Source: Natronohydrobacter sp.
GTDB taxonomy: Bacteria > Pseudomonadota > Alphaproteobacteria > Rhodobacterales > Rhodobacteraceae
NCBI GenBank assembly: GCA_030603695.1
Contig: JAUVXF010000001.1
Span: 62,001-126,000, forward strand
Length of the DNA stretch: 64,000 bases
Reading direction: 5' to 3'
The position numbers and the translations under genes were made by a program. The notes beneath the pieces were generated by a model that searched no databases, had not been told where the DNA came from, and worked only from the letters and a program-made list of their open reading frames with translations. Of this stretch, positions 1 to 64,000 are shown one piece after another (position 1 is the stretch's first letter; each line of letters begins with the position of its first letter).

Positions 1-1238
1 AGGGCAAGGCCCACGATGATCGCCTCTGTCAGATCGCGGAAAACGGTGAGAAGGAAGGTGACGCCCAGAACCGTGATCTCCCCCCAGCCAGAGCGCAGAA
101 GGGTTTTTATCGCTGTTTTCTCAATCATCTTCCATGCGACAATTGCCAGAACCCCTGCCAGTGCCGCCAGCGGAATATGCGCCGCAAGCGGTGCGGCCAG
201 CAGGATAAAGGCCAGCAGAAACACCGCATGCAGCATGCCTGCAACCGGGCTGTGCGCGCCTGCGCGGACATTGGTGGCCGTGCGGGCGATTGTGCCTGTA
301 ACGCAAAACCCGCCAAACAGGGCCGATCCCATATTGGCCGCGCCCTGTGCCACAAGTTCGGCGTTGGAATTGTGGCGCGTGCCCGACATGCTGTCGGCCA
401 CCACCGCCGAGAGCAGCGATTCAATCGCGCCCAGCAGGGTGAAAGACAGGGCCGCAGGCAGCACCGCCACCAGCTTTTCCATGCTCAGGCTGGGAAGGGC
501 GGGCATGGGCAGGGTGGACGGGATGCCGCCAAAGGCCGTGCCGATTGTTTCTATCCCCATATCCAGGGTTGCAGAGGCGACAGAGGCCAGCGCCACTGCA
601 ATCAGCAATCCCGGCCATTTGGGCCGGAACCGCCCCAGCACAAGGATAACCGCGATGGTGGCCCCCGACAGCAGCAGCGCCGGGGGGGTGAGGCTGTCAC
701 GCACCGCCCAGAGCGCGGGCAGTTTGTCCATCACCTCGCGCGGTTCGTCTGTGATGGAAAGGCCAAGTAAATCCTTGATCTGGCTGGCAAAGATGATCAC
801 CGCAATCCCGGCGGTAAAGCCGATTACCACCGGAAACGGGATATAGCGGATAAAGACCCCGATTTTCAGCGCGCCGATAAGCGCAAGGAACAGGCCCGAC
901 AGGAAGGTGGCAAGGATAAGCCCCTCCATACCATGCAGTGCCACTGTCGTGCCCACCAGCACGATAAACGCCCCCGCAGGCCCGCCAATCTGGTAGCGTG
1001 ACCCGCCAAGGGCAGAGACCAGAAACCCCCCGATAATCGCCGTATACAGCCCCTGCGCCGGGCTGGCACCAGAGGCGATGGCGATGGCCATGGACAGCGG
1101 CAGGGCCACAATCGCCACTGTCAGCCCGGCAAGGGCATCGGCGCGCAGTTGCGCCAGCCCGTAGCCATGGCGCAGGGTTTGCACCAGCGCCGGGGTAAAG
1201 GCGGTTTCGGTTTCGGGTGTGAGGGGGGTGTTGGTCAT
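1..1238 (-). CDS. SulP family anion (sulfate/bicarbonate) transporter, 3' end cut by window edge
   Basis: The first 412 codons of a SulP-type inner-membrane anion transporter are visible; the C-terminal part, including any STAS domain, lies beyond the left edge. The protein starts MTNTPLTPETETAFTPAL at the ATG complementary to 1236-1238. The first membrane segment begins near residue 32 (AGLTVAIVALPLSMAIA) and the family signature GGSRYQIGGPAGAF follows near residues 75-88, then further hydrophobic segments. SulP proteins carry sulfate, bicarbonate, molybdate or dicarboxylates, and the substrate cannot be assigned here. The next gene on the same strand, a small XRE regulator, may belong to it functionally, but about 300 bp with a dispersed repeat separates them. 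Confidence 0.88.
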   Translation of the reverse strand, partial: MTNTPLTPETETAFTPALVQTLRHGYGLAQLRADALAGLTVAIVALPLSMAIAIASGASPAQGLYTAIIGGFLVSALGGSRYQIGGPAGAFIVLVGTTVALHGMEGLILATFLSGLFLALIGALKIGVFIRYIPFPVVIGFTAGIAVIIFASQIKDLLGLSITDEPREVMDKLPALWAVRDSLTPPALLLSGATIAVILVLGRFRPKWPGLLIAVALASVASATLDMGIETIGTAFGGIPSTLPMPALPSLSMEKLVAVLPAALSFTLLGAIESLLSAVVADSMSGTRHNSNAELVAQGAANMGSALFGGFCVTGTIARTATNVRAGAHSPVAGMLHAVFLLAFILLAAPLAAHIPLAALAGVLAIVAWKMIEKTAIKTLLRSGWGEITVLGVTFLLTVFRDLTEAIIVGLA

Positions 1239-1300
1239 GGGTGGATGTTCCGCCGCTGGCAGGGTGGGGTTCGCTGCGGGGTGGTTGTGGGGGAGGGTCG

Positions 1301-1466
1301 CAAAGCCGCGCAGCGCCGGGCCGCGGTGCGGCGATCCGGCAGAGTAGCTAAGCGGTTTATGGCGGCAAAATCCGAACGAAACCAAAGCTTAGCGCAGGTT
1401 GCAGCCAATCGCCGTGCCGGGGGGCGGCCCGGCGATGCGCGGCGGGCTTCGCCCTTGATTCCGCGC
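1301..1466. repeat. Dispersed palindromic intergenic element, copy A
   Basis: Copy A of a roughly 170-bp element also seen at 58067-58235 and 60801-60970, with a shortened relative at 21334-21431. All full copies start near 'aaagccgcgcagcg', continue into GGGCCGCGGTGCGGCGAT, have a variable middle containing 'tatggcggcaaaatccg', then ATCGCCGTGCCGGGG-GGCGGCCCGGCGATGCGC, and end 'cttgattccgcgc'. The two GC-rich arms are imperfect inverted repeats of each other, so the unit can fold into a long hairpin. It fills the roughly 300-bp gap between the SulP gene and the XRE regulator, where I see no gene. No transposase is associated. Confidence 0.75.
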
Positions 1467-1536
1467 AAAGCTGTAGCTTGACCATCCGCGAAATGCTCGA
1501 ACCTGCGCCCCCCCGGTTGCTGCAATCTGCCCCACA

Positions 1537-1800
1537 TCAGCGGGGCCTTTCCGCTTTGTCTTTCAGGCGCAGACCGCGCCCGCCATCGGGGCTGGAAGCG
1601 CCTTCGGCAATCAGCACAACGCCTGCGCTATCCAGCGCCTCTATCACCTTTATCAGGCTGTCTATCATGCCGCGCACAGGGCCGGGGCTGGCTTCCATCC
1701 GTTGGATGGTGGGCACGGACAGGCCGGAAAGTTCTGCCAGCGCGCGCTGATCCAGCCCCGCCAAGGCCCGCGCTGCCCGCATTTGTGGGCCAGTTATCAT
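1537..1800 (-). CDS. Small XRE-family helix-turn-helix transcriptional regulator
   Basis: An 87-residue protein made almost entirely of one Cro/C1-type DNA-binding domain. The helix-turn-helix spans roughly residues 17-37, with the recognition region LAELSGLSVPTIQRME. It lacks a large sensor domain; the C-terminus (GASSPDGGRGLRLKDKAERPR) looks unstructured. Short single-domain regulators of this kind sit beside SulP genes in other Rhodobacterales, so control of the neighbouring transporter is a reasonable inference, unproven here. A TTGACA box lies upstream on the same strand. Confidence 0.8.
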   Translation of the reverse strand: MITGPQMRAARALAGLDQRALAELSGLSVPTIQRMEASPGPVRGMIDSLIKVIEALDSAGVVLIAEGASSPDGGRGLRLKDKAERPR

Positions 1801-1827
1801 GGGTGTGATCCTGAATGTGTTAAGTGA

Positions 1828-1856
1828 TATTTAAAACATCATCATGCCTATGTCAA
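1828..1856 (-). promoter_or_regulatory. Putative promoter of the XRE regulator
   Basis: On the minus strand a perfect TTGACA (complement of 1851-1856) is followed after 17 bases by TAAATA (complement of 1828-1833), in an A+T-rich stretch 28 bases upstream of the ATG. The -35 is perfect but the -10 is weak. Confidence 0.35.
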
Positions 1857-1950
1857 ATATGATGCGCAGCAAAGGGCCACCCCGCCGCTGCATGTAAATT
1901 TTGCAATCCCCCCTTGCCCTTGGGCCAGCACAGACTTACCATTGCCCCTA

Positions 1951-2036
<86 letters not shown>

Positions 2037-2100
2037 AAAGATTGGGCCAAACCGCCCGCGATCCGTCTTCTTGCGCTAGACCCATAGCAAGGAGGCGAGT

Positions 2101-2901
2101 GTGATACCCATCGCAGTGACCATTGCAGGCTCTGATTCCGGGGGTGGTGCGGGGATTCAGGCCGATCTGAAAGCCTTTTCGGCGCTGGGGGTTTATGGTG
2201 CCACTGTCATCACGGCACTGACAGCGCAGAATACCCGCACCGTGGCCCGGATAGAGCCTGCCAGCCCTGCCATGATTGCCGCGCAAATGGCGGCGGTGTT
2301 TGAAGATCTGGATGTGCGCGCGATAAAGCTGGGCATGCTGGGCGGGCCAGAGGCGATTGCCACTGTCGCGCAGGGCTTGCCTGCGGGCCTGCCTGTGGTG
2401 CTAGACCCGGTGATGGTGGCGAAATCGGGTGACAGGCTGTTGCCTGCCGCCGCGCTGGAGGCGCTGCGCAACCAGCTTTTGCCGCGCGCCACGCTGCTTA
2501 CCCCCAACCTGCCCGAAGCGGCTGATCTGCTGGGCCAGCCCCTTGCCCGCGACAGGGCGGACATGGAGGCTCAGGGCGCGGCGCTGTGTGCGCTGGGGGC
2601 GGGTGCGGTGCTGATGAAGGGCGGGCATGGCTTGGGCGATATCTGCACCGATCTGCTGGTCACGCCGGGCGCGGTGGTGGCCTTCACGGCCCCGCGCCAT
2701 GCCACGCGCAACACCCACGGCACGGGCTGCACCTTGTCTGCCGCGATAGCGGCGGGGCTGGCACAGGGCATGGCGCTGGAAGCGGCGGTGCGCCGCGCGC
2801 ATGGGTATTTGCAAGGCGCGATTGTGGCGGCGGATGGCTTGGGCGTGGGCGCGGGGCATGGCCCTGTGCACCATTTTTACAAGGTTTGGGCCAATGGCTG
2901 A
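2101..2901 (+). CDS. thiD: Hydroxymethylpyrimidine / phosphomethylpyrimidine kinase
   Basis: 266 residues, the usual length. ThiD phosphorylates HMP and then HMP-phosphate to HMP-PP, the pyrimidine half of thiamine. Seen: the substrate/ATP loop GSDSGGGAGIQADLKAF near residues 10-26, LDPVMVAKSG near 101-110, and the ribokinase-type anion hole with Cys in THGTGCTLSAAIAAG near 208-222. The start is GTG, chosen because AAGGAGG sits five bases ahead and no better start exists. It is the first gene of the operon and overlaps thiO by eight bases. Confidence 0.95.
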   Translation: MIPIAVTIAGSDSGGGAGIQADLKAFSALGVYGATVITALTAQNTRTVARIEPASPAMIAAQMAAVFEDLDVRAIKLGMLGGPEAIATVAQGLPAGLPVVLDPVMVAKSGDRLLPAAALEALRNQLLPRATLLTPNLPEAADLLGQPLARDRADMEAQGAALCALGAGAVLMKGGHGLGDICTDLLVTPGAVVAFTAPRHATRNTHGTGCTLSAAIAAGLAQGMALEAAVRRAHGYLQGAIVAADGLGVGAGHGPVHHFYKVWANG

Positions 2902-3862
2902 GGTGACAATCATCGGCGCGGGTGTGGCCGGGCTATGGGCCGCGTGGGAATGCAGCAAAGCGGGGCTGCATCCGCGCGTGATAGATAAAAACGGCCCCCC
3001 CGGCGCGCATGGCTGTTCGTGGTGGGCGGGCGGCATGCTTGCGCCCTTTTGCGAGGGCGCGGTGGCAGAGCAGCAGATCGTGCAGCACGGCCAAGACGCC
3101 GCGCGCGCATGGGCCGAGGTGACAGAGGTGGTGCATCGCGGCTCTCTGGTGGTGGCGTTGGAGCGTGACAAGGACGAGTTGGCACGCTTTGCCCGGCGCA
3201 CAAGCGGGCACGCGCTGGTCACTGACGATCTGGCGCAGCTGGAGCCGGATTTGCCCGGCCTGCGCCGCGCGCTGTTTTTCGCGGGAGAGGCCCATCTAGA
3301 CCCGCGCCGCGCGCTGGCGGATTTGCTGGCGGCACTGGCTGCGCGGGGCGTGGTGGTGGAACAGGCCAGCGCCAGCCCCGATGATGTGCAAGGCCCGGTG
3401 CTGGATGCGCGCGGCTATGCTGCGGGCCTGCCGGGGCTGCGCGGGGTGCGGGGCGAAATGGTGGTGCTGCGCGCGCCAGAGATTGACATCACGCGCCCTG
3501 TGCGGCTGCTGCATCCGCGCCACCCCCTGTATATCGTGCCGCGCGGGGCGGGCGTGTATATGCTGGGCGCAACCCAGATAGAAAGCACAGATGCGCGCGG
3601 GGTCAGCGCGCGCTCGGTTCTGGAATTGCTGAGCGCTGCCTATGCGCTTGATCCCCGCTTTGCAGAGGCTGAATTGCTGGAAACAGGGGCCGATCTGCGC
3701 CCCGCCTTTGCCGATAACGTGCCGCGCGTGATTGCCAGGGGCCGTGTGCTGCATCTGAACGGGTTGTTCCGGCATGGCTATCTGATGGCCCCCGCGCTGG
3801 CGCGCCAAGCGGTAGCCTATCTGACAACGGGTGAAACAGGGGATTTGCTGCATGCGGATTGA
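2894..3862 (+). CDS. thiO: Glycine oxidase ThiO (thiazole branch)
   Basis: 322 residues, a FAD-dependent oxidase of the DAO family. ThiO oxidises glycine to dehydroglycine (iminoacetate), which ThiG uses to build the thiazole ring. The FAD dinucleotide-binding loop is at the extreme N-terminus (VTIIGAGVAGLWAAWE, residues 4-19), followed by the family-typical SWWAGGMLAPFCE near residues 43-55. The ATG at 2894 is preferred over upstream in-frame starts because the Rossmann fold begins immediately after it. It overlaps thiD before it and thiS after it, indicating translational coupling. Confidence 0.92.
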   Translation: MAEVTIIGAGVAGLWAAWECSKAGLHPRVIDKNGPPGAHGCSWWAGGMLAPFCEGAVAEQQIVQHGQDAARAWAEVTEVVHRGSLVVALERDKDELARFARRTSGHALVTDDLAQLEPDLPGLRRALFFAGEAHLDPRRALADLLAALAARGVVVEQASASPDDVQGPVLDARGYAAGLPGLRGVRGEMVVLRAPEIDITRPVRLLHPRHPLYIVPRGAGVYMLGATQIESTDARGVSARSVLELLSAAYALDPRFAEAELLETGADLRPAFADNVPRVIARGRVLHLNGLFRHGYLMAPALARQAVAYLTTGETGDLLHAD

Positions 3863-4049
3863 GGTGAATGGCGCGGCACAAGAGGTGCGTGCGGCCATAT
3901 TGGCAGAGGTGCTGGCCGAATTGGGGCTGGCAGAGGCGCGGGTGGCCACGGCGCTGAACGGTGTTTTCGTGCCCAAGGGCGCGCGGGCCGAAACTGTAGT
4001 GCAAGAGGGTGACAGGCTGGAAGTGCTGGCGCCCATGCAGGGGGGCTAA
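3852..4049 (+). CDS. thiS: Sulfur carrier protein ThiS
   Basis: 65 residues with a ubiquitin-like beta-grasp pattern and the essential C-terminal Gly-Gly (LAPMQGG). ThiS is adenylated at that glycine by ThiF, loaded with sulfur as a thiocarboxylate, and delivers it to ThiG. The ATG at 3852 is chosen because the domain starts there ([12 protein letters not shown]); it lies inside the end of thiO, overlapping by 11 bases. thiG follows after four bases. Confidence 0.93.
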
Positions 4050-4053
4050 GGGG

Positions 4054-4815
4054 ATGCGCGAGTTTTACGGGGTTGCCTTGGCCAATCCGCTGATGCTGGG
4101 CACGGCGCAATACCCTTCGCCTGCCGTGCTGGACGCGGCGTTTCGGGCCTCTGGCGCGGCGGTGGCCACGGTTTCTTTGCGGCGCGAGGCCGGGCAGGGG
4201 CAGGCATTTTGGGAGATTATCAAGGGGTTGGGCGTGCCTGTGCTGCCTAATACCGCTGGTTGCCATTCGGCGCGAGAGGCGATCACCACAGCGCAGATGG
4301 CGCGGGAGCTGTTTGAAACCAACTGGATCAAGCTGGAAGTGATCGGCCATGCCGATACGCTGCAACCAGACCCTTTTGGCCTGTTGGAAGCCACAGAGGC
4401 GCTGGCCGCCGATGGGTTTGAGGTATTTCCCTACACAACCGAAGATCAGGTTCTGGCCGCGCGCCTGCTGGAGGCGGGCGCGCGGGTGCTGATGCCATGG
4501 GGCGCACCTATCGGCTCTGGCCTTGGGCTGAACAACCGTTACGGGCTGAAAACCCTGCGCGCGGCCTTTCCCGATGTGCTGATGGTGATAGATGCCGGGC
4601 TTGGCCTGCCCAGCCATGCCGCCGATGCGCTGGAAATGGGGTTTGATGCGGTGTTGCTGAATACCGCTGTTGCGCAAGCGGGCGATCCTGTGGCCATGGC
4701 GCGCGCTTTTGCCCTTGCGGTGCAGGCGGGCGCGCTGGCCCATGCCGCCGATCCCATGGCCCCGCGCGATATGGCCGCGCCCTCTACCCCCGTTCTTGGA
4801 AAGGCTTGGCTATGA
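4054..4815 (+). CDS. thiG: Thiazole synthase ThiG
   Basis: 253 residues, a TIM-barrel enzyme that joins DXP, dehydroglycine and ThiS thiocarboxylate into the thiazole phosphate. The Schiff-base lysine is in NWIKLEVIG (about residues 89-97), and the phosphate-binding segments [14 protein letters not shown] and [20 protein letters not shown] follow. The start at 4054 ([20 protein letters not shown]) is supported by the conserved first strand. The stop overlaps the thiE start as ATGA. Confidence 0.95.
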
Positions 4816-5408
4816 GATTGCCACGGTTCTACCCGATTTTCGAGTCGGTTGCATGGCTGGAACGCGCTTTGCCCTTGGGGGTGAAGCTGGTGCAATTGCG
4901 CATCAAAGACCGCCCCACGCCCGAATTGCGCGCCGAAATACGCGCAGGGCTTGCCCTTGCGCGCGCGCATGGCGCGGCGCTGGTGATCAATGATTACTGG
5001 CAGATCGCGATAGAGGAAGGGGCCGATTGGCTGCATCTGGGCCAGGAAGATCTGGATGGCGCCGATCTGGCGGCCATTCGCCGCGCGGGGCTGCGTTTGG
5101 GGATTTCCACCCATGACGGGCCAGAGCTGGCGCGCGCGCTTGCGCTCAAGCCCGATTATGTGGCGCTTGGCCCGGTTTATCCCACCATCCTGAAACAGAT
5201 GAAATGGCGCGAGCAGGGGCTTGCGCGCGTGACAGAGTGGAAAAAGCTGGTGGGCGATACCCCCCTCTGCGCCATTGGCGGGATGAGCGTGGAACGCGCG
5301 CCGGCGGCGTTTGCGGCGGGGGCTGATATTGTCTCTGCCGTGACGGATATAACCCTGCATCCCGACCCTGAAGGCCGGATGCGCGATTGGCTGGCGGTGG
5401 CCGGATGA
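4812..5408 (+). CDS. thiE: Thiamine-phosphate synthase ThiE
   Basis: 198 residues. ThiE condenses HMP-PP with thiazole phosphate to give thiamine monophosphate, the joining step of the pathway. The barrel shows [10 protein letters not shown] near residues 25-34, VINDYWQIA near 59-67, [12 protein letters not shown] near 71-82, [10 protein letters not shown] near 118-127 and CAIGGMS near 153-159, the expected substrate and pyrophosphate contacts. The ATG at 4812 overlaps the thiG stop; its own stop overlaps thiF as ATGA. Confidence 0.94.
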
Positions 5409-6358
5409 ACCGCTATGCACGGCAGATCGTGTTGCCCCAGATCGGGCTGGACGGGCAGGCGCGGCTGGCGCGCGCGCATGCGCTGGTTGTGGGCGCGGGC
5501 GGGCTGGGCGTGCCGGTGTTGCACTACCTTGCGGGCGCTGGTGTGGGGCGGATTACGCTGGTGGATGGCGATAGCGTTGCTGCCCATAACCTGCACCGCC
5601 AGCCGCTATACCGCACCGATCAGGCAGGCCAGCCCAAGGCGCTGGCCGCAGCGGCGGCGCTGGCCGCGCTGAACCCCGATGTCGTGATAGAGGCGCGCAC
5701 AGACTGGCTAGACCCCGCCACCGCCCCTGCATTGGTGGGGGCTTCCGATGTGGTGCTGGATTGCGCCGATACTTTCGCCGCCAGCCTGACGCTTTCGGAT
5801 TGCGCGCAGGCTTTGGGCAAGCCGTTGATCACGGCCTCTGCGCTTGGGATGTCGGGCTATGTGGCGGGGTGCTGCGGGGGTGCGCCATCACTGCGCGCCA
5901 TCTTCCCCGATCTGCCCGAACGCGGGGCCACCTGTGCCACAGCCGGGGTGATGGGGCCTGTGGTGGGGGCGATTGGGGCGCTACAGGCGCAAATGGCGCT
6001 GGCCGTTTTGCTGGGGCTGGAACCCGGCCCGCTGGGCCAGTTGGTCAGTCTGGATGCGGCCAGTTGGCGGATGGGCGGCTTTCGCTTTGATACCGCGCCA
6101 GAGCCAGAGGCCCCCTTGCCCTTTATCGCGCGCAGCCAGATTGCGCCCGATGATCTGCTGGTGGATTTGCGCACCGAGGCCGCGCCCTTTGCGCCCGCCG
6201 CGCGCCATATCGCGCCTGCCGATATTCACACGTTTTGCCCGCCCCAAGGGGCGCGGGTGGTGCTGGCCTGCGCCACGGGGCTGCGCGCCCATAATGCAGG
6301 CCAGATGTTGCAAACCCGGTGGCCGGGCAAGATTGCCCTGCTGGCCCTGACAGACTGA
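5405..6358 (+). CDS. thiF: ThiF-type ThiS adenylyltransferase fused to a C-terminal rhodanese domain
   Basis: 317 residues in two parts. The first roughly 240 are an E1-like adenylating domain with the nucleotide loop VVGAGGLGVPVLHYLAGAG (about residues 29-47), LVDGDSVAAHNLHRQPLY and the conserved VMGPVVGAIGALQAQMAL helix. The last roughly 75 look like a short rhodanese: DLLVDLRTEAAPF, then the active-site loop ACATGLRA with its cysteine, then HNAGQMLQ. The enzyme adenylates ThiS; the rhodanese cysteine probably passes the sulfur. This ThiF/MoeB-plus-rhodanese layout is known from other bacteria. It may also serve molybdopterin synthase, but the thi operon position favours ThiS. Confidence 0.9.
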   Translation: MNRYARQIVLPQIGLDGQARLARAHALVVGAGGLGVPVLHYLAGAGVGRITLVDGDSVAAHNLHRQPLYRTDQAGQPKALAAAAALAALNPDVVIEARTDWLDPATAPALVGASDVVLDCADTFAASLTLSDCAQALGKPLITASALGMSGYVAGCCGGAPSLRAIFPDLPERGATCATAGVMGPVVGAIGALQAQMALAVLLGLEPGPLGQLVSLDAASWRMGGFRFDTAPEPEAPLPFIARSQIAPDDLLVDLRTEAAPFAPAARHIAPADIHTFCPPQGARVVLACATGLRAHNAGQMLQTRWPGKIALLALTD

Positions 6359-6368
6359 AAGGAACACC

Positions 6369-7325
6369 ATGAAACGCTTGCTTGCCCTCAGCGCGCTTGC
6401 CGCAACCCTTGCCCTGCCCGCTGCCGCCCAAGACCGTATAAGCCTGATGCTGGATTGGTTTGTGAACCCCAATCATGCGCCCATCGTGCTGGCGCGCGAA
6501 TTGGGGTATTTTGACGCGGCGGGGCTGGAGGTGGAGCTTATCACGCCGTCAGACCCGAATGACCCCCCGCGCATGGTGGCCGCCGGGCGGGTTGATCTGG
6601 CGATCAGCTATCAGCCGCAATTGCATCTGAGCCGCCATAACGGCCTGCCGCTGCGCCGTGTGGGCACGCTGATTTCCACGCCGCTGACATGCCTTGTGGT
6701 GCTGGCCGATGGCCCGGTGCAGGAATTTGCCGATTTGAAGGGCGGCAAAGTGGGGTTTGCCGTGGCCGGGGTGCAAGAAGTGATGCTGGATGCGATGCTG
6801 GCCCATCATGGCATGGCACCGGGAGATGTGGAGCAGATAAATATCGGGTGGTCAATCTCTCCGGCAGTGATGTCGGGGCAGGTGGATGGCGTGATCGGGG
6901 CCTTTCGCAATTTCGAGCTGAACCAATTGCAGATTGAAGGGGTGGAGGGGCGCTGTTTCTACCCAGAGGCCGAGGGCGTGCCCGCCTATGATGAATTGAT
7001 CTATGTCGCCAATCCCGACCGGATGGATGCCGCCGTGCTGGCCCGGTTTCTGGAGGCCACGGCACAGGCGGCAAATTACATCCTCAACCAGCCAGAGGCC
7101 GCATGGCAGATGTTTTCCGCCACTGCCACGGAACTGGAAACAGAGCTGAATATCCGCGCCTGGGCCGATACATGGCCGCGCTTTGCCACCCGCCCTGCCG
7201 CGCTGGATGCCGGGCGCTATGCGCGGTTTGAGGCATTTCTGGCGCAGGCCGGGGCTACGCCGGGCGGGCTGGCTGTGGAAGAACTGGCGCTGGATATCAG
7301 CACTGCCGGGCAGGGCCAGCCATGA
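6369..7325 (+). CDS. thiY: ABC transporter periplasmic binding protein for thiamine pyrimidine precursor (ThiY, NMT1/THI5-like)
   Basis: 318 residues with a clear signal peptide (MKRLLALSALAATLALPAAAQ, Ala-X-Ala cleavage near residue 20). The mature part starts SLMLDWFVNPNHAPIVLA, the hallmark of NMT1/THI5-like proteins that bind formylaminopyrimidine (FAMP) or HMP-like molecules. Downstream tenA, ATPase and permease genes overlap each other, giving a ThiXYZ importer plus the enzyme that processes its ligand. A role in salvage of degraded thiamine is well supported by context; the exact ligand is inferred. Confidence 0.88.
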   Translation: MKRLLALSALAATLALPAAAQDRISLMLDWFVNPNHAPIVLARELGYFDAAGLEVELITPSDPNDPPRMVAAGRVDLAISYQPQLHLSRHNGLPLRRVGTLISTPLTCLVVLADGPVQEFADLKGGKVGFAVAGVQEVMLDAMLAHHGMAPGDVEQINIGWSISPAVMSGQVDGVIGAFRNFELNQLQIEGVEGRCFYPEAEGVPAYDELIYVANPDRMDAAVLARFLEATAQAANYILNQPEAAWQMFSATATELETELNIRAWADTWPRFATRPAALDAGRYARFEAFLAQAGATPGGLAVEELALDISTAGQGQP

Positions 7326-7999
7326 CCAGCGCCCCCGATTATGGCCGCGCTTTCGGGCTGTGGCGCGCGCAGGCCCCCGCATGGGGGGCCTATACACACC
7401 ATGCCTTTGTGGAAGGCTTGCGCACAGGCACCTTGCCGCGCGCGAATTTCCTGCATTATCTGCGGCAGGATTACATTTTCCTGATCCATTTCTCGCGCGC
7501 ATGGGCACTGGCTGCGGCCAAATCCGATACGCTGGCGGAATTGCGCGCGGCCTCTGCCACGGTGCATGGGCTGGCGCATGTGGAAATGCCGCTGCATGTG
7601 GAGTTGTGCGCAAGCGCGGGCATTGATGCGGCAGAACTGGAAGCCACAGAAGAAGCGCCCGCCAATCTGGCCTATACCCGCTATGTGCTGGAAGCGGGCT
7701 ATTCGGGCGATTTTCTGGATCTGATGGCCGCACTTGCCCCGTGTGTGCTGGGCTATGGCGAGATTGGCGCGCGGCTGGCAGGCAGTGGCGGGCCATATGC
7801 GCAATGGTGCGACACCTATGGCGGGGCAGAGTATCAGGGGCTGTGCCATGATGTGGGCGCGCTGATAGATGGGGCGCTGGTGCACCGTCTGGGGCCGGAT
7901 TGGGCGGCAAGCCCGCGCATGGCGCGGCTGGGCGCGCGCTTTGCCACGGCCACAGGGCTGGAAGTGGGGTTCTGGCAGATGGGGCTTGATGGCGCATGA
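7322..7999 (+). CDS. tenA: TenA family aminopyrimidine aminohydrolase (thiaminase II)
   Basis: 225 residues, all helical. TenA hydrolyses aminomethylpyrimidine to HMP during salvage of degraded thiamine. The nucleophilic cysteine lies in LAPCVLGYGEIG (near residue 140) and the C-terminal acidic residue in LEVGFWQMGL (near 215-224), both as in known TenA proteins; RQDYIFLIHFSRAWALAAAK is the conserved N-terminal helix. It overlaps thiY and thiZ by ATGA, so it is made together with the importer. Confidence 0.93.
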   Translation: MTSAPDYGRAFGLWRAQAPAWGAYTHHAFVEGLRTGTLPRANFLHYLRQDYIFLIHFSRAWALAAAKSDTLAELRAASATVHGLAHVEMPLHVELCASAGIDAAELEATEEAPANLAYTRYVLEAGYSGDFLDLMAALAPCVLGYGEIGARLAGSGGPYAQWCDTYGGAEYQGLCHDVGALIDGALVHRLGPDWAASPRMARLGARFATATGLEVGFWQMGLDGA

Positions 8000-8724
8000 G
8001 CGGGCTTTGCCTGCGCGGCACAGTCTGGATGGGTGCGCGGGTGTTGCTGCGCGATCTGGATCTGGCCTTTCCGGCCGGGGGCTGGGGCTGTTTGCTGGGG
8101 CCGTCGGGGGTGGGGAAATCCTCTGTCGCGCGGCTGGTGGCGGGGCTGGAGGGCGCGGCGCGGCTGGAGGGGCAGATAAGGGCCGCAGATGGCGCGCCCC
8201 TTGCGGGCCGTGTGGCGCTGATGGCGCAAGAGGCGCAGCTTTTGCCATGGGCCGATCTGCTGGCCAATGTGACCATTGGCGCGCGGCTGCGCGGCGTGCG
8301 GCCCGATCTGGGGCGCGCGCGGGATTTGCTGGCGCAAGTCGGGCTGGGCGGGATGGAGGCGCGGCGGCCCGATGCGCTGTCGGGCGGGCAGCGCCAGCGC
8401 GTGGCGCTGGCCCGCGTGCTGATGGAAGAGTGCCCCATCGTGCTGCTGGACGAGCCATTCTCGGCGCTGGATGCCGCCACACGGCTGGCCATGCAGGATT
8501 TGGCGGCGCGGCTATTGGCGGGGCGCACAGTGATCTTGATCACGCATGACCCGCTGGAAGCGCTGCGCCTTGCCAGCCGGGCATGGCTGCTTGGCCCGCA
8601 AGGCGCAGAGGCGCTGCCCCTGCCCGGTGGCCCCACCCCGCGCGATTACCGCGCGCCAGATTTGCTGGCCGCGCAAGGGGCGCTGCTGGCACGGTTGCAA
8701 GGGCTGGCCCCATGCGCGCCCTGA
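7996..8724 (+). CDS. thiZ: ABC transporter ATPase of the thiamine-precursor importer (ThiZ)
   Basis: 242 residues, one ABC domain. Walker A is GPSGVGKSS (about residues 35-43), the Q-loop is near MAQEAQLLPWADLLANV, the signature is [15 protein letters not shown] (about 130-144), Walker B is IVLLDEPFSALD, and the H-loop is ILITHDPLEAL. This matches the nitrate/taurine/NMT1 class of importer ATPases. It overlaps tenA by four bases and thiX by 13. Confidence 0.9.
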   Translation: MSGLCLRGTVWMGARVLLRDLDLAFPAGGWGCLLGPSGVGKSSVARLVAGLEGAARLEGQIRAADGAPLAGRVALMAQEAQLLPWADLLANVTIGARLRGVRPDLGRARDLLAQVGLGGMEARRPDALSGGQRQRVALARVLMEECPIVLLDEPFSALDAATRLAMQDLAARLLAGRTVILITHDPLEALRLASRAWLLGPQGAEALPLPGGPTPRDYRAPDLLAAQGALLARLQGLAPCAP

Positions 8725-9464
8725 TCCGCGTAGCGCTGGCCTTGGGCTTTGGCTTGGGGCTGTGGCAAGTGGTGGTCTGGGCCACGGGCGCACCACATTT
8801 CATCTTGCCGGGGCCGGGGCGTGTGGGGGCAAGCCTATGGGCCAATGCGCCCCTTCTGGCGGAACATGCGCGCTTTACGCTGGTCAATCTGGCCACGGGG
8901 CTGGTGGCGGGGGTGGCCTTGGGGGTGGTGACAGCGCTTAATCTGGCGCTGTCTCCGGCCTCGCGGCTGTTGGTGCGGCCCATGCTGATTTTTGCCCAGG
9001 CCGTGCCCGTTTTCGCGCTGGCCCCGGTGCTGACATTATGGCTGGGCTATGGGGCGGCCTCCAAGATCGTGATTGTGATGCTGGTGATTTATTTTCCGGT
9101 GGCCTCGGCGTTTTTTGATGGGCTGATGCGGCTGCCTGCGCCTTTGGCCGATCTGGCGCAGATGATGCGGGCCACGCCGTTGCGGCGGCTGGTTTACCTG
9201 CAACTGCCCCATGCGCTGCCCGCGCTGGCCACGGGGCTGCGGCTGGCGCTGGTTTATGCGCCCTTTGCGGTGATCATTGGCGAATGGGTGGGATCATCGC
9301 GCGGGCTGGGCTATCTGATGCTATTGGCCAATGGGCGGGGGCAAACTGACCTGATGTTTGCCGCGCTGATTGTGCTGGCGGTGCAAAGCCTGGTGCTGTT
9401 TGCGCTGTTTGAAGGGGCGGGGCGGCGGTTTTCGCGCCCAAGTTTTCACAAAACGCCTAAATAA
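8712..9464 (+). CDS. thiX: ABC transporter permease of the thiamine-precursor importer (ThiX)
   Basis: 250 residues with about six hydrophobic segments, the SsuC/TauC-like permease fold. The cytoplasmic coupling loop is visible as LRRLVYLQLPHALPALATGLRLAL near residues 156-180, and IIGEWVGSSRGLGYLM follows. The ATG at 8712 is taken because upstream in-frame codons would lie deep inside thiZ. It is the last gene of the TPP-regulated operon; a 189-bp gap follows with no obvious U-rich terminator. Confidence 0.9.
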   Translation: MRALIRVALALGFGLGLWQVVVWATGAPHFILPGPGRVGASLWANAPLLAEHARFTLVNLATGLVAGVALGVVTALNLALSPASRLLVRPMLIFAQAVPVFALAPVLTLWLGYGAASKIVIVMLVIYFPVASAFFDGLMRLPAPLADLAQMMRATPLRRLVYLQLPHALPALATGLRLALVYAPFAVIIGEWVGSSRGLGYLMLLANGRGQTDLMFAALIVLAVQSLVLFALFEGAGRRFSRPSFHKTPK

Positions 9465-9580
9465 TGTGCAAAAAATCCTGTTGATGACCCTTCACAGGGC
9501 GCTGGGCGGGCTTGGGGCCTTTGTTGGCCAGCGCGCGCTAAAAAACTTTGACGGATGTGAGAATCTGCGGCAGGCTTGGA

Positions 9581-9602
9581 TTGTCAACAATATTGTTGTC
9601 AA
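9581..9602. promoter_or_regulatory. Palindromic operator upstream of the peptide importer (TTGT-NN-ACAA type)
   Basis: TTGTCAACAA (9581-9590) is followed by TA and the near-inverted copy TTGTTGTCAA (9593-9602), giving a perfect 14-bp core CAACAATATTGTTG. The 13-base word TTGTCAACAATAT occurs again at 16038-16050, in front of the GntR gene. TTGT-NN-ACAA fits what FadR/FCD-type GntR proteins bind. The site is 52 bases upstream of the binding-protein gene, suitable for repression. Confidence 0.6.
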
Positions 9603-9653
9603 AAACGCCGGTGTTTTGGTGCGTTCCGGCGCGTCCATAGGGGAGACTGATTC

Positions 9654-11282
9654 ATGACGCAGACCAAACCCATCCTTATCGCGGCCTTGCTGGCAAGTTC
9701 CGTGCTGACAATTCCTGCCGCCGCGCTGGCGCAAGATAAAATTTTACGCATTGGCATGACGGCTGCTGATATTCCGCGCACGCTTGGGCAGCCTGATCAG
9801 GGGTTTGAAGGCAACCGTTTTACCGGGATGACCATTTATGACGGGCTGACAGCCTGGGATCTGACCAAGGAAGACGAAGCTTCGGTGGTGATTCCCAATC
9901 TGGCAACAAGCTGGGCTGTGAACCCCGATGACACGACGAAATGGGTGTTCAACCTGCGCGATGACGTGACATTCCACGATGGCAGCGCGTTTAACGCGGA
10001 AGCGGTGGTGTGGAATGTGCAAAAGGTGCTGGACGAATCCGCGGCCCATTTTGATGCAAGCCAGGTTGGTGTAACGGCCTCTCGCATGCCGACATTGCGG
10101 TCGGCGCGGGTGATAGATGAATTCACGGTGGAACTGACAACATCAGAGCCAGACAGCTTTTTGCCGATCAACCTGACAAATCTTTTCATGGCATCGCCTG
10201 CGCATTGGCAGGCAAAATTTGACGAAACCGGCAATGCAGAGGCCGCATGGGCCGCTTTTGCCGCCGATCCGTCGGGCACTGGCCCATTCCGTGTGACAGC
10301 GTTTGTCCCGCGCGAGCGTCTGGAACTGGCGCCCAATGCGAATTACTGGAACCCCGCGCGCACGCCCAAGCTGGATGGCGTGGTTCTGGTTCCGCTGCCA
10401 GAGGCCAATGCCCGCACGGCTGCCCTACTATCGGGGCAGGTGGATTGGATCGAGGCCCCCTCGCCAGATGCGATTCCGCAGATCGAAGCGCGCGGGTTCA
10501 CCATTTACGCCAATCCGCAGCCGCATGTCTGGCCGTGGCAACTGTCTTTTGCCGAAGGCTCGCCCTGGCTGGATCGGCGGGTGCGCCATGCCGCCAACCT
10601 GTGCTTTGACCGCGAAGAACTGCAAATCCTGCTGGGCGGGTATATGGGTATTCCAAAGGGCACGGTTGATCCGACCCATCCGTGGTGGGGGAACCCCTCT
10701 TTCGATATCCGCTATGATCTGGAAGAAGCGCAGCGCCTGATGACAGAGGCCGGTTTTTCTGCCGATAACCCGGTGAAGGTGAAGGTGCAGACCTCTGCTT
10801 CCGGGTCTGGCCAGATGCAGCCCATTCCGATGAACGAGTATTTGCAACAATCGCTGCGCGATTGCTTCTTTGATGTGGAATTGGATGTGATCGAATGGAA
10901 CACCGTGTTCACCAACTGGCGGCGCGGTGCGAATGACGAATCCGCCAATGGGGCGCATGCGATCAACGTGTCTTTTGCCACGATGGACCCGTTCTTTGCC
11001 ATGGTGCGCTTCACATCGACAGGCACATTCCCGCCAGTTTCCAACAACTGGGGCCTGTTTGGCAATGACGAGTTTGACGCCCTGATTGCCGATGCCCGCA
11101 CCACCTTTGACGATGCCGCCCGCGATGCCGCCCTTGCCCGCCTGCATGCCCGCATTGTGGAAGAAGCGCCCTTTGTCTGGGTGGCCCATGATGCCGGGCC
11201 GCGCGCCATGTCCACACGGGTGACAGGTGTGGTGCAGCCGAAAAGCTGGTTCATCGATATCGCGCCGATGGATATGAACTAA
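9654..11282 (+). CDS. Peptide/opine-type ABC transporter substrate-binding protein (family 5)
   Basis: 542 residues with a signal peptide (ILIAALLASSVLTIPAAALAQ). It is a family-5 solute-binding protein: the conserved TGMTIYDGLTAWD, LATSWAVNPDDTTKWVFNLRDDVTFHDGS and GTGPFRV-type segments are present. Such proteins bind di- or oligopeptides, opines, nickel or other amide-like molecules in the periplasm. It heads an operon with two permeases and two ATPases; the convergent hydantoin-racemase-like gene hints at a hydantoin or N-carbamoyl amino acid rather than a plain peptide, which is inference. Confidence 0.9.
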   Translation: MTQTKPILIAALLASSVLTIPAAALAQDKILRIGMTAADIPRTLGQPDQGFEGNRFTGMTIYDGLTAWDLTKEDEASVVIPNLATSWAVNPDDTTKWVFNLRDDVTFHDGSAFNAEAVVWNVQKVLDESAAHFDASQVGVTASRMPTLRSARVIDEFTVELTTSEPDSFLPINLTNLFMASPAHWQAKFDETGNAEAAWAAFAADPSGTGPFRVTAFVPRERLELAPNANYWNPARTPKLDGVVLVPLPEANARTAALLSGQVDWIEAPSPDAIPQIEARGFTIYANPQPHVWPWQLSFAEGSPWLDRRVRHAANLCFDREELQILLGGYMGIPKGTVDPTHPWWGNPSFDIRYDLEEAQRLMTEAGFSADNPVKVKVQTSASGSGQMQPIPMNEYLQQSLRDCFFDVELDVIEWNTVFTNWRRGANDESANGAHAINVSFATMDPFFAMVRFTSTGTFPPVSNNWGLFGNDEFDALIADARTTFDDAARDAALARLHARIVEEAPFVWVAHDAGPRAMSTRVTGVVQPKSWFIDIAPMDMN

Positions 11283-11289
11283 GGACAGG

Positions 11290-11318
11290 GCAGGCCCCGG
11301 CAGTGTTCCGGGGCCTGC
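11290..11318 (+). terminator. Stem-loop between binding-protein and permease genes
   Basis: GCAGGCCCCGG (11290-11300) pairs perfectly with CCGGGGCCTGC (11308-11318) around a 7-base loop, just after the binding-protein stop codon. There is no U-tract, so it more likely protects the upstream mRNA end or dampens read-through, as is common after genes for abundant binding proteins, than terminates fully. Confidence 0.6.
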
Positions 11319-11351
11319 TGCCATTGTGCCTGCCATCCGAAAGGAAAGCCC

Positions 11352-12302
11352 ATGCTTGGCTATACCCTGCGGCGGATCATTTACACGGCCCCGGTGTTGT
11401 TCGGGGTGTCTGTGGTGTGTTTCGCGCTTGTCCATATCTCGCCCGGTGATCCGCTGATTTCCATCTTGCCCGCCGATGCTTCGGTGGAATTGCAAGACAG
11501 GTTGCGCATTCTGTACGGGTTTGATCGCAGCTATCCTGAACAGTTTATTTTGTGGTTGGGCCGGGCCTTGCAAGGGGATTTGGGAACATCCATAGCCACG
11601 GGCCGCCCGGTGACAAGCGAAGTGATGCGCGCGGTGGGCAATACGCTGATGCTGGCCGCTGTGGCCACGTTCATAGGGTTTGTGCTGGGCTGTTTCTTTG
11701 GCTTTGTGGCCGGGTATTTCAGCAATTCACCACTGGACAAGGCCGCCTCTGCCGCGGCGGTTTTTGGCGTTTCGGTGCCGCATTACTGGCTGGGGATGGT
11801 GCTGGTGATCATCTTTTCGGCGCAGTTGGGCTGGTTGCCTGCGGCAGGTGCGGGGCCGGGGGGTTCGGGGCAGTGGAAGTTTGATCTGGAGCATCTGAGC
11901 TATATGATCCTGCCCGCCATTACCATGAGCGTGATCCCGATGGGGATTATCGCGCGCACGGTGCGCGCGCTGGTGGCCGAAATTCTGGCGCAGGAATTCG
12001 TGATCGGGCTGCGCGCGCGGGGCCTGTCAGAACTGGGGGTGTTCTTGCATGTGGTCAAGAATGCCGCCCCCACGGCGCTGGCCGTGATGGGGGTGCAGCT
12101 GGGCTATCTGCTGGGCGGGTCTATTCTGATTGAAACGGTATTCAGCTGGCCGGGAACGGGCATGTTGCTGAATTCGGCCATTTTCCAGCGGGATTTGCCG
12201 CTGTTGCAAGGCACGATTCTGGTGCTGGCGCTGTTTTTCGTGGTGCTAAATCTGGCCGTGGATGTGATGCAAAGCGCGCTTGATCCGCGCATCAAGAGGT
12301 AG
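11352..12302 (+). CDS. Peptide-type ABC transporter permease, DppB/OppB family
   Basis: 316 residues. The N-terminus MLGYTLRRIIYTAPVLFGVS and the following periplasmic domain with HISPGDPLISILP are typical of DppB-like subunits; about six membrane segments follow. The coupling loop is near residues 196-235 (RTVRALVAEILAQEFVIGLRARG in part). It forms the heteromeric channel with the next gene, five bases downstream. Confidence 0.92.
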   Translation: MLGYTLRRIIYTAPVLFGVSVVCFALVHISPGDPLISILPADASVELQDRLRILYGFDRSYPEQFILWLGRALQGDLGTSIATGRPVTSEVMRAVGNTLMLAAVATFIGFVLGCFFGFVAGYFSNSPLDKAASAAAVFGVSVPHYWLGMVLVIIFSAQLGWLPAAGAGPGGSGQWKFDLEHLSYMILPAITMSVIPMGIIARTVRALVAEILAQEFVIGLRARGLSELGVFLHVVKNAAPTALAVMGVQLGYLLGGSILIETVFSWPGTGMLLNSAIFQRDLPLLQGTILVLALFFVVLNLAVDVMQSALDPRIKR

Positions 12303-12307
12303 GGCAT

Positions 12308-13192
12308 ATGGCGGATATCTCTGTTTCCCACCCTGTAATAACCCCGGTGCGCAGTGCCGGTTACTGGCAGAATGTGGGCGCGCGGCTGGTGCGGGACAAA
12401 ACCGCCATGGCGGCGGCTGCGGTGCTTTTGCTGCTGCTGCTGGCCGCGATTTTCGCGCCGCTTGTGGCGCCGCTAGACCCGCTGGAAGGCCGGCTTGTGA
12501 ACCGGCTGAAACCGATTGGCACGCCGGGGCATGTGCTGGGCACGGATGAATTGGGCCGCGATATGCTGTCGCGGCTGATCTGGGGCGGGCGGCTGTCGCT
12601 GCTGATGGGGGTAACGCCGGTGGTGATGGCGTTTTTCCTTGGCTCTGCCTTGGGTATTCTGGCGGGCTATGCGGGCGGCTGGACAAATACCTTGATCATG
12701 CGCACGGTGGATGTGTTTTATGCCTTCCCGTCGGTATTGCTGGCGGTGGCATTGTCGGGGGCGCTGGGCGCGGGTTTGGGCAATGCGCTGTTGTCGCTGA
12801 CAGTGGTGTTCATTCCGCCCATTGCGCGGGTGGCGGAATCTGTGACCACACGTTTGCGCAGTTCCGATTTCATAGAGGCCGCGCGGGCCTCTGGCGCGGG
12901 GGCCTTTACCATTGTACGGGTGCATGTGCTGGGCAATGTGCTGGGGCCGATCTTTGTCTATGCCACCAGCCTGATCGCTGTCAGCATGATCCTTGCCTCT
13001 GGCCTGTCATTTCTGGGCCTTGGGGTGCGGCCGCCAAACCCGGAATGGGGGCTGATGCTGAACACCTTGCGCACGGCGATTTATGCGCAACCCTGGGTCG
13101 CGGCGCTGCCCGGTGCGATGATTTTCATGGTCTCGATCTCTTTCAACCTGCTGTCTGATGGGCTGCGGTCTGCCATGGAGGTGCGGCAATGA
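12308..13192 (+). CDS. Peptide-type ABC transporter permease, DppC/OppC family
   Basis: 294 residues. After a cytoplasmic leader there is a membrane anchor (AAAAVLLLLLLAAIFAPLVA) and the DppC hallmark HVLGTDELGRDMLSRLIWGG near residues 77-96, then five more hydrophobic segments and the coupling segment EAARASGAGAFTIVRVHVLG. It pairs with the preceding DppB-like subunit. The stop overlaps the next ATPase start by four bases. Confidence 0.92.
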   Translation: MADISVSHPVITPVRSAGYWQNVGARLVRDKTAMAAAAVLLLLLLAAIFAPLVAPLDPLEGRLVNRLKPIGTPGHVLGTDELGRDMLSRLIWGGRLSLLMGVTPVVMAFFLGSALGILAGYAGGWTNTLIMRTVDVFYAFPSVLLAVALSGALGAGLGNALLSLTVVFIPPIARVAESVTTRLRSSDFIEAARASGAGAFTIVRVHVLGNVLGPIFVYATSLIAVSMILASGLSFLGLGVRPPNPEWGLMLNTLRTAIYAQPWVAALPGAMIFMVSISFNLLSDGLRSAMEVRQ

Positions 13193-14205
13193 GCACGGAG
13201 GGCGCTATTCTGACAGTGCGCGGATTGCAGAAATACTTTCCCATCAAGGGGGGTATTCTGGGCCGCACGGTAAAGAATGTTCATGCCGTGGATGGCGTGG
13301 ATCTGGAAGTGTTTGCAGGCGAAACGCTGGGTGTGGTGGGGGAATCGGGCTGCGGCAAATCCACCACCGCGCGGCTGTTGATGCAGCTGATAGACCCCGA
13401 TGAAGGGGCGCTGTATTTTGAAGGCAAGCTGGTGGGCAGCCCCGAATTGCCGCTGAAAGCCTATCGCCGCCAAGTGCAGATGGTGTTTCAGGACAGCTAT
13501 TCATCGCTGAACCCGCGCCTGACGATAGAAGACAACATCGCCTTTGGGGCGCGGGTGCATGGCACGCCTGCGCCAGAGGCGCTGGCGCGCACGCATGATC
13601 TGCTTACCCGCGTGGGGCTTGATCCGGCGCGCTTTGCGGGCCGTTACCCGCATGAGCTGTCTGGCGGGCAGCGCCAGCGCGTCAATATCGCGCGCGCGCT
13701 GGCACTGCGCCCCAAGGTGATCATTCTGGATGAGGCCGTTTCGGCGCTGGATAAATCTGTCGAGGCGCAGGTTCTGAACCTGCTGGCCGATCTGAAGGCC
13801 GAATTTGGCCTGACTTATATCTTTATCAGCCATGATCTGAATGTGGTGCGCTTTGTGTCTGACCGCGTGATGGTGATGTATCTGGGCAAGGTGGCAGAGA
13901 TTGGCGATGCAGAGGCGCTGTATGCCACACCCCTGCACCCCTATTCGCGGGCGTTGTTGTCATCCATGCCCAGCATGGACCCCGACAATCGCACGATGGA
14001 ACCCGCCCTTTCGGGCGATCCCCCCAACCCGATTGATCCGCCTTCGGGTTGCCGTTTTCATACCCGCTGCCCGATGGCCGGGCCTGTCTGTTCGCAGGCC
14101 GAACCTGCCCTAACCCAGCGCGCCGCGCGGCATTTGGTGGCCTGCCATGCGCATGATCCTGCATCGGGCTATAGTGCCCCCAGCGTGAAGGAGGCCGCGC
14201 AATGA
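13189..14205 (+). CDS. Peptide-type ABC transporter ATPase, DppF/OppF-like
   Basis: 338 residues. The opening [20 protein letters not shown] is typical of OppF/DppF subunits. Walker A is GESGCGKST, the signature [15 protein letters not shown], Walker [13 protein letters not shown]. The C-terminal oligopeptide-transporter extension carries its usual cysteines ([16 protein letters not shown]), which can bind a 4Fe-4S cluster. It overlaps both neighbours by ATGA. Confidence 0.92.
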
Positions 14206-15242
14206 CAGCGCCTTTCCTGTCTATCCGCAATCTGGGCGTGACGTTTACAGGCGGCATGCGCCCTGTGCGCGCCGTCAATGATGTGTCGCTGGATGTGGCG
14301 GCTGGCGAGGCCGTTGCCCTGATCGGCGAATCCGGTTCGGGGAAATCGGTGACAATGCGCGCTGTGATGCGGCTGAACCCCGAAAAGAAATCAAAGCTGG
14401 AAGGGCAAATTCTGGTTGGCGGGCGCGATGTGATGGCTATGGATGGGCGCGCGCTGTCGGGCTTTCGGGGGGGCGAGGCCGCGATGATCTTTCAAGAGCC
14501 GCTTTTGGCGCTTGATCCTGTCTATACGCTGGGTGATCAGATTGTAGAAACCATCCGCCGCCATGAACCTGTCACCCGCGCAGAGGCCCGCGCCCGCGCC
14601 TTGGAACTGTTCGAGCGCGTGCGCATTCCCTCTGCCAAATCGCGGCTGGACAATTACCCGCATGAGATGTCTGGCGGGATGCGCCAGCGGGCCATGATTG
14701 CGCTGGCGCTGTCATGCCGTCCCAAGCTGCTGCTGGCCGATGAACCCACCACCGCGCTGGATGCGACAGTGCAAATTCAGGTATTGTTGCTGCTGCGCGA
14801 ATTGCAGCGCGATCTGGGCCTGTCCATCATCTTTGTGACCCATGACATTGGCGCGGCGGTGGAAGTGGCCGACAGGATTGCCGTGATGTATGCGGGCCAG
14901 ATTGTGGAAGAGGCCAGCGCCCGCGATCTGATCCGCAGCCCGCGCCACCCCTATACGCTGGGCCTGCTGAAAAGCCGCGCCCATGATGCGATGGTAAAGG
15001 GTGCCAGGATGGATGCCATTCCCGGCGCGCCGCCCGATCTGGCCAACTTGCCCGATGGCTGCCCCTTTGCGCCGCGCTGCTATCTGGCGCAGGCCGGGTG
15101 CAAAACCGGGCCTGTGGCCATGCAAGCCCTTGGCGGCGGCCATCAGGCGCGCTGTTTGCGGCTGGATCAGACACAGGCACCAGCAATGGCCCCCGCAATG
15201 GCCCCCGATAGTGCTATTCTGCCGGGCGGCGCAGCGGTGTAA
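14202..15242 (+). CDS. Peptide-type ABC transporter ATPase, DppD/OppD-like
   Basis: 346 residues. Walker A is GESGSGKSV, the signature [15 protein letters not shown], Walker [13 protein letters not shown], all as in OppD-like subunits, and the C-terminal Cys motif is present ([16 protein letters not shown]). Its last 29 bases overlap the end of the convergent racemase gene on the other strand, a tail-to-tail overlap that makes antisense interference possible. Confidence 0.92.
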
Positions 15243-15960
15243 CGGGGGTCAGATCATGCGATTTGTCGCGCGGCCAAGCGTAAGCCCCTGTTTTGGCCGT
15301 GCGGTAGCCCCCGCCTGCCAGCGCTTCGGCCAGACGCACGGCGGCATGCACCCCGTCTATGACAGGAAGGCCGGTTTCCGCGCTCAGGCTGTCGCACATA
15401 TCCGACATGCCCGCGCATCCCAGGATCACGGCTTCGGCGCCATCTTGCTGGCGGGCGGCCAGAATTTCGGCGCGCAGCAGGGCGGCGGCATGGGCCGGGT
15501 TGGCCTCCAGCGCCAGAACGGGCAGATCGACCGCGCGCACGCGCTTCAGCTTGTGGCCCATGCCGTAGCGTTGGCCCAGATCCTCTATGATCGGAATGGC
15601 GCGGGGCAGGGTTGTGACCACGGAAAACCGCGCTGCAATCAGGCTTGCCACTTGCATGGCGGCTTGGGCAATGCCGATCACCGGCCCCGCCACAACCTCG
15701 CGCGCGGCACCGATGCCGGGATCATCGAAACAGGCGATGACATGGGCTTGCGCGCCCGCCGCCTCTGCCCGGCGCAGCGCGTCCAGCATGGGGGGAACGG
15801 CCAGCGCCTCGTCATGGTGGCCTTCGATGCTGGGGGGCACGGGCGCTTGTGCGCCCTGCGTTACAATCAGGCTGCCCGGACTGCCCGCCGCTTGGGCCGA
15901 ACGCGCGATAAGCGCTGTCATTTCCGCGCTGGAATTGGGATTATAGACAAATATCTGCAC
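15214..15960 (-). CDS. Hydantoin / Asp-Glu family racemase
   Basis: 248 residues from a GTG start. The N-terminus QIFVYNPNSSAEMTALI matches hydantoin and allantoin racemases, and the two catalytic cysteines are visible in VIACFDDPGIGA and VILGCAGMSDMCDSL. Such enzymes interconvert D- and L-forms of 5-substituted hydantoins; related proteins act on aspartate, glutamate or maleate. The GTG (complement of 15958-15960) is chosen because the domain begins there; a longer ATG-start version would run through the palindromic operator. It is convergent with the importer operon and divergent from gntR. Confidence 0.82.
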   Translation of the reverse strand: MQIFVYNPNSSAEMTALIARSAQAAGSPGSLIVTQGAQAPVPPSIEGHHDEALAVPPMLDALRRAEAAGAQAHVIACFDDPGIGAAREVVAGPVIGIAQAAMQVASLIAARFSVVTTLPRAIPIIEDLGQRYGMGHKLKRVRAVDLPVLALEANPAHAAALLRAEILAARQQDGAEAVILGCAGMSDMCDSLSAETGLPVIDGVHAAVRLAEALAGGGYRTAKTGAYAWPRDKSHDLTPVTPLRRPAE

Positions 15961-16020
15961 GCTGCGCCCCCCGGATGGCAAAACCGCCAATCCCAGTGTA
16001 GCAAGCCCCGCGCGCGCATG

Positions 16021-16047
16021 CAAGATTGTGCACAATCTTGTCAACAA
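16021..16047. promoter_or_regulatory. Double operator between racemase and gntR genes
   Basis: Two TTGT-NN-ACAA sites side by side: TTGTGCACAA (16026-16035) inside a perfect 20-bp palindrome CAAGATTGTG/CACAATCTTG (16021-16040), and TTGTCAACAA at 16038-16047. The second is identical to the site before the peptide importer (9581-9590). The location in a divergent gap fits autoregulation of gntR together with control of the racemase. Confidence 0.65.
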
Positions 16048-16126
16048 TATGGGCAAAAAACAGGCAGCGAGGCCCTTTGTCATTTCGATATTGCAGCGCT
16101 ACAAGGGGCGCGGGGGGAAAAACAAG

Positions 16127-16843
16127 ATGCCTTGGCTGACGCAAACCGCAAAGAATGATGTTGTTGCCCAGATTTGTGATCGTATCTGGCTGGCGGTGGT
16201 GCAACGCACCCTGCGCCCCGGCGCGCGCCTGAAAGAAGAAGAACTGGCCGAGATTTTTGGCGCAACCCGCGCGCGCGTGCGTCAGGCGCTGGTGCTGTTA
16301 GAGCAAGACGGGCTTGTCTGCCTTGTGCCCAATCGCGGGGCCTGCATTGCCGAACCCAGCGTGGAAGAGGCGCAGGATGCGTTTTCGGCCCGGCTGCTGA
16401 TAGAACAACGCCTTGTGGCCCGGCTATGCGCGCGGGTGACAGAAGACCAGCTAGACCAGTTGCGCGACCATATCGCGCGCGAACGCCGTGCCCATGAGAT
16501 CGGCGATAGCGAGGCCGTGATCCGGCTGTCGGGCGAATTTCACATGCTGATTGCGCGGATGACAGAGGCAGAGCTTTTGTTCAAAATCTTGCGCACGCTG
16601 ACAATCCGCACGTCTTTGATTACGGCGATGTATCAGACCCAAGCCACCCAAACCTGTGGCCCTGATGAACATGCCCGCATTCTGGCCGCCATTGCTGCGG
16701 GCGACGAGGCCCGCGCTTGCCACGAGATGACCCATCATTTGCAGCATCTGGAATCTGCGCTGCGGCTGTCGGAAAGTGACAGGCCCGTGTCAGAGCTGCG
16801 CGAGGCGCTGCTTGGCGGGGGGCAGAGGGCAAAAACAGGGTAG
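16127..16843 (+). CDS. GntR family transcriptional regulator, FadR/FCD subfamily
   Basis: 238 residues. An N-terminal winged helix (RLKEEELAEIFGATRARVRQ, then VLLEQDGLVCLVPNRGACIA) is followed by an all-helical FCD ligand-binding domain with the metal-type histidines in SGEFHMLIA, GPDEHARILAAI and HEMTHHLQHLE. The ATG at 16127 is preferred; in-frame starts at 16028 and 16049 would place coding sequence in the operator. It probably senses a small acid or the imported substrate and controls itself, the racemase and the importer through the TTGT-NN-ACAA sites (inference). Confidence 0.88.
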   Translation: MPWLTQTAKNDVVAQICDRIWLAVVQRTLRPGARLKEEELAEIFGATRARVRQALVLLEQDGLVCLVPNRGACIAEPSVEEAQDAFSARLLIEQRLVARLCARVTEDQLDQLRDHIARERRAHEIGDSEAVIRLSGEFHMLIARMTEAELLFKILRTLTIRTSLITAMYQTQATQTCGPDEHARILAAIAAGDEARACHEMTHHLQHLESALRLSESDRPVSELREALLGGGQRAKTG

Positions 16844-17064
16844 CGCTGTGGGTTCCGATTGTTCTGGCGCTGCACCCCGGCCCAACGCGTGTTTATACCC
16901 ACAGGCTTGGGGCTGTGCGCGCGTGTGAGGGTTTGGGGGCATGATGTCAGGTGGCCATGTCAGCCCCCCGGATGTGCAATTTGCGCGCCCGAATGTCGTT
17001 TGCGGGGCTTGGGTTCGGGCAGAATGGCGCTAGACTGGGCAGAGGCCGTGGCAAAGGGTGGCGC

Positions 17065-18435
17065 ATGTTTCTGTCTGTGTTTGATATGTTCAAGGTGGGG
17101 ATTGGCCCGTCATCCTCGCATACAATGGGGCCGATGGTGGCGGCGGCGCGGTTTCTGGAGCATTTGCGCGGGCTGTCTTTTGGCGTGGCGGGGTTGCGGG
17201 CGTCTTTGCATGGGTCGCTGGCCTTTACCGGGGTGGGCCATGCCACAGACCGCGCGGTTATCCTTGGGCTGGCAGGCTTTACCCCCGCCGCCTATGATGC
17301 CACCCGCGCCGAGGCTGCGCTGGCCGATATCCACGCCACGGGCCATATTCAGGCCGAGGGTCTGGGCCGTTTGCGCTTTGCCCCGAAAACCGATCTGATT
17401 TTCGATTATGGCCCCGCCCTGCCCGGCCATGCCAATGGGCTGCGCCTGATGGCCACAGATGCGCAAGGCGATGTGATCGCGCAGGAAACCTATTATTCCA
17501 TTGGCGGCGGCTTTGTGGTGACAGCGGCCGAACTGGGCGCGGCCCCCGCCAAACCTGCCGCTGATTTCCCCTATCCGTTTGAAACCGCCGCGCAGATGCT
17601 GGAGATGGCGCGGGCCTCTGGGCGTAGCATTGCGCAGATGAAGCGCGCAAATGAACTGGCGCTGATGGGGCCGCAAGCGCTGGATCAGGGGCTTGCGCGG
17701 ATCTGGCAGGTGATGCGCGATTGCATAGACCGGGGCCTTGCAACAGATGGCATTTTGCCCGGCGGGTTGCAGGTGCGCCGCCGCGCCAAGGCCATCCGCG
17801 AGGCGCTGGAGCGCGAACGCGGCCTGAACCTGACCGCGCCGCATGTGATAAATGACTGGATCAGCACCTATGCCATGGCGGTAAACGAGGAAAACGCGGC
17901 GGGCGGGCAAGTGGTGACAGCGCCCACCAATGGCGCGGCGGGGGTGGTTCCCGCCACGATCCGCTATTGGCTGGATCATGTGCCCGGCGCATCGGACGCG
18001 CGGGTGGGGGAATTTCTGCTGACAGCCGCCGCCATTGGCGGGCTGGTGAAGCATAATGCCTCTATTTCCGGGGCGGAATGTGGCTGTCAGGCAGAGGTCG
18101 GCTCTGCCGCCGCGATGGCTGCCGCCGGGCTGGCGGCCGTGCTGGGCGGCACGCCGGAACAGGTGGAAAACGCCGCCGAAATTGCGCTGGAGCACCATTT
18201 GGGCATGACATGCGACCCGGTGAAAGGGCTGGTGCAAGTGCCCTGCATAGAGCGTAACGGGCTGGGCGCGATCAAGGCGATTTCCGCGGCATCGCTGGCC
18301 CTGCGCGGCGATGGCACGCATTTCATGCCGCTGGACAATTGCATAGAGGCCATGCGCCAGACCGGCGCGGATATGTCCGAGAAATACAAAGAAACCGCGC
18401 TGGGCGGGCTGGCGGTGAATGTGCCCAATTGCTGA
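17065..18435 (+). CDS. sdaA: L-serine ammonia-lyase (iron-sulfur, single chain)
   Basis: 456 residues, the usual size for the one-chain enzyme that deaminates L-serine to pyruvate. The start [20 protein letters not shown] holds the substrate loop (GPSSSHT). The cluster cysteines are visible in [21 protein letters not shown] and VQVPCIERN. The ATG at 17065 begins the conserved domain, so longer upstream starts are rejected. The roughly 220 bp before it contain no recognisable gene. Confidence 0.94.
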
Positions 18436-18484
18436 GAGGCGCGCGCGCGCTTGCCTTTGGGTGAAGGGCGCAGTACCTGCCAGA

Positions 18485-18524
18485 TACCGGTCGCAGCCTA
18501 CCCGGTTATCAAAACAAGGACTGT
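18485..18524 (+). promoter_or_regulatory. preQ1-I-like riboswitch upstream of queF
   Basis: A short H-type pseudoknot can be drawn: P1 pairs ACCGG (18486-18490) with CCGGT (18502-18506), the loop is TCGCAGCCTAC, an A-rich tail ATCAAAACA follows, and CAGCCT (18494-18499) pairs with AGGACTG (18517-18523) with one bulged A. The loop resembles the TAGCTACAC loop of known preQ1-I switches. The tail strand contains AAGGA, the ribosome binding site of a leader ORF, so ligand binding would hide it. The tail between P1 and the pairing strand is longer than in the consensus, so the class call is tentative. Context before a queuosine gene supports it. Confidence 0.55.
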
Positions 18525-18527
18525 GCG

Positions 18528-18617
18528 ATGATCTGCAATGTCACTTTTTGCGGGCCTGACAGGGCTTTGCGGGCTGCGCCCCTGTTTTCAGCATCTGGAA
18601 GGACGGTTTCTTTATGA
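18528..18617 (+). CDS. 29-codon leader ORF coupled to queF
   Basis: ATG at 18528 lies seven bases after AAGGA (18516-18520) and reads through 29 codons, [18 protein letters not shown] then [11 protein letters not shown], ending in TGA that overlaps the queF ATG as ATGA. The peptide matches nothing I know. Because its ribosome binding site is inside the preQ1-like pseudoknot and its stop is fused to the queF start, it may pass riboswitch control to queF by translational coupling. queF also has its own AAGGA at 18599-18603, ten bases from its ATG. Confidence 0.45.
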
Positions 18618-19078
18618 CAGAGACAATTTATAGCGGCCTGACGCAACTGGGCGCGGCCACGGCCCTGCCCACCAGCCCAGAAGCGGCAGAGCTGGAGCGC
18701 GTCCAAAACCCGCAGGCCGATATTGCCTATTGTGTGCGCTTTGTCGCGCCTGAATTCACCTCGCTTTGCCCGATGACGGGCCAGCCCGATTTTGCCCATC
18801 TGGTGATTGACTATGTGCCCGGCGACTGGCTGGTGGAAAGCAAATCGCTGAAACTCTATCTGGGCGCGTTTCGCAACCATGGGGCATTTCACGAAGATTG
18901 CACCATTTCGATCGCGCGCCGCCTGCATGGCTTTCTTGCGCCGCAATGGTTGCGCATTGGCGGCTATTGGTATCCGCGCGGGGGCATACCGATAGATGTG
19001 TTCTGGCAGACAGGGCCGCAGCCCGATGGCGTGTGGATACCCGATCAGGGCGTGGCCCCATACCGGGGGCGCGGATAG
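18614..19078 (+). CDS. queF: NADPH-dependent 7-cyano-7-deazaguanine reductase QueF
   Basis: 154 residues, the short (type I, unimodular) form. QueF reduces preQ0 to preQ1 in queuosine biosynthesis. The catalytic cysteine sits in [17 protein letters not shown] (near residue 52) with the conserved aspartate in PDF; the NADPH motif ESKSLKLYL is near residues 75-83 and FHEDC near 93-97. The start overlaps the leader ORF stop. Confidence 0.95.
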
Positions 19079-19113
19079 CGCGCAAGCGTTGGGGCCGTGG
19101 CAGAGGCACAGAA

Positions 19114-19141
19114 CATGGGGCATGGGGCATGGGGCATGGGG
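19114..19141 (+). repeat. Short tandem repeat, four copies of CATGGGG
   Basis: Four 7-base units CATGGGG in a row in the gap after queF. It is short and lies outside any gene I accept. Such runs vary easily in length between strains. Confidence 0.7.
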
Positions 19142-19284
19142 CGATTTCGCCCCATCCGGCAGGCTGGCCATTGCGCCGCTTTTTTCCGCTTTGGCACCAA
19201 TAGCCGCAGTATGGCCGAATTCGGGGCGGATTCGTGTCATATTTGACTGGCAGAGAGGAGAAAACCAAGACAGGCACAGGCATT

Positions 19285-20160
19285 ATGGATATCGCATTAC
19301 ATTTGGGGGTGCATCTGACAGATGACGGGCAGTTGCGCGGATGTTTGCAGGCCAATAAGCGTATTTTGGCGGAACAGGGCATAGTGGTTCCGCGCAGCCG
19401 CAGTTTTCAGAACCTGTTTCGCGCGGCGGCCAATGATCTGGCGGTGGGGGGAACGGCGCCCGATTTCGCAACGGAACTTTGCACGGCTGTGGGGGCCAGC
19501 GCGGCCACGCGCCGTGTGATTTGTTCAACGCCTGCGCTGCTATGCACCCTGCCCGAAGCGCTGGAGCATGGGGCGCTGTATGCCGGTGCGGGTGCGCGGC
19601 TGGCAGCCTATCGAACGCTGCTGTCTGCCTATCCGACAGAGATATTTCTGGCCATCCGCAACCCGGCCTCTTTTGTGCCTGCGCTGCTGGCGGAACTGGA
19701 ACCCGCTGACCGCGGGGCAATCCTGAGCCATCTGCGCCTTGATGCGCTGCGCTGGTCGGTGCTGGTGCAGGATATCCGCAAAGCCTGGCCAGAAGCGCCG
19801 ATGACCGTGTGGTGCGACGAGGATACACCATTTCTGTGGCACAGGCTGTTGCGCCTGCTATCCGGGCACAAGCCCCATGGCGGGTTTGACAACAGTTTTG
19901 ACTGGTTCAATTCGGTGATGATTGCGGGTGGGGCGGAAAAGCTGGAAACCTATCTGCGCGCGCGGCCCAATCTGGAAGAGGATATTCGCCACCAGATCAT
20001 TTCGGCCTTTCTGGACAAGTTTGGCGATGATGAAAAGCTGGATGTCGATGTCAGCCTTGCCGGCTGGGACGAGGCGCAGGTGGATGCGATTTCCGAGCTT
20101 TATGAGCAGGATGTCGCGCTTATTGCGCAGATGCCGGGGCTGCGGTTTTTGCAGCCGTAA
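19285..20160 (+). CDS. Conserved Rhodobacterales protein, sulfotransferase-like fold with degenerate cofactor loop
   Basis: 291 residues. The N-terminus MDIALHLGVHLTDDGQLRGCL resembles the PAPS-binding strand-loop-helix of sulfotransferases (HLGxHKTGTT), but the KTGTT part is replaced by LTDDG, so PAPS binding is doubtful. Other family-like segments are GIVVPRSRSF and FLAIRNPASFVPALLAEL. Similar proteins occur in Rhodobacterales with unknown function. The ATG at 19285 is chosen because the fold starts there; the in-frame start at 19234 would add 17 unrelated residues. Confidence 0.65.
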   Translation: MDIALHLGVHLTDDGQLRGCLQANKRILAEQGIVVPRSRSFQNLFRAAANDLAVGGTAPDFATELCTAVGASAATRRVICSTPALLCTLPEALEHGALYAGAGARLAAYRTLLSAYPTEIFLAIRNPASFVPALLAELEPADRGAILSHLRLDALRWSVLVQDIRKAWPEAPMTVWCDEDTPFLWHRLLRLLSGHKPHGGFDNSFDWFNSVMIAGGAEKLETYLRARPNLEEDIRHQIISAFLDKFGDDEKLDVDVSLAGWDEAQVDAISELYEQDVALIAQMPGLRFLQP

Positions 20161-20183
20161 AGGGCACAGGCCGGGGCACAAGC

Positions 20184-20234
20184 CCGTGGGGGGCAAACCA
20201 ATCAGGGGGGCAAGTGCCCCCCTTTACCCCCCCG
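20184..20234. terminator. Convergent GC-rich hairpins between the sulfotransferase-like and gapR-like genes
   Basis: GGGGGGC (20205-20211) pairs with GCCCCCC (20216-20222) over the loop AAGT, followed by TTTA on the plus strand. An outer, imperfect pairing joins CGTGGGGGGCAAA (from 20185) with TTTACCCCCCCGTG (to 20236). The tail is short but the position between convergent genes suits a two-way terminator. Confidence 0.45.
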
Positions 20235-20261
20235 TGCCCCCGAAGGGGAACAAGCGCGCGC

Positions 20262-20519
20262 TTATTCCATGCCAAGCGCGGCTTTATACAGTTCCATCAC
20301 TGCTTCTTCTTCCGCGATTTCATCGGGTTTGCGTTTGCGGATGGCAATGATCTTGCGCAGAACCTTGGTATCATAGCCGCGCCCCTTTGCTTCGGCCATG
20401 ACCTCTTTTTGCTGGTCGGCAATGTCTTTCTTCTCGGCTTCCAGATGTTCGAACCGTTCGATGAACTGGCGCAATTCGTCGGCGGTTACGTTATAGGCGT
20501 CTTGGGTGATGTCGCTCAT
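20262..20519 (-). CDS. GapR-like DNA-binding protein (DUF2312)
   Basis: 85 residues, nearly all alpha-helix. The segment VTADELRQFIERFEHLEAEK followed by KEVMAEAKGRGYDTKVLRKI matches the DUF2312/GapR family, small proteins that bind A+T-rich or overtwisted DNA and assist topoisomerases during replication in Caulobacter and relatives. The internal ATG (complement of 20517-20519) is taken because upstream codons encode low-quality sequence. It runs alone on the minus strand. Confidence 0.92.
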   Translation of the reverse strand: MSDITQDAYNVTADELRQFIERFEHLEAEKKDIADQQKEVMAEAKGRGYDTKVLRKIIAIRKRKPDEIAEEEAVMELYKAALGME

Positions 20520-20690
20520 GGGGCTGCCTTTTTGCGCTGGAGGGTTGTCTGATCCTGCTCTTGCCCAATCGCGGGCAGGCTTGCAAGCCTGTGATGCCGG
20601 GTGCGCGTGGTGCTGCGTGCGCGAAATCATTTTTAATTGAAAATATCGGGCGGATTGTTATATTCGGCGAAACCTTGGGAAGGGGAGTTG

Positions 20691-21191
20691 ATGCCGAAAC
20701 CTGCCAATACGGAATTGCGCAAATTCGAGAAATCCTTGCCGATTGCGCTGTTACGCTCTCGTGAGGTGACGACACGGCTGTTCAAGCCGTTCCTTGAAAG
20801 CCATGATCTGACCATGCCGCAATGGCGCGTGCTGCGCGCGCTGGCGGATGCCGATGCGCTGGATGCCAAGACATTGGCAGAGCGTTGCGTGATTTTGCCC
20901 CCTTCGCTGACCCGGATATTCCGGGGCCTGACACAGCGCGGCCTGATCGCGCAGGTGGAGTGCAATGACGCCCGCCGCCATATGGTGCGCCTGACAGAAG
21001 AAGGCCGCGCCATGTTTGAAGAGGTGGTGGAGGAATCCGAGCCAACCTATTTGCAGCTGGCTGCGGCCTTTGGGCCAGAGCGGCTGGATACGCTGCTGGA
21101 TTTGCTGAACGAATTGCGCAACACGGTGCAGGCCATGGGCGAGCAATCCGAGGAGGAGGCCCCATTGCGCAAAGTGGCGGGGCGGCGCTAG
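20691..21191 (+). CDS. MarR family transcriptional regulator (HpaR-like)
   Basis: 166 residues with a winged-helix MarR core: LTMPQWRVLRALADADALDA, then the recognition helix PPSLTRIFRGLTQRGLI and wing DARRHMVRLTEEGRAMFE. The opening SLPIALLRSREVTTRLFKP resembles HpaR, the repressor of homoprotocatechuate breakdown, but no aromatic-degradation gene is nearby. The ATG at 20691 is chosen for its AGGGGAG ribosome site a few bases ahead. Target and ligand are unknown. Confidence 0.87.
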   Translation: MPKPANTELRKFEKSLPIALLRSREVTTRLFKPFLESHDLTMPQWRVLRALADADALDAKTLAERCVILPPSLTRIFRGLTQRGLIAQVECNDARRHMVRLTEEGRAMFEEVVEESEPTYLQLAAAFGPERLDTLLDLLNELRNTVQAMGEQSEEEAPLRKVAGRR

Positions 21192-21333
21192 GGGTATGTG
21201 CCTTGGGCCAAGATGCCCAAGCGCAGTTTGGGGCGGTGGAGGGACATAGCCCTGCGCGGAATCAAGGCCGAAGGCCGCCGCCTGTCAGCAAGCGGCAAAT
21301 CTCTATCTTTTGTCCCATGGCGCGGCAGAAAGA

Positions 21334-21431
21334 CAAGCCGCGCAGCGCCGTGCCGGGGGGCGGCATCAAACCGTAGGCATGCCTTTGGCATGACGATGCG
21401 CGGCGGGTTAAAGCCCTTGATTCCGCGCTTG
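21334..21431. repeat. Dispersed palindromic intergenic element, copy B (short, rearranged)
   Basis: Contains AAGCCGCGCAGCGCCGTGCCGGGG-GGCGG, a short spacer with 'gcatgcctttggcatg', then GATGCGCGGCGGGTTAAAGC and CTTGATTCCGCGCTT, so it looks like an internally deleted copy of the element at 1301, 58067 and 60801. Just upstream (21253-21281) the inverted end GCGCGGAATCAAGGCCGAAGG appears, so two ends face each other. It lies in a 450-bp gene-free gap (21192-21641); the rest of that gap shows nothing I recognise. Confidence 0.65.
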
Positions 21432-21641
21432 TTGTGCAATCCCACCGTCGCCAACCCGCCCAAGCCTGCCCTTGGCTATGATGCGGAAGCTTCAGACCAC
21501 CAAAACCGATGGCGCCAGGATGGCGGGAAAACGTGCGCGCGGTTAATCCAGCACATGCGGCATAAGGGCCCCCGTGTATCGCCAAACGCGCCGCTGTTTT
21601 CACACTGGCCTTGGCCCGCATTTGCGCGTATCGGCTGGGGC

Positions 21642-22748
21642 ATGAGTGATCAGACTTTCCCCATATTTCTGGCCTGCCTTCCGGGGTTGGAACCTGTGCT
21701 TGCGCAAGAGGCCGCAGCCTTGGGCTTTGCCCCTGCCACCCCTGTTCCCGGCGGGGTAGAGGTGCAGGGCGGTTGGCGCGATATCTGGCGGGCCAATCTG
21801 TGGCTGCGCGGCGCAAGCCGCGTTTTGGTGCGCATTGGCAGTTTCCGCGCCATGCATCTGGCCCAGTTGGACAAACGCGCGCGCAAGTTTCCTTGGGCCG
21901 ATGTGCTGCGCCCCGATATCCCTGTGCGGATAGAGGCAAGCTGCACGCGCTCGCGCATTTATCATCAGGGCGCGGCGGCGCAGCGGATCGAAACGGCGAT
22001 TGCCGCCACGGTGGGCGCGCCGATTGATCCCACCGCCGATTTGCGGCTGATGGTGCGCATAGAGGATGATCTTGTCACCTTCTCGCTGGATACATCGGGC
22101 GAAGGGTTGCACAAGCGCGGCCATAAACTGGCCACGGGCAAGGCCCCCTTGCGCGAAACCATGGCCGCGCTGTTGCTGCGCCAGATGGGGTTTGATGGCA
22201 GCCAGCCCGTGCTGGACCCGATGTGCGGGTCAGGCACGTTCGTGATAGAGGCCGCAGAGAGTGCCATGGGCCTTGCACCGGGGCGCGCGCGTGATTTCGG
22301 CTTTGAACGGCTGGCGAGCTTTGACGCCAAAGCTTGGCAGGCCATGCGCGCGCATGTCACGCCCCGCGACATGCCAGTGCAGTTTTTCGGCTATGACCGC
22401 GATCAGGGCGCGATTGCCAATGCCAGCGCCAATGCTGCGCGTGCGGGGGTGGCGGGCTGCACGCAATTCGCCTGCCAGCCCCTTGGTGCCTTGCAGCGCC
22501 CCGATACCGCGCCGGGTTTGGTGATGGTCAACCCGCCCTATGGCGGGCGGATTGGCAATGCGGCGCTGCTATTTGGCCTATATGCCAGTTTTGGCACAGT
22601 GATGAAGGCACAGTTCAAGGGCTGGCGGGTGGGGATGGTGACATCGGAACGCAAGCTGGCCCATGCCACGGCCCTGCCCTTTACCGCAGGGCCAATCCTG
22701 CCGCATGGCGGGCTGAAAGTGCAGTTTTACCAGACCCCGAACTTGTAA
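21642..22748 (+). CDS. THUMP-domain class I SAM-dependent RNA methyltransferase (RlmL N-terminal type)
   Basis: 368 residues. An N-terminal ferredoxin-like/THUMP region (residues about 1-155) precedes a Rossmann methyltransferase with the SAM loop LDPMCGSGTFVIEAA near residues 189-203, FGYDRDQGAI, and the catalytic NPPYGGRIG typical of exocyclic-amine N-methyltransferases. The match is to the m2G2445 half of E. coli RlmL (YcbY). The ATG at 21642 starts the conserved region; the longer in-frame ORF runs back through the repeat. Confidence 0.88.
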   Translation: MSDQTFPIFLACLPGLEPVLAQEAAALGFAPATPVPGGVEVQGGWRDIWRANLWLRGASRVLVRIGSFRAMHLAQLDKRARKFPWADVLRPDIPVRIEASCTRSRIYHQGAAAQRIETAIAATVGAPIDPTADLRLMVRIEDDLVTFSLDTSGEGLHKRGHKLATGKAPLRETMAALLLRQMGFDGSQPVLDPMCGSGTFVIEAAESAMGLAPGRARDFGFERLASFDAKAWQAMRAHVTPRDMPVQFFGYDRDQGAIANASANAARAGVAGCTQFACQPLGALQRPDTAPGLVMVNPPYGGRIGNAALLFGLYASFGTVMKAQFKGWRVGMVTSERKLAHATALPFTAGPILPHGGLKVQFYQTPNL

Positions 22749-22758
22749 CAGGCAGGGC

Positions 22759-22986
22759 CTATTTCTTCGGCGCTGCATCCGGGTCGGGCTGGCTGATGCC
22801 TTTGAAAATCCGCTTCAGCGGAAAGGCCCACAGAATGCCCAAAACCACATAGATCACCAATTCCAGCAGGAATGGCGGGCGGTCAAACAGCATCATCACA
22901 TTCAGCGCAACAACGATATACAGCGGCAAGGCCACCAAAAGCGCAAACAGCGCCCAACGTCTGCGGGCTTTCCAGGAGAGTGTCAT
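22759..22986 (-). CDS. DUF2842 membrane protein
   Basis: 75 residues with two hydrophobic helices: ALFALLVALPLYIVVALNV and FLLELVIYVVLGILWAFPL. The opening LSWKARRRWALF and the FDRPPF link are hallmarks of DUF2842, small inner-membrane proteins of unknown function in alphaproteobacteria. Its ATG overlaps the purA stop (ATGA), so the two genes are translated together. Confidence 0.85.
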   Translation of the reverse strand: MTLSWKARRRWALFALLVALPLYIVVALNVMMLFDRPPFLLELVIYVVLGILWAFPLKRIFKGISQPDPDAAPKK

Positions 22987-24278
22987 CAATCTGCAAACGG
23001 GTCCGTTACTAGAATTGTGTCATCGCGTTCGGGTGAGGTGGAAAGTAGGGCGACCGGACATTCAATCAACTCTTCCACGCGGCGCACATATTTGATGGCA
23101 TTTGCAGGCAATTCCGCCCAGCTGCGCGCGCCTTCGGTGGATTCGCTCCAACCCGGCAATTCCTCGTAGATCGGCTTGCAGCGGGCCTGCGCTTCGGCGG
23201 CGGTGGGCAGGTAATCCAGCCTTTCGCCATCCAGATCATAGCCCACGCAGATTTTCAGCACCTCGAACCCGTCCAGCACATCCAGCTTTGTCAGCGCAAT
23301 GCCGGTCACGCCGGATGTGGCGCATGTCTGGCGCAGCAAACAGGCATCAAACCAGCCGCAGCGCCGCTTGCGCCCGGTGGTGGTGCCAAATTCATGGCCG
23401 CGCGTGCCAAGGCGTTCGCCATCGGCATCATGCAATTCGGTCGGGAACGGGCCTTCGCCCACGCGGGTGGTATAGGCTTTCACAATGCCCAGCACAAAAT
23501 CTATCGCGCCGGGGCCAACACCCACACCCGTGGCCGCCTGCCCTGCGATGACATTGGAAGAGGTGACATAAGGATATGTCCCGAAATCCACATCCAGCAG
23601 CGCGCCTTGTGCCCCTTCAAACAAAATCCGCTTGCCTGCGCGGCGCTTGTCATTCAGCACTTTCCACACAGGGGCCGCGAATTTCAGGATTTCGGGGGCA
23701 ATGTCGCGCAAAGCCGCCAGCAGGGCAGCACGATCCACCGGTTCCAACCCCAGCCCGGCGCGCAAGGCGTTGTGATGGACAAGCGCGCGGTCAATGCGGG
23801 TTTGCAAAGTGGCATCATCGGCCAGATCGGCCACGCGGATCACGCGGCGGCCAACCTTGTCTTCATAGCATGGGCCAATCCCGCGCCCGGTTGTGCCAAT
23901 CTTGGCAACAGAGTTCTGATTTTCGCGCGCGCGATCCAATTCGCCGTGAAAGGGCAGGATCAGCGGGGTATTTTCGGCAATCATCAGCGTTTCTGGCGTT
24001 ATATCCACACCTTGGGCGCGGATGGTTTCAATCTCGCGCAGCAGGTGCCAGGGATCAAGCACCACGCCATTGCCAATCACAGACAGCTTGCCGCCCCGCA
24101 CCACGCCAGAGGGCAGCGCATGCAGCTTATACACCTTGCCATCAATCACCAGCGTATGACCGGCATTATGCCCGCCCTGAAAGCGCGCGACGACATCGGC
24201 GCGCTCTGACAGCCAATCCACAATCTTGCCTTTCCCCTCGTCACCCCATTGGGCGCCGACAACGACGACATTGGCCAT
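22986..24278 (-). CDS. purA: Adenylosuccinate synthetase
   Basis: 430 residues, full length. PurA joins aspartate to IMP using GTP, the first committed step to AMP. The GTP loop [16 protein letters not shown] is at residues 8-23, with the catalytic Asp and Lys in it; [12 protein letters not shown] near residues 33-44 carries the conserved His; [13 protein letters not shown] and [14 protein letters not shown] follow. The start [10 protein letters not shown] (ATG complement of 24276-24278) is the usual one. Confidence 0.97.
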
Positions 24279-24445
24279 CTGCTTTCCTTTCCGCGATATG
24301 CAGTCCGTGGCCCTAATATCCTTCCTGCGCGCACAGTGAAACCCGAAATAGCGTCTGCACCCGGCGTATGGATGAAAGAAACAGGGGTTGCGGCAGGCCC
24401 GCACAGGGCCTAAGTAAGCGCCATGTTAAAACGCGGGTTATCCTG

Positions 24446-24808
24446 ATGCAAAATGTCGTGCTTATTGTCCATCTTCTGCTGGCGCTGTCGCTGATTGGCG
24501 CTGTGCTGGTGCAGCGGTCTGAGGGTGGGGGGCTTGGCATTGGCGGGGGCGATGGCGCACCGGGCGCGGGGCGCCCACCGCTGACAGCCATGGCCAAGCT
24601 GACATGGGCCTTGGCGGCCGCGTTTATCGCAACATCGCTGACATTGACAGTGATTGCGGCGCAGCAATCTTCCACCACCTCGGTTCTGGACAGGTTGGGC
24701 GTGCCCACCCCCTCCAGCGCGCCGGCGCTTCCTGCCCTGCCGGGCAGTGACAGCCTGCTGCCGCCGCCGGTGACGGATGACAGCCTGGCCCCGCCCGCTG
24801 CCGACTAA
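24446..24808 (+). CDS. secG: Protein-export membrane protein SecG
   Basis: 120 residues. Two transmembrane helices (MQNVVLIVHLLLALSLIGAV and LTWALAAAFIATSLTLTVIA) flank the SecG loop VLVQRSEGGGLGIGGGDGA. A Pro/Ser-rich C-terminal tail follows, common in alphaproteobacterial SecG. It is part of the SecYEG translocon. The ATG at 24446 begins the first helix. Divergent from purA; pyrG follows on the same strand after 163 bp with a weak hairpin (TACCCGC/GCGGGTA, 24842-24863). Confidence 0.92.
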   Translation: MQNVVLIVHLLLALSLIGAVLVQRSEGGGLGIGGGDGAPGAGRPPLTAMAKLTWALAAAFIATSLTLTVIAAQQSSTTSVLDRLGVPTPSSAPALPALPGSDSLLPPPVTDDSLAPPAAD

Positions 24809-24971
24809 GATTACTACAATCTCTGGTAGGCGTTGCATTTTTACCCGCTTCATTTTGCGGGTATCTTGCAGTTTGGGGAAATCTGGCCTATAGGTCAAAC
24901 CCCGTGATGGTCGGTGCCCAAGCGCAGGCGATACACCCAATTGAACGCAAAAATCACGGGGGACGCGACAC

Positions 24972-26615
24972 ATGGCGCGGTATATTTTCATTACAGGCGG
25001 TGTTGTGTCCTCGCTGGGCAAGGGGCTTGCCTCTGCGGCGCTGGGGGCGCTGTTGCAGGCGCGGGGCTTTACCGTGCGGCTGCGCAAGCTTGATCCCTAT
25101 CTGAATGTAGATCCCGGCACGATGTCGCCCTTTGAACATGGCGAAGTCTTCGTCACCGATGACGGCGCCGAAACCGATCTGGATTTGGGCCATTACGAAC
25201 GGTTCACGGGCGTTGCCGCGCGGCGAACTGATTCGGTTTCCTCCGGGCGCATCTATTCCAATGTGCTGGAAAAGGAACGCCGGGGCGATTACCTGGGCAA
25301 AACCATCCAGGTCATTCCGCATGTCACCAACGAGATCAAAGATTTCCTGGCCATCGGCGCGGATGAGGTGGATTTCATGCTGTGCGAGATTGGCGGCACA
25401 GTGGGCGATATCGAAGGCCTGCCGTTTTTCGAGGCCATTCGCCAATTCAGCCATGAACGCCCGCGCGGCCAGTGCATTTTCATGCATCTTACGCTTCTGC
25501 CCTATCTGGCCGCATCGGGAGAGTTGAAAACCAAACCCACCCAGCATTCGGTGAAAGAATTGCAAAGCATCGGCATTGCGCCCGATGTGCTGGTCTGCCG
25601 GTCAGAACAGCCGATCCCGGAAAAGGAACGCCAGAAAATCGCATTGTTTTGCAATGTGCGGCCAGAGGCGGTGATCCCCGCCTATGATCTGAAATCCATC
25701 TATGAAGCGCCGCTGGCCTATCACCGGGCGGGCCTTGATCAGGCGGTGCTGGATGCCTTTGGCATAAACCCCGCCCCCCGCCCCAATCTGGAACGCTGGG
25801 AAGATGTGATGGACAGGCTGAAAAACCCCGAAGGCGATGTGCGTATCGCCATTGTGGGCAAATATGTGCAGCTGGAAGATGCGTATAAATCCATCAAGGA
25901 AGCGCTGGTGCATGGCGGCATTGCCAACCGCGTGCGCGTGCATGTGGATTGGATAGATGCCAGCGTCTTTGACAGCGCAGATCCCGGCCCCGCGCTGGAA
26001 GCCTATCATGCAATTCTGGTTCCCGGCGGGTTTGGAGAGCGCGGCACAGAAGGCAAAATTCGCGCCGCCACCTATGCGCGCGAAAAGAAAATCCCCTATT
26101 TCGGGATTTGTCTGGGCATGCAAATGGCCTGTATCGAAGCCGCGCGCAATCTGGCCGATATTCCCGATGCCGGTTCGGAAGAATTTGACCACGAGGCCGG
26201 ACAAAAGCGCTTTACCCCCGTTGTCTATCACCTGAAAGAATGGGTGCAGGGCAATCACAAGGTGGAACGCCGCGTGGGGGATGACAAAGGCGGCACCATG
26301 CGGCTGGGCGCCTATTCGGCCACGCTCAAAGACGGCTCGCGCGTGGCACAGATTTACGGCACCACCCGGATAGAGGAACGCCACCGCCACCGCTATGAGG
26401 TGGACACAAAGTTTCGCGCGGCACTGGAAGGCAAGGGCCTGACATTTTCGGGCATGTCGCCAGATGGCAAATTGCCAGAGATTGTAGAGCATGAAAACCA
26501 CCCGTGGTTCATTGGCGTGCAGTTTCACCCCGAACTGAAATCCAAACCCTTCGATCCCCACCCCCTGTTCGCCGATTTCGTGCGCGCGGCGGTAGAGGTC
26601 TCGCGGCTGGTATAA
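24972..26615 (+). CDS. pyrG: CTP synthase (glutamine-hydrolysing)
   Basis: 547 residues, full length. The N-terminal synthetase domain opens [20 protein letters not shown] with the ATP loop, then [20 protein letters not shown]. The C-terminal glutaminase holds the nucleophile in [11 protein letters not shown] and the His-Glu pair in [13 protein letters not shown]. It makes CTP from UTP. It sits downstream of secG, an arrangement common in alphaproteobacteria. Confidence 0.97.
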
Positions 26616-26739
26616 GCCGCATCTGGCCATAGGGTCTGGCCCCGCTTGGGCCAACAGGGCTGCGCGCCATGTCGCCTGCGCGCGCTGCTGTGTCGCGCTT
26701 GGGCGGGCCTGCGCCCGCACCCTGCGCCAGATTGCCCCC

Positions 26740-27432
26740 ATGGATCAGACAGCCCCGCCAGATTTGCGCCCTGATTTGCACCTGTCAGACCGCCCCGCAT
26801 GGGGCTATCTGCTGCGCGATTTTCTGGAAATGTATCGCATCATCCCGGCAGGGGGCAGCGCCAAAATCCGCGCGCATCAGCGGCTGGTGCGTGAAAAGAT
26901 CACTGCCGTATTGCGCGCCGATCCCCCCTTGCGCCCGGCCGAAGGCAGCGCCCGGCCTGTCACCACACATCTGCAACGCGCGCTGGATCAAGGGCGCGGT
27001 GGCGCCATGAGCCGCGTTATCCGCAGCATAGACGGGCTGGCAGGCCAGCTAAGCTGGCAATACGGATATGAGAAAGTGCCGCGCGGGCTGGATCAGAAAT
27101 ATGCCTATGCCGAATTGCTTGGCCCCACTGGCCCGGTCACAAGTAATCAGATCATTCTGGGGCTGGTCTTGTTTGCGCCGGGCTGCATTTACCCCAATCA
27201 CGCCCATGACGGGATTACCGAAAGCTATATCTGCCTGTCCGGCGCGATGTCGCAAAATGATCAGGGGGTGTATGTGCCCGGCTCCATGATCTTCAATCCG
27301 CCGGGGCAGATGCACCGCATCACCGTGGCCGATCTGGAACCCTCGCTTCTGGCCTATGCCTGGGTTGGGCCAGTGGAAAAGCTGATTTCGCAAAAAATGG
27401 TGTTCAGCCGCAAACCGCGCAAGCTCGCATAG
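26740..27432 (+). CDS. dddL: Dimethylsulfoniopropionate lyase, DddL type (cupin)
   Basis: 230 residues. DddL cleaves DMSP to dimethyl sulfide and acrylate. A helical N-terminal half (AHQRLVREKITAVLRADPP, then RPVTTHLQRALDQGRG) precedes a cupin. The metal site is seen in IYPNHAHDGITESYICLSGA (His-X-His, then Glu) and the last histidine in FNPPGQMHRITVADLEP; tyrosines near the site fit the DMSP-lyase cupins. Segments such as QIILGLVLFAPGC and LLAYAWVGP match my memory of Roseobacter DddL. No acrylate-use genes (acuI, acuK) are adjacent. Confidence 0.82.
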   Translation: MDQTAPPDLRPDLHLSDRPAWGYLLRDFLEMYRIIPAGGSAKIRAHQRLVREKITAVLRADPPLRPAEGSARPVTTHLQRALDQGRGGAMSRVIRSIDGLAGQLSWQYGYEKVPRGLDQKYAYAELLGPTGPVTSNQIILGLVLFAPGCIYPNHAHDGITESYICLSGAMSQNDQGVYVPGSMIFNPPGQMHRITVADLEPSLLAYAWVGPVEKLISQKMVFSRKPRKLA

Positions 27433-27510
27433 CGCGGCAGCCCGGCAGGGCTGGCCTTTTGCGCCGGAATCCGCATAGTGCGGCCCAGCGACAGAATGAA
27501 AGGATACCCC

Positions 27511-27975
27511 ATGACCACTGCCTATGACGCGCGCCTTGCCGAACTTGGCCTGACGCTGCCCAACGCCCCCGCCCCTGCGGCCAATTATGTGCCTTATGTG
27601 CAAAGCGGGTCGCTGGTCTTTATCTCTGGCCAGATCAGCGCCGGGCCAGAGGGTTTGATCTGCGGCAAGCTGGGCGATGACATGGCCGCCGAACAGGGGC
27701 AAGATGCCGCGCGCGCCTGTGGGCTGGCGCTGATTGCGCAACTGCGCGCGGCCTGCGGCGGCGATCTGTCGCGCCTGCGCCGGGTGGTAAAGCTGACAGG
27801 CTTTGTAAATTGCACGCCAGATTTCACCGATCAGCCCAAGGTGGTGAATGGGGCCTCTGATCTGATGGTGGCCGTGTTTGGCGATGCCGGGCGTCATGCC
27901 CGCGCGGCTGTGGGCGCGCCCTCTCTGCCCCTGGGTGTGGCCGTAGAGGTGGAAGGGATTTTCGAAATCGCCTAA
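27511..27975 (+). CDS. RidA family protein (YjgF/YER057c/UK114, long form)
   Basis: 154 residues, the longer RidA subfamily with YVPYVQSGSLVFISGQISAG near residues 24-43 and KLTGFVNCTPDFTDQPKVVNGA near 105-126. RidA proteins remove reactive enamine/imine intermediates; this subgroup lacks the exact archetype arginine context, so the substrate is unknown. The ATG at 27511 starts the conserved domain. It follows dddL by 78 bp on the same strand; a link is possible but unproven. Confidence 0.88.
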   Translation: MTTAYDARLAELGLTLPNAPAPAANYVPYVQSGSLVFISGQISAGPEGLICGKLGDDMAAEQGQDAARACGLALIAQLRAACGGDLSRLRRVVKLTGFVNCTPDFTDQPKVVNGASDLMVAVFGDAGRHARAAVGAPSLPLGVAVEVEGIFEIA

Positions 27976-28095
27976 GCGCCGTGCCTGCGCGCACGCTGCC
28001 CGATGGGCTTGGCCGACAGGCCAGGCCCGCGGCCCCGCTTGCGCTTTGGCCCTGTCCCCCCTACTGTAACGCAAACCCGAATTGCGGAGTGTTCG

Positions 28096-28383
28096 ATGCT
28101 GTCCCTGATCCAGATTGTGTTACTCGTGCTAAGTGTTGTGCAATTCATCATCATTGCGCATATCATCCTCAGTTGGTTGATAAATTTTCAGGTTCTCAGC
28201 CTGCGTTCACCCATTGTTGCCTCTATCTGGGATGGCACAAACCGGCTGGTAGAGCCGATTTATACCCGTATCCGCCAGTTTCTGCCCGATCTGGGCGGGA
28301 TAGATCTGGCCCCGCTGGTCGCGCTGCTGGCGATTTATGCAATCCGCATTATCCTGATCAATAACGCCTCGGTCTTTATCTAG
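28096..28383 (+). CDS. YggT family inner-membrane protein
   Basis: 95 residues with two long hydrophobic helices (LIQIVLLVLSVVQFIIIAHI and LAPLVALLAIYAIRIILI) joined by a loop containing DGTNRLVEPIYTRIRQFLP, the YggT signature. The family is linked to osmotic tolerance and membrane biogenesis, with no agreed function. recQ starts four bases after its stop. Confidence 0.9.
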   Translation: MLSLIQIVLLVLSVVQFIIIAHIILSWLINFQVLSLRSPIVASIWDGTNRLVEPIYTRIRQFLPDLGGIDLAPLVALLAIYAIRIILINNASVFI

Positions 28384-28387
28384 GCCA

Positions 28388-30448
28388 ATGCCGAACCCCC
28401 TGCCCGAACCGCTGGATACCGTGCTGCGGCGTGTCTTTGGCTTTGATGCTTTCCGCCCCGGACAGGCCGAAATTGTTGCCGCCGTAATGGAAGGGCGCGA
28501 CACGCTAGCCATCATGCCAACGGGCGGCGGGAAATCCTTGTGCTTTCAATTGCCCGCGCTGTGCCGTGGGGGGCTGACTGTGGTCATCTCTCCACTTATC
28601 GCGCTGATGCGCGATCAGGTGCGGGGGTTGCAGGAATTGGGCGTGGCCGCAGGCGCGCTGACCTCTGGCAATACCGAGGCAGAGACAGAGGCCGTCCACC
28701 GCGCCCTCTCGCGCGGCGAGCTGAAGCTACTCTACCTCGCGCCCGAACGTCTGGCCTCGCTTGGCACAATGGATATGCTGCGCCGCGCAGGTGTGGGCCT
28801 GATTGCCGTGGACGAGGCGCATTGCGTCAGCCAATGGGGCCATGATTTCCGGCCCGATTACCTGCGCATCGGCGAATTGCGCCGCCTGCTGGATGTGCCC
28901 CTTGCCGCCTTCACCGCCACAGCCGATGCCGAAACGCGGGCAGAGATCATAAAGCGGCTCTTTGCCCATAGCAGCCCGCAAATCTTTCTGCGCGGCTTTG
29001 ACAGGCCCAATATTACCCTGAATTTCAGTGTCAAAAACCGCCCGCGCGAGCAGATTTTAGCCTATGCCCAAGCGCAAAAGGGGCAATCCGGGATTGTCTA
29101 TTGCGGCACCCGCGCGCGCACAGAGGCGATTGCGCAGGGCTTGCGCGCGGCAGGCCATAACGCGCGCGCCTATCATGGCGGCATGGAAGCCGATGAACGC
29201 CGCGCGGTGGAAGACCTGTTTCAGCGCGAGGATGATCTGATCGTGGTGGCCACAGTGGCTTTCGGGATGGGCGTGGACAAGCCCGATATCCGCTGGGTGG
29301 CCCATGCCGATTTGCCCAAATCCATCGAAGGCTATTATCAGGAAATCGGGCGCGCGGGGCGTGATGGCGCGCCTGCCGATACCCTAACCCTCTATGGCCC
29401 CGATGATATCCGCCTGCGCCGCGCCCAGATAGATGAAAGCCCCGCCCCCTTGGAACGCAAACAGGCCGATCACGCGCGGCTGAACGCCCTTCTGGGGCTG
29501 GCAGAGGCCACGGCCTGCCGCCGCCAAGTGCTGCTGTCTTATTTTGGCGAGGCGTCCGGCCCCTGCGGAAATTGCGATCTCTGCGCCAGCCCGGTGCGGC
29601 TGTTTGATGCCACAACCCCTGTGCGCAAGGCGCTATCGGCCATTTTGCGCACAGGCGAAAGCTTTGGCGCGGGCCATCTGATAGATATCCTGACAGGCAA
29701 ACCCACCCCCAAAGTGCGTGACAGGGGGCATGATGCGCTGCCCACATTCGCCGCCGGGCGGGATATGAGTGTGGCGCGCTGGCAGGCCGTGTTCCGGCAA
29801 ATGATGGGGCGCGATCTGATCCGCCCAGACCCCGAACGCCACGGTGCCTTGCGTATGACAGAAGCCGCCCGCCCCATTCTGCGCGGAGAGGCCGAAATCC
29901 ACCTGCGCGAAGACACAATCACAAGCGCGCAAGACCGCCCCGCCGTGCGCGCGCTGGTGGCCGATGAAGATGCGCCGCTTCTCTCGGCGCTCAAGGCCAA
30001 GCGCCGCGCGCTGGCAGAGGCCGCGCGCGTGCCCGCCTATGTGATTTTCACAGATCGCACGCTGATAGAAATGGCCGAAACCCGGCCCGACAGCATGGAT
30101 GCCATGGCGCGGATTTCCGGCGTGGGGGCCACCAAGCTGGAACGCTATGGGCCAGAGTTTCTGGCCGTCATCACAGGCGCGGCCCCCATACCCGCCCATC
30201 CGCAGCGCCGCAAACTTGCCGGGCGCGCGGCAGCCAGTTTATATGACGCGCTGTTTGACGTGGCGCAAGGGTTGGAACGCGGCGCAGCAGGGGGCGAGAA
30301 GCTGCTTACCCTCTCACCCGCCACGCTGCGCGCCATAGCCGAACGCCGCCCCGCCACACTGGGTGATCTGGCGCAAATTCGTGGCATGGATGGCGCGCGG
30401 CTGGAACGCTTTGGCCCGGCGCTGCTGGAACAGGTGCAGATGGAATAG
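28388..30448 (+). CDS. recQ: ATP-dependent DNA helicase RecQ, with two HRDC-like modules
   Basis: 686 residues. Helicase motifs: Walker A MPTGGGKSLCFQLPAL, DEAHCVSQWGHDFRPDY, and motif VI QEIGRAGRDG. The zinc-binding cysteines of the RQC region are in ACRRQVLLSYFGE and GPCGNCDLC. Two HRDC-like modules follow, near residues 540-605 (TLIEMAETRPDSMDAMARIS) and 615-686 (LRAIAERRPATLGDLAQI). E. coli RecQ (about 610 residues) has one. RecQ works in recombination and fork repair. Confidence 0.95.
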   Translation: MPNPLPEPLDTVLRRVFGFDAFRPGQAEIVAAVMEGRDTLAIMPTGGGKSLCFQLPALCRGGLTVVISPLIALMRDQVRGLQELGVAAGALTSGNTEAETEAVHRALSRGELKLLYLAPERLASLGTMDMLRRAGVGLIAVDEAHCVSQWGHDFRPDYLRIGELRRLLDVPLAAFTATADAETRAEIIKRLFAHSSPQIFLRGFDRPNITLNFSVKNRPREQILAYAQAQKGQSGIVYCGTRARTEAIAQGLRAAGHNARAYHGGMEADERRAVEDLFQREDDLIVVATVAFGMGVDKPDIRWVAHADLPKSIEGYYQEIGRAGRDGAPADTLTLYGPDDIRLRRAQIDESPAPLERKQADHARLNALLGLAEATACRRQVLLSYFGEASGPCGNCDLCASPVRLFDATTPVRKALSAILRTGESFGAGHLIDILTGKPTPKVRDRGHDALPTFAAGRDMSVARWQAVFRQMMGRDLIRPDPERHGALRMTEAARPILRGEAEIHLREDTITSAQDRPAVRALVADEDAPLLSALKAKRRALAEAARVPAYVIFTDRTLIEMAETRPDSMDAMARISGVGATKLERYGPEFLAVITGAAPIPAHPQRRKLAGRAAASLYDALFDVAQGLERGAAGGEKLLTLSPATLRAIAERRPATLGDLAQIRGMDGARLERFGPALLEQVQME

Positions 30449-30491
30449 CGGCCCGTCACCACAGCCGCGCCAGAATGGAAGGACAACGCGC

Positions 30492-31022
30492 ATGTATCCG
30501 ATATTTCGCTACCTGTGGGGCAAGGTGCAAAGCCGCAATGCCACCCCGCTGGACATGGGCGCCACACATATCTCGCAGCATCGCTGCTGGCCCTGGGATC
30601 TTGATCCGTGGATAGAATTGAACAATGGCCGCACCCTGACATTATATGATCTGGGGCGCATTCCCATGGCGCAGCGCATGGGGCTGACCACAATCCTGCC
30701 CGCTCATGGCTGGGGAATAACGGTTGCGGGCAATGCCACCCGCTACCGCCGCCGCATTCGCGCATTCGCAAAGTTTGAAATGCGCTCGCGCTGTGTGGGC
30801 TGGGATGCGCGGTTTTTCTATATCGAACAGGCGATGTGGCTGGGGGCGGACTGCGCCAATCACATCATCATCCGCACGGCCATCACATCCGCCGCAGGAA
30901 TTGTCCCACCCGCGCAAGTGGTGGCCGCGATGGGCTTGCCAGAGTCAAGCCCGCCCCTGCCCGACTGGGTGGAAGCCTGGGGCGCGGCAGAGGCCCGCCG
31001 CCCCTGGCCGCCAGAGTTTTAG
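30492..31022 (+). CDS. Hotdog-fold acyl-CoA thioesterase family protein
   Basis: 176 residues. DLDPWIELNNGRTLTLYDLGR near residues 37-57 is the hotdog active-site region (the Asp and Asn-Asn pair of 4HBT-like thioesterases), followed by ITVAGNATRYRRRIR, the long central strand. The substrate is unknown. The ATG at 30492 is taken because the fold begins MYPIFRYLWGK. It follows recQ by 43 bp. Confidence 0.8.
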   Translation: MYPIFRYLWGKVQSRNATPLDMGATHISQHRCWPWDLDPWIELNNGRTLTLYDLGRIPMAQRMGLTTILPAHGWGITVAGNATRYRRRIRAFAKFEMRSRCVGWDARFFYIEQAMWLGADCANHIIIRTAITSAAGIVPPAQVVAAMGLPESSPPLPDWVEAWGAAEARRPWPPEF

Positions 31023-31061
31023 ACCCTACCCACCATCGGGCACGCGGCTTGCGCCTGTGTC

Positions 31062-33437
31062 TTAGGGTTTCGGGCGGCGGGGCGGGGCGCTGCCGCCTTT
31101 GCCCGCAGGCTTGAACCCCGGCTTGCCAGCCGGTTTTCCGCCAGGCGCCGCCTTTGTGCGCGGCTTGCGCGCAGGTGCAGCCGCACCGGGGGGCGTAAAG
31201 CGTGCAGAGGTATCGCGCGCATCGCTGCGCGGTGCGGGCGCGGGTTTGGCACGGTCGGGCTTTGCACCGGGGCGCGGGGCTGGCTTGCCCTTGAAGGGTT
31301 TGCCCGCTGGCCGCTCGCCCCGATCCTCGCCCCACTCCTTGCGCGGCGCATCAGATTTGAAGCGCGGCTTGTCACTGGCCCCGGCCTTGTAGGCAGGCTT
31401 TGGCGGGCGCGGTGCATCGGGGTTATAGCTTGGCTTTTCGCGCCGCTCGTCTGCCTTATAGGCAGGCTTGGCGCGCGCGGGGGCGCGGGGGGCATCGGGG
31501 TTATAGGCCGGTTTTTCGCGGCGCTCGTCACTTTTATAAGCCGGTTTCGGGCGGGCAGAGGCGCGCGGCGCATCCGGGTTATAGGCAGGCTTGGCCCGCG
31601 CAGGGGCGCGCGGGGCATCGGGATCATAGCTTGGCTTTTCGCGCCGCTCGTCTGCCTTATAGGCTGGTTTCGGGCGCGTATCGGGCTTTTGCCACGGCTT
31701 GTCATCGCTGCCCCCTTCGGCACGCGGGGGGCGTGCGGGTTTGGGCTTGGGGCCAGAGGGGGCATAGGCAGGTTTAGGCCGGGGGCCATCGGCGCGGGGG
31801 CGATCAGGGCGCGCAACCTCGTTGCGGCGGCCATCACCGCGCCCGCCCGCACCCAGCGCAAACTCTGGTGCAGTGTCCAACGCGCGCACGGTGATATCTT
31901 TTTCCAGCACCGCACCCGCACCCAGACGCGCAAAGAAAGGTGCCACATCATCTTCGCGGATTTCCACGAATGTTTCGCTGGATTGCACGCGAATCGCACC
32001 AATCGCGCCCCGCTCCAACCCACCGGCACGGCACAAAAGCGGCAACAGCCAGCGCGCTTCTGCCTGCTCGTTCTGCCCGATGGACAGCGCCAGCCACTTG
32101 CTTGGCCCGAAATCCTGCTGCTTGGATTTGGCGGGCTTGGCATCGGGGGGCAACAAATCTTCGGGCGGGGCGTTGCGCGCCTGATACAGGCGCAAATACC
32201 CTGCCGCGATCTGTTCGGGCGCGTATTGCGCCAACAGTTTCGCGGCGAAAACTTCCTGTTCAGCGCTCAGCGGGGTGTTCCAATCGGGGTCACTCAGCAA
32301 ACGCTCTTCATCCTTGCGCCACACATCATCTGCCGAAGGCGCGGTTGTCCATTCGGCCGTCAGCTTGGCCCATTTCAACAGCCGCTCGGCTTTGCCCACA
32401 ATCTTGGGCGGCACGATCAGCGCCGAAATGCCTTTGCGGCCCGCGCGGCCTGTGCGGCCAGAGCGGTGCAACAGCGTTTCGCCATTGCTGGGCAAATCGG
32501 CGTGAATAACCAGTTCCAGACTGGGCAAATCAATCCCGCGCGCGGCCACATCGGTGGCCACACACACCCGCGCGCGCCCGTCACGCATGGCTTGCAGCGC
32601 ATGGCTGCGCTCTGTCTGGCTCAACTCTCCAGATAGGGTAACCGTCTGGATACCCCGGTTTGTCAGCCGTGCCGACAAATGCGCGACAGAGGCGCGGGTA
32701 TTGGCAAAGACAATCGCACTTTGCGCATCATGGTAGCGCAGCAGGTTGAAAATGGCGTTTTCGCTGTCACTTTCGGCCACGCGCAACGCCTGATAGGAAA
32801 TATCCGTGTGCTGCTGGGTCTTGCTCAGGGTGTTCACGCGCTGCGCATCGCGCTGATAAGATTGCGCAAGTTTTGCAATCATGGGCGAAACAGTGGCGGA
32901 AAACAGCAAGGTGCGGCGTTCTGCCGGGGCCTCGCTGAGAATGAATTCCAGATCCTCACGAAAGCCCAGATCCAGCATTTCATCCGCTTCATCCAGCACC
33001 ACCGCGCGCAAACCGCTCAGATCCAGCGCGCCGCGATTGATATGGTCACACAGCCGCCCCGGCGTGCCAACCACGATATGCACACCGCGTTCCAGCACGC
33101 GCCGTTCCTGCCGGCTGTCCATGCCCCCCACGCAAGAGGTGACAACCGCGCCCGTGCGCGCATAAAGCCAGCCAAGTTCGCGCATCACCTGCAAAGCCAG
33201 TTCGCGTGTGGGCGCAACCACCAGCGCCAAAGGGGCGGCGGCCGGGCCAAATTGCGCATCATCGCCCATCAGCGTATGCGCAATGGCCATGCCAAAACCC
33301 ACCGTCTTGCCAGAGCCGGTTTGCGCGGAAACCAGCAAATCGGCATCGGCCAATTCGGGTGCGGTAACAGCTTCTTGAACGGGGGTTAGAGTGTCAAACC
33401 CGCGCTCGGCGAGTGCTTCTGACAAGGCAGTGATCAT
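31062..33437 (-). CDS. DEAD-box RNA helicase with DbpA-type RNA-binding domain and repetitive basic tail
   Basis: 791 residues. The helicase core has SAQTGSGKTVGFGMA, PTRELALQV, TPGRL, DEADEML, SATVS and HRSGRTGRAGRKG. A DbpA-type RNA-binding module follows near residues 455-545 (LLCRAGGLERGAIGAIRVQS). The last roughly 230 residues are disordered, rich in Lys, Pro, Arg and Ala, with tandem copies of KPAYKADERREKPSYNPDAP. It resembles CsdA/DbpA-type helicases acting in ribosome assembly or cold response. The ATG (complement of 33435-33437) starts MITALSEALAERGFDTLTPV; the upstream in-frame start is rejected. Confidence 0.93.
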   Translation of the reverse strand: MITALSEALAERGFDTLTPVQEAVTAPELADADLLVSAQTGSGKTVGFGMAIAHTLMGDDAQFGPAAAPLALVVAPTRELALQVMRELGWLYARTGAVVTSCVGGMDSRQERRVLERGVHIVVGTPGRLCDHINRGALDLSGLRAVVLDEADEMLDLGFREDLEFILSEAPAERRTLLFSATVSPMIAKLAQSYQRDAQRVNTLSKTQQHTDISYQALRVAESDSENAIFNLLRYHDAQSAIVFANTRASVAHLSARLTNRGIQTVTLSGELSQTERSHALQAMRDGRARVCVATDVAARGIDLPSLELVIHADLPSNGETLLHRSGRTGRAGRKGISALIVPPKIVGKAERLLKWAKLTAEWTTAPSADDVWRKDEERLLSDPDWNTPLSAEQEVFAAKLLAQYAPEQIAAGYLRLYQARNAPPEDLLPPDAKPAKSKQQDFGPSKWLALSIGQNEQAEARWLLPLLCRAGGLERGAIGAIRVQSSETFVEIREDDVAPFFARLGAGAVLEKDITVRALDTAPEFALGAGGRGDGRRNEVARPDRPRADGPRPKPAYAPSGPKPKPARPPRAEGGSDDKPWQKPDTRPKPAYKADERREKPSYDPDAPRAPARAKPAYNPDAPRASARPKPAYKSDERREKPAYNPDAPRAPARAKPAYKADERREKPSYNPDAPRPPKPAYKAGASDKPRFKSDAPRKEWGEDRGERPAGKPFKGKPAPRPGAKPDRAKPAPAPRSDARDTSARFTPPGAAAPARKPRTKAAPGGKPAGKPGFKPAGKGGSAPPRRPKP
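31330..31685 (-). repeat. Tandem coding repeat in the helicase tail
   Basis: About five in-frame units beginning KPAY-(K/N), the full ones 26 residues (KPAYKADERREKPSYNPDAP plus RAPARA), others shortened to about 15. The copies keep DNA similarity, so the tail can lengthen or shorten by recombination. Each unit is rich in Lys, Arg, Pro and Tyr. Confidence 0.8.
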
Positions 33438-33554
33438 GTCGGGGTATATCCAAAATCTATCGGCAGGGTTGCCAAGGAAAGTCGGCAAAGCCGCACCAAA
33501 CCCGGCGCATAGCGAACCATGCGCGCCTTGTATAGAACTCTTTGGCCCGAATTA

Positions 33555-33595
33555 CCACAAAAACCCCGCCTTGGCGGAAATGCCACAGGCGGGGT
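33555..33595 (-). terminator. Rho-independent terminator after the FMN reductase gene
   Basis: On the minus strand ACCCCGCCT pairs with AGGCGGGGT, with an inner GGCA/TGCC pairing, and the stem is followed by TTTTTG. It lies about 50 bases after the FMN-reductase stop and would protect the helicase gene from read-through. Confidence 0.8.
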
Positions 33596-33644
33596 GGGGT
33601 ATCTGCGCCTATGCGCGGCCATAGCCGCGCAAAGGCCGGGGGGG

Positions 33645-34232
33645 TTAGCCGCGTGCGGCCATGGTGGCGCGTGTCCACCAATCCAATTCGCCAAGCATCG
33701 CATCGGCAGACCCGCCAATCGAGCCTTCAATGCTGGAAATGGGCTTGGGATCGCCGCCCAGCGGGTGCACGCTGAAGAAATCACCCCCGCCAATATGCAC
33801 GGCAGAACGGGTAGAGGCCATTTGCAACTCTATCCCGATGGTGCGCAGATGTTCCGCCGCGCGTGTGCCGCCAACCGCGCCATAGCTGACAATCCCAAAG
33901 GCCTTGCGGTTCCATTCCACATAGGCCTGATCCAGCGCATTCTTCAGCGCGCCCGTGATAGAGCGGTTATATTCCGGGGTGACAAAGATAAAACCGTCAA
34001 ATTTTGCAATGGTTTCCTGCCATGCGCGCGCGGCAGCATTTTCAGACGGCACCCAGGCATTGGACGCCACTTCATTGAACAAGGGCAGATCAAAGGATTT
34101 CAGGTCAACCAACTCTACCTCCCAATCGCCACGCGCTTTGGCGCGTTCGGCAATCCATTCGGCAGGGGCAGAGGCAAAACGCGAATCGCGGGTAGAGCCT
34201 ATGATGACAGCAATACGGGGTGTAACAGACAT
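33645..34232 (-). CDS. NAD(P)H-dependent FMN reductase family flavoprotein
   Basis: 195 residues, flavodoxin-like. The FMN loop is near residues 10-18 (GSTRDSRFA), followed by FIFVTPEYNRSITGALKNALD near 80-100 and SYGAVGGTRAAEHLR near 115-130, as in chromate/azo/quinone reductases. The ATG (complement of 34230-34232) starts MSVTPRIAVIIG. It is probably a two-electron reductase for quinones or xenobiotics; the substrate is unknown. A strong terminator follows it. Confidence 0.88.
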   Translation of the reverse strand: MSVTPRIAVIIGSTRDSRFASAPAEWIAERAKARGDWEVELVDLKSFDLPLFNEVASNAWVPSENAAARAWQETIAKFDGFIFVTPEYNRSITGALKNALDQAYVEWNRKAFGIVSYGAVGGTRAAEHLRTIGIELQMASTRSAVHIGGGDFFSVHPLGGDPKPISSIEGSIGGSADAMLGELDWWTRATMAARG

Positions 34233-34461
34233 CGTGTTCTCCGGGTTATGATATGCCCCTGTATCTGCGCTTTTCGCCTGCCCAAGAAAACGCATATGCC
34301 CGCACAGCGCCTGTGCGAAATGCGCCAATGCGCCTTAATGAAACCCTGCAAGTTTCATGAAAATTCGCCGCAAAGGCCACAGTTTTGACGTAATTTTGGC
34401 CCGCTCGGCAACATATGCGCTTCGCACTCTCCATCTTGGGTGACTATGACAAGGTGGGGTT

Positions 34462-36579
34462 ATGCGGCTGCAAGCGCTTGCGCATGCCCAAACGGGTATT
34501 GCGCTATTTGATACGCCAATAACAGCCTCGGTTTTATGGCAATCGCCTTCGGGTGGGGCGATATTGCTAACATCTTCGGGGCGCAACGGGGGGCTTGGCA
34601 GTTGGCGCATTGGCCCGCAGGGCCAGTTGCAGGCTGTGGGCCAAACCGCCTATGCCCATTTCGCCGCGCGCGATGGGTTGGTTCTGGCCCCGCTGAATGG
34701 CGAAATGGTGGCGTTTTTCGGGGCGACTGGCACGCATTTTCGCGGCATTGCCATCAATCCAGATGGCACACTTGGCCCAGTGCGCGCGGTCAGCTTTGCC
34801 CATGTGGAACGCGAGATACTGGCGGGCGATACCAGCTTTCTGCCGCTCTGGGCCACGCATAGAGAGCTTGCCGCACCGGGGTTTGACGCTGATCTTGGCT
34901 GGCGCAACACCACCGCTTTTGCCGCCGCCCCCGATGGCGGCTATCTGTTGGCCAGCAATCTGGACAGCGCCATCACCCGGCTGGACAGGGGCACGGCGGC
35001 GGAAAAGCTGGGCGCGGATCTGGGCATTTCCGCCCCCACGGGGCTGGTGGTGCTGGGCGATCGGGTGGTGGTGGCGGGGGCTGCGGGGTCGTCCCTGTCG
35101 GTGCTGCGCGCGGCGGGCGGCGATTATCTGGCAACCGACCATGTGATAGACACCAACGCCACCGCCTTTCGCCGCGTGCAGGCCATTTCCGGGCTGCGCG
35201 CCACCACCGCGCAAGGGCCGCTTGATCTGGTTTTTGCGGGCGGCAATGATCACGGCATCAGCGCCTTTGCTGTCACGCGCGAAGGTTGGCTTGTCTGGCT
35301 GGATACGTTTTTTGATACCCCGCATCTGGGGATTTTCGATATCTCTTCCTTGCAGGCGGTGCAGCAGGGCAGCAATATTGTGATCACTGCCACCTCGCAC
35401 CGCGAAACGGGGGTGAGTGTGCTGCGCCTGCCCCTGGCCAATTTCGGCGGCATGGCGGAGAATGGGCAGGGCACGGCGCAAGACAATATCCTTGTTGCAC
35501 GGCAAGGGGTTAGTCAGCTGTCTGCCGGGGGCGGGGCGAATATGTTTGTCATCCGCCCGCAAGATAGCGCCATCACGATCACCGGCTTTGCCCCCGGTCT
35601 GGACAGGCTGGATCTGAGCGCCTGGCCCATGCTGCGCGATATCAGCCAGTTTCAGTTTCAAACCCGGCCGGGTGGCGCATGGATCGGCTATCGGGGGTAT
35701 GAATTGCATATCACCTCGCGCAATGGGGCAGCGCTTGCGCTGCAAGATATCTTTCCCCTTGGGCTGTCAGGGCCAGATCGGGTGATGATCCTGACAGAGG
35801 AAGACTTACTGGGCGCTGTGGCCGGAACCGCGCCAACACCGCCCCCCAGCCCAGAACCGGAACCAGCGCCAGAGCCGGAACCAGCGCCGGAACCGCAACC
35901 GGAACCAGCGCCAGAGCCAGCGCCAGAGCAACCAGCCCCGCCGCCAAACCCACAACCCGAACCGCAACCAATACCAACACCAACCCCAACACCAACACCA
36001 ACCCCAACACCAACACCAACGCCGGAACAGCCCCCAGCCCCTGGCACAAGCGGTGCCATCCTGAGCGCGCAAAGCTTCAAGGCCCGCCCCCTTGGTGGGG
36101 CGCTTGTGCAGTTCACCTTGCAAGATGGGGGCCAAAACACGGTGCAGGCCCCCAGTAGCGGCGAAATATTTCTACCCGATCTGGCAATTACCCAGATAAA
36201 TGCCACGCGCCCCTGGAGTATGGCGGCAGGTGATCCCCGGATCACTGTGCTGGATGCGCTGGATGTGCTGCGCATGGCTGTGGGCCTGACCCCCTCTTTC
36301 GGGCCAGCGCGGCCCCAGCATTTTGTCGCTGCCGATCTGAACGGCGATGGCCGCATCACAGTGCTGGACGCGCTGGAAGTGCTGCGCGCCGCGGTCGGGC
36401 TGCAATCCGCCAACAGGCCGCGCTGGGTTTTCTTCGATGCGGAAATGGATTGGAACAGCCTGTCACTAAACCGCAATTCCACCCATGTTCCGCGCGGGAT
36501 AGAGGTGCAGGAAGATTGGGCGGGCGGCAGTTTCGCCCTGCAAGGCATTCTTCTGGGCGCGATGACCGATGTGATTTAA
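34462..36579 (+). CDS. Large secreted-type protein: propeller-like N-part, RTX-like module, Pro-rich linker, dockerin-like calcium domain
   Basis: 705 residues. The first roughly 340 are repeated beta-rich segments without a signal peptide. Residues about 345-425 resemble the end of serralysin/RTX C-terminal domains (NMFVIRPQDSAITITGFAPG then LDRLDLSAW), typical of type I secretion. Residues about 456-525 are a Pro-Glu-Pro then Pro-Thr linker. Then come two copies of a dockerin-like EF-hand: DPRITVLDALDVLRMAVGL (first loop degenerate) and DLNGDGRITVLDALEVLRAAVG (canonical loop). A last roughly 60 residues end LLGAMTDVI. The start follows AAGGTGGGG (34451-34459). Function unknown; probably extracellular or surface-bound. 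Confidence 0.7.
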   Translation: MRLQALAHAQTGIALFDTPITASVLWQSPSGGAILLTSSGRNGGLGSWRIGPQGQLQAVGQTAYAHFAARDGLVLAPLNGEMVAFFGATGTHFRGIAINPDGTLGPVRAVSFAHVEREILAGDTSFLPLWATHRELAAPGFDADLGWRNTTAFAAAPDGGYLLASNLDSAITRLDRGTAAEKLGADLGISAPTGLVVLGDRVVVAGAAGSSLSVLRAAGGDYLATDHVIDTNATAFRRVQAISGLRATTAQGPLDLVFAGGNDHGISAFAVTREGWLVWLDTFFDTPHLGIFDISSLQAVQQGSNIVITATSHRETGVSVLRLPLANFGGMAENGQGTAQDNILVARQGVSQLSAGGGANMFVIRPQDSAITITGFAPGLDRLDLSAWPMLRDISQFQFQTRPGGAWIGYRGYELHITSRNGAALALQDIFPLGLSGPDRVMILTEEDLLGAVAGTAPTPPPSPEPEPAPEPEPAPEPQPEPAPEPAPEQPAPPPNPQPEPQPIPTPTPTPTPTPTPTPTPEQPPAPGTSGAILSAQSFKARPLGGALVQFTLQDGGQNTVQAPSSGEIFLPDLAITQINATRPWSMAAGDPRITVLDALDVLRMAVGLTPSFGPARPQHFVAADLNGDGRITVLDALEVLRAAVGLQSANRPRWVFFDAEMDWNSLSLNRNSTHVPRGIEVQEDWAGGSFALQGILLGAMTDVI
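35968..36026 (+). repeat. CCAACA/CCAACC hexamer run in the Pro-Thr linker
   Basis: A run of about nine CCAAC(A/C) hexamers encodes the (Pro-Thr) stretch of the dockerin-containing protein. Being hexameric, length changes by slippage would alter linker length without shifting frame. Confidence 0.75.
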
Positions 36580-36627
36580 TGCGCACCATCGGCAAGAGGG
36601 TTCCGCCATGGGAGCAGACGGTCAGGG

Positions 36628-36650
36628 CTGATTGCCCTGCGCGCAATCAG
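36628..36650. terminator. Weak hairpin between convergent dockerin-protein and uup genes
   Basis: CTGATTGC (36628-36635) pairs with GCAATCAG (36643-36650) over CCTGCGC. No clear U-tract. Its place between convergent genes is the only support for a terminator role. Confidence 0.3.
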
Positions 36651-36711
36651 GGGCTTTAGCCTGCTGTGCAAAAGGGAAATTCGATTGCACCCTATCCGCC
36701 CAAAACGGCCC

Positions 36712-38526
36712 TCACCCTTCAGCCTTCTCGGCCAGTGCCAGCCATTCTTCCTCTGCGGCCTCCAGCGCGGCTTGGCGCGCGGCCATGGCCTCTGTCGCCT
36801 TGCGAAATTTCACAGGCTCGCGGGTGAACAGATTGGCGTCTGACAGCAATTCTGCCAGCTTGGCTATCTCTGCCTCCAGCCGTGCAATCTCTGCGGGCAG
36901 CTTTTCCAGCCTATGCGATTCGGTAAAACTCAGGCCCGGTTTTGCGCCTGCTTTGGGCTTGCCCTTGGGCGCGGCGGCAGGGGCGACAGAAACACTGGCC
37001 GCACCCGGCTTTTCCACCGCAGGGCGCTGCGCCATGTAATCCGACCAGCCGCCCGCATAGGCCGTAACCTTGCCCTCGCCTTCAAAGACAAGCGTGGTCG
37101 AGGCGATGCGATCAATGAAATCCCGATCATGGCTGACAAGCAGCACCGTGCCATCAAACTCGCTCAGGATATCTTGCAGCAGATCCAGCGTTTCCACATC
37201 CAGATCATTTGTCGGCTCGTCCAGCACCAGCAGATTGGCCGGTTGCGCCATGATCCGCGCCAGCAACAGCCGCGCTTTTTCACCACCCGACAGCGCCCGC
37301 ACAGGGGCGCGCGCCTGCGCCTCATCAAACAGAAACTCTTTCAGATAGCCCACCACATGCTTGGGCTGGCCCCGCACCATCACCTGATCGGCCTGCCCCG
37401 GCACGCGCATTAGCGGATCACCTGTCAGGTTTTCCCAAAGCGTTGCATTGGGATCAAGCTGCGCGCGGCTTTGGTCAAATATCGCAACCTCCAAGCCTGT
37501 GCCGCGCCGGATCGTGCCGCTATCGGCCTCTTCCGCGCCGGTAATCAGGCGCAACAGCGTGGTTTTGCCAATGCCATTGGGGCCAACAAAGGCCACACGC
37601 TCGCCCCGCATCACCCGCAACGAAAAATCGCGCAAGATCGCACGCCCGCCATAGGATTTCTGGACATGTTCCAACTCTGCCACCAGCTTGCCTGATGGCG
37701 GTGCAGCTTCCAGCGCCATGGCGGCTGTGCCTTGGCGCTTGATCTGGCTGGCCCGCTCGGCCCGCAGCGCTTGCAACGCGCGCACCCGGCCCTGATTGCG
37801 CTTGCGCCGCGCGCTGATCCCTTCCACGGCCCAACGCGCTTCGGCCTTGATCTTGCGGTTCAGCTTGTGGCGGGCCTCATCCTCGGCGGCCCAGATGGTA
37901 TCGCGCCACTCCTCGAACCCGTCAAAGCCAGAATCGCGCCGCCGCACCTGCCCGCGATCCACCCAAAGCGTGGCCCGCGTCAGGGCGCGCAAAAAGGCGC
38001 GGTCATGGCTGATCAGCACAAAGGCGGCACGGGTTTCGCGCAGCCGCGCTTCCAGCCAGCCAATGGCGGCAATATCCAGATGGTTTGTCGGCTCGTCCAA
38101 AAGCATCAGCTCTGGCGCTTCGGCCAACAGCTTGGCCAGCGCCGCGCGCCGCCGCTCTCCGCCAGAGGCCCGCTCTGGCGCCAGATCAGGATTGAAATCC
38201 AACCCCTCGGCGGCCATCTCAATCCGGTAAATCTCGGACGGATCAAGGTTTTGCGCGGCAAACTCGCCCAAAGTGGCAAAACCGGCGAATTCGGGGTCTT
38301 GCTCCATATAGCCCACGCGCACACCCGGCGACAGGCTGCGCGCGCCCTGATCGGCCTCTACCAGCCCGGCCATGACCTTCATCAAGGTAGATTTCCCCGA
38401 TCCATTGCGCCCCACAAGGGCCACGCGGTCGCCGGGCTGGATAACCATATCCAACCCGTCAAAAACAGGATTGCCGCCAAAAGTCAGCGAGATTTGCGAA
38501 AGTTGTAACAGGGGTGCTTGTGCCAT
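36712..38526 (-). CDS. uup: ABC-F ATPase, Uup type
   Basis: 604 residues with two ABC domains and no membrane part. Walker A motifs are GRNGSGKST and GPNGIGKTT; signatures are ASGGERRRAALAKLL and LSGGEKARLLLARIM; Walker B are LMLLDEPTNHLD and LLVLDEPTNDLD. The C-terminal coiled coil (LEKLPAEIARLEAEIAKLAEL) marks the Uup subgroup, linked to ribosome rescue or assembly and to DNA-branch binding. The ATG (complement of 38524-38526) is taken; an upstream in-frame start adds only basic residues. Confidence 0.92.
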   Translation of the reverse strand: MAQAPLLQLSQISLTFGGNPVFDGLDMVIQPGDRVALVGRNGSGKSTLMKVMAGLVEADQGARSLSPGVRVGYMEQDPEFAGFATLGEFAAQNLDPSEIYRIEMAAEGLDFNPDLAPERASGGERRRAALAKLLAEAPELMLLDEPTNHLDIAAIGWLEARLRETRAAFVLISHDRAFLRALTRATLWVDRGQVRRRDSGFDGFEEWRDTIWAAEDEARHKLNRKIKAEARWAVEGISARRKRNQGRVRALQALRAERASQIKRQGTAAMALEAAPPSGKLVAELEHVQKSYGGRAILRDFSLRVMRGERVAFVGPNGIGKTTLLRLITGAEEADSGTIRRGTGLEVAIFDQSRAQLDPNATLWENLTGDPLMRVPGQADQVMVRGQPKHVVGYLKEFLFDEAQARAPVRALSGGEKARLLLARIMAQPANLLVLDEPTNDLDVETLDLLQDILSEFDGTVLLVSHDRDFIDRIASTTLVFEGEGKVTAYAGGWSDYMAQRPAVEKPGAASVSVAPAAAPKGKPKAGAKPGLSFTESHRLEKLPAEIARLEAEIAKLAELLSDANLFTREPVKFRKATEAMAARQAALEAAEEEWLALAEKAEG

Positions 38527-38552
38527 GGCGCGCATATACGCGCGCCGCCTGC

Positions 38553-38852
38553 TCATGGAAAGGGGGAACGCGCGGCCCGCCATGCAAGAACACCCTGCGC
38601 CACAGCAGCAAGCGCGCGCAGATAGCGGCTGTCAGAGGGGCGCGGCACAGGCGCAGGGCCAAACGCCATGGCCACAGATATCAGCGTGCCCGCGCCAAGG
38701 CGCGGATGCACGCGGCCCAGCGCCTTGCGGTGGCAATCGGCCGTATGCGCCGCCGCCAGCATGCGCGCCACAAGCGCGGGCCAGTCCGGCTCTGGCCGGG
38801 CCAATAACACCCGCGCAGCAGTGACAATATCGCCATGGGTGATCTCACGCAT
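38553..38852 (-). CDS. DUF7742-type small protein next to the GTA cluster
   Basis: 99 residues, mostly helical: MREITHGDIVTAARVLLARP, then LVARMLAAAHTADCHRKALG and HPRLGAGTLISVAMAFG. I recognise the pattern from proteins placed just after GTA g15 in Rhodobacterales; function unknown. It lies 26 bp upstream of uup on the same strand and is separated from g15 by a 135-bp gap holding a large cruciform. Confidence 0.72.
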   Translation of the reverse strand: MREITHGDIVTAARVLLARPEPDWPALVARMLAAAHTADCHRKALGRVHPRLGAGTLISVAMAFGPAPVPRPSDSRYLRALAAVAQGVLAWRAARSPFP

Positions 38853-38893
38853 GAAAGCACCCGTCGCACCAATGCCCCCATATCCCCCGCCAA

Positions 38894-38972
38894 GCCCCCG
38901 CGCGCAGACGGCAAGCCCGCGCCCGAAGGGCGCGGGCGGGGGTGGGTGGGCGGGCCGTCTGCGCGCGGGGGC
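38894..38972. repeat. Nested cruciform downstream of GTA g15
   Basis: GCCCCCGCGCGCAGACGG (38894-38911) and its perfect 18-base inverse CCGTCTGCGCGCGGGGGC (38955-38972) enclose a second hairpin, GCCCGCGCCC (38915-38924) with GGGCGCGGGC (38928-38937) over a GAA loop. There is no U-tract on either side. It lies 15 bases beyond the end of the GTA cluster. Confidence 0.85.
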
Positions 38973-38987
38973 GTGCAACAGGCGCCA

Positions 38988-41900
38988 TCATTGCCCCCAA
39001 TCCAGCCGCGCATAAGGCCCCGGCCCAAACCGTTCCGATATCTGCGCCACCTCCAGCGCAAATACGCCATCCACCCCATCCGCATCCTGCATCGCAGCAC
39101 TATAGCGCCACTCCGGCACATCCGTTTCCACTGCGCGCAGCACCGCGCCCGCCTTGCGCACCCGCAGGCTGTAGCGCTCAAACGCCTCACCCAAAGGCAC
39201 CTCCACCGCGCCCCACGCCTCGCCCCCCAGGCGCGTGCGCCGTATCCATGCCAGATCAACATCACCCCCCGGCCGCAGTTGCGCGCGCAGATGGGCGGGC
39301 CGATAGGGCCGCAGCCCCACCCCCTCAAAGACGGCAGAGACATCGCGCTGGCTTGGGTCATTCAGCGGGCGGCTGGCCGGGCCAATGCGCCAGTTGCGCG
39401 CCACGCCCAACCCGTCCAACGGCAGCGCAAGGCTTTCCACCGCGCCATCCAGCATCACCACCACCGCACCCTCTGGCCATAGCTGGGGCATCGCCCCATC
39501 CGTGCCGCGCTGGCCGCGCAGCCGCAAGCGCAGATCATAGAGGCCCGGCGCCACCAATTCGGCCTCGGCAAACTGAAACAGCTCCCACGCGCCGCCCATG
39601 CCAATCGCGGCCATATTGGCCCCGTCCAGCAGCGCGGCAGGGGGCACGCTGTCCAACTGGCCCGAAATCATGCGCAGCCGCAGCGCCGGCCCCCTGTCCC
39701 ACAGCCCGCCCCGCGCGGCCATCAGCGGGGTTTCCGTTATACCCACCCGCGCGGGCCGCGCGATCAGCGCCTCCAGATCATAGGTATCCGGCCCGCTTTG
39801 GCGGTGCAGTGCCACCAGCCCCGGCCAGGCCCGCGCGGCCACTGCAACCCGCCCGTGATGGGCCACTTCTTCCCCGGTTATCAGCGGCAAGTCCAGAAAC
39901 ACCGCCTGCACCGGCGCAGGGGGTGCATAGGCCAGCCCCGCCCCTTGCGCGCGCGCGGTCTCGCCCCAGTCATAGACCGCATCTTCCACGCGCGTGGCCT
40001 CTACCTCGCGCGCGGCGGTCAGGGTGGCGCGGTCTATGCGCCACAGCGCGGGCGCGTGCCCTGCCAGTTCCAGCGCCACCACATCCCCCGCCCCATAATC
40101 GCGCGAAGGGGGCAGCTGAAACCGCGCCCTGTCGCGCGCCACCCGCGCCTGTGCCAACCAGCGCTCTGCGATCAACACCGCCTCGCCCTCTGTCAGCACC
40201 AAAGGCAGGTCAGAGGCAGTGGCGCGGCTTTCGCTGTGATCGGGAAAGCTGGCCTCGGCCATGCGCTGTTCAAAATGCGCGCCCTCTTCCACATAGCCCA
40301 GCCGGATACGGCCTGTCACCTCGGCCTCTGGCGCGCGGATCAGCACCAGATCACCACCCTCCATGCGCGCCAGATCATCCGCGCCCAGCCGCGCCACCGG
40401 ACTGCCCGTGCGCATCTGGAACACCAGCTTGCCGCCACGCTCTGCCACCTCTACGCCATAAGCCAGCATCAGGTTTTGCAGCAGCGCGCGCGGCGCATCG
40501 GTAGAGGCCATGGCAAAGCCCCGCACCACCCCATGCACCCCGCGCACATCCACATCCTGCACCCCGGCCTCTGTGCAAATCTCTGCAATCAGACTGTCCA
40601 GCGGCAGCGCCGTGGCGCGGCCTGTAATCCAATGCCCGCGCGCCCAATTCGCCCCATCGGCCCATAACGCCTGATTGCCGGGAAACCACGGATAAGGCCG
40701 CGCATCCCAGGCCCAGACATGGGCGCGCGCCATATCCACCATTGGCCCGCCATAAAGTTCCGATACCGGGTTTTGCGCCGGATCGGCCCAATACTCATTG
40801 ACCGCGCGAATATATTGCAGCTGAATCGCATCATCCCGCCAGCCCCGCGAAAAATGCGGCACAAAGGATTCCGAGGATTTCGGATCAAGAAACACATTCG
40901 GCTGGTTTGTGCCCCTGTCTATCGCCGGGCAGCCATATTCGGTAAACCAGAACGGCTTGGAACGCGGCACCCAGTCTGTCGGCACTGCCGCGCGCACACC
41001 GCCCACGCGCTCGTGATGGTCATTTTCCCACCAGCCGCGCAAATCCTTGTAGCGCCAGATCCAATCCTCGCGCCATTCGCTTTCATCCACAATCGGGGTG
41101 CGGCTCTGGCTGTGACGGTCGGTTTCGGTGGCGTAAAACCAATCATACCCTTCCCCGCCCGCCACATTGGCGCGCAAATAGTCCAGATCATGCACACCGC
41201 GCCAGATTTTCGCATCCCTGTGGCCTTCGCCATCGCGCCAATCCGAGAGCGGCATATAGTTATCAATTCCGATAGCATCTATCGCGTCATCGGCCCAAAG
41301 CGGATCAAGGTGAAAGAAGCGGTCGCCCTCTGGCGTGATATAGCCAAAATATTCCGACCAATCGGCAGCATAGGTCAGCTTCACATCCGGCCCCAGCAGC
41401 GCGCGCACCTCTGCCGCCAAAGCGCGCAGCGCCGCAACGGCGGGAAAGCTGTTGGCGGGGCCGCGTATCTGCGTCAGGCTGCGCATTTCAGAGCCGATGC
41501 AAAACGCATCCACCCCGCCCGCCGCCTTGCACAGCGCCGCTTGGTGCAGGATAAACCGGCGATAGCGCCATTCCTGCGGGCCGGAATAGACCACCGCACC
41601 GTTCACAATGGCAAAATCACTGGCGCTGGCCGTGCCCATGAAATCGGCCACTTCTTCGGCGGCCTCTGCAAAGCCATCGGGGCTGGCAGGCTGGCCGGGG
41701 GCCTTCGATGTGGTAATCCGCCCGCGCCACGGAAGCGCGGGTTGGCTTTGCCCCTCTGACCACGGATCAGGCAGGGCATTTCCGGGCAAGATTTCCATCA
41801 GCAGAAACGGGTAATACACCACCGCTTGCCCCCGCGCCTTCATCGCGCCAATCGCGGCAATGACAGAGGCATCGGACGGCGTGCCGCCATAAACAGGCCG

Positions 41901-42899
41901 CCCCGCCAGCCGCGCCACTTCGGGCGTGGCACTGGCCGCGCGCCCGGCCACCTGCCAGGGCTGGCCAGGGGCAAGGCGGCTGGCATGTTCCACCTTGGGT
42001 TCAATCTGGCACGGCCCCGCGCGCAGATCAGACCCAAACCATGACACAATCAACAGGCTTGATCGGCAGCGCGGCAATTCGCGGCCCAAAGCCTCCAGCG
42101 CCACATCCAGATCACTGCGCGCGCCGGGGGAATTGAGGTTCAGCGCCTGCTCTGAGCCGCCCAAACCCGCTGCCCCCTCGCGCACATAAACGGGGCTTGG
42201 CGAGAGCGCGAAATCCCCTGTTCCGGGCATCAGCGCCACGCCCTGCACATGATCGGCCATGCTTTGCGCGCGCGCACCCGAAAGCCCGCGCATCACCTCG
42301 AAACTCAGCTGCGGCACCCGGTTGCCAAAGGCGCCCAGTTCCAGATCCTCTATCACCACATAGGCAATCCCGCGATAGGCGGGCACATGGCCCACCCCCT
42401 CCACGGCCTCCATCAACGGGTCTGGCAATTGGCTGTCATCGCCCGGATAAAAGCGCAGGTTCAGATCAGAAGGGGCAATTTCCACCCCATCCGCCCAGAT
42501 ACGCCCCACCCCCAGCACAGGCCCCGCACAAAGCGCCACGGCCAGCGATACCGAATAGCTATACTCGCGCATCTGCGGGCGGCGCGCGATCTTGCCGCCG
42601 CCCCCCGATGTCGTGACAGTTTCGCGAAACTCCGACGCCCAGATCACCTGCCCGCCCAGCCGCATGCGGCCCCAGACGCGCGGCACAGGCGCGCCCTCTG
42701 CCGCGCCTGTCAGGCGCAGCCGCTCCAACCGGCCATGTTCGATCACGCCAGAGCCGCCGCCCAGCAAGCGCTGGTCAATCACCCGGCCCAGCGTGGCCCC
42801 CACAGCGCGCCCGATCACAAGGCCAGACAGGCCAAACACCGCCCCGCCAAAGCCCGATCCGACAGCCGCACCAACGGCAGACAGCACCAAGGTTGCCAT
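38988..42899 (-). CDS. g15: GTA g15: tail megatron / host-recognition protein with TIM-barrel-like domain
   Basis: 1303 residues, the largest GTA protein, forming the distal tail tip. The middle part (about 440-740) is glycoside-hydrolase-like: KLTYAADWSEYFGYITPEGD, then FWFTEYGCPAIDRGTNQPN near residue 653, as in the GTA TIM-barrel family. A phage-tail domain and a C-terminal beta-rich part follow. The Gly-rich N-terminus (LVLSAVGAAVGSGFGGAVFG) is typical. In RcGTA this protein is needed for attachment and DNA entry. It is the last structural gene of the cluster. Confidence 0.95.
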   Translation of the reverse strand: MATLVLSAVGAAVGSGFGGAVFGLSGLVIGRAVGATLGRVIDQRLLGGGSGVIEHGRLERLRLTGAAEGAPVPRVWGRMRLGGQVIWASEFRETVTTSGGGGKIARRPQMREYSYSVSLAVALCAGPVLGVGRIWADGVEIAPSDLNLRFYPGDDSQLPDPLMEAVEGVGHVPAYRGIAYVVIEDLELGAFGNRVPQLSFEVMRGLSGARAQSMADHVQGVALMPGTGDFALSPSPVYVREGAAGLGGSEQALNLNSPGARSDLDVALEALGRELPRCRSSLLIVSWFGSDLRAGPCQIEPKVEHASRLAPGQPWQVAGRAASATPEVARLAGRPVYGGTPSDASVIAAIGAMKARGQAVVYYPFLLMEILPGNALPDPWSEGQSQPALPWRGRITTSKAPGQPASPDGFAEAAEEVADFMGTASASDFAIVNGAVVYSGPQEWRYRRFILHQAALCKAAGGVDAFCIGSEMRSLTQIRGPANSFPAVAALRALAAEVRALLGPDVKLTYAADWSEYFGYITPEGDRFFHLDPLWADDAIDAIGIDNYMPLSDWRDGEGHRDAKIWRGVHDLDYLRANVAGGEGYDWFYATETDRHSQSRTPIVDESEWREDWIWRYKDLRGWWENDHHERVGGVRAAVPTDWVPRSKPFWFTEYGCPAIDRGTNQPNVFLDPKSSESFVPHFSRGWRDDAIQLQYIRAVNEYWADPAQNPVSELYGGPMVDMARAHVWAWDARPYPWFPGNQALWADGANWARGHWITGRATALPLDSLIAEICTEAGVQDVDVRGVHGVVRGFAMASTDAPRALLQNLMLAYGVEVAERGGKLVFQMRTGSPVARLGADDLARMEGGDLVLIRAPEAEVTGRIRLGYVEEGAHFEQRMAEASFPDHSESRATASDLPLVLTEGEAVLIAERWLAQARVARDRARFQLPPSRDYGAGDVVALELAGHAPALWRIDRATLTAAREVEATRVEDAVYDWGETARAQGAGLAYAPPAPVQAVFLDLPLITGEEVAHHGRVAVAARAWPGLVALHRQSGPDTYDLEALIARPARVGITETPLMAARGGLWDRGPALRLRMISGQLDSVPPAALLDGANMAAIGMGGAWELFQFAEAELVAPGLYDLRLRLRGQRGTDGAMPQLWPEGAVVVMLDGAVESLALPLDGLGVARNWRIGPASRPLNDPSQRDVSAVFEGVGLRPYRPAHLRAQLRPGGDVDLAWIRRTRLGGEAWGAVEVPLGEAFERYSLRVRKAGAVLRAVETDVPEWRYSAAMQDADGVDGVFALEVAQISERFGPGPYARLDWGQ

Positions 42900-42916
42900 A
42901 TCTCACTCCATTCAGA

Positions 42917-43342
42917 TCAGGTATCGGGAAAGGCAAAGCGCGCCACAATGCGCCGCGCCCAAGGGTGTGACAGGGGCGCTTCCACCACGCCCGCACGCGG
43001 GCAGGCATGGATAAACCCCCGCCCCCCCGCGCAGTGAATGCCCAGATGCTTGGCCAACGCACCCGCTTGCAGGCGAAACAGCAAAACCTGCCCATCGGCG
43101 GGCTGCTCTGCCGGGCGCAGATGCTGCGCCAGTGCCAGCCACAGCCGTTCTTGCCCGCCGCTTTCGGCCCAACTGGGGGAATAATGGGGCAGCGCCTCTG
43201 GCTCTTGGCCCATGCGCGCGCGCCATATGCCCCGGATCAGGCCCAGACAATCCGCGCCCGCCCCTTGCAGGCTGGCGCGGTGGTGATAGGGCGTGCCAAT
43301 CCAGCCGCGCGCAAGGCGCACAATCTCTGCGCCGCTGCTCAT
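42917..43342 (-). CDS. g14: GTA g14: NlpC/P60 peptidase of the tail tip
   Basis: 141 residues. The catalytic cysteine is Cys32 in GAGADCLGLIRGIW and the histidine is near residue 98 in AKHLGIHCAGG, as in NlpC/P60 cell-wall peptidases. It should open peptidoglycan during DNA delivery. The start overlaps the g13 stop by four bases. Length and position match RcGTA g14. Confidence 0.93.
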   Translation of the reverse strand: MSSGAEIVRLARGWIGTPYHHRASLQGAGADCLGLIRGIWRARMGQEPEALPHYSPSWAESGGQERLWLALAQHLRPAEQPADGQVLLFRLQAGALAKHLGIHCAGGRGFIHACPRAGVVEAPLSHPWARRIVARFAFPDT

Positions 43343-44214
43343 CGCCGCCGCTGGCCCCCGTCATTGGGCTGGCCCGCGCGCGGATAGGCGCTTTGCCAAT
43401 CTTCGCCCGGAATATGCGGAAAGCCCTGAAAATTCAGCAGATTGTCAAATTTCAGGCGGCAGGTTGCGGCCTGTTTGTCGCAGCCCGCTTCCAGCCGCAC
43501 CAGATCACCCACCGCCACAGGCGCGCGCAGCCCGTCCCAAAGCGCGATGTCCCGCGCGCCCGCTTGCGCTCTGTCCTCGCGGATATGGCCCAACAGCCCC
43601 GCCGCCGCGCCAGACAGCACCCGCAACCGGCCCTGCGCAAACCAGCCCGGCGCGACAGTGTCTATGGGTGCAAAGGTAAAGCGCTGGCCATCGGCCACCG
43701 CCTGCACCGGGACTTGGGCAAAATACCCCTCCTGCGCCAGATCAAACCCGCAAGCACGATCCCCCAGCACCGCCCCGCAGGCCGCATGATAGACCCGCCC
43801 GCCTTGCTGGTTCAGCCCCTCGGACAGGCCGCGCAATTCGGCCTTGAACGCGCCACCCGCGCGCGTAATCTCGCCCAGAGAGCCGCGAAAGATCAGCGCG
43901 CGTTGCTCCGGCGCGGCCCAGTTCACCTGCCAGATCCGCAGCCCCGCGCCATCATAGCGCCCCGCCATGATATCGCCCTCGCGCAGCCCGGCGGCACTTA
44001 GCGCGCCCACCGCTTCAGAATTATCCACCGCAAGCCCCGTCACCTGTTCCAGCGCGCGCGCGCTCAGCCCGGTTCCGGCGTGAAAGGTGATCCCCTCAAA
44101 CTGCAAATCCCTGTCATGATCGGTAAAACCCAGCGTCACGCCATCGGCGCGCGTCACAGCCCAGGCCCGCGCGATGGTGGTGGCCCCGCTGGCCAGATGC
44201 GCGGCCAAACTCAT
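43339..44214 (-). CDS. g13: GTA g13: baseplate hub protein (DUF2163)
   Basis: 291 residues. Opening SLAAHLASGATTIARAW and VTLGFTDHDRDLQFEGITF are DUF2163 features. Four cysteines sit as two pairs, AACGAVLGDRACGF (near 143-153) and EAGCDKQAATCRLKF (near 248-256), as in hub proteins that hold an iron-sulfur cluster (RcGTA hub, phage gpL-like). ATGA overlap with g12. Confidence 0.93.
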   Translation of the reverse strand: MSLAAHLASGATTIARAWAVTRADGVTLGFTDHDRDLQFEGITFHAGTGLSARALEQVTGLAVDNSEAVGALSAAGLREGDIMAGRYDGAGLRIWQVNWAAPEQRALIFRGSLGEITRAGGAFKAELRGLSEGLNQQGGRVYHAACGAVLGDRACGFDLAQEGYFAQVPVQAVADGQRFTFAPIDTVAPGWFAQGRLRVLSGAAAGLLGHIREDRAQAGARDIALWDGLRAPVAVGDLVRLEAGCDKQAATCRLKFDNLLNFQGFPHIPGEDWQSAYPRAGQPNDGGQRRR

Positions 44215-44843
44215 AGCCGCACCTCCAGCACCGGCACTTTGGGCACTTCGCCTGCCGAAAAACTGGCAACGGATACCTGAATCAGATCAGTATCAAACCG
44301 CACCGGCACATCAAATTCAAACCCGGCCCGAATTTCGGCCCCGGCATCGGGGGGGCGGGCAAAGGTGATCAGGCCCGTAGCGCTATCCACCGCATAATCG
44401 CGCCCCAAGGCTAAGGCATCGCGCCCCACCGCCGCCAGAACAGAGCCTTCCACCGGCTTGGCAATCGCGCGCTGATAGGCTTGCGCGCCAGAGGCATAGG
44501 TCTTGGCCAGCGCGAAGATGCGGGTTTCGCCATCGCCATAGCCCAAAAGCTGGTCAAACGCCGTAATCGTATGCGAGGCAGGCGCAGAGCGGTAATCGCC
44601 CCAATCCTTCCAACGAAACCCGTGCAACATGCCCGCGCGGGCCTCGAAAAACGCGATCAGGGTTTCCAGATCATCCAGCGCGCGCAAGCCCGTTCCCGCA
44701 TCATAGCGCCTACGCGAATTGGCCCAGGGGGTGTTGCGCTCCTCATGGCCATTGGCCAGTTCCACTATCTCTGTGCGCCGCTCTGGCCCGCCCAAAGCCC
44801 CAAAGCTCAGGCCAGCAGGAAAGCGGATTTCGTGAAATGCCAT
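44211..44843 (-). CDS. g12: GTA g12: distal tail protein (DUF2460)
   Basis: 210 residues. MAFHEIRFPAGLSFGALGGP and the following RRTEIVELANGHEERNTPWA are the DUF2460 signature; EARAGMLHGFRWKDWGDYRS is the second conserved block. It forms the ring at the tail end in RcGTA. The ATG (complement of 44841-44843) is preferred; the longer ORF runs into g11. Confidence 0.93.
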   Translation of the reverse strand: MAFHEIRFPAGLSFGALGGPERRTEIVELANGHEERNTPWANSRRRYDAGTGLRALDDLETLIAFFEARAGMLHGFRWKDWGDYRSAPASHTITAFDQLLGYGDGETRIFALAKTYASGAQAYQRAIAKPVEGSVLAAVGRDALALGRDYAVDSATGLITFARPPDAGAEIRAGFEFDVPVRFDTDLIQVSVASFSAGEVPKVPVLEVRL

Positions 44844-44861
44844 CTGGGATTCCCTTCTCAG

Positions 44862-44916
44862 CGGTTTCGCTGGCCTGTGGCCAGTTGCTTCAACGGTTTC
44901 GCTGGCCTGTGGCCAG
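44862..44916. repeat. 23-bp direct repeat at the g11/g12 junction
   Basis: CGGTTTCGCTGGCCTGTGGC plus CAG occurs at 44862-44884 and again at 44894-44916, nine bases apart. The second copy encodes the last residues of g11 (LATGQRN on the minus strand); the first lies in the gap before g12. It looks like a local duplication of the g11 3' end. Confidence 0.9.
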
Positions 44917-45546
44917 CAGGCGCGACATCTGCGCCGCGATCTGGGTTTGTGAGCGCGCAAACCCCGCCACATCGGGGGTAGAGATGTTGAACGTCACCGC
45001 CAGCGCCCGCCCGCCCCCGCCCGCGCGCCCCCCAAGCCGCCCATCCGCACCGCGCGACAGCGGCAAAATCGCCTCTGGCCCGGCCTCTCCCATCAGGCCG
45101 GTCGTGCCGCCGCGCATGGGAAAGGCCGTTGCCTGTGAAATTACACCCCCCTTGGCAAAGGGCATAATGCGCCCCGCGCTAAACGCGCCGCCCGCGCCAA
45201 AGGGCATCACTGCACCCATCGCGCCCGCCACACCCTGCGCCAAAGCCGCGCCAAAGGCGTTTTGCACCGGGCGCATGGCGGTGTTGTAAACACTTGCCAC
45301 CATGCTTTGCGCCACACCGCGCAGCGCATCTTGCAGGCGCATCCCGTCAAAGATAACGCCATCAAAGGCCCGCCGCAGCCCGGTGGAAAACCCGCGCGAC
45401 AGCCCCTCCACCTCGCGCCCGGTGAATACCAGATTACGCCCCAGCCCGGCCAATTCGCCATCAAAGGCCGCCACCAGCCCGGCGGTTTGCCCCAGCCGCG
45501 ATTCCAGCGCGGCGATTTGGCCTTCCAGATCAGTCAGCGTTGTCAT
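44890..45546 (-). CDS. g11: GTA g11: tail tape measure protein (short)
   Basis: 218 residues, short as expected for the small GTA tail. A helical N-terminal half (LEGQIAALESRLGQTAGLVA) is followed by the conserved FDGVIFDGMRLQDALRGVAQ and a Gly/Ala-rich C-terminal half with FGAGGAFSAGRIMPFAKGG and EAGPEAILPL, typical of tape-measure ends. The tail length fits an RcGTA-sized particle. Confidence 0.92.
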   Translation of the reverse strand: MTTLTDLEGQIAALESRLGQTAGLVAAFDGELAGLGRNLVFTGREVEGLSRGFSTGLRRAFDGVIFDGMRLQDALRGVAQSMVASVYNTAMRPVQNAFGAALAQGVAGAMGAVMPFGAGGAFSAGRIMPFAKGGVISQATAFPMRGGTTGLMGEAGPEAILPLSRGADGRLGGRAGGGGRALAVTFNISTPDVAGFARSQTQIAAQMSRLLATGQRNR

Positions 45547-45547
45547 C

Positions 45548-45748
45548 TTACCTGCCTTTCACTGCATCAGGGTAGCGCGCGGCCAGTTCTTCCAGCCTTG
45601 CGCGCGTCAGGGGGGCGGGCTGGCCTTCCAGCCCGGCCATGATCATCAACTCCATCGGTGTCAGCGCCCAGAAATCGCGCGGGTGCAGGCGCAAATCGCG
45701 CAGGCCAAGGCGCATCAGCGCGGGCCAGTCAAAGCGCGGATGGGTCAT
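45548..45748 (-). CDS. g10.1: GTA g10.1: tail assembly chaperone (rcc01693 family)
   Basis: 66 residues. FDWPALMRLGLRDLRLHPRD and FWALTPMELMIMAG are the phage tail-chaperone (TAC) pattern. It overlaps g10 by four bases and ends one base before g11. In many phages the second chaperone part is made by a frameshift; here it is a separate overlapping ORF, as in RcGTA. Confidence 0.9.
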   Translation of the reverse strand: MTHPRFDWPALMRLGLRDLRLHPRDFWALTPMELMIMAGLEGQPAPLTRARLEELAARYPDAVKGR

Positions 45749-46059
45749 GCAGGCGGGGTAAAGGCGCGCGCCAAAAGCGCGGCTGCCGCCTGTGCAGCGC
45801 CCTGAATACCGCCTGCAATCTCGGCATGGGCCAGATCATCGGCCCCGCCCTGCCAGCCGCCCCCGCGCAACCCCGCCACCAGCAGCGCCAGCACATCGCG
45901 CGCCCGGAACTGCCCGCCTTCAAACCGCTCCACCAGCGCCAAGAGGGTATCTTCGCCCAAACCGGCCTCCAGTTCGGCCAGCGCGCCCAAAGACAGGCGC
46001 AGCACATGCGCTTGCCCGTCAATCACCAGCCGCACATCACCTGTATAAGGATTGGCCAT
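45745..46059 (-). CDS. g10: GTA g10: tail assembly chaperone (GTA_gp10 family)
   Basis: 104 residues. MANPYTGDVRLVIDGQAHVL and LRLSLGALAELEAGLGEDTL match the GTA_gp10 family; the rest is a helical Ala-rich tail. With g10.1 it should coat the tape measure during tail assembly. Position between the tail-tube and tape-measure genes is diagnostic. Confidence 0.92.
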   Translation of the reverse strand: MANPYTGDVRLVIDGQAHVLRLSLGALAELEAGLGEDTLLALVERFEGGQFRARDVLALLVAGLRGGGWQGGADDLAHAEIAGGIQGAAQAAAALLARAFTPPA

Positions 46060-46074
46060 GCCCGCGCCCCCGCC

Positions 46075-46488
46075 TTAATCCGCCACAAAGGTCAGCGCGC
46101 CCGCAGAGGCCAGCGACAGCTCGAACGTGGCCTCGCCATTATGGCTGCCCGCATAATCCAGCCCCGTGATCTGAAACGCCCCGGACACCACCCCGAAATC
46201 GGGAATGATGATCTGGAAATCCGGCGTTTCACCATTGAAGAAAATGGCGCGCGCGCGTTCATCCGTGCCCGCATCCCGAAACACGCCAGACCCCGAAATC
46301 GCCGCAGATTTCACCCCCGCACCGCGCAGCAATTCGCGCCACCCCCCTTGCGAGGACAGCGATGTTACATCCACCGTTTCCGCGTTGAAACTGACACGCG
46401 TGGCCCGCAGGCCCGCGACAGTTTCAAACTGCCCGTCCCCTGTCATATCCACTTTTATCAGCAGGTCTTTGCCATTCTGTGCACCCAT
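46075..46488 (-). CDS. g9: GTA g9: major tail (tube) protein, TP901-1 family
   Basis: 137 residues, beta-rich: NGKDLLIKVDMTGDGQFETV, then AGLRATRVSFNAETVDVTSL and ISGSGVFRDAGTDERA are the family blocks. It forms the stacked rings of the tail tube. It follows g8 by 24 bp. Confidence 0.94.
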   Translation of the reverse strand: MGAQNGKDLLIKVDMTGDGQFETVAGLRATRVSFNAETVDVTSLSSQGGWRELLRGAGVKSAAISGSGVFRDAGTDERARAIFFNGETPDFQIIIPDFGVVSGAFQITGLDYAGSHNGEATFELSLASAGALTFVAD

Positions 46489-46512
46489 CGGGACACCTCC
46501 TAAAATGTGAAA

Positions 46513-46923
46513 TCACGCATCCTCAACCAGCGCCCGAAAGCGCAGGTCTATGCGGCGGGTCTGGTCGCCCTCTATGCGGCGGGCCTCTGCGCGTTCAAAC
46601 CACAGGCCCACCAGCCGCCCGCGCGTCAGCACCAGTGCGGGGGCGTCCAGCACCTCGCACAGGCGCGCGGCAATCTCTTTGGCGCTCAGAAACCCCGTGG
46701 CATTGGTCACAACACTGATCGTCAGGCTATGTTCCGCGCCACGGCTGGTCACGTCAGACCGCTCGCGCACCTGTTCGGCACCCAGCAAGACATAGCTGGC
46801 AGGCGGCGTGGCAGGCGGGATCGCATCATAAATCGCGCCGCCCACCAGCGCTTGCAGGGCCGCATCGGCCTGCAAATGCGCGTAAATCGCGGTTTGCAAC
46901 GCGGGGGCAAGGGTATAGCTCAT
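46513..46923 (-). CDS. g8: GTA g8: tail terminator/completion protein (DUF3168)
   Basis: 136 residues. LAPALQTAIYAHLQADAALQ, then GGAIYDAIPPATPPASYVLL and ERSDVTSRGAEHSLTISVVT match DUF3168 tail-completion proteins. The ATG (complement of 46921-46923) overlaps the g7 stop; the far longer in-frame ORF reads back through g7 and is rejected. Confidence 0.92.
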   Translation of the reverse strand: MSYTLAPALQTAIYAHLQADAALQALVGGAIYDAIPPATPPASYVLLGAEQVRERSDVTSRGAEHSLTISVVTNATGFLSAKEIAARLCEVLDAPALVLTRGRLVGLWFERAEARRIEGDQTRRIDLRFRALVEDA

Positions 46924-47261
46924 GCGGGCTGCTCCTCTGTGGCGGTGCAAATCAGATAACGGCCCTGAACATCGGCCTCGGCCACGGCCAGAATGCGGAA
47001 AATCCGCACCCCTTCGCGCAAGCGCTGCTCTGGCCGGGGGCGGCGCGGGCTGCCCACGGGGGCCGCGCGCAGCATGATCCGCAAGCGCACCTCGCCCGAG
47101 GGGCCAAGCGCTGCAAACCGCTCGCGCCCAGCCCCGGCCCGGATTTCCGCCCAGACAGTGCCCAGAGTTTCCCATGTCGTGACAAAGCCGCCCGCCCCAT
47201 CTGGCGCAATAACCGGGGTTTCCAGCACCAAGGCGCGGCTCAGATTGGGTGCGCCGCTCAT
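46920..47261 (-). CDS. g7: GTA g7: head closure / head-tail adaptor protein
   Basis: 113 residues. The segments GAGGFVTTWETLGTVWAEIR and ERFAALGPSGEVRLRIMLR are the head-tail joining (SPP1 gp16-like) pattern. It closes the capsid portal after packaging. ATGA overlaps with g6 and g8. Confidence 0.93.
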   Translation of the reverse strand: MSGAPNLSRALVLETPVIAPDGAGGFVTTWETLGTVWAEIRAGAGRERFAALGPSGEVRLRIMLRAAPVGSPRRPRPEQRLREGVRIFRILAVAEADVQGRYLICTATEEQPA

Positions 47262-47848
47262 GCCCGGCCCCCAAGGCGCATATCGCGCCAGCGCTCCAGC
47301 AGCGCGCGAATGCCGAAACTGGCCTCATCATCGCCGCCCGCATCCGCGCGCCCCTCGTAATATTGCGCGGCCAGCAACAGCACGGCTTGGCGCAGATCGG
47401 CGGGGATATCGTCCCACACCACCCCAAAGCCTGCGCGAAAGGCAATCACAACGGCCCCCCCGGTGGGGATTTGCGGCAAGGCCACCCCCGCAGCTTCCAG
47501 CCTTGGGCGCATGCTATCGGCATCCAGCCTGTAGCGCGCAGGCGCCACCGGCATTTCCACCCCCTGCGCCGAAACCAGTGTCACCCCCTGCACCGCCAGC
47601 ACCGGGGCCAGTGGCAGGCGTTCTGCGTAGCCATCGCGCCAGCGCGTCAGCCGCAAGGTATAATCGCGCGCAAACAAGGCCCGCGCCACCCGCCCCTCAA
47701 CACTGGCAATGGCCGCGCGCAAATATTGCTCCAACAGCCCGTCTTGCGTGCTGTCATCGGCAAAGCCGCTCGACAGGCGCAAATGATCGCGCAACGCAGC
47801 CAAAGGCAGCGCGGCACCGGGAATGGGGCTTGTCTCTGTCAGTTGCAT
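47258..47848 (-). CDS. g6: GTA g6: head-tail adaptor (gp6-like connector)
   Basis: 196 residues. The opening PLAALRDHLRLSSGFADDST and the next helix EQYLRAAIASVEGRVARALF are typical of gp6-like connectors (HK97 gp6 / adaptor). A C-terminal helix DDIPADLRQAVLLLAAQYYE completes it. The ATG (complement of 47846-47848) starts MQLTETSPIPG. A 74-bp gap separates it from g5. Confidence 0.92.
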   Translation of the reverse strand: MQLTETSPIPGAALPLAALRDHLRLSSGFADDSTQDGLLEQYLRAAIASVEGRVARALFARDYTLRLTRWRDGYAERLPLAPVLAVQGVTLVSAQGVEMPVAPARYRLDADSMRPRLEAAGVALPQIPTGGAVVIAFRAGFGVVWDDIPADLRQAVLLLAAQYYEGRADAGGDDEASFGIRALLERWRDMRLGGRA

Positions 47849-47922
47849 GAAGGGCCTCTTGCTGCAAGGAATTCGCCTGAAAACCCCCTGCCCCCGCATC
47901 AAAAAGGGGGCAGGGGATCAGA

Positions 47923-49155
47923 TCAGTTCTGGCCAAATTTCAACAGCTTGATCGCCTTGAAATCGGAAACATCCCCGCCCACGCGCTTGGTGGCATAAAA
48001 CAGCACATGCGGCTTGGCGCTGAACGGATCGCGCAGCACACGCAGATCAGGGCGTTCGGCAATGGTATAGCCCGCCGCGAAATCGCCAAAGGCGATGGCA
48101 TAGCTATTGGGCGCGATATCGGGCATATCCTCTGCCACCAGCACCGGATAGCCCATCAGCCGCGCAGGCTCTCCCGCTGCCAGCCCGTCCGACCACAGGA
48201 AACGGCCATCTGCATCCTTCATCTTACGCACCGCGCCTGCGGTCTTGGAATTCATCACAAACACCGCATTGGCCCGGTAAGTGGCCCCCAGCGCATAAAC
48301 CAGATCCACAATCGCATCGGATGCATTGACAGGGGCGAAATCGCCCTCGGCCCCCGTGGCGATATAGCCCAGATTGCCCCATTCCCACAGCGCATCATCC
48401 ACCGTGTCATGGGTCAGAAACCCGCGCGGCTTGTCCAGCCCATCGCCAGAGATGAAGGCCGCAGCCTCGGCGCGCGCAAATTTCGCGGCAATGCGGCTTG
48501 CAAGCCAGCCTTCAATATCAAACGCGCTGTCATCCAGCAGGCGCTGGCTGGCCTTGGGCATGGCGGCCAGTTCATGCAGCCGAATGGAAATACGGTCTAT
48601 CTTGGGCGTATCAGATTCCGCCAGGGCCGCAGTTTCGCTGGCCCAACCTGTGGAAACATCGGTATGATCCACCAACACATCAAATGTGCCCGCTTCCACC
48701 GTCACCACCGACGCAATCGCCCGGATAGAGGCCGTGGCATGCAGAACCCCCCGAATGGCAGAGGCCGTTTCAGGATCAACCAGATACCCGCCATCAGCGG
48801 CAACCTGGGTATTCAGGCCCTTGGCCTCCAACTCCAGCCCGCGCAGGGGGGTATCATCACCCCGGCGCAAATAGGCGTCAAAGGCTTTATGATGCAGCGA
48901 TGCACCACCATCGGCCTGGCTTAGAACGGGGCGTGCGGGGGAAAGGGCAGTCTTGCGATCCAGCATTGTCAGTCGCTCTTCCTGTTGTGAAAGTTTCCGG
49001 GTGATCTCGGCGTGGTAATCGCCGAATTCCTGCGCAAAGCCCTGAAGGGCGGTTTTCAATTCCGTCTCCGGGGCAGTGGTGGGCAAGGCAGGGGGCACAG
49101 AAGCGGGCAAATCCCCTCCGGCCCCCGCCTGCACCTGTGGCGCGGGGTTGGTCAT
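47923..49155 (-). CDS. g5: GTA g5: major capsid protein, HK97 fold
   Basis: 410 residues. A helical scaffolding-like delta region (about 30-85, ETELKTALQGFAQEFGDYHA) precedes the shell domain with DGGYLVDPETASAIRGVL, KASQRLLDDSAFDIEGWLAS and FGDFAAGYTIAERPDLRVLR. The prohead protease g4 should remove the delta region. The ATG (complement of 49153-49155) starts MTNPAPQVQAG. An 89-bp gap separates it from g4. Confidence 0.95.
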   Translation of the reverse strand: MTNPAPQVQAGAGGDLPASVPPALPTTAPETELKTALQGFAQEFGDYHAEITRKLSQQEERLTMLDRKTALSPARPVLSQADGGASLHHKAFDAYLRRGDDTPLRGLELEAKGLNTQVAADGGYLVDPETASAIRGVLHATASIRAIASVVTVEAGTFDVLVDHTDVSTGWASETAALAESDTPKIDRISIRLHELAAMPKASQRLLDDSAFDIEGWLASRIAAKFARAEAAAFISGDGLDKPRGFLTHDTVDDALWEWGNLGYIATGAEGDFAPVNASDAIVDLVYALGATYRANAVFVMNSKTAGAVRKMKDADGRFLWSDGLAAGEPARLMGYPVLVAEDMPDIAPNSYAIAFGDFAAGYTIAERPDLRVLRDPFSAKPHVLFYATKRVGGDVSDFKAIKLLKFGQN

Positions 49156-49244
49156 GGCTCTTGTCTCCAAAGAATGGTCAGTTGTGATCAGGGGCAGAAT
49201 ATACGGGCCTGCCCAAGATCAGGTGAAAGCAGCGCGCGCTGCCC

Positions 49245-49775
49245 TTACAGCCGCGCAACATCGGCGCGCGCCGCGCGCATCTGCGCACGCAACCCCGCCA
49301 GCGCGTCCAGCGTGCTGGCCTTGGCACTCAGCCGCGCCTCTGCCTGCATGGGAAATGTCACAAGGCTCACTTCCCACAATTCCAGCTCCAACAGGCGCCG
49401 CCCGCCCCCGGTCACGGCCTCTGCGCGCACTGTGCGATAGCCGATAGACAGGCCATCCACCGCGCCTGCTTCCAACAGCGCGCGCGCCTCGCGCGCCCGC
49501 GCGACATCCTCCAACAAGCGGCCCCTCACAAACAGGCCGCGCATATCCTCAAACACCTCATCCCATACGCCAATCGGCTGGGCCGGGTCATGCTGCCACA
49601 GCATACGCACCTTCTCGCCCCGCCGGCTCAACGCCTTCAGCGAGACCGCATAGGCCCCCGGCACCACCATATCCCCGCCCTTGTCACGCAGGCCGAAAAC
49701 AGAGGCATAGCCCTCAATCCGCTGGCCCTGCACAAGGCTCACACCCGGTTCAGGTTGCAAGAACTTGTATTCCAT
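49245..49775 (-). CDS. g4: GTA g4: prohead protease, HK97 family
   Basis: 176 residues. YASVFGLRDKGGDMVVPGAY, then MLWQHDPAQPIGVWDEVFED (catalytic His) and DGLSIGYRT (catalytic Ser) are the S78/HK97 prohead protease motifs. It matures the capsid protein. The ATG (complement of 49773-49775) starts MEYKFLQPEPG; MSEGAMEYK 15 bases upstream is an alternative. Confidence 0.94.
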   Translation of the reverse strand: MEYKFLQPEPGVSLVQGQRIEGYASVFGLRDKGGDMVVPGAYAVSLKALSRRGEKVRMLWQHDPAQPIGVWDEVFEDMRGLFVRGRLLEDVARAREARALLEAGAVDGLSIGYRTVRAEAVTGGGRRLLELELWEVSLVTFPMQAEARLSAKASTLDALAGLRAQMRAARADVARL

Positions 49776-49786
49776 CGCTCCCTCAC

Positions 49787-50032
49787 TCATCCAAAGGCCG
49801 CGACCAGTGCCAGCGCCCCATGCACCAACACCCCGGCCGCCACAGCGTAAACAGCCATCCACAACCGCTTTTCCAGCCGCTCCACGGCCTGCTCCAAGCG
49901 CGCCATGCGAAATTCCAACGCCTCTTTGCGCACCTCGAACACACGCTCTTGCGCATCAATCCGCGCTTGGGCAGCGTCAAAACTGTCATAGAGAAAGCGC
50001 GATCCCCCCACCGCGCGGCGCGCCGCGCTCAT
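49787..50032 (-). CDS. g3.5: GTA g3.5: head formation protein (rcc01685 family)
   Basis: 81 residues: a coiled coil (RIDAQERVFEVRKEALEFRM then ARLEQAVERLEKR) followed by one membrane-like helix (LWMAVYAVAAGVLVHGALAL). Size, order and features match the small ORF between portal and protease in RcGTA. It overlaps the portal gene by ATGA. Confidence 0.88.
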   Translation of the reverse strand: MSAARRAVGGSRFLYDSFDAAQARIDAQERVFEVRKEALEFRMARLEQAVERLEKRLWMAVYAVAAGVLVHGALALVAAFG

Positions 50033-51252
50033 GCGCCCTCCACCAGCGGCGGCAGGCCCAAAAGCACGCGCTTTTCCGCATCACTCAGAAAACCGGCCTC
50101 ACCCACGCGGCGCCATTGCTGCTCGCGCTCCACCGCCAGCGCGGGCACCTGGTCTAGATCGGGCTTCAACGTCACCTCACCGGGAATGAAACCTGACAGC
50201 CAATGCGCCACCGCCGCACTCACCCGCTGCGCCAAAGGCAACACTGTCAGGCGGTAAAAGGCGCGATTGGCCTCCTGGTAATTGGCATAAGTGGCATCAC
50301 CGGGAATGCCCAGCAACATGGGCGGAATGCCAAAGGCAATCGCAATCTCGCGCGCCGCCGCCTCCTTGGTTTTCTGAAACTCCATATCCGAGGGGGAAAA
50401 GCCCATGGGCTTCCAATCCAGCCCCCCCTCCAGCAACATCGGGCGGCCCGCATTGCGCGCCCCCTGATGATGGGCCTCCATCTCGGCTTGCAACCGCTCA
50501 AATTGCTCGGCGCTCAAACTGCCCTGCCCGTCCGGGCCTTTATAGACAATCGCCCCAGACGGGCGCGCGGCATTGTCCAACAGCGCGCGCGACCAGTTGG
50601 ACGCGGCATTATGCACCTCCACGGCACGGCGCGCCGCCTCAAAGGGCGACAGGCCATAATGGTCATCCAGCGGGTGAAAACTGCGGATATGGCAAATCGG
50701 CACAATGCCATCGCGCAGATGAAAGCGGTGGCTCGCACTGCCCACAGTGTAATCATAGGCCACAGGCCAGCCATCGCCGCCGGGCACAACCCGCATCCGG
50801 TCAGAGCGCAACACATGCAATTCCTGCACCACGCCCGCCCCGTCGCGCACCGCTTCCAGATAGGCATTGCCCGATAACACCAGCTGCGCATACAGCGCCT
50901 CGAACAATTCCGCCCGGCCCTGCGCCGGGTTGGGGCGCGTGATCAGATCGAGCACCGGATGCGTTTCATAGCGGCGCGCGCAATCCTGCACCACCAGCGG
51001 CAAAGCGCCCGCCGCCTCGGAAATCAGCCGCACCGCCCGAAACCCGATCGGATTGCCCAAAAACCCGGCCCGCACCGGCGAAAGCCCATCGCGCGCGCCA
51101 AGGCCCGCCACAGCCACCTGCCCAATCCCCGCAGCAACGCGCCCCCCCTTCACCACACCGGCCGTCAATGGCCCCACGGCAGAGGCTTTCGCCTCCCGCC
51201 CCAGATCGGCCCCTGTCTCCATGGGCTTTGCCTTGCGCAGAAAATCAAACAT
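50029..51252 (-). CDS. g3: GTA g3: portal protein, HK97 family
   Basis: 407 residues. LVLSGNAYLEAVRDGAGVV, ICHIRSFHPLDDHYGLSPFE and EIAIAFGIPPMLLGIPGDAT are portal hallmarks. The portal ring admits DNA into the head. The ATG (complement of 51250-51252) starts MFDFLRKAKPMETG. A 147-bp gap with a hairpin element separates it from g2, while most genes downstream are tightly packed. Confidence 0.95.
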   Translation of the reverse strand: MFDFLRKAKPMETGADLGREAKASAVGPLTAGVVKGGRVAAGIGQVAVAGLGARDGLSPVRAGFLGNPIGFRAVRLISEAAGALPLVVQDCARRYETHPVLDLITRPNPAQGRAELFEALYAQLVLSGNAYLEAVRDGAGVVQELHVLRSDRMRVVPGGDGWPVAYDYTVGSASHRFHLRDGIVPICHIRSFHPLDDHYGLSPFEAARRAVEVHNAASNWSRALLDNAARPSGAIVYKGPDGQGSLSAEQFERLQAEMEAHHQGARNAGRPMLLEGGLDWKPMGFSPSDMEFQKTKEAAAREIAIAFGIPPMLLGIPGDATYANYQEANRAFYRLTVLPLAQRVSAAVAHWLSGFIPGEVTLKPDLDQVPALAVEREQQWRRVGEAGFLSDAEKRVLLGLPPLVEGA

Positions 51253-51280
51253 ATCCGGCCTTTCTCCATCACGGCCCCCT

Positions 51281-51335
51281 TCATCTTGGCTCAAATATCC
51301 TCGGGGGGGTGTGGGGGGGCAGACAGCCCCCCCGC
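51281..51335. repeat. REP-like hairpin element between GTA g2 and g3
   Basis: TTCATCTTGGCTCAAATATC followed by CTCGGGGGGG, then GGGGGGGC (51313-51320) pairing with GCCCCCCC (51326-51333) over AGACA. The 'cttggctcaaatatcctcgggg' wording is one I associate with repeated intergenic elements in Roseobacter genomes; only this copy is in the window. It sits inside the GTA operon. Confidence 0.55.
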
Positions 51336-51399
51336 CTGCTCAGGGATGCGCGCATCCGCCTTGGTTACACCCTAGCCCAGCCCGGTTTCCGCCCTGTTA

Positions 51400-52701
51400 T
51401 CACAGCGTACGCAGGGCGGGGCGCGCATAGCTCGCGGCAGGGCCAAGGATCAGCTCCTGCACCGCCCAGACCAGCGCATCCACCCGGTCGGGGCTGCCTG
51501 CGCCGCGCCAGCCCTGCGCGGTCATCTGCATCATCTGGTCTTCCAGCGCGCCCAGCCGCGCAGCATGGAAAATCCGGCCCTGCTCGTATAGCGCGGCCAC
51601 AGGTTCGGCGCGGGCGGCCTTGCCCCGGCTGGCATGCAGCGCGCGAAAGGGCACCAGCGGGTCAATCTGGCGCAGCACCTCCCCCACCAGATTGCCGCCC
51701 TGGTTCACCTCCGCCACAATCCGCTCGGCCCCGTGGCGCTGCGCCGCCGCAAGCGCGGCCTCCGCCCAGGCAGAAGGCGAGGGGGCGCGCAGGCTGGCAT
51801 CTTCCAGCACATAGGCCCGCCAGGTGCTTGGCGGGCCATCCGTCACCGCCCCCACAACCACAATCCCGCAAAGATCGGATCGCACTGTGGCGCTGACAGA
51901 CGGATCAACCGCCACCACCACCCGCGACAGCGCAGGCACGGGGCCAGCCAGGCGCGCGCGCTCCAACAGTGCCAGCGGCCAAAGCGTGCCCTCGGCATCT
52001 TCCAATAACACCCCGTCCAGTTCCTGCCGCTCCAGGCTTGTGCCCCGGTAGCGCGCGCGGATTTCCTCCAGAAAGGACGGGGCCAGCCAGGCGCGATTGG
52101 CCTCTGTCGCGGCATGGGTCATCACGGTGGAGGGGCTGCGCAGGATGGCTTTCAGCGTGGCTTGCCCGCGCGGCGTGGTTGTCACCAATTGGCGCGGATG
52201 ATCGCCCAGCCGCAGCGCGAATTGCAACATATCCCAGGTTTCCTCTGCCTTGGGCCATTTCGCCAGCTCGTCACACCAGGCCGCATCAAATTGCGGCCCG
52301 CGCAGCGCTTCGGGGTCAGAGGCAGAGAAACATTGCGCCACAGCCCCATTGGGCCAGACAAGGCGGCGGCGCGTGGCCTCCCATTGCGGCAGGCGGTCTG
52401 GGGGGGCACAGGCCAGAATGCCGCTATCGCCAAAGACCATCACATCGCGCGCCTGATCATAGGTTTCCGCCACCAGCGCCACACGCCGCGCGCGGCCCAT
52501 ATCCAAAGGGCGCGCGCCTTCCACCTGCGCGCGCACCCATTCTGCGCCGGCGCGCGTCTTGCCAGCCCCGCGCCCCCCCAGACAGACCCATGTGCGCCAG
52601 TCGCCAGCGGGGGGCAGTTGGTGCGGCGCGGCCCAGAATTCAAACAGCCAGGGCAGCGCGGCAATCGCGCCATCACTCAGGCTGTCCAGAAACTCCGCCA
52701 C
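51400..52701 (-). CDS. g2: GTA g2: terminase large subunit (DNA packaging)
   Basis: About 433 residues from a GTG. The ATPase has WVCLGGRGAGKTRAGAEWVR (Walker A) and FDAAWCDELAKWPKAEETWD (Walker B); the nuclease part has VVAVDPSVSA and ERIVAEVNQGGNLVGEVL. It pumps random host DNA into the head. Start choice: an ATG at 52824 would overlap g1 by 152 bp, so the GTG at 52701 (VAEFLDSLSDGAIAALPWLF), giving a 29-bp overlap, is preferred but not certain. Confidence 0.92.
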   Translation of the reverse strand: MAEFLDSLSDGAIAALPWLFEFWAAPHQLPPAGDWRTWVCLGGRGAGKTRAGAEWVRAQVEGARPLDMGRARRVALVAETYDQARDVMVFGDSGILACAPPDRLPQWEATRRRLVWPNGAVAQCFSASDPEALRGPQFDAAWCDELAKWPKAEETWDMLQFALRLGDHPRQLVTTTPRGQATLKAILRSPSTVMTHAATEANRAWLAPSFLEEIRARYRGTSLERQELDGVLLEDAEGTLWPLALLERARLAGPVPALSRVVVAVDPSVSATVRSDLCGIVVVGAVTDGPPSTWRAYVLEDASLRAPSPSAWAEAALAAAQRHGAERIVAEVNQGGNLVGEVLRQIDPLVPFRALHASRGKAARAEPVAALYEQGRIFHAARLGALEDQMMQMTAQGWRGAGSPDRVDALVWAVQELILGPAASYARPALRTL

Positions 52702-53017
52702 CGCCTGCGGCGGCGCGCAAGCGAGCAAGTCTGCCGGCGATTTCGGCGCGGGCTGCGTCAAGATCAAGGGTTGCGCCTGCGGCCTGCTCTCCGCCTTTAA
52801 GTTTCTGTATCTGGGCACGTTCATGATATGCAATCTCCAGGGCTTTGCGCAGACTGCGGAATTCTTCGGTCAGTTCCTTTCCGCAGGCCGGTGTAAGAGG
52901 GTCACAAGCCGCAAGCAGGCCGGTCAGGCGCGAAATGCTCAGGGCCAATAGCTGCTCGGAATAAGACACCATGTTTTCCGGTGTCGTCCCGCCGCGCGGG
53001 GGTTTTTCTATGCTCAT
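52673..53017 (-). CDS. g1: GTA g1: terminase small subunit-like protein
   Basis: 114 residues, helical, starting MSIEKPPRGGTTPENMVSYS; EQLLALSISRLTGLLAACDP and LTEEFRSLRKALEIAYHERA follow. The place before g2 and the overlap with it match RcGTA g1, which acts as small terminase. The roughly 260 bp upstream (53018-53279) must hold the cluster promoter; I see no clear -35/-10 pair there. Confidence 0.85.
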   Translation of the reverse strand: MSIEKPPRGGTTPENMVSYSEQLLALSISRLTGLLAACDPLTPACGKELTEEFRSLRKALEIAYHERAQIQKLKGGEQAAGATLDLDAARAEIAGRLARLRAAAGGGGVSGQPE

Positions 53018-53279
53018 AGGGTGCTGCCTGTTCCCATAACCGCCCGCGCGCGGGCTGGCGCATAAAGCGCCGTCGCGGGCCAGCACAGACTAGCGCCATT
53101 TCCTGAAAGAAAGCGTGCGACAGCGCGCGCTGTGCAGTGGGATGGGGCGCATGTGTTCCGCGCCTTGCAGCACAGGCCCTGACGCTGGGAAGGTGCGCCA
53201 AACGCATGGCACAGGTCGGGCATGGCCGGCGCGGCCCCGAATCCCCCCATCCCGTTCAAACCGGCTTTGGGTATGGCGG

Positions 53280-53477
53280 CTACCTCTGGCGTCCATCCAT
53301 ATCTGGCGGTTGGGCTTTTCCCCCCTCCACAGCCGAATTGGCAATCTCCAGATGCGCCAGTTCCAGCGCGGTTTCCAGATGGTCAGCCAGCATGGGCAAG
53401 CCATGCCCGGCGGCATAGGCGCGCAAATCTGCCAAAGTTTCGATCAACCACAGATGCGACACTGAAACATGCTCCAT
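53280..53477 (-). CDS. Small conserved Rhodobacterales protein upstream of the GTA cluster
   Basis: 65 residues: MEHVSVSHLWLIETLADLRA, then YAAGHGLPMLADHLETALEL and a short charged tail. The pattern looks like small helical proteins I recall from this order, of unknown function. It lies between ccrA and GTA g1, 262 bp before g1 on the same strand. Confidence 0.6.
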   Translation of the reverse strand: MEHVSVSHLWLIETLADLRAYAAGHGLPMLADHLETALELAHLEIANSAVEGGKAQPPDMDGRQR

Positions 53478-53548
53478 CAGGACAGGAAATAAGCCCGCCA
53501 GATAGCCAGAACTGTAAGATGACCGGGTTTACAAAAGACTTATGGCCC

Positions 53549-53586
53549 CAAAAGAAAACGCCGCGCGGCAGCGGGGCCGCGCGGCG
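53549..53586 (-). terminator. Rho-independent terminator after ccrA
   Basis: CGCCGCGCGGC (53559-53569) pairs perfectly with GCCGCGCGGCG (53576-53586). On the minus strand the stem is followed by TTTTCTTTT, 28 bases after the ccrA stop. It isolates ccrA from the small ORF and GTA genes. Confidence 0.85.
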
Positions 53587-53613
53587 GGGTTTTGGTGCAA
53601 GTCTGGCAACAGA

Positions 53614-54906
53614 CTACCGCTTTGGCCCGGCTTCCAAAGCATCCTCAAACGTGCGCAACCCCGCGCGGGGGGCCTGCACCAGAACGGCCATATTGCCGGG
53701 CTTGTGTTCATTGCGCAGCATCTTCATATGCGCTTTGGGAATATCGGCCCAGGGGAAAACCTCTGACATGCAGGGATCAATCCGGCGCTCTATCATCAGC
53801 TTGTTGGCCGCGGCGGCCTGTTTGAGATGGGCAAAATGGCTGCCCTGTAGCCGCTTCTGGTGTGACCAGACATGGCGCACATCGAAGGTGCAGTTATAGC
53901 CCGATGTGCCCGCGCAGATCACCACCATCCCGCCGCGCTTGCACACGAAAGACGAAACAGGGAAAGTGGCCTGACCGGGGTGTTCAAAGACAATATCCAC
54001 ATTATTGCCCTTGCCGGTAAATTCCCAGATCGCCTTGCCAAAGCGGCGCACCTCGTTAAACCATTCGGTATATTCATCGCTGCCCACTTCGGGCAGCACA
54101 CCCCAACAGTTGAACTCTTTGCGGTTGATCACGCCCTTGGCCCCAAGGCTCATGACGAAATCGCGCTTGTCCTCCTCAGAGATGACACCAATCGCATTTG
54201 CGCCCGCCGCCACGGCAAGCTGGATCGCAAACGAACCGATCCCCCCAGATGCCCCCCAGACCAGCACATTCTGGCCCGGTTTCAGCTCATGCGGGTGATG
54301 GCCAAACAGCATCCGGTAGGCGGTGGCCAATGTCAGCACATAGCAGGCCGATTCTTCCCATGTCAGATGCTTGGGGCGGGGCATAAGCTGCTGGGCCTGC
54401 ACGCGGGTAAATTGCGCAAAAGAGCCATCTGCACTTTCATAGCCCCAAATCCGCTGGCTGGGCGAGAACATGGGATCGCCGCCATTGCATTCCTCATCAT
54501 CGCCGTCATCCTGGTTGCAATGGATCACAACCTCATCGCCCACTTTCCAGTTGCGCACTTTCGCGCCAACCTTCCAGACAATCCCGGCGGCATCTGAACC
54601 GATAACAGCATAAGGCGCGCGATGGCCCTTGAATACCGAGACAGGCTTTCCAAGGCAGGCCCAGACGCCATTGTAATTCACGCCTGCCGCCATAACCAGA
54701 ACCAGCACTTCATAGCTGTCAATTTCGGGGGTATCCACAACCTCTACCTCTAGGGCGGTTGTGGGTTCGCCGTGGCGTTCCTGCCGCAGAATCCAGCCAT
54801 ACATCTGCTTTGGCACATAGCCCAAAGGGGGCATTTCCCCAATCTCGTAAAGGTCTTTCTCCGGCGCCTCATACGGGGCCAAGCCTGTTTGCGTATCCAG
54901 AGCCAT
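53614..54906 (-). CDS. ccrA: Crotonyl-CoA carboxylase/reductase
   Basis: 430 residues, a medium-chain dehydrogenase-like enzyme. Ccr reductively carboxylates crotonyl-CoA to ethylmalonyl-CoA with NADPH, the key step of the ethylmalonyl-CoA pathway for acetate and C2 growth. Seen: GVNYNGVWACLGKPVSVFKG near residues 75-94, HCNQDDGDDEECNGGDPMFS near 128-147, and the NADPH loop LVWGASGGIGSFAIQLAVAA near 215-234. The length and these blocks separate it from ordinary enoyl reductases. A terminator follows. Confidence 0.95.
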   Translation of the reverse strand: MALDTQTGLAPYEAPEKDLYEIGEMPPLGYVPKQMYGWILRQERHGEPTTALEVEVVDTPEIDSYEVLVLVMAAGVNYNGVWACLGKPVSVFKGHRAPYAVIGSDAAGIVWKVGAKVRNWKVGDEVVIHCNQDDGDDEECNGGDPMFSPSQRIWGYESADGSFAQFTRVQAQQLMPRPKHLTWEESACYVLTLATAYRMLFGHHPHELKPGQNVLVWGASGGIGSFAIQLAVAAGANAIGVISEEDKRDFVMSLGAKGVINRKEFNCWGVLPEVGSDEYTEWFNEVRRFGKAIWEFTGKGNNVDIVFEHPGQATFPVSSFVCKRGGMVVICAGTSGYNCTFDVRHVWSHQKRLQGSHFAHLKQAAAANKLMIERRIDPCMSEVFPWADIPKAHMKMLRNEHKPGNMAVLVQAPRAGLRTFEDALEAGPKR

Positions 54907-54949
54907 ATATGCCTCCTAGCCTGAAAATCGGGTTTCCCCATCCAATCTG

Positions 54950-54960
54950 CTGCGGCGCAG
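54950..54960. promoter_or_regulatory. Possible PhaR-type operator upstream of ccrA
   Basis: CTGC-GGC-GCAG at 54950-54960 lies 44 bases before the ccrA start. CTGC-N3/4-GCAG is the site reported for PhaR of Paracoccus and Rhodobacter, and PhaR is linked to acetyl-CoA/PHB flux. One short match; suggestive only. Confidence 0.3.
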
Positions 54961-55021
54961 AAATTCATGCGGCGCTTGCAGCATCCATAAAATTCGGCGC
55001 GCAACAATGCAACCCTAAATG

Positions 55022-55041
55022 ATAAAATTTTGTAATTTTAT
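55022..55041. repeat. A+T-rich inverted repeat in the ccrA upstream gap
   Basis: ATAAAATT and AATTTTAT, perfect 8-base inverses, enclose TTGT. It stands out in a GC-rich genome and may be a protein site or promoter element for ccrA, 115 bases upstream of its start. Confidence 0.5.
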
Positions 55042-55162
55042 GTCGCGCGGGGGTGGCGCATGCCTCGGACAACATGCCGCCCCGCATGGCCCGGCACTGC
55101 GCGGCTTGGTGCTATCCCCACCGCCACCCGATTGGCTGCATCCCAATTCCGATACATAGCAC

Positions 55163-56995
55163 CTATAGCGGCCAGAATACCGGAATGAATATTGCCGCCA
55201 CAGCCGCAAGAAGCAGATTCATCGGTATCCCGATCCGCAGGAAATCCGTGAACCTGTAGCCACCGGGGCCATAGACAAGCGTATTTGTCTGATAGCCGAT
55301 TGGCGTTGCAAAAGATGCAGATGCCCCCATCATCACCGCCACAACCAACCCGCGCGGATCGATCCCAAGCGCCGTGCCAAGCGCGATGACAAGGGGGGTC
55401 AGAATAACGGCCACTGCGTTATTCGTCACCAGTTCTGTCAGGAAACTGGTCAGCGAATACACCGCCAGCACCAGCAAGACGGGTGAAAGCGTGATCAGAT
55501 ACGGCGCAAGCGCATCCACAACCAGCCGGATGGAACCCGCATTCTCCAACCCTGCCCCAACGGCCAGCATGGCGAAAATCAGCACCAGCAAACGCCCATC
55601 GACAAAGCCCAGCGCCTCATCAGCATCAATGCAGCGCGTTAGCAGCACGATTGCAACCCCGATAAAGGTAAGCAGTGAAATTGGCGCAAAATCCAGCGCC
55701 GAAAGCACCACAATCGCGGCCAGCGTGGCCAGCACAATGGGGGCATGGCCGCGCCTGTAGGCGCGTTCGGTGGGCCGCGCGATATCGGCCAGATTCATAT
55801 CCTGCGCCAGGCGCTGTATATCTTCGGGCGCGCCTTCCAGCAGCAGGGTATCGCCCACGCGCACCACCAGATTTTCAAAATTCGTGCCGATATTCTGGTT
55901 CCGCCTGTGCACCGCCAGCGGGTAAACGCCGTAGCGCCGCCGCAGCCGCATTCCGCCCAAAGATCGGCCAACCATCTTGCAATCAGGCGAAATCAGCACT
56001 TCTACAGTGGTCGTTTGCACAGATGACAGCCTGTCTACATCGCGCGCAGGGCCTATCATATCGGGGTCTTGGGCATCATGGCGCGCGGCTTGGGCCACAT
56101 CGGGGTTTTCCTTCAGCCCCAGCACTTCGGAAATCTGGGTGCGCAACACCACCCGATCCCCGGCTTGCAGCGTAATCTCACTCATCTCGCTCCAGCGCAA
56201 AGACGCATCCCCGCGCAGCACATCAATCACCCGCGCCCCTTCGCGCTTGAAGATATCCACCTCTGCCACCTTCCGCCCGATCAGGCGCGAGGATTGCGGA
56301 ATCACCACTTCGGTGAAAAACTTGGTGCGTGTCCGGTCTGACAGCAGATCAGACATGGATTTGCGCTCTGGCAGCAGCTTGCGGCCCACCAGCGCCAAAT
56401 ACACCATGCCTGCCGCTGCCATGATAAGCCCCATCTTGGTAATCTCGAACACGGTGAACGGGGCCATCCCATTGGCCCGCGCCACCCCATCTACCAACAG
56501 GTTGGTAGATGTGCCAAGCAATGTCAGCGTGCCCCCCATGATGGACAGATAACTCAGCGGTATCAGCACCTTGGAGGCAGATGTCCCCATCGTCTTGGCC
56601 AGTTGGATAAAGACGGGGATCATCACCACCACAATCGGCGTGTTGTTCACAAAGGCCGACATGGCCAGCACGGTAAAGGCCAGCGTTACCAGTGTCAGCG
56701 TGGGGTGCTTTTCCACATTGCGCGCAGCGGCCTGGGTGATCCAATCCAAAGAGCCTGTGCGCACCAACGCGCCCACAATCACAAACAGCGCCGCAATCGT
56801 CCAGGGCGCATGATTGGAAAAGGCGGTAAACACAGCGCTTTGCGGCAAGATGCCCAGCACAAGCATCACAATCGCCCCGGCAATGGCAACCACTTCCACC
56901 GGGTAAAGCTCTCGCACAAAGGCGATGAACATCCCCGCCACGATCAGCAGCGCAACAATCGCCTGTGTGGTGCTGCCCAACTCTATCCCGAACAT
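55163..56995 (-). CDS. SLC13/DASS family permease with two RCK_C domains
   Basis: 610 residues. Two hydrophobic halves (about 1-205 and 400-610) flank two cytoplasmic TrkA_C/RCK_C domains (about 220-390, e.g. EITLQAGDRVVLRTQISEVL and NLVVRVGDTLLLEGAPEDI). Conserved segments are SAFVNNTPIVVVMIPVFIQL and ELVTNNAVAVILTPLVIALG, each with the Asn-Asn/Asn-Thr pair of the DASS family. It is a sodium-coupled anion carrier; related proteins with RCK_C carry sulfate or dicarboxylates. The substrate is unassigned. Confidence 0.88.
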   Translation of the reverse strand: MFGIELGSTTQAIVALLIVAGMFIAFVRELYPVEVVAIAGAIVMLVLGILPQSAVFTAFSNHAPWTIAALFVIVGALVRTGSLDWITQAAARNVEKHPTLTLVTLAFTVLAMSAFVNNTPIVVVMIPVFIQLAKTMGTSASKVLIPLSYLSIMGGTLTLLGTSTNLLVDGVARANGMAPFTVFEITKMGLIMAAAGMVYLALVGRKLLPERKSMSDLLSDRTRTKFFTEVVIPQSSRLIGRKVAEVDIFKREGARVIDVLRGDASLRWSEMSEITLQAGDRVVLRTQISEVLGLKENPDVAQAARHDAQDPDMIGPARDVDRLSSVQTTTVEVLISPDCKMVGRSLGGMRLRRRYGVYPLAVHRRNQNIGTNFENLVVRVGDTLLLEGAPEDIQRLAQDMNLADIARPTERAYRRGHAPIVLATLAAIVVLSALDFAPISLLTFIGVAIVLLTRCIDADEALGFVDGRLLVLIFAMLAVGAGLENAGSIRLVVDALAPYLITLSPVLLVLAVYSLTSFLTELVTNNAVAVILTPLVIALGTALGIDPRGLVVAVMMGASASFATPIGYQTNTLVYGPGGYRFTDFLRIGIPMNLLLAAVAAIFIPVFWPL

Positions 56996-57098
56996 TCACA
57001 CCCTCATACACATGCGCGCACTCTCTTTTTCGCAGATAAAATCACAGATGCAAAGCGCGCCGCGCTTGCGCGCGCGGCAATCGCCCAAGAAAAAGGCG

Positions 57099-57950
57099 TC
57101 AGCTGTGGCTGGGAAAGGGTGGCACTGTCACAGGCGCAGGCCCGGCCTGCGCCAGCCGGCCCCCAAGGCGCACCATTTCAATGCGTGTGGCCTGCCCTGT
57201 GCGATCATCTGTTTCCAGATATGTGCCCGAAACCGTGGCCACACCCATCGCCGGTTCAAACCGCGCCCGCGCCATACCGGTAATGAAACGGCGCATGGGT
57301 TCATCTTTATGCATGCCAATCACGCTGTCATAATCGCCGCACATGCCTGCATCTGCCTGAAACCCCGTGCCCCCGCCCAGAATTTGGGCATCGGCGGTGG
57401 GAATATGGGTATGCGTGCCCACCACAAGGCTGGCGCGGCCATCGCACCAATGGCCCATGGCGTATTTCTCCGATGTGGCCTCGCAATGCATATCCACAAG
57501 CGCGGCCTGCACCAAACCCCCGCGCGGATGGTTGCGCAACACCGGATCAATCGCGGAAAACGGATCACAATAGGGCTGTTTCATGAATACCTGGCCCAGC
57601 ACCTGCGCCACCAGCACGCGCCGCCCCCCCGGCGCATCATACACCCGCGCGCCCATGCCCGGCGCGCCGGATTTGGCAAAATTCAGGGGCCGCAACACGC
57701 GGGGTTCCTGCGCGATGAATTCGCGCATGGGGCGCTGGTCAAAGGCATGATCGCCAAGGGTGATGCAATCGGCCCCGGCCTCCAACAAGGATTTGGCATG
57801 TTCGGGCGAAAGCCCCATGCCGCCCGTGGCATTCTCGCCATTCACCACCACGAAATCCAGCCGCCACGCGGCGCGCAGATGCGGCAGCGCATGGCATACC
57901 GCCGCACGCCCTGCCCGCCCCATCACATCGCCCAGAAACAGAATTCGCAT
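57099..57950 (-). CDS. YmdB family metallophosphoesterase
   Basis: 283 residues. The opening MRILFLGDVMGRAGRAAVCH, then FVVVNGENATGGMGLSPEHA, CITLGDHAFDQRP and GTHTHIPTADAQIL supply the Asp, Asn, Glu and His metal ligands. In Bacillus and Deinococcus YmdB hydrolyses 2',3'-cyclic nucleotides or cAMP. The ATG (complement of 57948-57950) is used; the longer in-frame start adds a low-complexity leader. Confidence 0.92.
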   Translation of the reverse strand: MRILFLGDVMGRAGRAAVCHALPHLRAAWRLDFVVVNGENATGGMGLSPEHAKSLLEAGADCITLGDHAFDQRPMREFIAQEPRVLRPLNFAKSGAPGMGARVYDAPGGRRVLVAQVLGQVFMKQPYCDPFSAIDPVLRNHPRGGLVQAALVDMHCEATSEKYAMGHWCDGRASLVVGTHTHIPTADAQILGGGTGFQADAGMCGDYDSVIGMHKDEPMRRFITGMARARFEPAMGVATVSGTYLETDDRTGQATRIEMVRLGGRLAQAGPAPVTVPPFPSHS

Positions 57951-58066
57951 GGCGCTAGGGATTAGGCCCGAAACCAAGGCGGGGCAAGGGCAATCTGGCA
58001 CAAAGCCGCGCGGGGGCATAAGTGCCGCCCATCCACCCGGCGCGGGTTGCGGCGGCGAGGTTGCGC

Positions 58067-58235
58067 ACAAAGCCACGCAGCGCCGGGCCGCGGTGCGGCG
58101 ATGCCCCCGTTTAGCTTTGCGCTTTATGGCGGCAATGTCCGAACGAAATCCAAGCTAAGCGCCCACGGCAACCAAATCGCCGTGCCGGGGGGCGGCCCGG
58201 CGATGCGCGGCGGGCTAAAGCCCTTGATTCCGCGC
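58067..58235. repeat. Dispersed palindromic intergenic element, copy C
   Basis: Same order as copy A: ACAAAGCCACGCAGCGCC, GGGCCGCGGTGCGGCGATG, a variable middle with CTTTATGGCGGCAATGTCCG, ATCGCCGTGCCGGGG-GGCGGCCCGG, and CTTGATTCCGCGCTTGG. It lies in a 416-bp gene-free gap (57951-58366). After it, GCCGAAGGCATGCCCCC resembles the spacer of copy B. No gene is seen in the gap. Confidence 0.75.
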
Positions 58236-58366
58236 TTGGCACAAGGAGAAAAAGCCGCCCATTGCTGGGCCGGAGGGTGGCGTCATGCCGAAGGCATGCC
58301 CCCTCGCATAACAATGCCCGGAGCGGGCCAACCTCCTCGCCTCTGCGCTTGGTGGGGAAATCGCAG

Positions 58367-59254
58367 CTACACCACCCCCACCCGCCGCTTGCGCAGCACT
58401 TCCCAGATATACAGCGCCATTGCCACCCAGATCATGGGAAAGGCGATCTGGCGCGCCCCTGCAAACGGTTCTTTGAACACAAAAACAGAGATCAGGAAGA
58501 TCACCGAGGGAATGGAATACCCCGCAATCGCGATGGTGGACAGCCGCAAGCCCTTTGCCCCATTGGCATAGAGGATCAGCGGCACAGCCGTGATCACCCC
58601 GCAACCCAGCAGAAACGCCCAATCCACCGCCCCCGCCTGCGCGGCAAACAGCACGCCTTGCGACCATGCCCAAACCATATAGCCCAGTGCGGGTGGTGCA
58701 AGGATCAGCGCCTCCAGCGCAAAGCCCTGATTGGGGCCTATGGGCAGCGCACGTTTGAAAAACGCATAGCCCCCCCAACTGAACACCAGCAAAACCGCGC
58801 CCAAAGGCAGGGTTCCCGCCTCGAGTGTCAGCACCAGAACCGCTGCCGCCGCCAGCGCCACTGCCGCCCATTGGCGCAGGGACAGTTTCTCTCCCAGAAA
58901 TGCCGCGCCCAGAAAGACCGTGAAAATCGGGTTGATGTAATAGCCCAGCGCCGCTTGCATGGCATCGCCTGTCTGGATCAGCCAGACATAGGTTCCCCAA
59001 TTCACCGAAATCAGCGCCGCCGTGACACAGGCCATTAGCAGCATGCGCGGGGTGCGAAAGGCGGTGCGCAAATCTGCCGTGCGCCCCAGCCAGACCAACA
59101 GGCCCAGCGCCACCGGAATCGCCCACAGAATGCGATGCGCGATCACTTCCACCGTGGGCACATGCGAGAGCGCCCGGAAATAGAAGGGCAGCATCCCCCA
59201 GATTAGAAAGGCCGCACCTGCAAAGGCAAAGCCCCGCCCGGTATCTTCATTCAT
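58367..59254 (-). CDS. rarD: EamA family transporter RarD
   Basis: 295 residues with about ten hydrophobic helices. [40 protein letters not shown] and [20 protein letters not shown] are RarD hallmarks (named after chloramphenicol sensitivity in Pseudomonas; real substrate unknown). The ATG (complement of 59252-59254) overlaps the murD end by eight bases, so the two may be co-transcribed. Confidence 0.92.
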
Positions 59255-60650
59255 GGCCCAGCCCCGCGCGCACAGCGGCCATAAATGCCTCGCCGCGCTT
59301 CTCGAAATCAGGGAATTGGTCAAAGCTTGCTGCCGCAGGGGCCAGAAGCACCACCTCTCCGGGTTGCGCCTCTGCCATGGCGCGGGCCACGGCGCGGGCC
59401 ATGGTTTCGCAAATCTCATGCGGGGTATCGCCCAGTTGCAAGGCAAAATCGCGCGCCGAATGGCCAATCAGATAGGCCTTTTCCACCTGCCCCAGATGTG
59501 GCGCCAGCGCGGCAATGCCCCCGTCTTTGCCCAAGCCCCCCGCGATCCAGCGAATGCGCGAAAACGCCTGCAAGGCCTGCGCGGCGCTATCGGCATTGGT
59601 GGCCTTGGAATCGTTGATATACCGCACACCCCCACTTTCAGCTACCAACTGGCTGCGATGGGGCAGGCCCTTGAAACTGGCAAAAGCATCTTCTATCAGG
59701 CGCGGCGCAATCCCAAGGCTGCGCGCCACGGCATAGGCGGCACAGGCGTTCTGGTGGTTATGCGCGCCGGGCAGGCCCGCCACCTGCCGCAAATCCACAG
59801 AGGCCACCTGCCGCCCATGGCGGTATTCTGCCAAAAACCCCTTGCGCGCAAAAACATTCCACCCCGGCCCGGCCAGTTTTTGCTTGGTCGAAATGCGGAT
59901 AACACGGGTATCTTCGCGCGCTGTGGCCAGTTGCCCGGCCAGAAACAGGCCCTCCACCTCATCCACCCCCACAATCGCGCGGTCTGGCCCGCCCTCGGCC
60001 AGCAAACGGCGCTTGGCGGCGAAATAGCCACCCATGCCGTTATGGCGGTCAAGATGGTCGGGCGACAGATTGGTGAAAACGGCAATATCTGGTGTCAGGG
60101 CGCGGGCAAGTTCGGTCTGGTAGCTGGACAGCTCCAGCACCACCACTTCGCCATCGCGGGGCGGATCGATAGACAAAACACCTGTGCCAATATTGCCCGC
60201 CATCTGTGCAGGCCGCCCGCATTCTGTCAGAATATGATGGATCAGCGCCGTGGTGGTGGATTTCCCGTTGGAACCTGTCACCGCCACCACTTTGGGGGGC
60301 TGGTCATATTCCAGCGTATCGGATGTGGTGAAACTGCGGAAAAACAGGCCGATATCATTATCTACCGGCACGCCGGCTTGCAGCGCGGCCAGAATAAAGC
60401 GATTGGGCGCGGGGTAAAGATGGGGGATACCGGGGCTTGTGACCAAGAGCGCAACTTGCGCCCAATCCACGCGCGCCAGATCATGCAGCACCAGCCCGGC
60501 GGCCTCGGCACGGGCGCGGGCCTCTGGGCTTTCATCCCAGGGCAGCGCAATGGCGCCCCCGGCGGCCAGCGCCGCGCAAGTGGCCATGCCCGAACGGCCC
60601 AAGCCCAACACGGCAACCTTTTGCCCTTCATGGCCCTGCACTGCGATCAT
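59247..60650 (-). CDS. murD: UDP-N-acetylmuramoyl-L-alanine--D-glutamate ligase
   Basis: 467 residues. MurD adds D-glutamate to UDP-MurNAc-Ala in peptidoglycan synthesis. Seen: [20 protein letters not shown] near the N-terminus, the ATP loop [20 protein letters not shown] near residues 113-132, [20 protein letters not shown], and [15 protein letters not shown]. The ATG (complement of 60648-60650) starts MIAVQGHEG. It is not inside a dcw cluster here. Confidence 0.95.
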
Positions 60651-60800
60651 CTTGCACCCGTCTTTCGTTTTTGTGCCCAATCTCTGCGCCAGAAGCGCGC
60701 AAGGCGCAAGGGCCGGAACGGCCCGGCCCTGTGGGGGGGCGCTTGTGGGGGGGGTGTTTTGGGGCAGATGGTAGGTTCGGCAATGACAGGCGGCTTGGGT

Positions 60801-60970
60801 CACAAAGCCGCGCAGCGTCGGGCCGCGGTGCGGCGATCTGCCCTTGAGGCTATGTCACTTTATGCTGGCAAAATCCGCGCGAAATCCAAGCTATGCGCAG
60901 GTTGCAGCCAAATCGCCGTGCCGGGGGGCGGCCCGGCGATGCGCGGCGGCCTTCGGCCTTGATTCCGCGC
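60801..60970. repeat. Dispersed palindromic intergenic element, copy D
   Basis: CACAAAGCCGCGCAGCGTCG, GGCCGCGGTGCGGCGAT, a variable middle with CTTTATGCTGGCAAAATCCG, AATCGCCGTGCCGGGG-GGCGGCCCGGCGATGCGC and GGCCTTCGGCCTTGATTCC. It lies in a 429-bp gene-free gap (60651-61079) before the GntP-like gene; otherwise I see nothing there. Confidence 0.75.
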
Positions 60971-61079
60971 TTAGCAATAATTCACCAATGCCCCCCAACC
61001 CGCTCACCCTCCCCTCACGCAGCTTGTCTAAGCCGCGACAGCACATTAGCATTGCCGCACCGCAGCAAAAGGGGCGGAA

Positions 61080-62456
61080 ATGTTCGGGATATTCGTGATC
61101 ATAGCGGCCTTGGGCGCGCTGATTTACCTGGCCTATCGCGGGATAAGCCTGTTGCTGCTTACCCCCGCGCTGGCCATCCTGGCCGTGCTGACGGCAGAGG
61201 GCGGGCCGCTTCTGGCCAGCTATACCCAGATTTTCATGCAGGCCACAGGCGGGTTCATTATCCAGTTTTTCCCGCTTTTCTTGCTGGGGGCTGTGTTTGG
61301 CAAGCTGATGCAAGCCTCTGGCGCAGCGCGGGTTCTGGCCGACAGCACCATTCAGGCGCTGGGGCCAGAGCGCGCTATACTGGCGGTGATCCTGTCTTGC
61401 GCCGTCATGACATATGGCGGGGTTTCGCTGTTTGTGGTGGCTTTCGCTGTCTGGCCCATCGCGCAGGCGCTGTTTCAACAGGCGCAATTGCCCAAGCGGC
61501 TGATTCCGGCCACTATCGCACTGGGGGCCTTCACCTTCACCATGACAGCGCTGCCGGGCACGCCCGCCATTCAAAACGCCATCCCCATGCCCTATTTCGG
61601 CACAACCCCATTTGCCGCGCCGGGCTTGGGGGTGATAACAGGGCTTCTCATGCTGGGCTTGGGCTGGGCATGGCTGGAACGGCGCGCGCGTGCCTTGGGG
61701 CCGGGCTATGGCGCAGAGCCAGAGGCGGCCACCCAAAAACACGACAACGCCCCCAGCCTGACAGTAGCCAGCGCGCCGCTTGTGCTGGTGCTGGTGCTGA
61801 ATTTCGCCTTCACCTTTGTCATCATCCCCGCGATGGAGACCAGCTATCTGGCGCGGCCTGAATATGGCGCAACCGATATCGGCGCGTTGCGCGGGGTCTG
61901 GTCTATTATCGCGGCCCTGACGCTGGCCTGTCTTGCGCTGATCGCGCTGAACTGGCAACGGCTGGCCGACAGCTTGGCCGAAACGCTGGATACAGGCGCA
62001 AAAGACGCGCTTTTGCCCATCTTCAACACAGCCTCGCTGGTGGGGTTTGGCGCGGTTATCGCGGCGCTGTCATCTTTCACGCTTATCCGCGATTGGGTGG
62101 TCACGGCAGGCGGGGATAATCCGCTGATCTCTCTGGCCATCGGAACCAGCTTGCTGGCGGGGATGACAGGCTCTGCCTCTGGCGGCATGTCGATCGCGCT
62201 GGCCACATTGGGCGAAACCTATCTGGAACTGGGGCTTGCCGCAGGCATTGCCCCCGATCTGTTGCACCGGGTAACAGCGGTGGCAACAGGCGGGCTGGAT
62301 GCGCTGCCCCATAATGGCGCGGTGATTACCCTGCTTACAATCTGCGGCCTGACCCATAAAGAGGCCTATGGCGATATTGCCATGGTGGCCGTGATCATCC
62401 CGCTTGTGGCGCTGGTGGTGCTGATCGCACTGGGCACGGGCTTGGGCAGCTTTTAG
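61080..62456 (+). CDS. GntP/CitMHS-like permease
   Basis: 458 residues with about 12 hydrophobic helices, GntP-type architecture. MFGIFVIIAALGALIYLAYR, FIIQFFPLFLLGAVFGKLMQ, SCAVMTYGGVSLFVVAFAVW and TGSASGGMSIALATLGETYL fit the gluconate/hydroxy-acid permease family. The GALDALPHNGAV-like block near the end is conserved. The substrate is a small hydroxy- or keto-acid by family; exact identity unknown. No catabolic genes adjoin it. Confidence 0.87.
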   Translation: MFGIFVIIAALGALIYLAYRGISLLLLTPALAILAVLTAEGGPLLASYTQIFMQATGGFIIQFFPLFLLGAVFGKLMQASGAARVLADSTIQALGPERAILAVILSCAVMTYGGVSLFVVAFAVWPIAQALFQQAQLPKRLIPATIALGAFTFTMTALPGTPAIQNAIPMPYFGTTPFAAPGLGVITGLLMLGLGWAWLERRARALGPGYGAEPEAATQKHDNAPSLTVASAPLVLVLVLNFAFTFVIIPAMETSYLARPEYGATDIGALRGVWSIIAALTLACLALIALNWQRLADSLAETLDTGAKDALLPIFNTASLVGFGAVIAALSSFTLIRDWVVTAGGDNPLISLAIGTSLLAGMTGSASGGMSIALATLGETYLELGLAAGIAPDLLHRVTAVATGGLDALPHNGAVITLLTICGLTHKEAYGDIAMVAVIIPLVALVVLIALGTGLGSF

Positions 62457-62515
62457 GTGGTGCGTGGGCGCGCAGCACCCCGCGCGCCCTTTGCAAAACC
62501 GTTATGCGTGCGGTT

Positions 62516-62833
62516 TCAGCGCCCCGCGCACACCTGCTCTGCGGCATCGCCAAAGGCGCGGTAGCGCGCCCAGAATTCGGTATCGCGTGCATTGCGTGAC
62601 ATGCGCACATCCTGCGCCAGTTGCGGATCGCGGAAGAATGTTGCGGCGCGGCGCTGTTCGCTGCGTGTCAGGGTGCGTTGCGCCACGCTATCCACACAGC
62701 GGCACATGGCGCGTGTGGCCTGTGCCCGATCCAGCCGCAAACATGCGTTTTCAATGGGGCCGGCGCTGGCGGTTACTGGCATCAGCGGCACAGCCAGAAT
62801 GGCCAGCGTTACAGCAAGGAGAATTTTTTTCAT
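62516..62833 (-). CDS. Small secreted protein with conserved CxC motif
   Basis: 105 residues. A signal peptide (KKILLAVTLAILAVPLMPVT, cleavage after ASA) is followed by NACLRLDRAQATRAMCRCVD, then TLTRSEQRRAATFFRDPQLA and DTEFWARYRAFGDAAEQVC. Four cysteines suggest two disulfides or a metal site. I recall similar Rhodobacterales proteins, often mislabelled as arginine transporters. Function unknown. The ATG (complement of 62831-62833) starts the signal peptide. Confidence 0.75.
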   Translation of the reverse strand: MKKILLAVTLAILAVPLMPVTASAGPIENACLRLDRAQATRAMCRCVDSVAQRTLTRSEQRRAATFFRDPQLAQDVRMSRNARDTEFWARYRAFGDAAEQVCAGR

Positions 62834-63084
62834 TATGCCCTCTTCAGGTTGCCTGATCCTGTCATGCCGCCTGCTTTGTCCATTTTCGCCGGGTTCGCCC
62901 CGAACTTGGCCACAGCGCCGCATGTCTGCCTCGGATGATTGCCCGCAGAACATACCCCAAAACGCCCGCTGCCCGCCAATCTTTTCTGTGCTCCGGGGCG
63001 TTTTGCCTCAGGCGGCGCAAGTATAGCGGCTGGGCCTGCCGCAGCCACAAGAACTAGGCCATACGCGGCCCCGGATGGCGCGAA

Positions 63085-63747
63085 TCACCGCCATTCAACC
63101 CCGGCAATATAGCAATCCGACAACAGCACAAACCGCCCCAGCCCCAGATGCGCGCCCCCGTCTTGCGGGCAGGTGGCGGAAAACTGGTTGCGGGCCAGAT
63201 CCACATCCAGCTCTATCTCGTTCCAGCAGGGCAGGGGCTGGCCAAGTTGAAAGCGCGCCTTGTAGCTGGCCAGCTTCAGACATTCCAGCAGCCGTGCAAA
63301 ATGCCCCCGCTGCGACGGGCCAAGCTTGACCAGCCAGCGCATTTCCTGCGCCGTGCACAGATTTGGCCATAGCGCAGGCCCCAGCGCCTGCACGCCAGAG
63401 ATTTTCAGCCCCAGCGCGCGAATATCAGCATCATCACTGACCACGGCCAGACTGTCACGCGGCGCATGGGCAATCGCGCCTGTCAGCCCCAACGGCCAGA
63501 CAGGCGCGCCCCCCGCGCCCTGCAAGACAGGGCGGGCAACATGGCCCAACTGCGCCATCGCGGCATGGGCGGCAGCCCGCCCCGCGCCAAAGCGGCGCGC
63601 ATGTGCCATGCCCGCATTCTCTACCGCCAGCACCTCATCCCCGATCAGGCGCGGCATGGGTGCGCGCGGATCGGCCCATTCCATCGCAACCCGGCCCCCA
63701 AACAGGGGGCGGGCAAATTCTGAATAGGCAAATCTTTGCAGCAGCAT
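63085..63747 (-). CDS. 4'-phosphopantetheinyl transferase-like protein (EntD/Sfp type) with altered active site
   Basis: 220 residues. The N-terminal EntD-like region has RRFGAGRAAAHAAMAQLG and VLQGAGGAPVWPLGLTGAIA-HA, as in PPTases that load carrier proteins. The GIDIE metal motif is GLKIS (113-117), so both acidic ligands are gone, and the KE of the third motif is KL (158-159, KLASYK). With all three acidic residues lost, catalysis is doubtful. The ATG (complement of 63745-63747) has AAGGA upstream; longer in-frame starts exist. It could be an inactive paralogue or a protein with a new role. Confidence 0.7.
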   Translation of the reverse strand: MLLQRFAYSEFARPLFGGRVAMEWADPRAPMPRLIGDEVLAVENAGMAHARRFGAGRAAAHAAMAQLGHVARPVLQGAGGAPVWPLGLTGAIAHAPRDSLAVVSDDADIRALGLKISGVQALGPALWPNLCTAQEMRWLVKLGPSQRGHFARLLECLKLASYKARFQLGQPLPCWNEIELDVDLARNQFSATCPQDGGAHLGLGRFVLLSDCYIAGVEWR

Positions 63748-64000
63748 GGCGCATATTCCTTCAACGGCCCGCATCCCTGCCATAACGGCACAGCGCGCGG
63801 CATGTTCAGGGATTGCACCGTATCTGGGAAGAATTATGGCGCAAAGCGGCCATTGTTGCGCAACCATGGGCAGAAAGGCCACGCCAATCCCCTGTATTTA
63901 CAGGGTTCGCGGCGCAAATTTCCTAAAATTCCAGACAGTTTTCCCCAGCAGCGCACCGCGCAAAACGACATACGACCACGGAAGGTGAAAGAGGGTCGCA
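63748..64000. other. Gene-free right end of the window
   Basis: No convincing gene. CCCTGTA (63890-63896) and TACAGGG (63899-63905) form a small inverted repeat with a 2-base spacer. Short ORFs here have no recognisable pattern. Confidence 0.5.

Follow-up and report, generated by a model that had tools for sequence, protein, structure and literature searches.

A complete, maintained RcGTA-type gene transfer agent cluster that appears to have changed its place in the chromosome and to use several common promoter boxes instead of its usual on-switch

A run of minus-strand, phage-like genes in this Natronohydrobacter sp. contig raises the question of whether it is an intact and still maintained gene transfer agent (GTA) of the RcGTA type and, if so, how it is switched on. 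Within the window (the whole stretch of 64,000 nucleotides that was analysed), open reading frames and family models place a complete RcGTA-type cluster on the minus strand at exactly 38988-53017, the extent proposed by the first-pass annotation, with the g15 stop at 38988 and the g1 ATG, set by conservation with relatives, at 53017. It has the full set of 17 genes, g1-g15 plus g3.5 and g10.1, in the expected order and without internal stops, as follows:

52673..53017, minus strand: g1, small terminase (TerS), 114 aa; conserved ATG at 53017, in sequence common to clade relatives
51400..52728, minus strand: g2, large terminase (TerL); PF03237 4e-31, PF17289 6e-18; start uncertain, 52728-52833
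50029..51252, minus strand: g3, portal; PF04860 2e-92, TIGR01537
49787..50032, minus strand: g3.5, GTA head formation protein; NF048001 (RCAP_rcc01685 family), 90.1 bits against a cut-off of 50
49245..49790, minus strand: g4, prohead protease; PF04586 2e-29; 4-bp overlap with g3.5 if the start is 49790
47923..49155, minus strand: g5, major capsid protein; PF05065 2e-91; Rcc01687 chain 6tb9_C5, E 2e-178
47258..47848, minus strand: g6, head-tail connector; TIGR02215 1e-41
46920..47261, minus strand: g7, head completion; PF05521 5e-24
46513..46923, minus strand: g8, tail completion; PF11367 3e-29
46075..46488, minus strand: g9, tail tube; PF06199 3e-47
45745..46059, minus strand: g10; PF11836 (Phage_TAC_11, GTA-gp10), 7e-30
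45548..45748, minus strand: g10.1; PF09550 3e-22
44890..45546, minus strand: g11, tape measure, 218 aa; NF058675 (RcGTA_tape equivalog), 307.7 bits against a cut-off of 220
44211..44843, minus strand: g12, distal tail protein; TIGR02217 (Rcc01695 family), 268.6 bits against 136.65
43339..44214, minus strand: g13, baseplate hub; TIGR02218, 311.6 bits against 80.5
42917..43342, minus strand: g14, NlpC/P60 peptidase; TIGR02219, 149.7 bits against 81.9; PF00877 just under its cut-off
38988..42899, minus strand: g15, megatron baseplate protein, 1303 aa; NF048004 (GTA_megatron), 1761 bits against 800

Pfam and NCBIfam name 16 of the 17 products, g1 being the only one without a family in Pfam, PHROG or NCBIfam. 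The g2 product has a visible Walker A motif (GGRGAGKT), structure chain 6tba_8A aligns over residues 1-1302 of g15, and three GTA-specific families (megatron, tape measure and head formation) lie above cut-off. Every one of 80 named Rhodobacteraceae loci keeps its matched genes collinear and on a single strand; all 17 genes occur in 34 of these loci and 15 genes (without g1 and g3.5) in 59, many loci being clipped by contig ends. The absence of internal stops, the family models and this synteny uphold the earlier description of 17 ordered, unbroken reading frames on one strand. Its statement that the junctions are mostly 4-bp overlaps went too far: with mechanical starts, which seem too long for g1, g2, g3, g4, g5, g6 and g12, such overlaps occur at 6 of 16 junctions, or at 7 with 49790 as the start of g4.

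The cluster is also under purifying selection, with a dN/dS of 0.17-0.21 across the shared cluster genes against seven relatives. For g2 and g5, for which values near 1 had been named as evidence against an active GTA, dN/dS is 0.12-0.21 (five relatives) and 0.10-0.14 (seven relatives), respectively. The first-pass annotation had further noted that head-spike, lysis and regulator genes are absent from the window, and had taken the loss of regulatory or lysis loci as a sign against its reading; these genes lie elsewhere in the same genome, which outside the window carries gafA, an endolysin/holin pair, ghsA, a gene in the ghsB position, a DUF2793 fibre gene and tspA. GafA is a 365 aa protein with DUF6456, and the lysis pair comprises an endolysin and a holin with three transmembrane segments. 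GhsA is matched by NF048002 (97.3 bits against 28), GhsB is assigned by position (34% identity over 106 aa to the Roseibaca domitiana gene in the same place), and the fibre by DUF2793 only. TspA, with 50% identity across the whole protein, was located by protein search; in neither this genome nor that of Roseibaca domitiana does tspA stand next to lysS. When five genomes were searched for a DNA pattern of the head-fibre N-terminus, most of the matches were noise, but one of them, L134, led to ghsA/ghsB of R. capsulatus SP108.

It is very improbable that this is instead a prophage, or a GTA that is defective or in decay. Broken g5 copies do occur in the family (one genome, G008, has a single stop, and another, G036, has a fragment), and particle production is here a prediction from the genes, but no frame of the cluster is broken, per-gene dN/dS is 0.03-0.46 across seven comparisons, with a single saturated value for one gene, the window has no tRNA, the megatron, tape and head-formation families are GTA-specific, and the accessory set is full. 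Judged by sequence comparison, this is a complete RcGTA-type cluster still maintained by selection, and the virus-derived gene set probably packages the cell's own DNA for neighbours. Family models, synteny, dN/dS of g2 and g5 and the accessory genes likewise support the proposal that the cell probably makes GTA heads and tails. In its particle genes the cluster is an ordinary new example of a type already known; the unusual part is the control region.

In a look for phage replication or integration genes beside the cluster, three neighbours could be named:

53614..54906, minus strand: zinc-type alcohol dehydrogenase, PF00107/PF08240
55163..56995, minus strand: citrate-type transporter, PF03600 5e-74
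36712..38583, minus strand: ABC-F type ATPase downstream of g15, PF00005 and PF16326 above cut-offs

Four of nine further window ORFs scanned had no family, and PADLOC and NCBIfam gave nothing for these four. The genes fabF-mltG stand upstream of the cluster in 51 of the 80 named loci but not in L043, L045 or L047, the three loci of the clade with much upstream DNA. In L043 and L045, as in the window, the citrate-type transporter takes their place (neighbours 80% and 78% identical), and the ABC-F type ATPase is also found downstream of the cluster in L043. In a midpoint-rooted five-protein tree of 67 of the 80 loci plus the window (L073 being omitted by choice), the clade falls with support 1.0 within lineages that have the canonical leader described below. 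The neighbourhood differs at the level of sequence; the direction of the move is inferred. The structural cluster appears to have relocated within the chromosome and to have swapped its usual on-switch for several common promoter boxes.

The usual on-switch is a conserved promoter and leader at the cluster start, present in 53 of 67 Rhodobacteraceae loci with g2 (score at least 28; L075 and L081 were left out of matrix training). The canonical leaders have a conserved -35/-10 spacer and a conserved initial transcribed region, followed within the next 65 nt by a terminator-like hairpin; 36 of 52 distinct canonical leaders were aligned, and 44 of the 52 have the terminator hairpin before g1. Such a layout is antitermination-like, and the canonical leaders may need antitermination. 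Five clade loci among the 67 score from -35 to -26. All 25 genus leaders score at most -9.4 and none is canonical; the five clade loci are also among these genomes (L043, L044, L045, L047 and L048 being genus loci L185, L195, L197, L186 and L207), so that the two counts are not independent, and L187 was left out because its contig ends inside g1. The best canonical-leader score in the window is -21.5, and the TTGAC-N17-TAtA promoter with its conserved leader does not occur before g1. Simple scans of 52900-54000 found no sigma-70 promoter, and four terminator-like sites where 1.3 were expected, the sole minus-strand one lying after the dehydrogenase gene, with none on that strand in the g1 leader. 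A laxer terminator test does flag the window's g1 leader, with 3 others among the 25 genus leaders. Two candidate motifs were rejected: the canonical promoter as a regulon motif, after a matrix scan of the accessory loci, and a width-14 motif as a binding site, which is the 3' half of a terminator (near-duplicates L074, L075, L081, L084 and L086 were left out of its training).

What stands before g1, g3 and g5 is a common box, CAGCGCGCGCT-N29-TAgtCT, which also precedes the lysis, fibre and tspA genes of this genome. The box is 51 bp long and has the palindrome CAGCGCGCGCTG, the first 11 bases being followed by 29 bp and then by a -10 element; there is no -35 element. The features of the control regions are:

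53559..53586, minus strand: strong terminator-like hairpin that follows the dehydrogenase gene, on the upstream side of the g1 box
53082..53132, minus strand: GTA box before g1; CAGCGCGCGCT (53132-53122), N29, TAGTCT (53092-53087)
53018..53086, minus strand: g1 leader 3' of the box, with hairpins and without a clear T-run terminator
51364..51414, minus strand: GTA box between g2 and g3; rank 6, R2 E 9.7e-5, conserved in the genus
49191..49241, minus strand: GTA box between g4 and g5, lying entirely in intergenic DNA; rank 4, R2 E 3.8e-4

Across nine stretches of the genome, scored with a matrix trained without this genome and without the nearest leader, the six top sites (35.3-19.1) were those of g1, fibre, lysis, g5, tspA and g3, and the next site scored 14.0. 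The g1 box, ranked first under this exclusion (R2 E 2.4e-6), recurs in the genus, where 22 of 25 leaders reach 21.6 or more (the matrix training used 23 of the 25); L189 and L195 have no clear g1 box and that of L198 is weak. A whole-genome search with profile R1 (30 chosen sites) was led by the same six sites (E up to 0.022, next 0.12; 150 of 1935 candidates scored), although R1 training had included those six, and the next three matches fall inside long open frames. The independent profile R2 (22 chosen sites) recovers the g1, fibre, g3 and g5 sites and misses those of lysis and tspA.

Could these boxes be coincidental GC-rich matches in an ordinary RcGTA under ordinary single-promoter control, whose g1 leader has merely diverged? 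We consider this improbable. The half-sites are GC-rich palindromes in a window of 63% GC, the first half alone matches many places, the CTGCGTACGCT half of the g3 box shares its bases with the final TerL codons and is thus coding sequence, and g2-g3 gaps of four loci outside the clade (L091, L096, L108 and L118) score 14.4-18.4. On the other hand, the spacing is fixed at 29 bp, the box is conserved in genus g1 leaders, and the g5 box is present in all 8 loci from L042 to L049, whereas 65 scored loci outside reach 9.1 at best (L050, the sister of L049, lacks it at 2.7). The six best genome-search matches all fall at GTA loci, and the controls also speak against coincidence, the reversed matrix reaching at best 16.1 on the same genome stretches. 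Counting the other way, other box spacings gave scattered scores up to 21.4.

Boxes also occur before tspA of R. capsulatus (24.3), before g5 of Rhabdonatronobacter (23.5) and before the fibre (22.7), ghsA (19.3) and tspA (18.0) genes of Roseibaca domitiana. Four of five genus gafA loci scanned have one (14.9-18.2); the window's own genome has only a weak box before gafA and no convincing one before ghsA. The R. capsulatus cluster locus reaches 9.1 as its best box score anywhere, and the ghsA gene of that species is preceded by a weak box-like site (R1 E 0.33) that neither the matrix nor R2 picked up.

We thus favour, with good though not full confidence, the reading that this is a complete, maintained RcGTA-type GTA of a Roseinatronobacter-group bacterium, relocated, with its canonical leader lost and under multi-promoter control by the box. 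Gene content, order, selection, the different neighbourhood, the lack of the canonical leader, and the box with its concentration at GTA loci can all be read from the sequence, whereas promoter activity of the box, GafA as its reader and particle production are what we would infer from it. The products of g1-g15 would build a small-headed tailed particle, and genes outside the window would provide GafA as activator together with lysis, head spikes, fibre and tailspike. The structural cluster of the clade would have left its ancestral site behind fabF-mltG, and with it the promoter and leader of the ancestor would have been lost. It would then be driven from several points, before g1, g3 and g5, by promoters with the 51-bp box common to accessory loci. 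A dimeric activator, for which GafA is the best candidate, would most likely bind the palindrome or spacer and recruit RNA polymerase to all boxes at once, giving a single coordinated burst that ends in lysis. The available parts of PMC6363796, PMC9638019 and PMC13420450 describe GafA as dimeric and as binding the RcGTA, gafA, lysis and tspA promoters.

There is a lesser but real chance that GafA acts elsewhere and that the box has a different reader, be it IHF, CtrA together with a partner, or some quorum or stress activator yet to be named. At R. capsulatus tspA, the GafA-bound fragment, as given in the accessible portion of PMC13420450, lacks the palindrome whichever start is taken: with the start at L173:9955 it covers the -10 half, and with the start at 10021 it covers neither half. 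CtrA half-sites are moreover reported near late loci in the consulted part of PMC9638019. Yet the box is unlike TTAAC-N6-GTAAC, the CtrA site, which in this genome has a place of its own before gafA; a palindrome fits a dimer such as GafA (PMC9638019, in part); and the box genes match the GafA-requiring set of R. capsulatus, namely structural, lysis, fibre, spike and tspA genes, as far as the available text of PMC9638019 and PMC13420450 goes. We tentatively suggest, as a conjecture somewhat short of even chances, that Rhodobacteraceae GTAs are ancestrally held off by a leader terminator that GafA must override and that the Roseinatronobacter clade escaped this when, after the move, three copies of the regulon box already driving the accessory genes replaced the single antiterminated master promoter.

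The GTA literature in the parts available (including PMC7296036, PMC8601537, PMC6854486, PMC6473078 and PMC9765227) describes neither a leader terminator nor a box for Rhodobacterales GTAs, and the words terminator and hairpin are absent from the main texts of two GafA papers; Figure S7 of PMC9638019 marks putative GafA sites, and part of the box may already be known from it. According to the accessible text of PMC11150451, the elements that GafA binds have not been mapped to the nucleotide, and GafA might possess an antitermination activity that has gone unrecognised. Exact DNA elements are now offered for both questions, namely the conserved leader with its hairpin and the 51-bp box. The two promoter types, when compared, make a natural experiment on the silencing, and then the unit-wise switching-on, of a domesticated virus, and the box is a means of finding unknown GTA-linked genes.

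Among known systems, the Lambda Q and AlpA antitermination named in the part of PMC11150451 consulted would resemble the canonical promoter-leader-hairpin layout of the relatives, not that of the window. The GTA of Caulobacter crescentus (CcGTA, with GafY/GafZ/IHF) is, from the same partial source, alike in having a multi-locus regulon switched on by GafA-family proteins, and a terminator near its operon start is passed only with the Gaf protein (PMC11150451). It differs in that this terminator consists of three 150-bp repeats after the first gene and that Gaf is split (PMC11150451, in part), whereas the canonical Rhodobacteraceae terminator is a hairpin before g1 and a clear T-run hairpin is missing from the leader in the window. 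The closest system is RcGTA of R. capsulatus (rcc01682-rcc01698 plus rcc00171, rcc00555/556, rcc01079/1080, rcc01865 and rcc02623), which has the same 17 genes in the same order, at 46-79% identity to strain DSM 1710 with g1 matched only in part, the same kinds of accessory genes, a megatron aligned over nearly its full length, and a box before tspA. Compared with RcGTA, the cluster in the window has other chromosomal neighbours, lacks the canonical promoter and leader, and carries boxes before g1, g3 and g5.

The particle genes of the window's cluster are ordinary. The first-pass annotation had placed a complete RcGTA-like cluster at 38988-53017. The minus-strand frames there are g15 to g1 of an RcGTA-type cluster, and 16 of its 17 products were named by Pfam and NCBIfam, the g1 product alone receiving no family name from either; the conserved g1 start falls exactly on 53017. 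The description of its junctions as mostly 4-bp overlaps was not upheld, since only 6 or 7 of the 16 are of that kind. Among the models matched are GTA-specific ones, for the g15 megatron (1761 bits against a cut-off of 800), for the RcGTA tape measure (307.7 bits against 220) and for the g3.5 head formation protein (90.1 bits against 50). Megatron residues 1-1302 align with the solved RcGTA chain, the g5 product (major capsid) matches Rcc01687, and all 80 named relatives keep the matched GTA genes collinear. Nei-Gojobori codon comparison with seven close relatives gave a dN/dS of 0.17-0.21 over shared genes, with dS at 0.8-1.1 for six relatives and 0.22 against the near locus L042 (six genes held); the proposed check on g2 (TerL; 0.12-0.21, five relatives) and g5 (0.10-0.14, seven) likewise gave values well below 1.

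The regulator, lysis and head-spike genes, which the first-pass annotation had suggested seeking outside the window, are present in the same genome (2.95 Mb in 40 contigs, 99.97% complete). GafA is a single 365-aa protein with DUF6456, and the gafA promoter holds a CtrA-type site, TTAAC-N6-GTAAC, such as is described for R. capsulatus (PMC6363796). The lysis genes are an overlapping pair, a holin-associated muramidase and a 3TM holin; GhsA scores above the NF048002 cut-off, shares 41% identity with its R. capsulatus SP108 counterpart and is followed by a gene in the GhsB position. A DUF2793 fibre gene and TspA (50% identity across the whole protein) are also present. Because dN/dS is low and the accessory loci are all there, judged by homology, the particle likely works as in RcGTA.

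Some neighbouring genes were noted alongside these loci. After ghsA-ghsB, this genome and Roseibaca domitiana each have a third small gene (L163:6002-6532, minus strand; L164:6859-7263, plus strand; 35% over 108 aa), which may be a new head-spike component. At L038:6803-7177 (minus strand) a small divergent gene adjoins gafA, and L036 has a homologue at the corresponding position (58% over 92 aa); by position the L038 gene is a putative counterpart of rcc01866. Roseibaca domitiana has a second megatron gene (L130:5232-9743, minus strand; 1338 aa, with 45% identity to that of the window) near an NlpC/P60-like gene, recognized by eye, and a DUF2793 frame, and this locus is probably a GTA-related prophage.

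Regulatory DNA was sought by comparing the region upstream of g1 among named relatives, where a motif search gave a log-likelihood of 289 versus 80 in one shuffled set (width 14). The signal resolved into a single canonical architecture: the promoter TTGACttTgCGnACGGTCnnnnGTAtAc, then CAaGCTgGAAGAAGTGGGcAAGCGGC as the conserved initial transcribed region, and between this and g1 a terminator-like hairpin. This leader scores at least 28 bits in 53 of the 67 loci having g2, by a matrix trained on nearly all of those loci, the window included. A hairpin with a T-run was found in 44 of 52 distinct leaders versus 143 of 1040 mononucleotide shuffles, the failing leaders being L062, L066, L084, L092, L099, L107, L116 and L121. 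In an alignment of 36 leaders, two-sided changes preserve 7 of the 11 hairpin pairs. The share of cells that pair is 89.2%, against 82.4% for the shuffles, none of which (of 500) reached as much, and pairing is poorer with slid partners. The R. capsulatus hairpin (L071) lies between start and g1, because the published fragment bound by GafA, which contains the -10 and the start site, is located 76-125 bp upstream of g1 (PMC6363796). Inspection by eye, and also folds, showed a second hairpin, CUCGUGC...GCAUGAG (L071:6147-6167), after the terminator and shortly before g1 in canonical leaders; the window's genus seems to retain it in part.

The window's control region is a variant for which the literature searched gave no description. 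Canonical scores are -21.5 for the window, -35 to -26 for five named loci of its clade (the Roseinatronobacter group) and at most -9.4 in 25 genus leaders, which include the genomes of those five. With a lax terminator test, 4 of the 25 were flagged, the window's included, close to the shuffle rate. In 51 of 80 loci the cluster comes after the pair fabF-mltG, which is absent upstream in L043, L045 and L047, the clade loci with much upstream DNA. A citrate-type transporter lies upstream in the window, L043 and L045, and an ABC-F gene downstream in the window and L043. In a midpoint-rooted FastTree phylogeny of five concatenated GTA proteins, the window, L043, L045 and L046 group with L049 and L050 (support 1.0), nested inside canonical-leader lineages, and therefore relocation and leader loss look derived. 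Among the other loci, L091, L098, L108 and L113 also give no strong canonical signal (-27 to -2), L087, L093 and L118 score weakly (17-23), and L095 and L100 have too little upstream DNA to judge.

The genus leaders have another element in common, here called the box: CAGCGCGCGCT, 29 bp, TAgtCT, and no -35. A matrix built from 23 genus leaders, own and nearest excluded, was scanned over both strands of nine stretches of the window's genome (355,286 positions), which are not a random sample because most were chosen for carrying GTA loci. The six best sites precede g1 (35.3), the fibre gene (24.7), the lysis genes (22.3), g5 (21.5), tspA (19.3) and g3 (19.1); the seventh reaches 14.0 and the reversed matrix 16.1. 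Among 26 spacings the true one was best at 28.2, the others reaching up to 21.4. R1, a sequence-only profile of 30 sites, six of them from this genome, places the same six first genome-wide, with ranks 7-9 falling within long open frames. R2, a profile made without sites from this genome or R. capsulatus, recovers the g1, fibre, g3 and g5 boxes and R. capsulatus tspA (E up to 3.8e-4) and misses this genome's lysis and tspA boxes; its best 15 matches among 72 named loci all belong to the clade or L049, five being training sites, one via the duplicate L186. Two boxes lie inside the cluster:

g5 box: g4-g5 gap, intergenic in the window
g3 box: g2-g3 gap, overlapping the TerL stop

The g5 box scores 14.7-28.4 in all eight loci L042-L049, and the 65 outside loci that were scored reach 9.1 at most. 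Because of the TerL overlap, only the second half of the g3 box is free of coding constraint. That position scores at least 14.5 in 24 of 27 genus loci; of the other three, L206 and L208 end inside g2 and L201 is below the listing threshold. It is not exclusive to the clade, because the g2-g3 gaps of L091, L096, L108 and L118 score 14.4-18.4. These gaps are long in L091 (1447 bp), L108 (784 bp) and L118 (801 bp), where the canonical leader is weak or absent, which may be a second way of arriving at this rewiring. A weak box-like site precedes ghsA (NF048002) in R. capsulatus DSM 1710 (L165:6023-6062, minus strand; R1 E 0.33 genome-wide, 0.023 in a small search) and was missed by the matrix and by R2.

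GTA carriage is common: of 61 family genomes 46 gave a g5-like match, and of 37 genus genomes 28 gave a g2-like one. Among named relatives, the nearest g5 (95% identity) belongs to a Roseinatronobacter sp. MAG, and none of the papers searched combined Roseinatronobacter with "gene transfer agent". One g5 copy is interrupted by a stop (G008:C75:1661-2860) and another is a fragment (G036:C23:124896-125120); the family thus includes broken GTA capsids. In the complete genome CP023454.1 (L073), tblastn gave no g3, g3.5, g4 or g7-g10.1 and matched several other genes only partly; its GTA looks decayed, yet keeps a canonical leader (35.5). The Rhabdonatronobacter sediminivivens cluster (L049) begins at g5, with a strong box before it (9908-9958, score 23.5) and no g1-g4 by tblastn in 10 kb upstream, which reads either as a split GTA or as loss of the packaging genes.

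The boxes precede genes reported in R. capsulatus as GafA-dependent, and GafA is described as dimeric, binding the RcGTA, lysis, gafA and tspA promoters and contacting RNA polymerase omega (PMC6363796, PMC9638019, PMC13420450). The best account would be GafA-dependent promoters of sigma-70 type, all firing together. The palindrome core GCGnrCGcT seems to resemble the canonical spacer GCGnACGgT, and one protein may therefore read both, in different positions; that the box has some reader other than GafA strikes us as less likely, though a real possibility. With GafA as the putative reader, the window's control region gives a clear route for testing how GafA works. The canonical layout would call for an antiterminator, and its conserved hairpin would be consistent with antitermination. 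Caulobacter GafZ is reported to antiterminate, and it was suggested there that GafA might do likewise (PMC11150451); in Caulobacter, however, the terminator comes after the first gene (PMC11150451), whereas in canonical Rhodobacteraceae the hairpin stands before g1.
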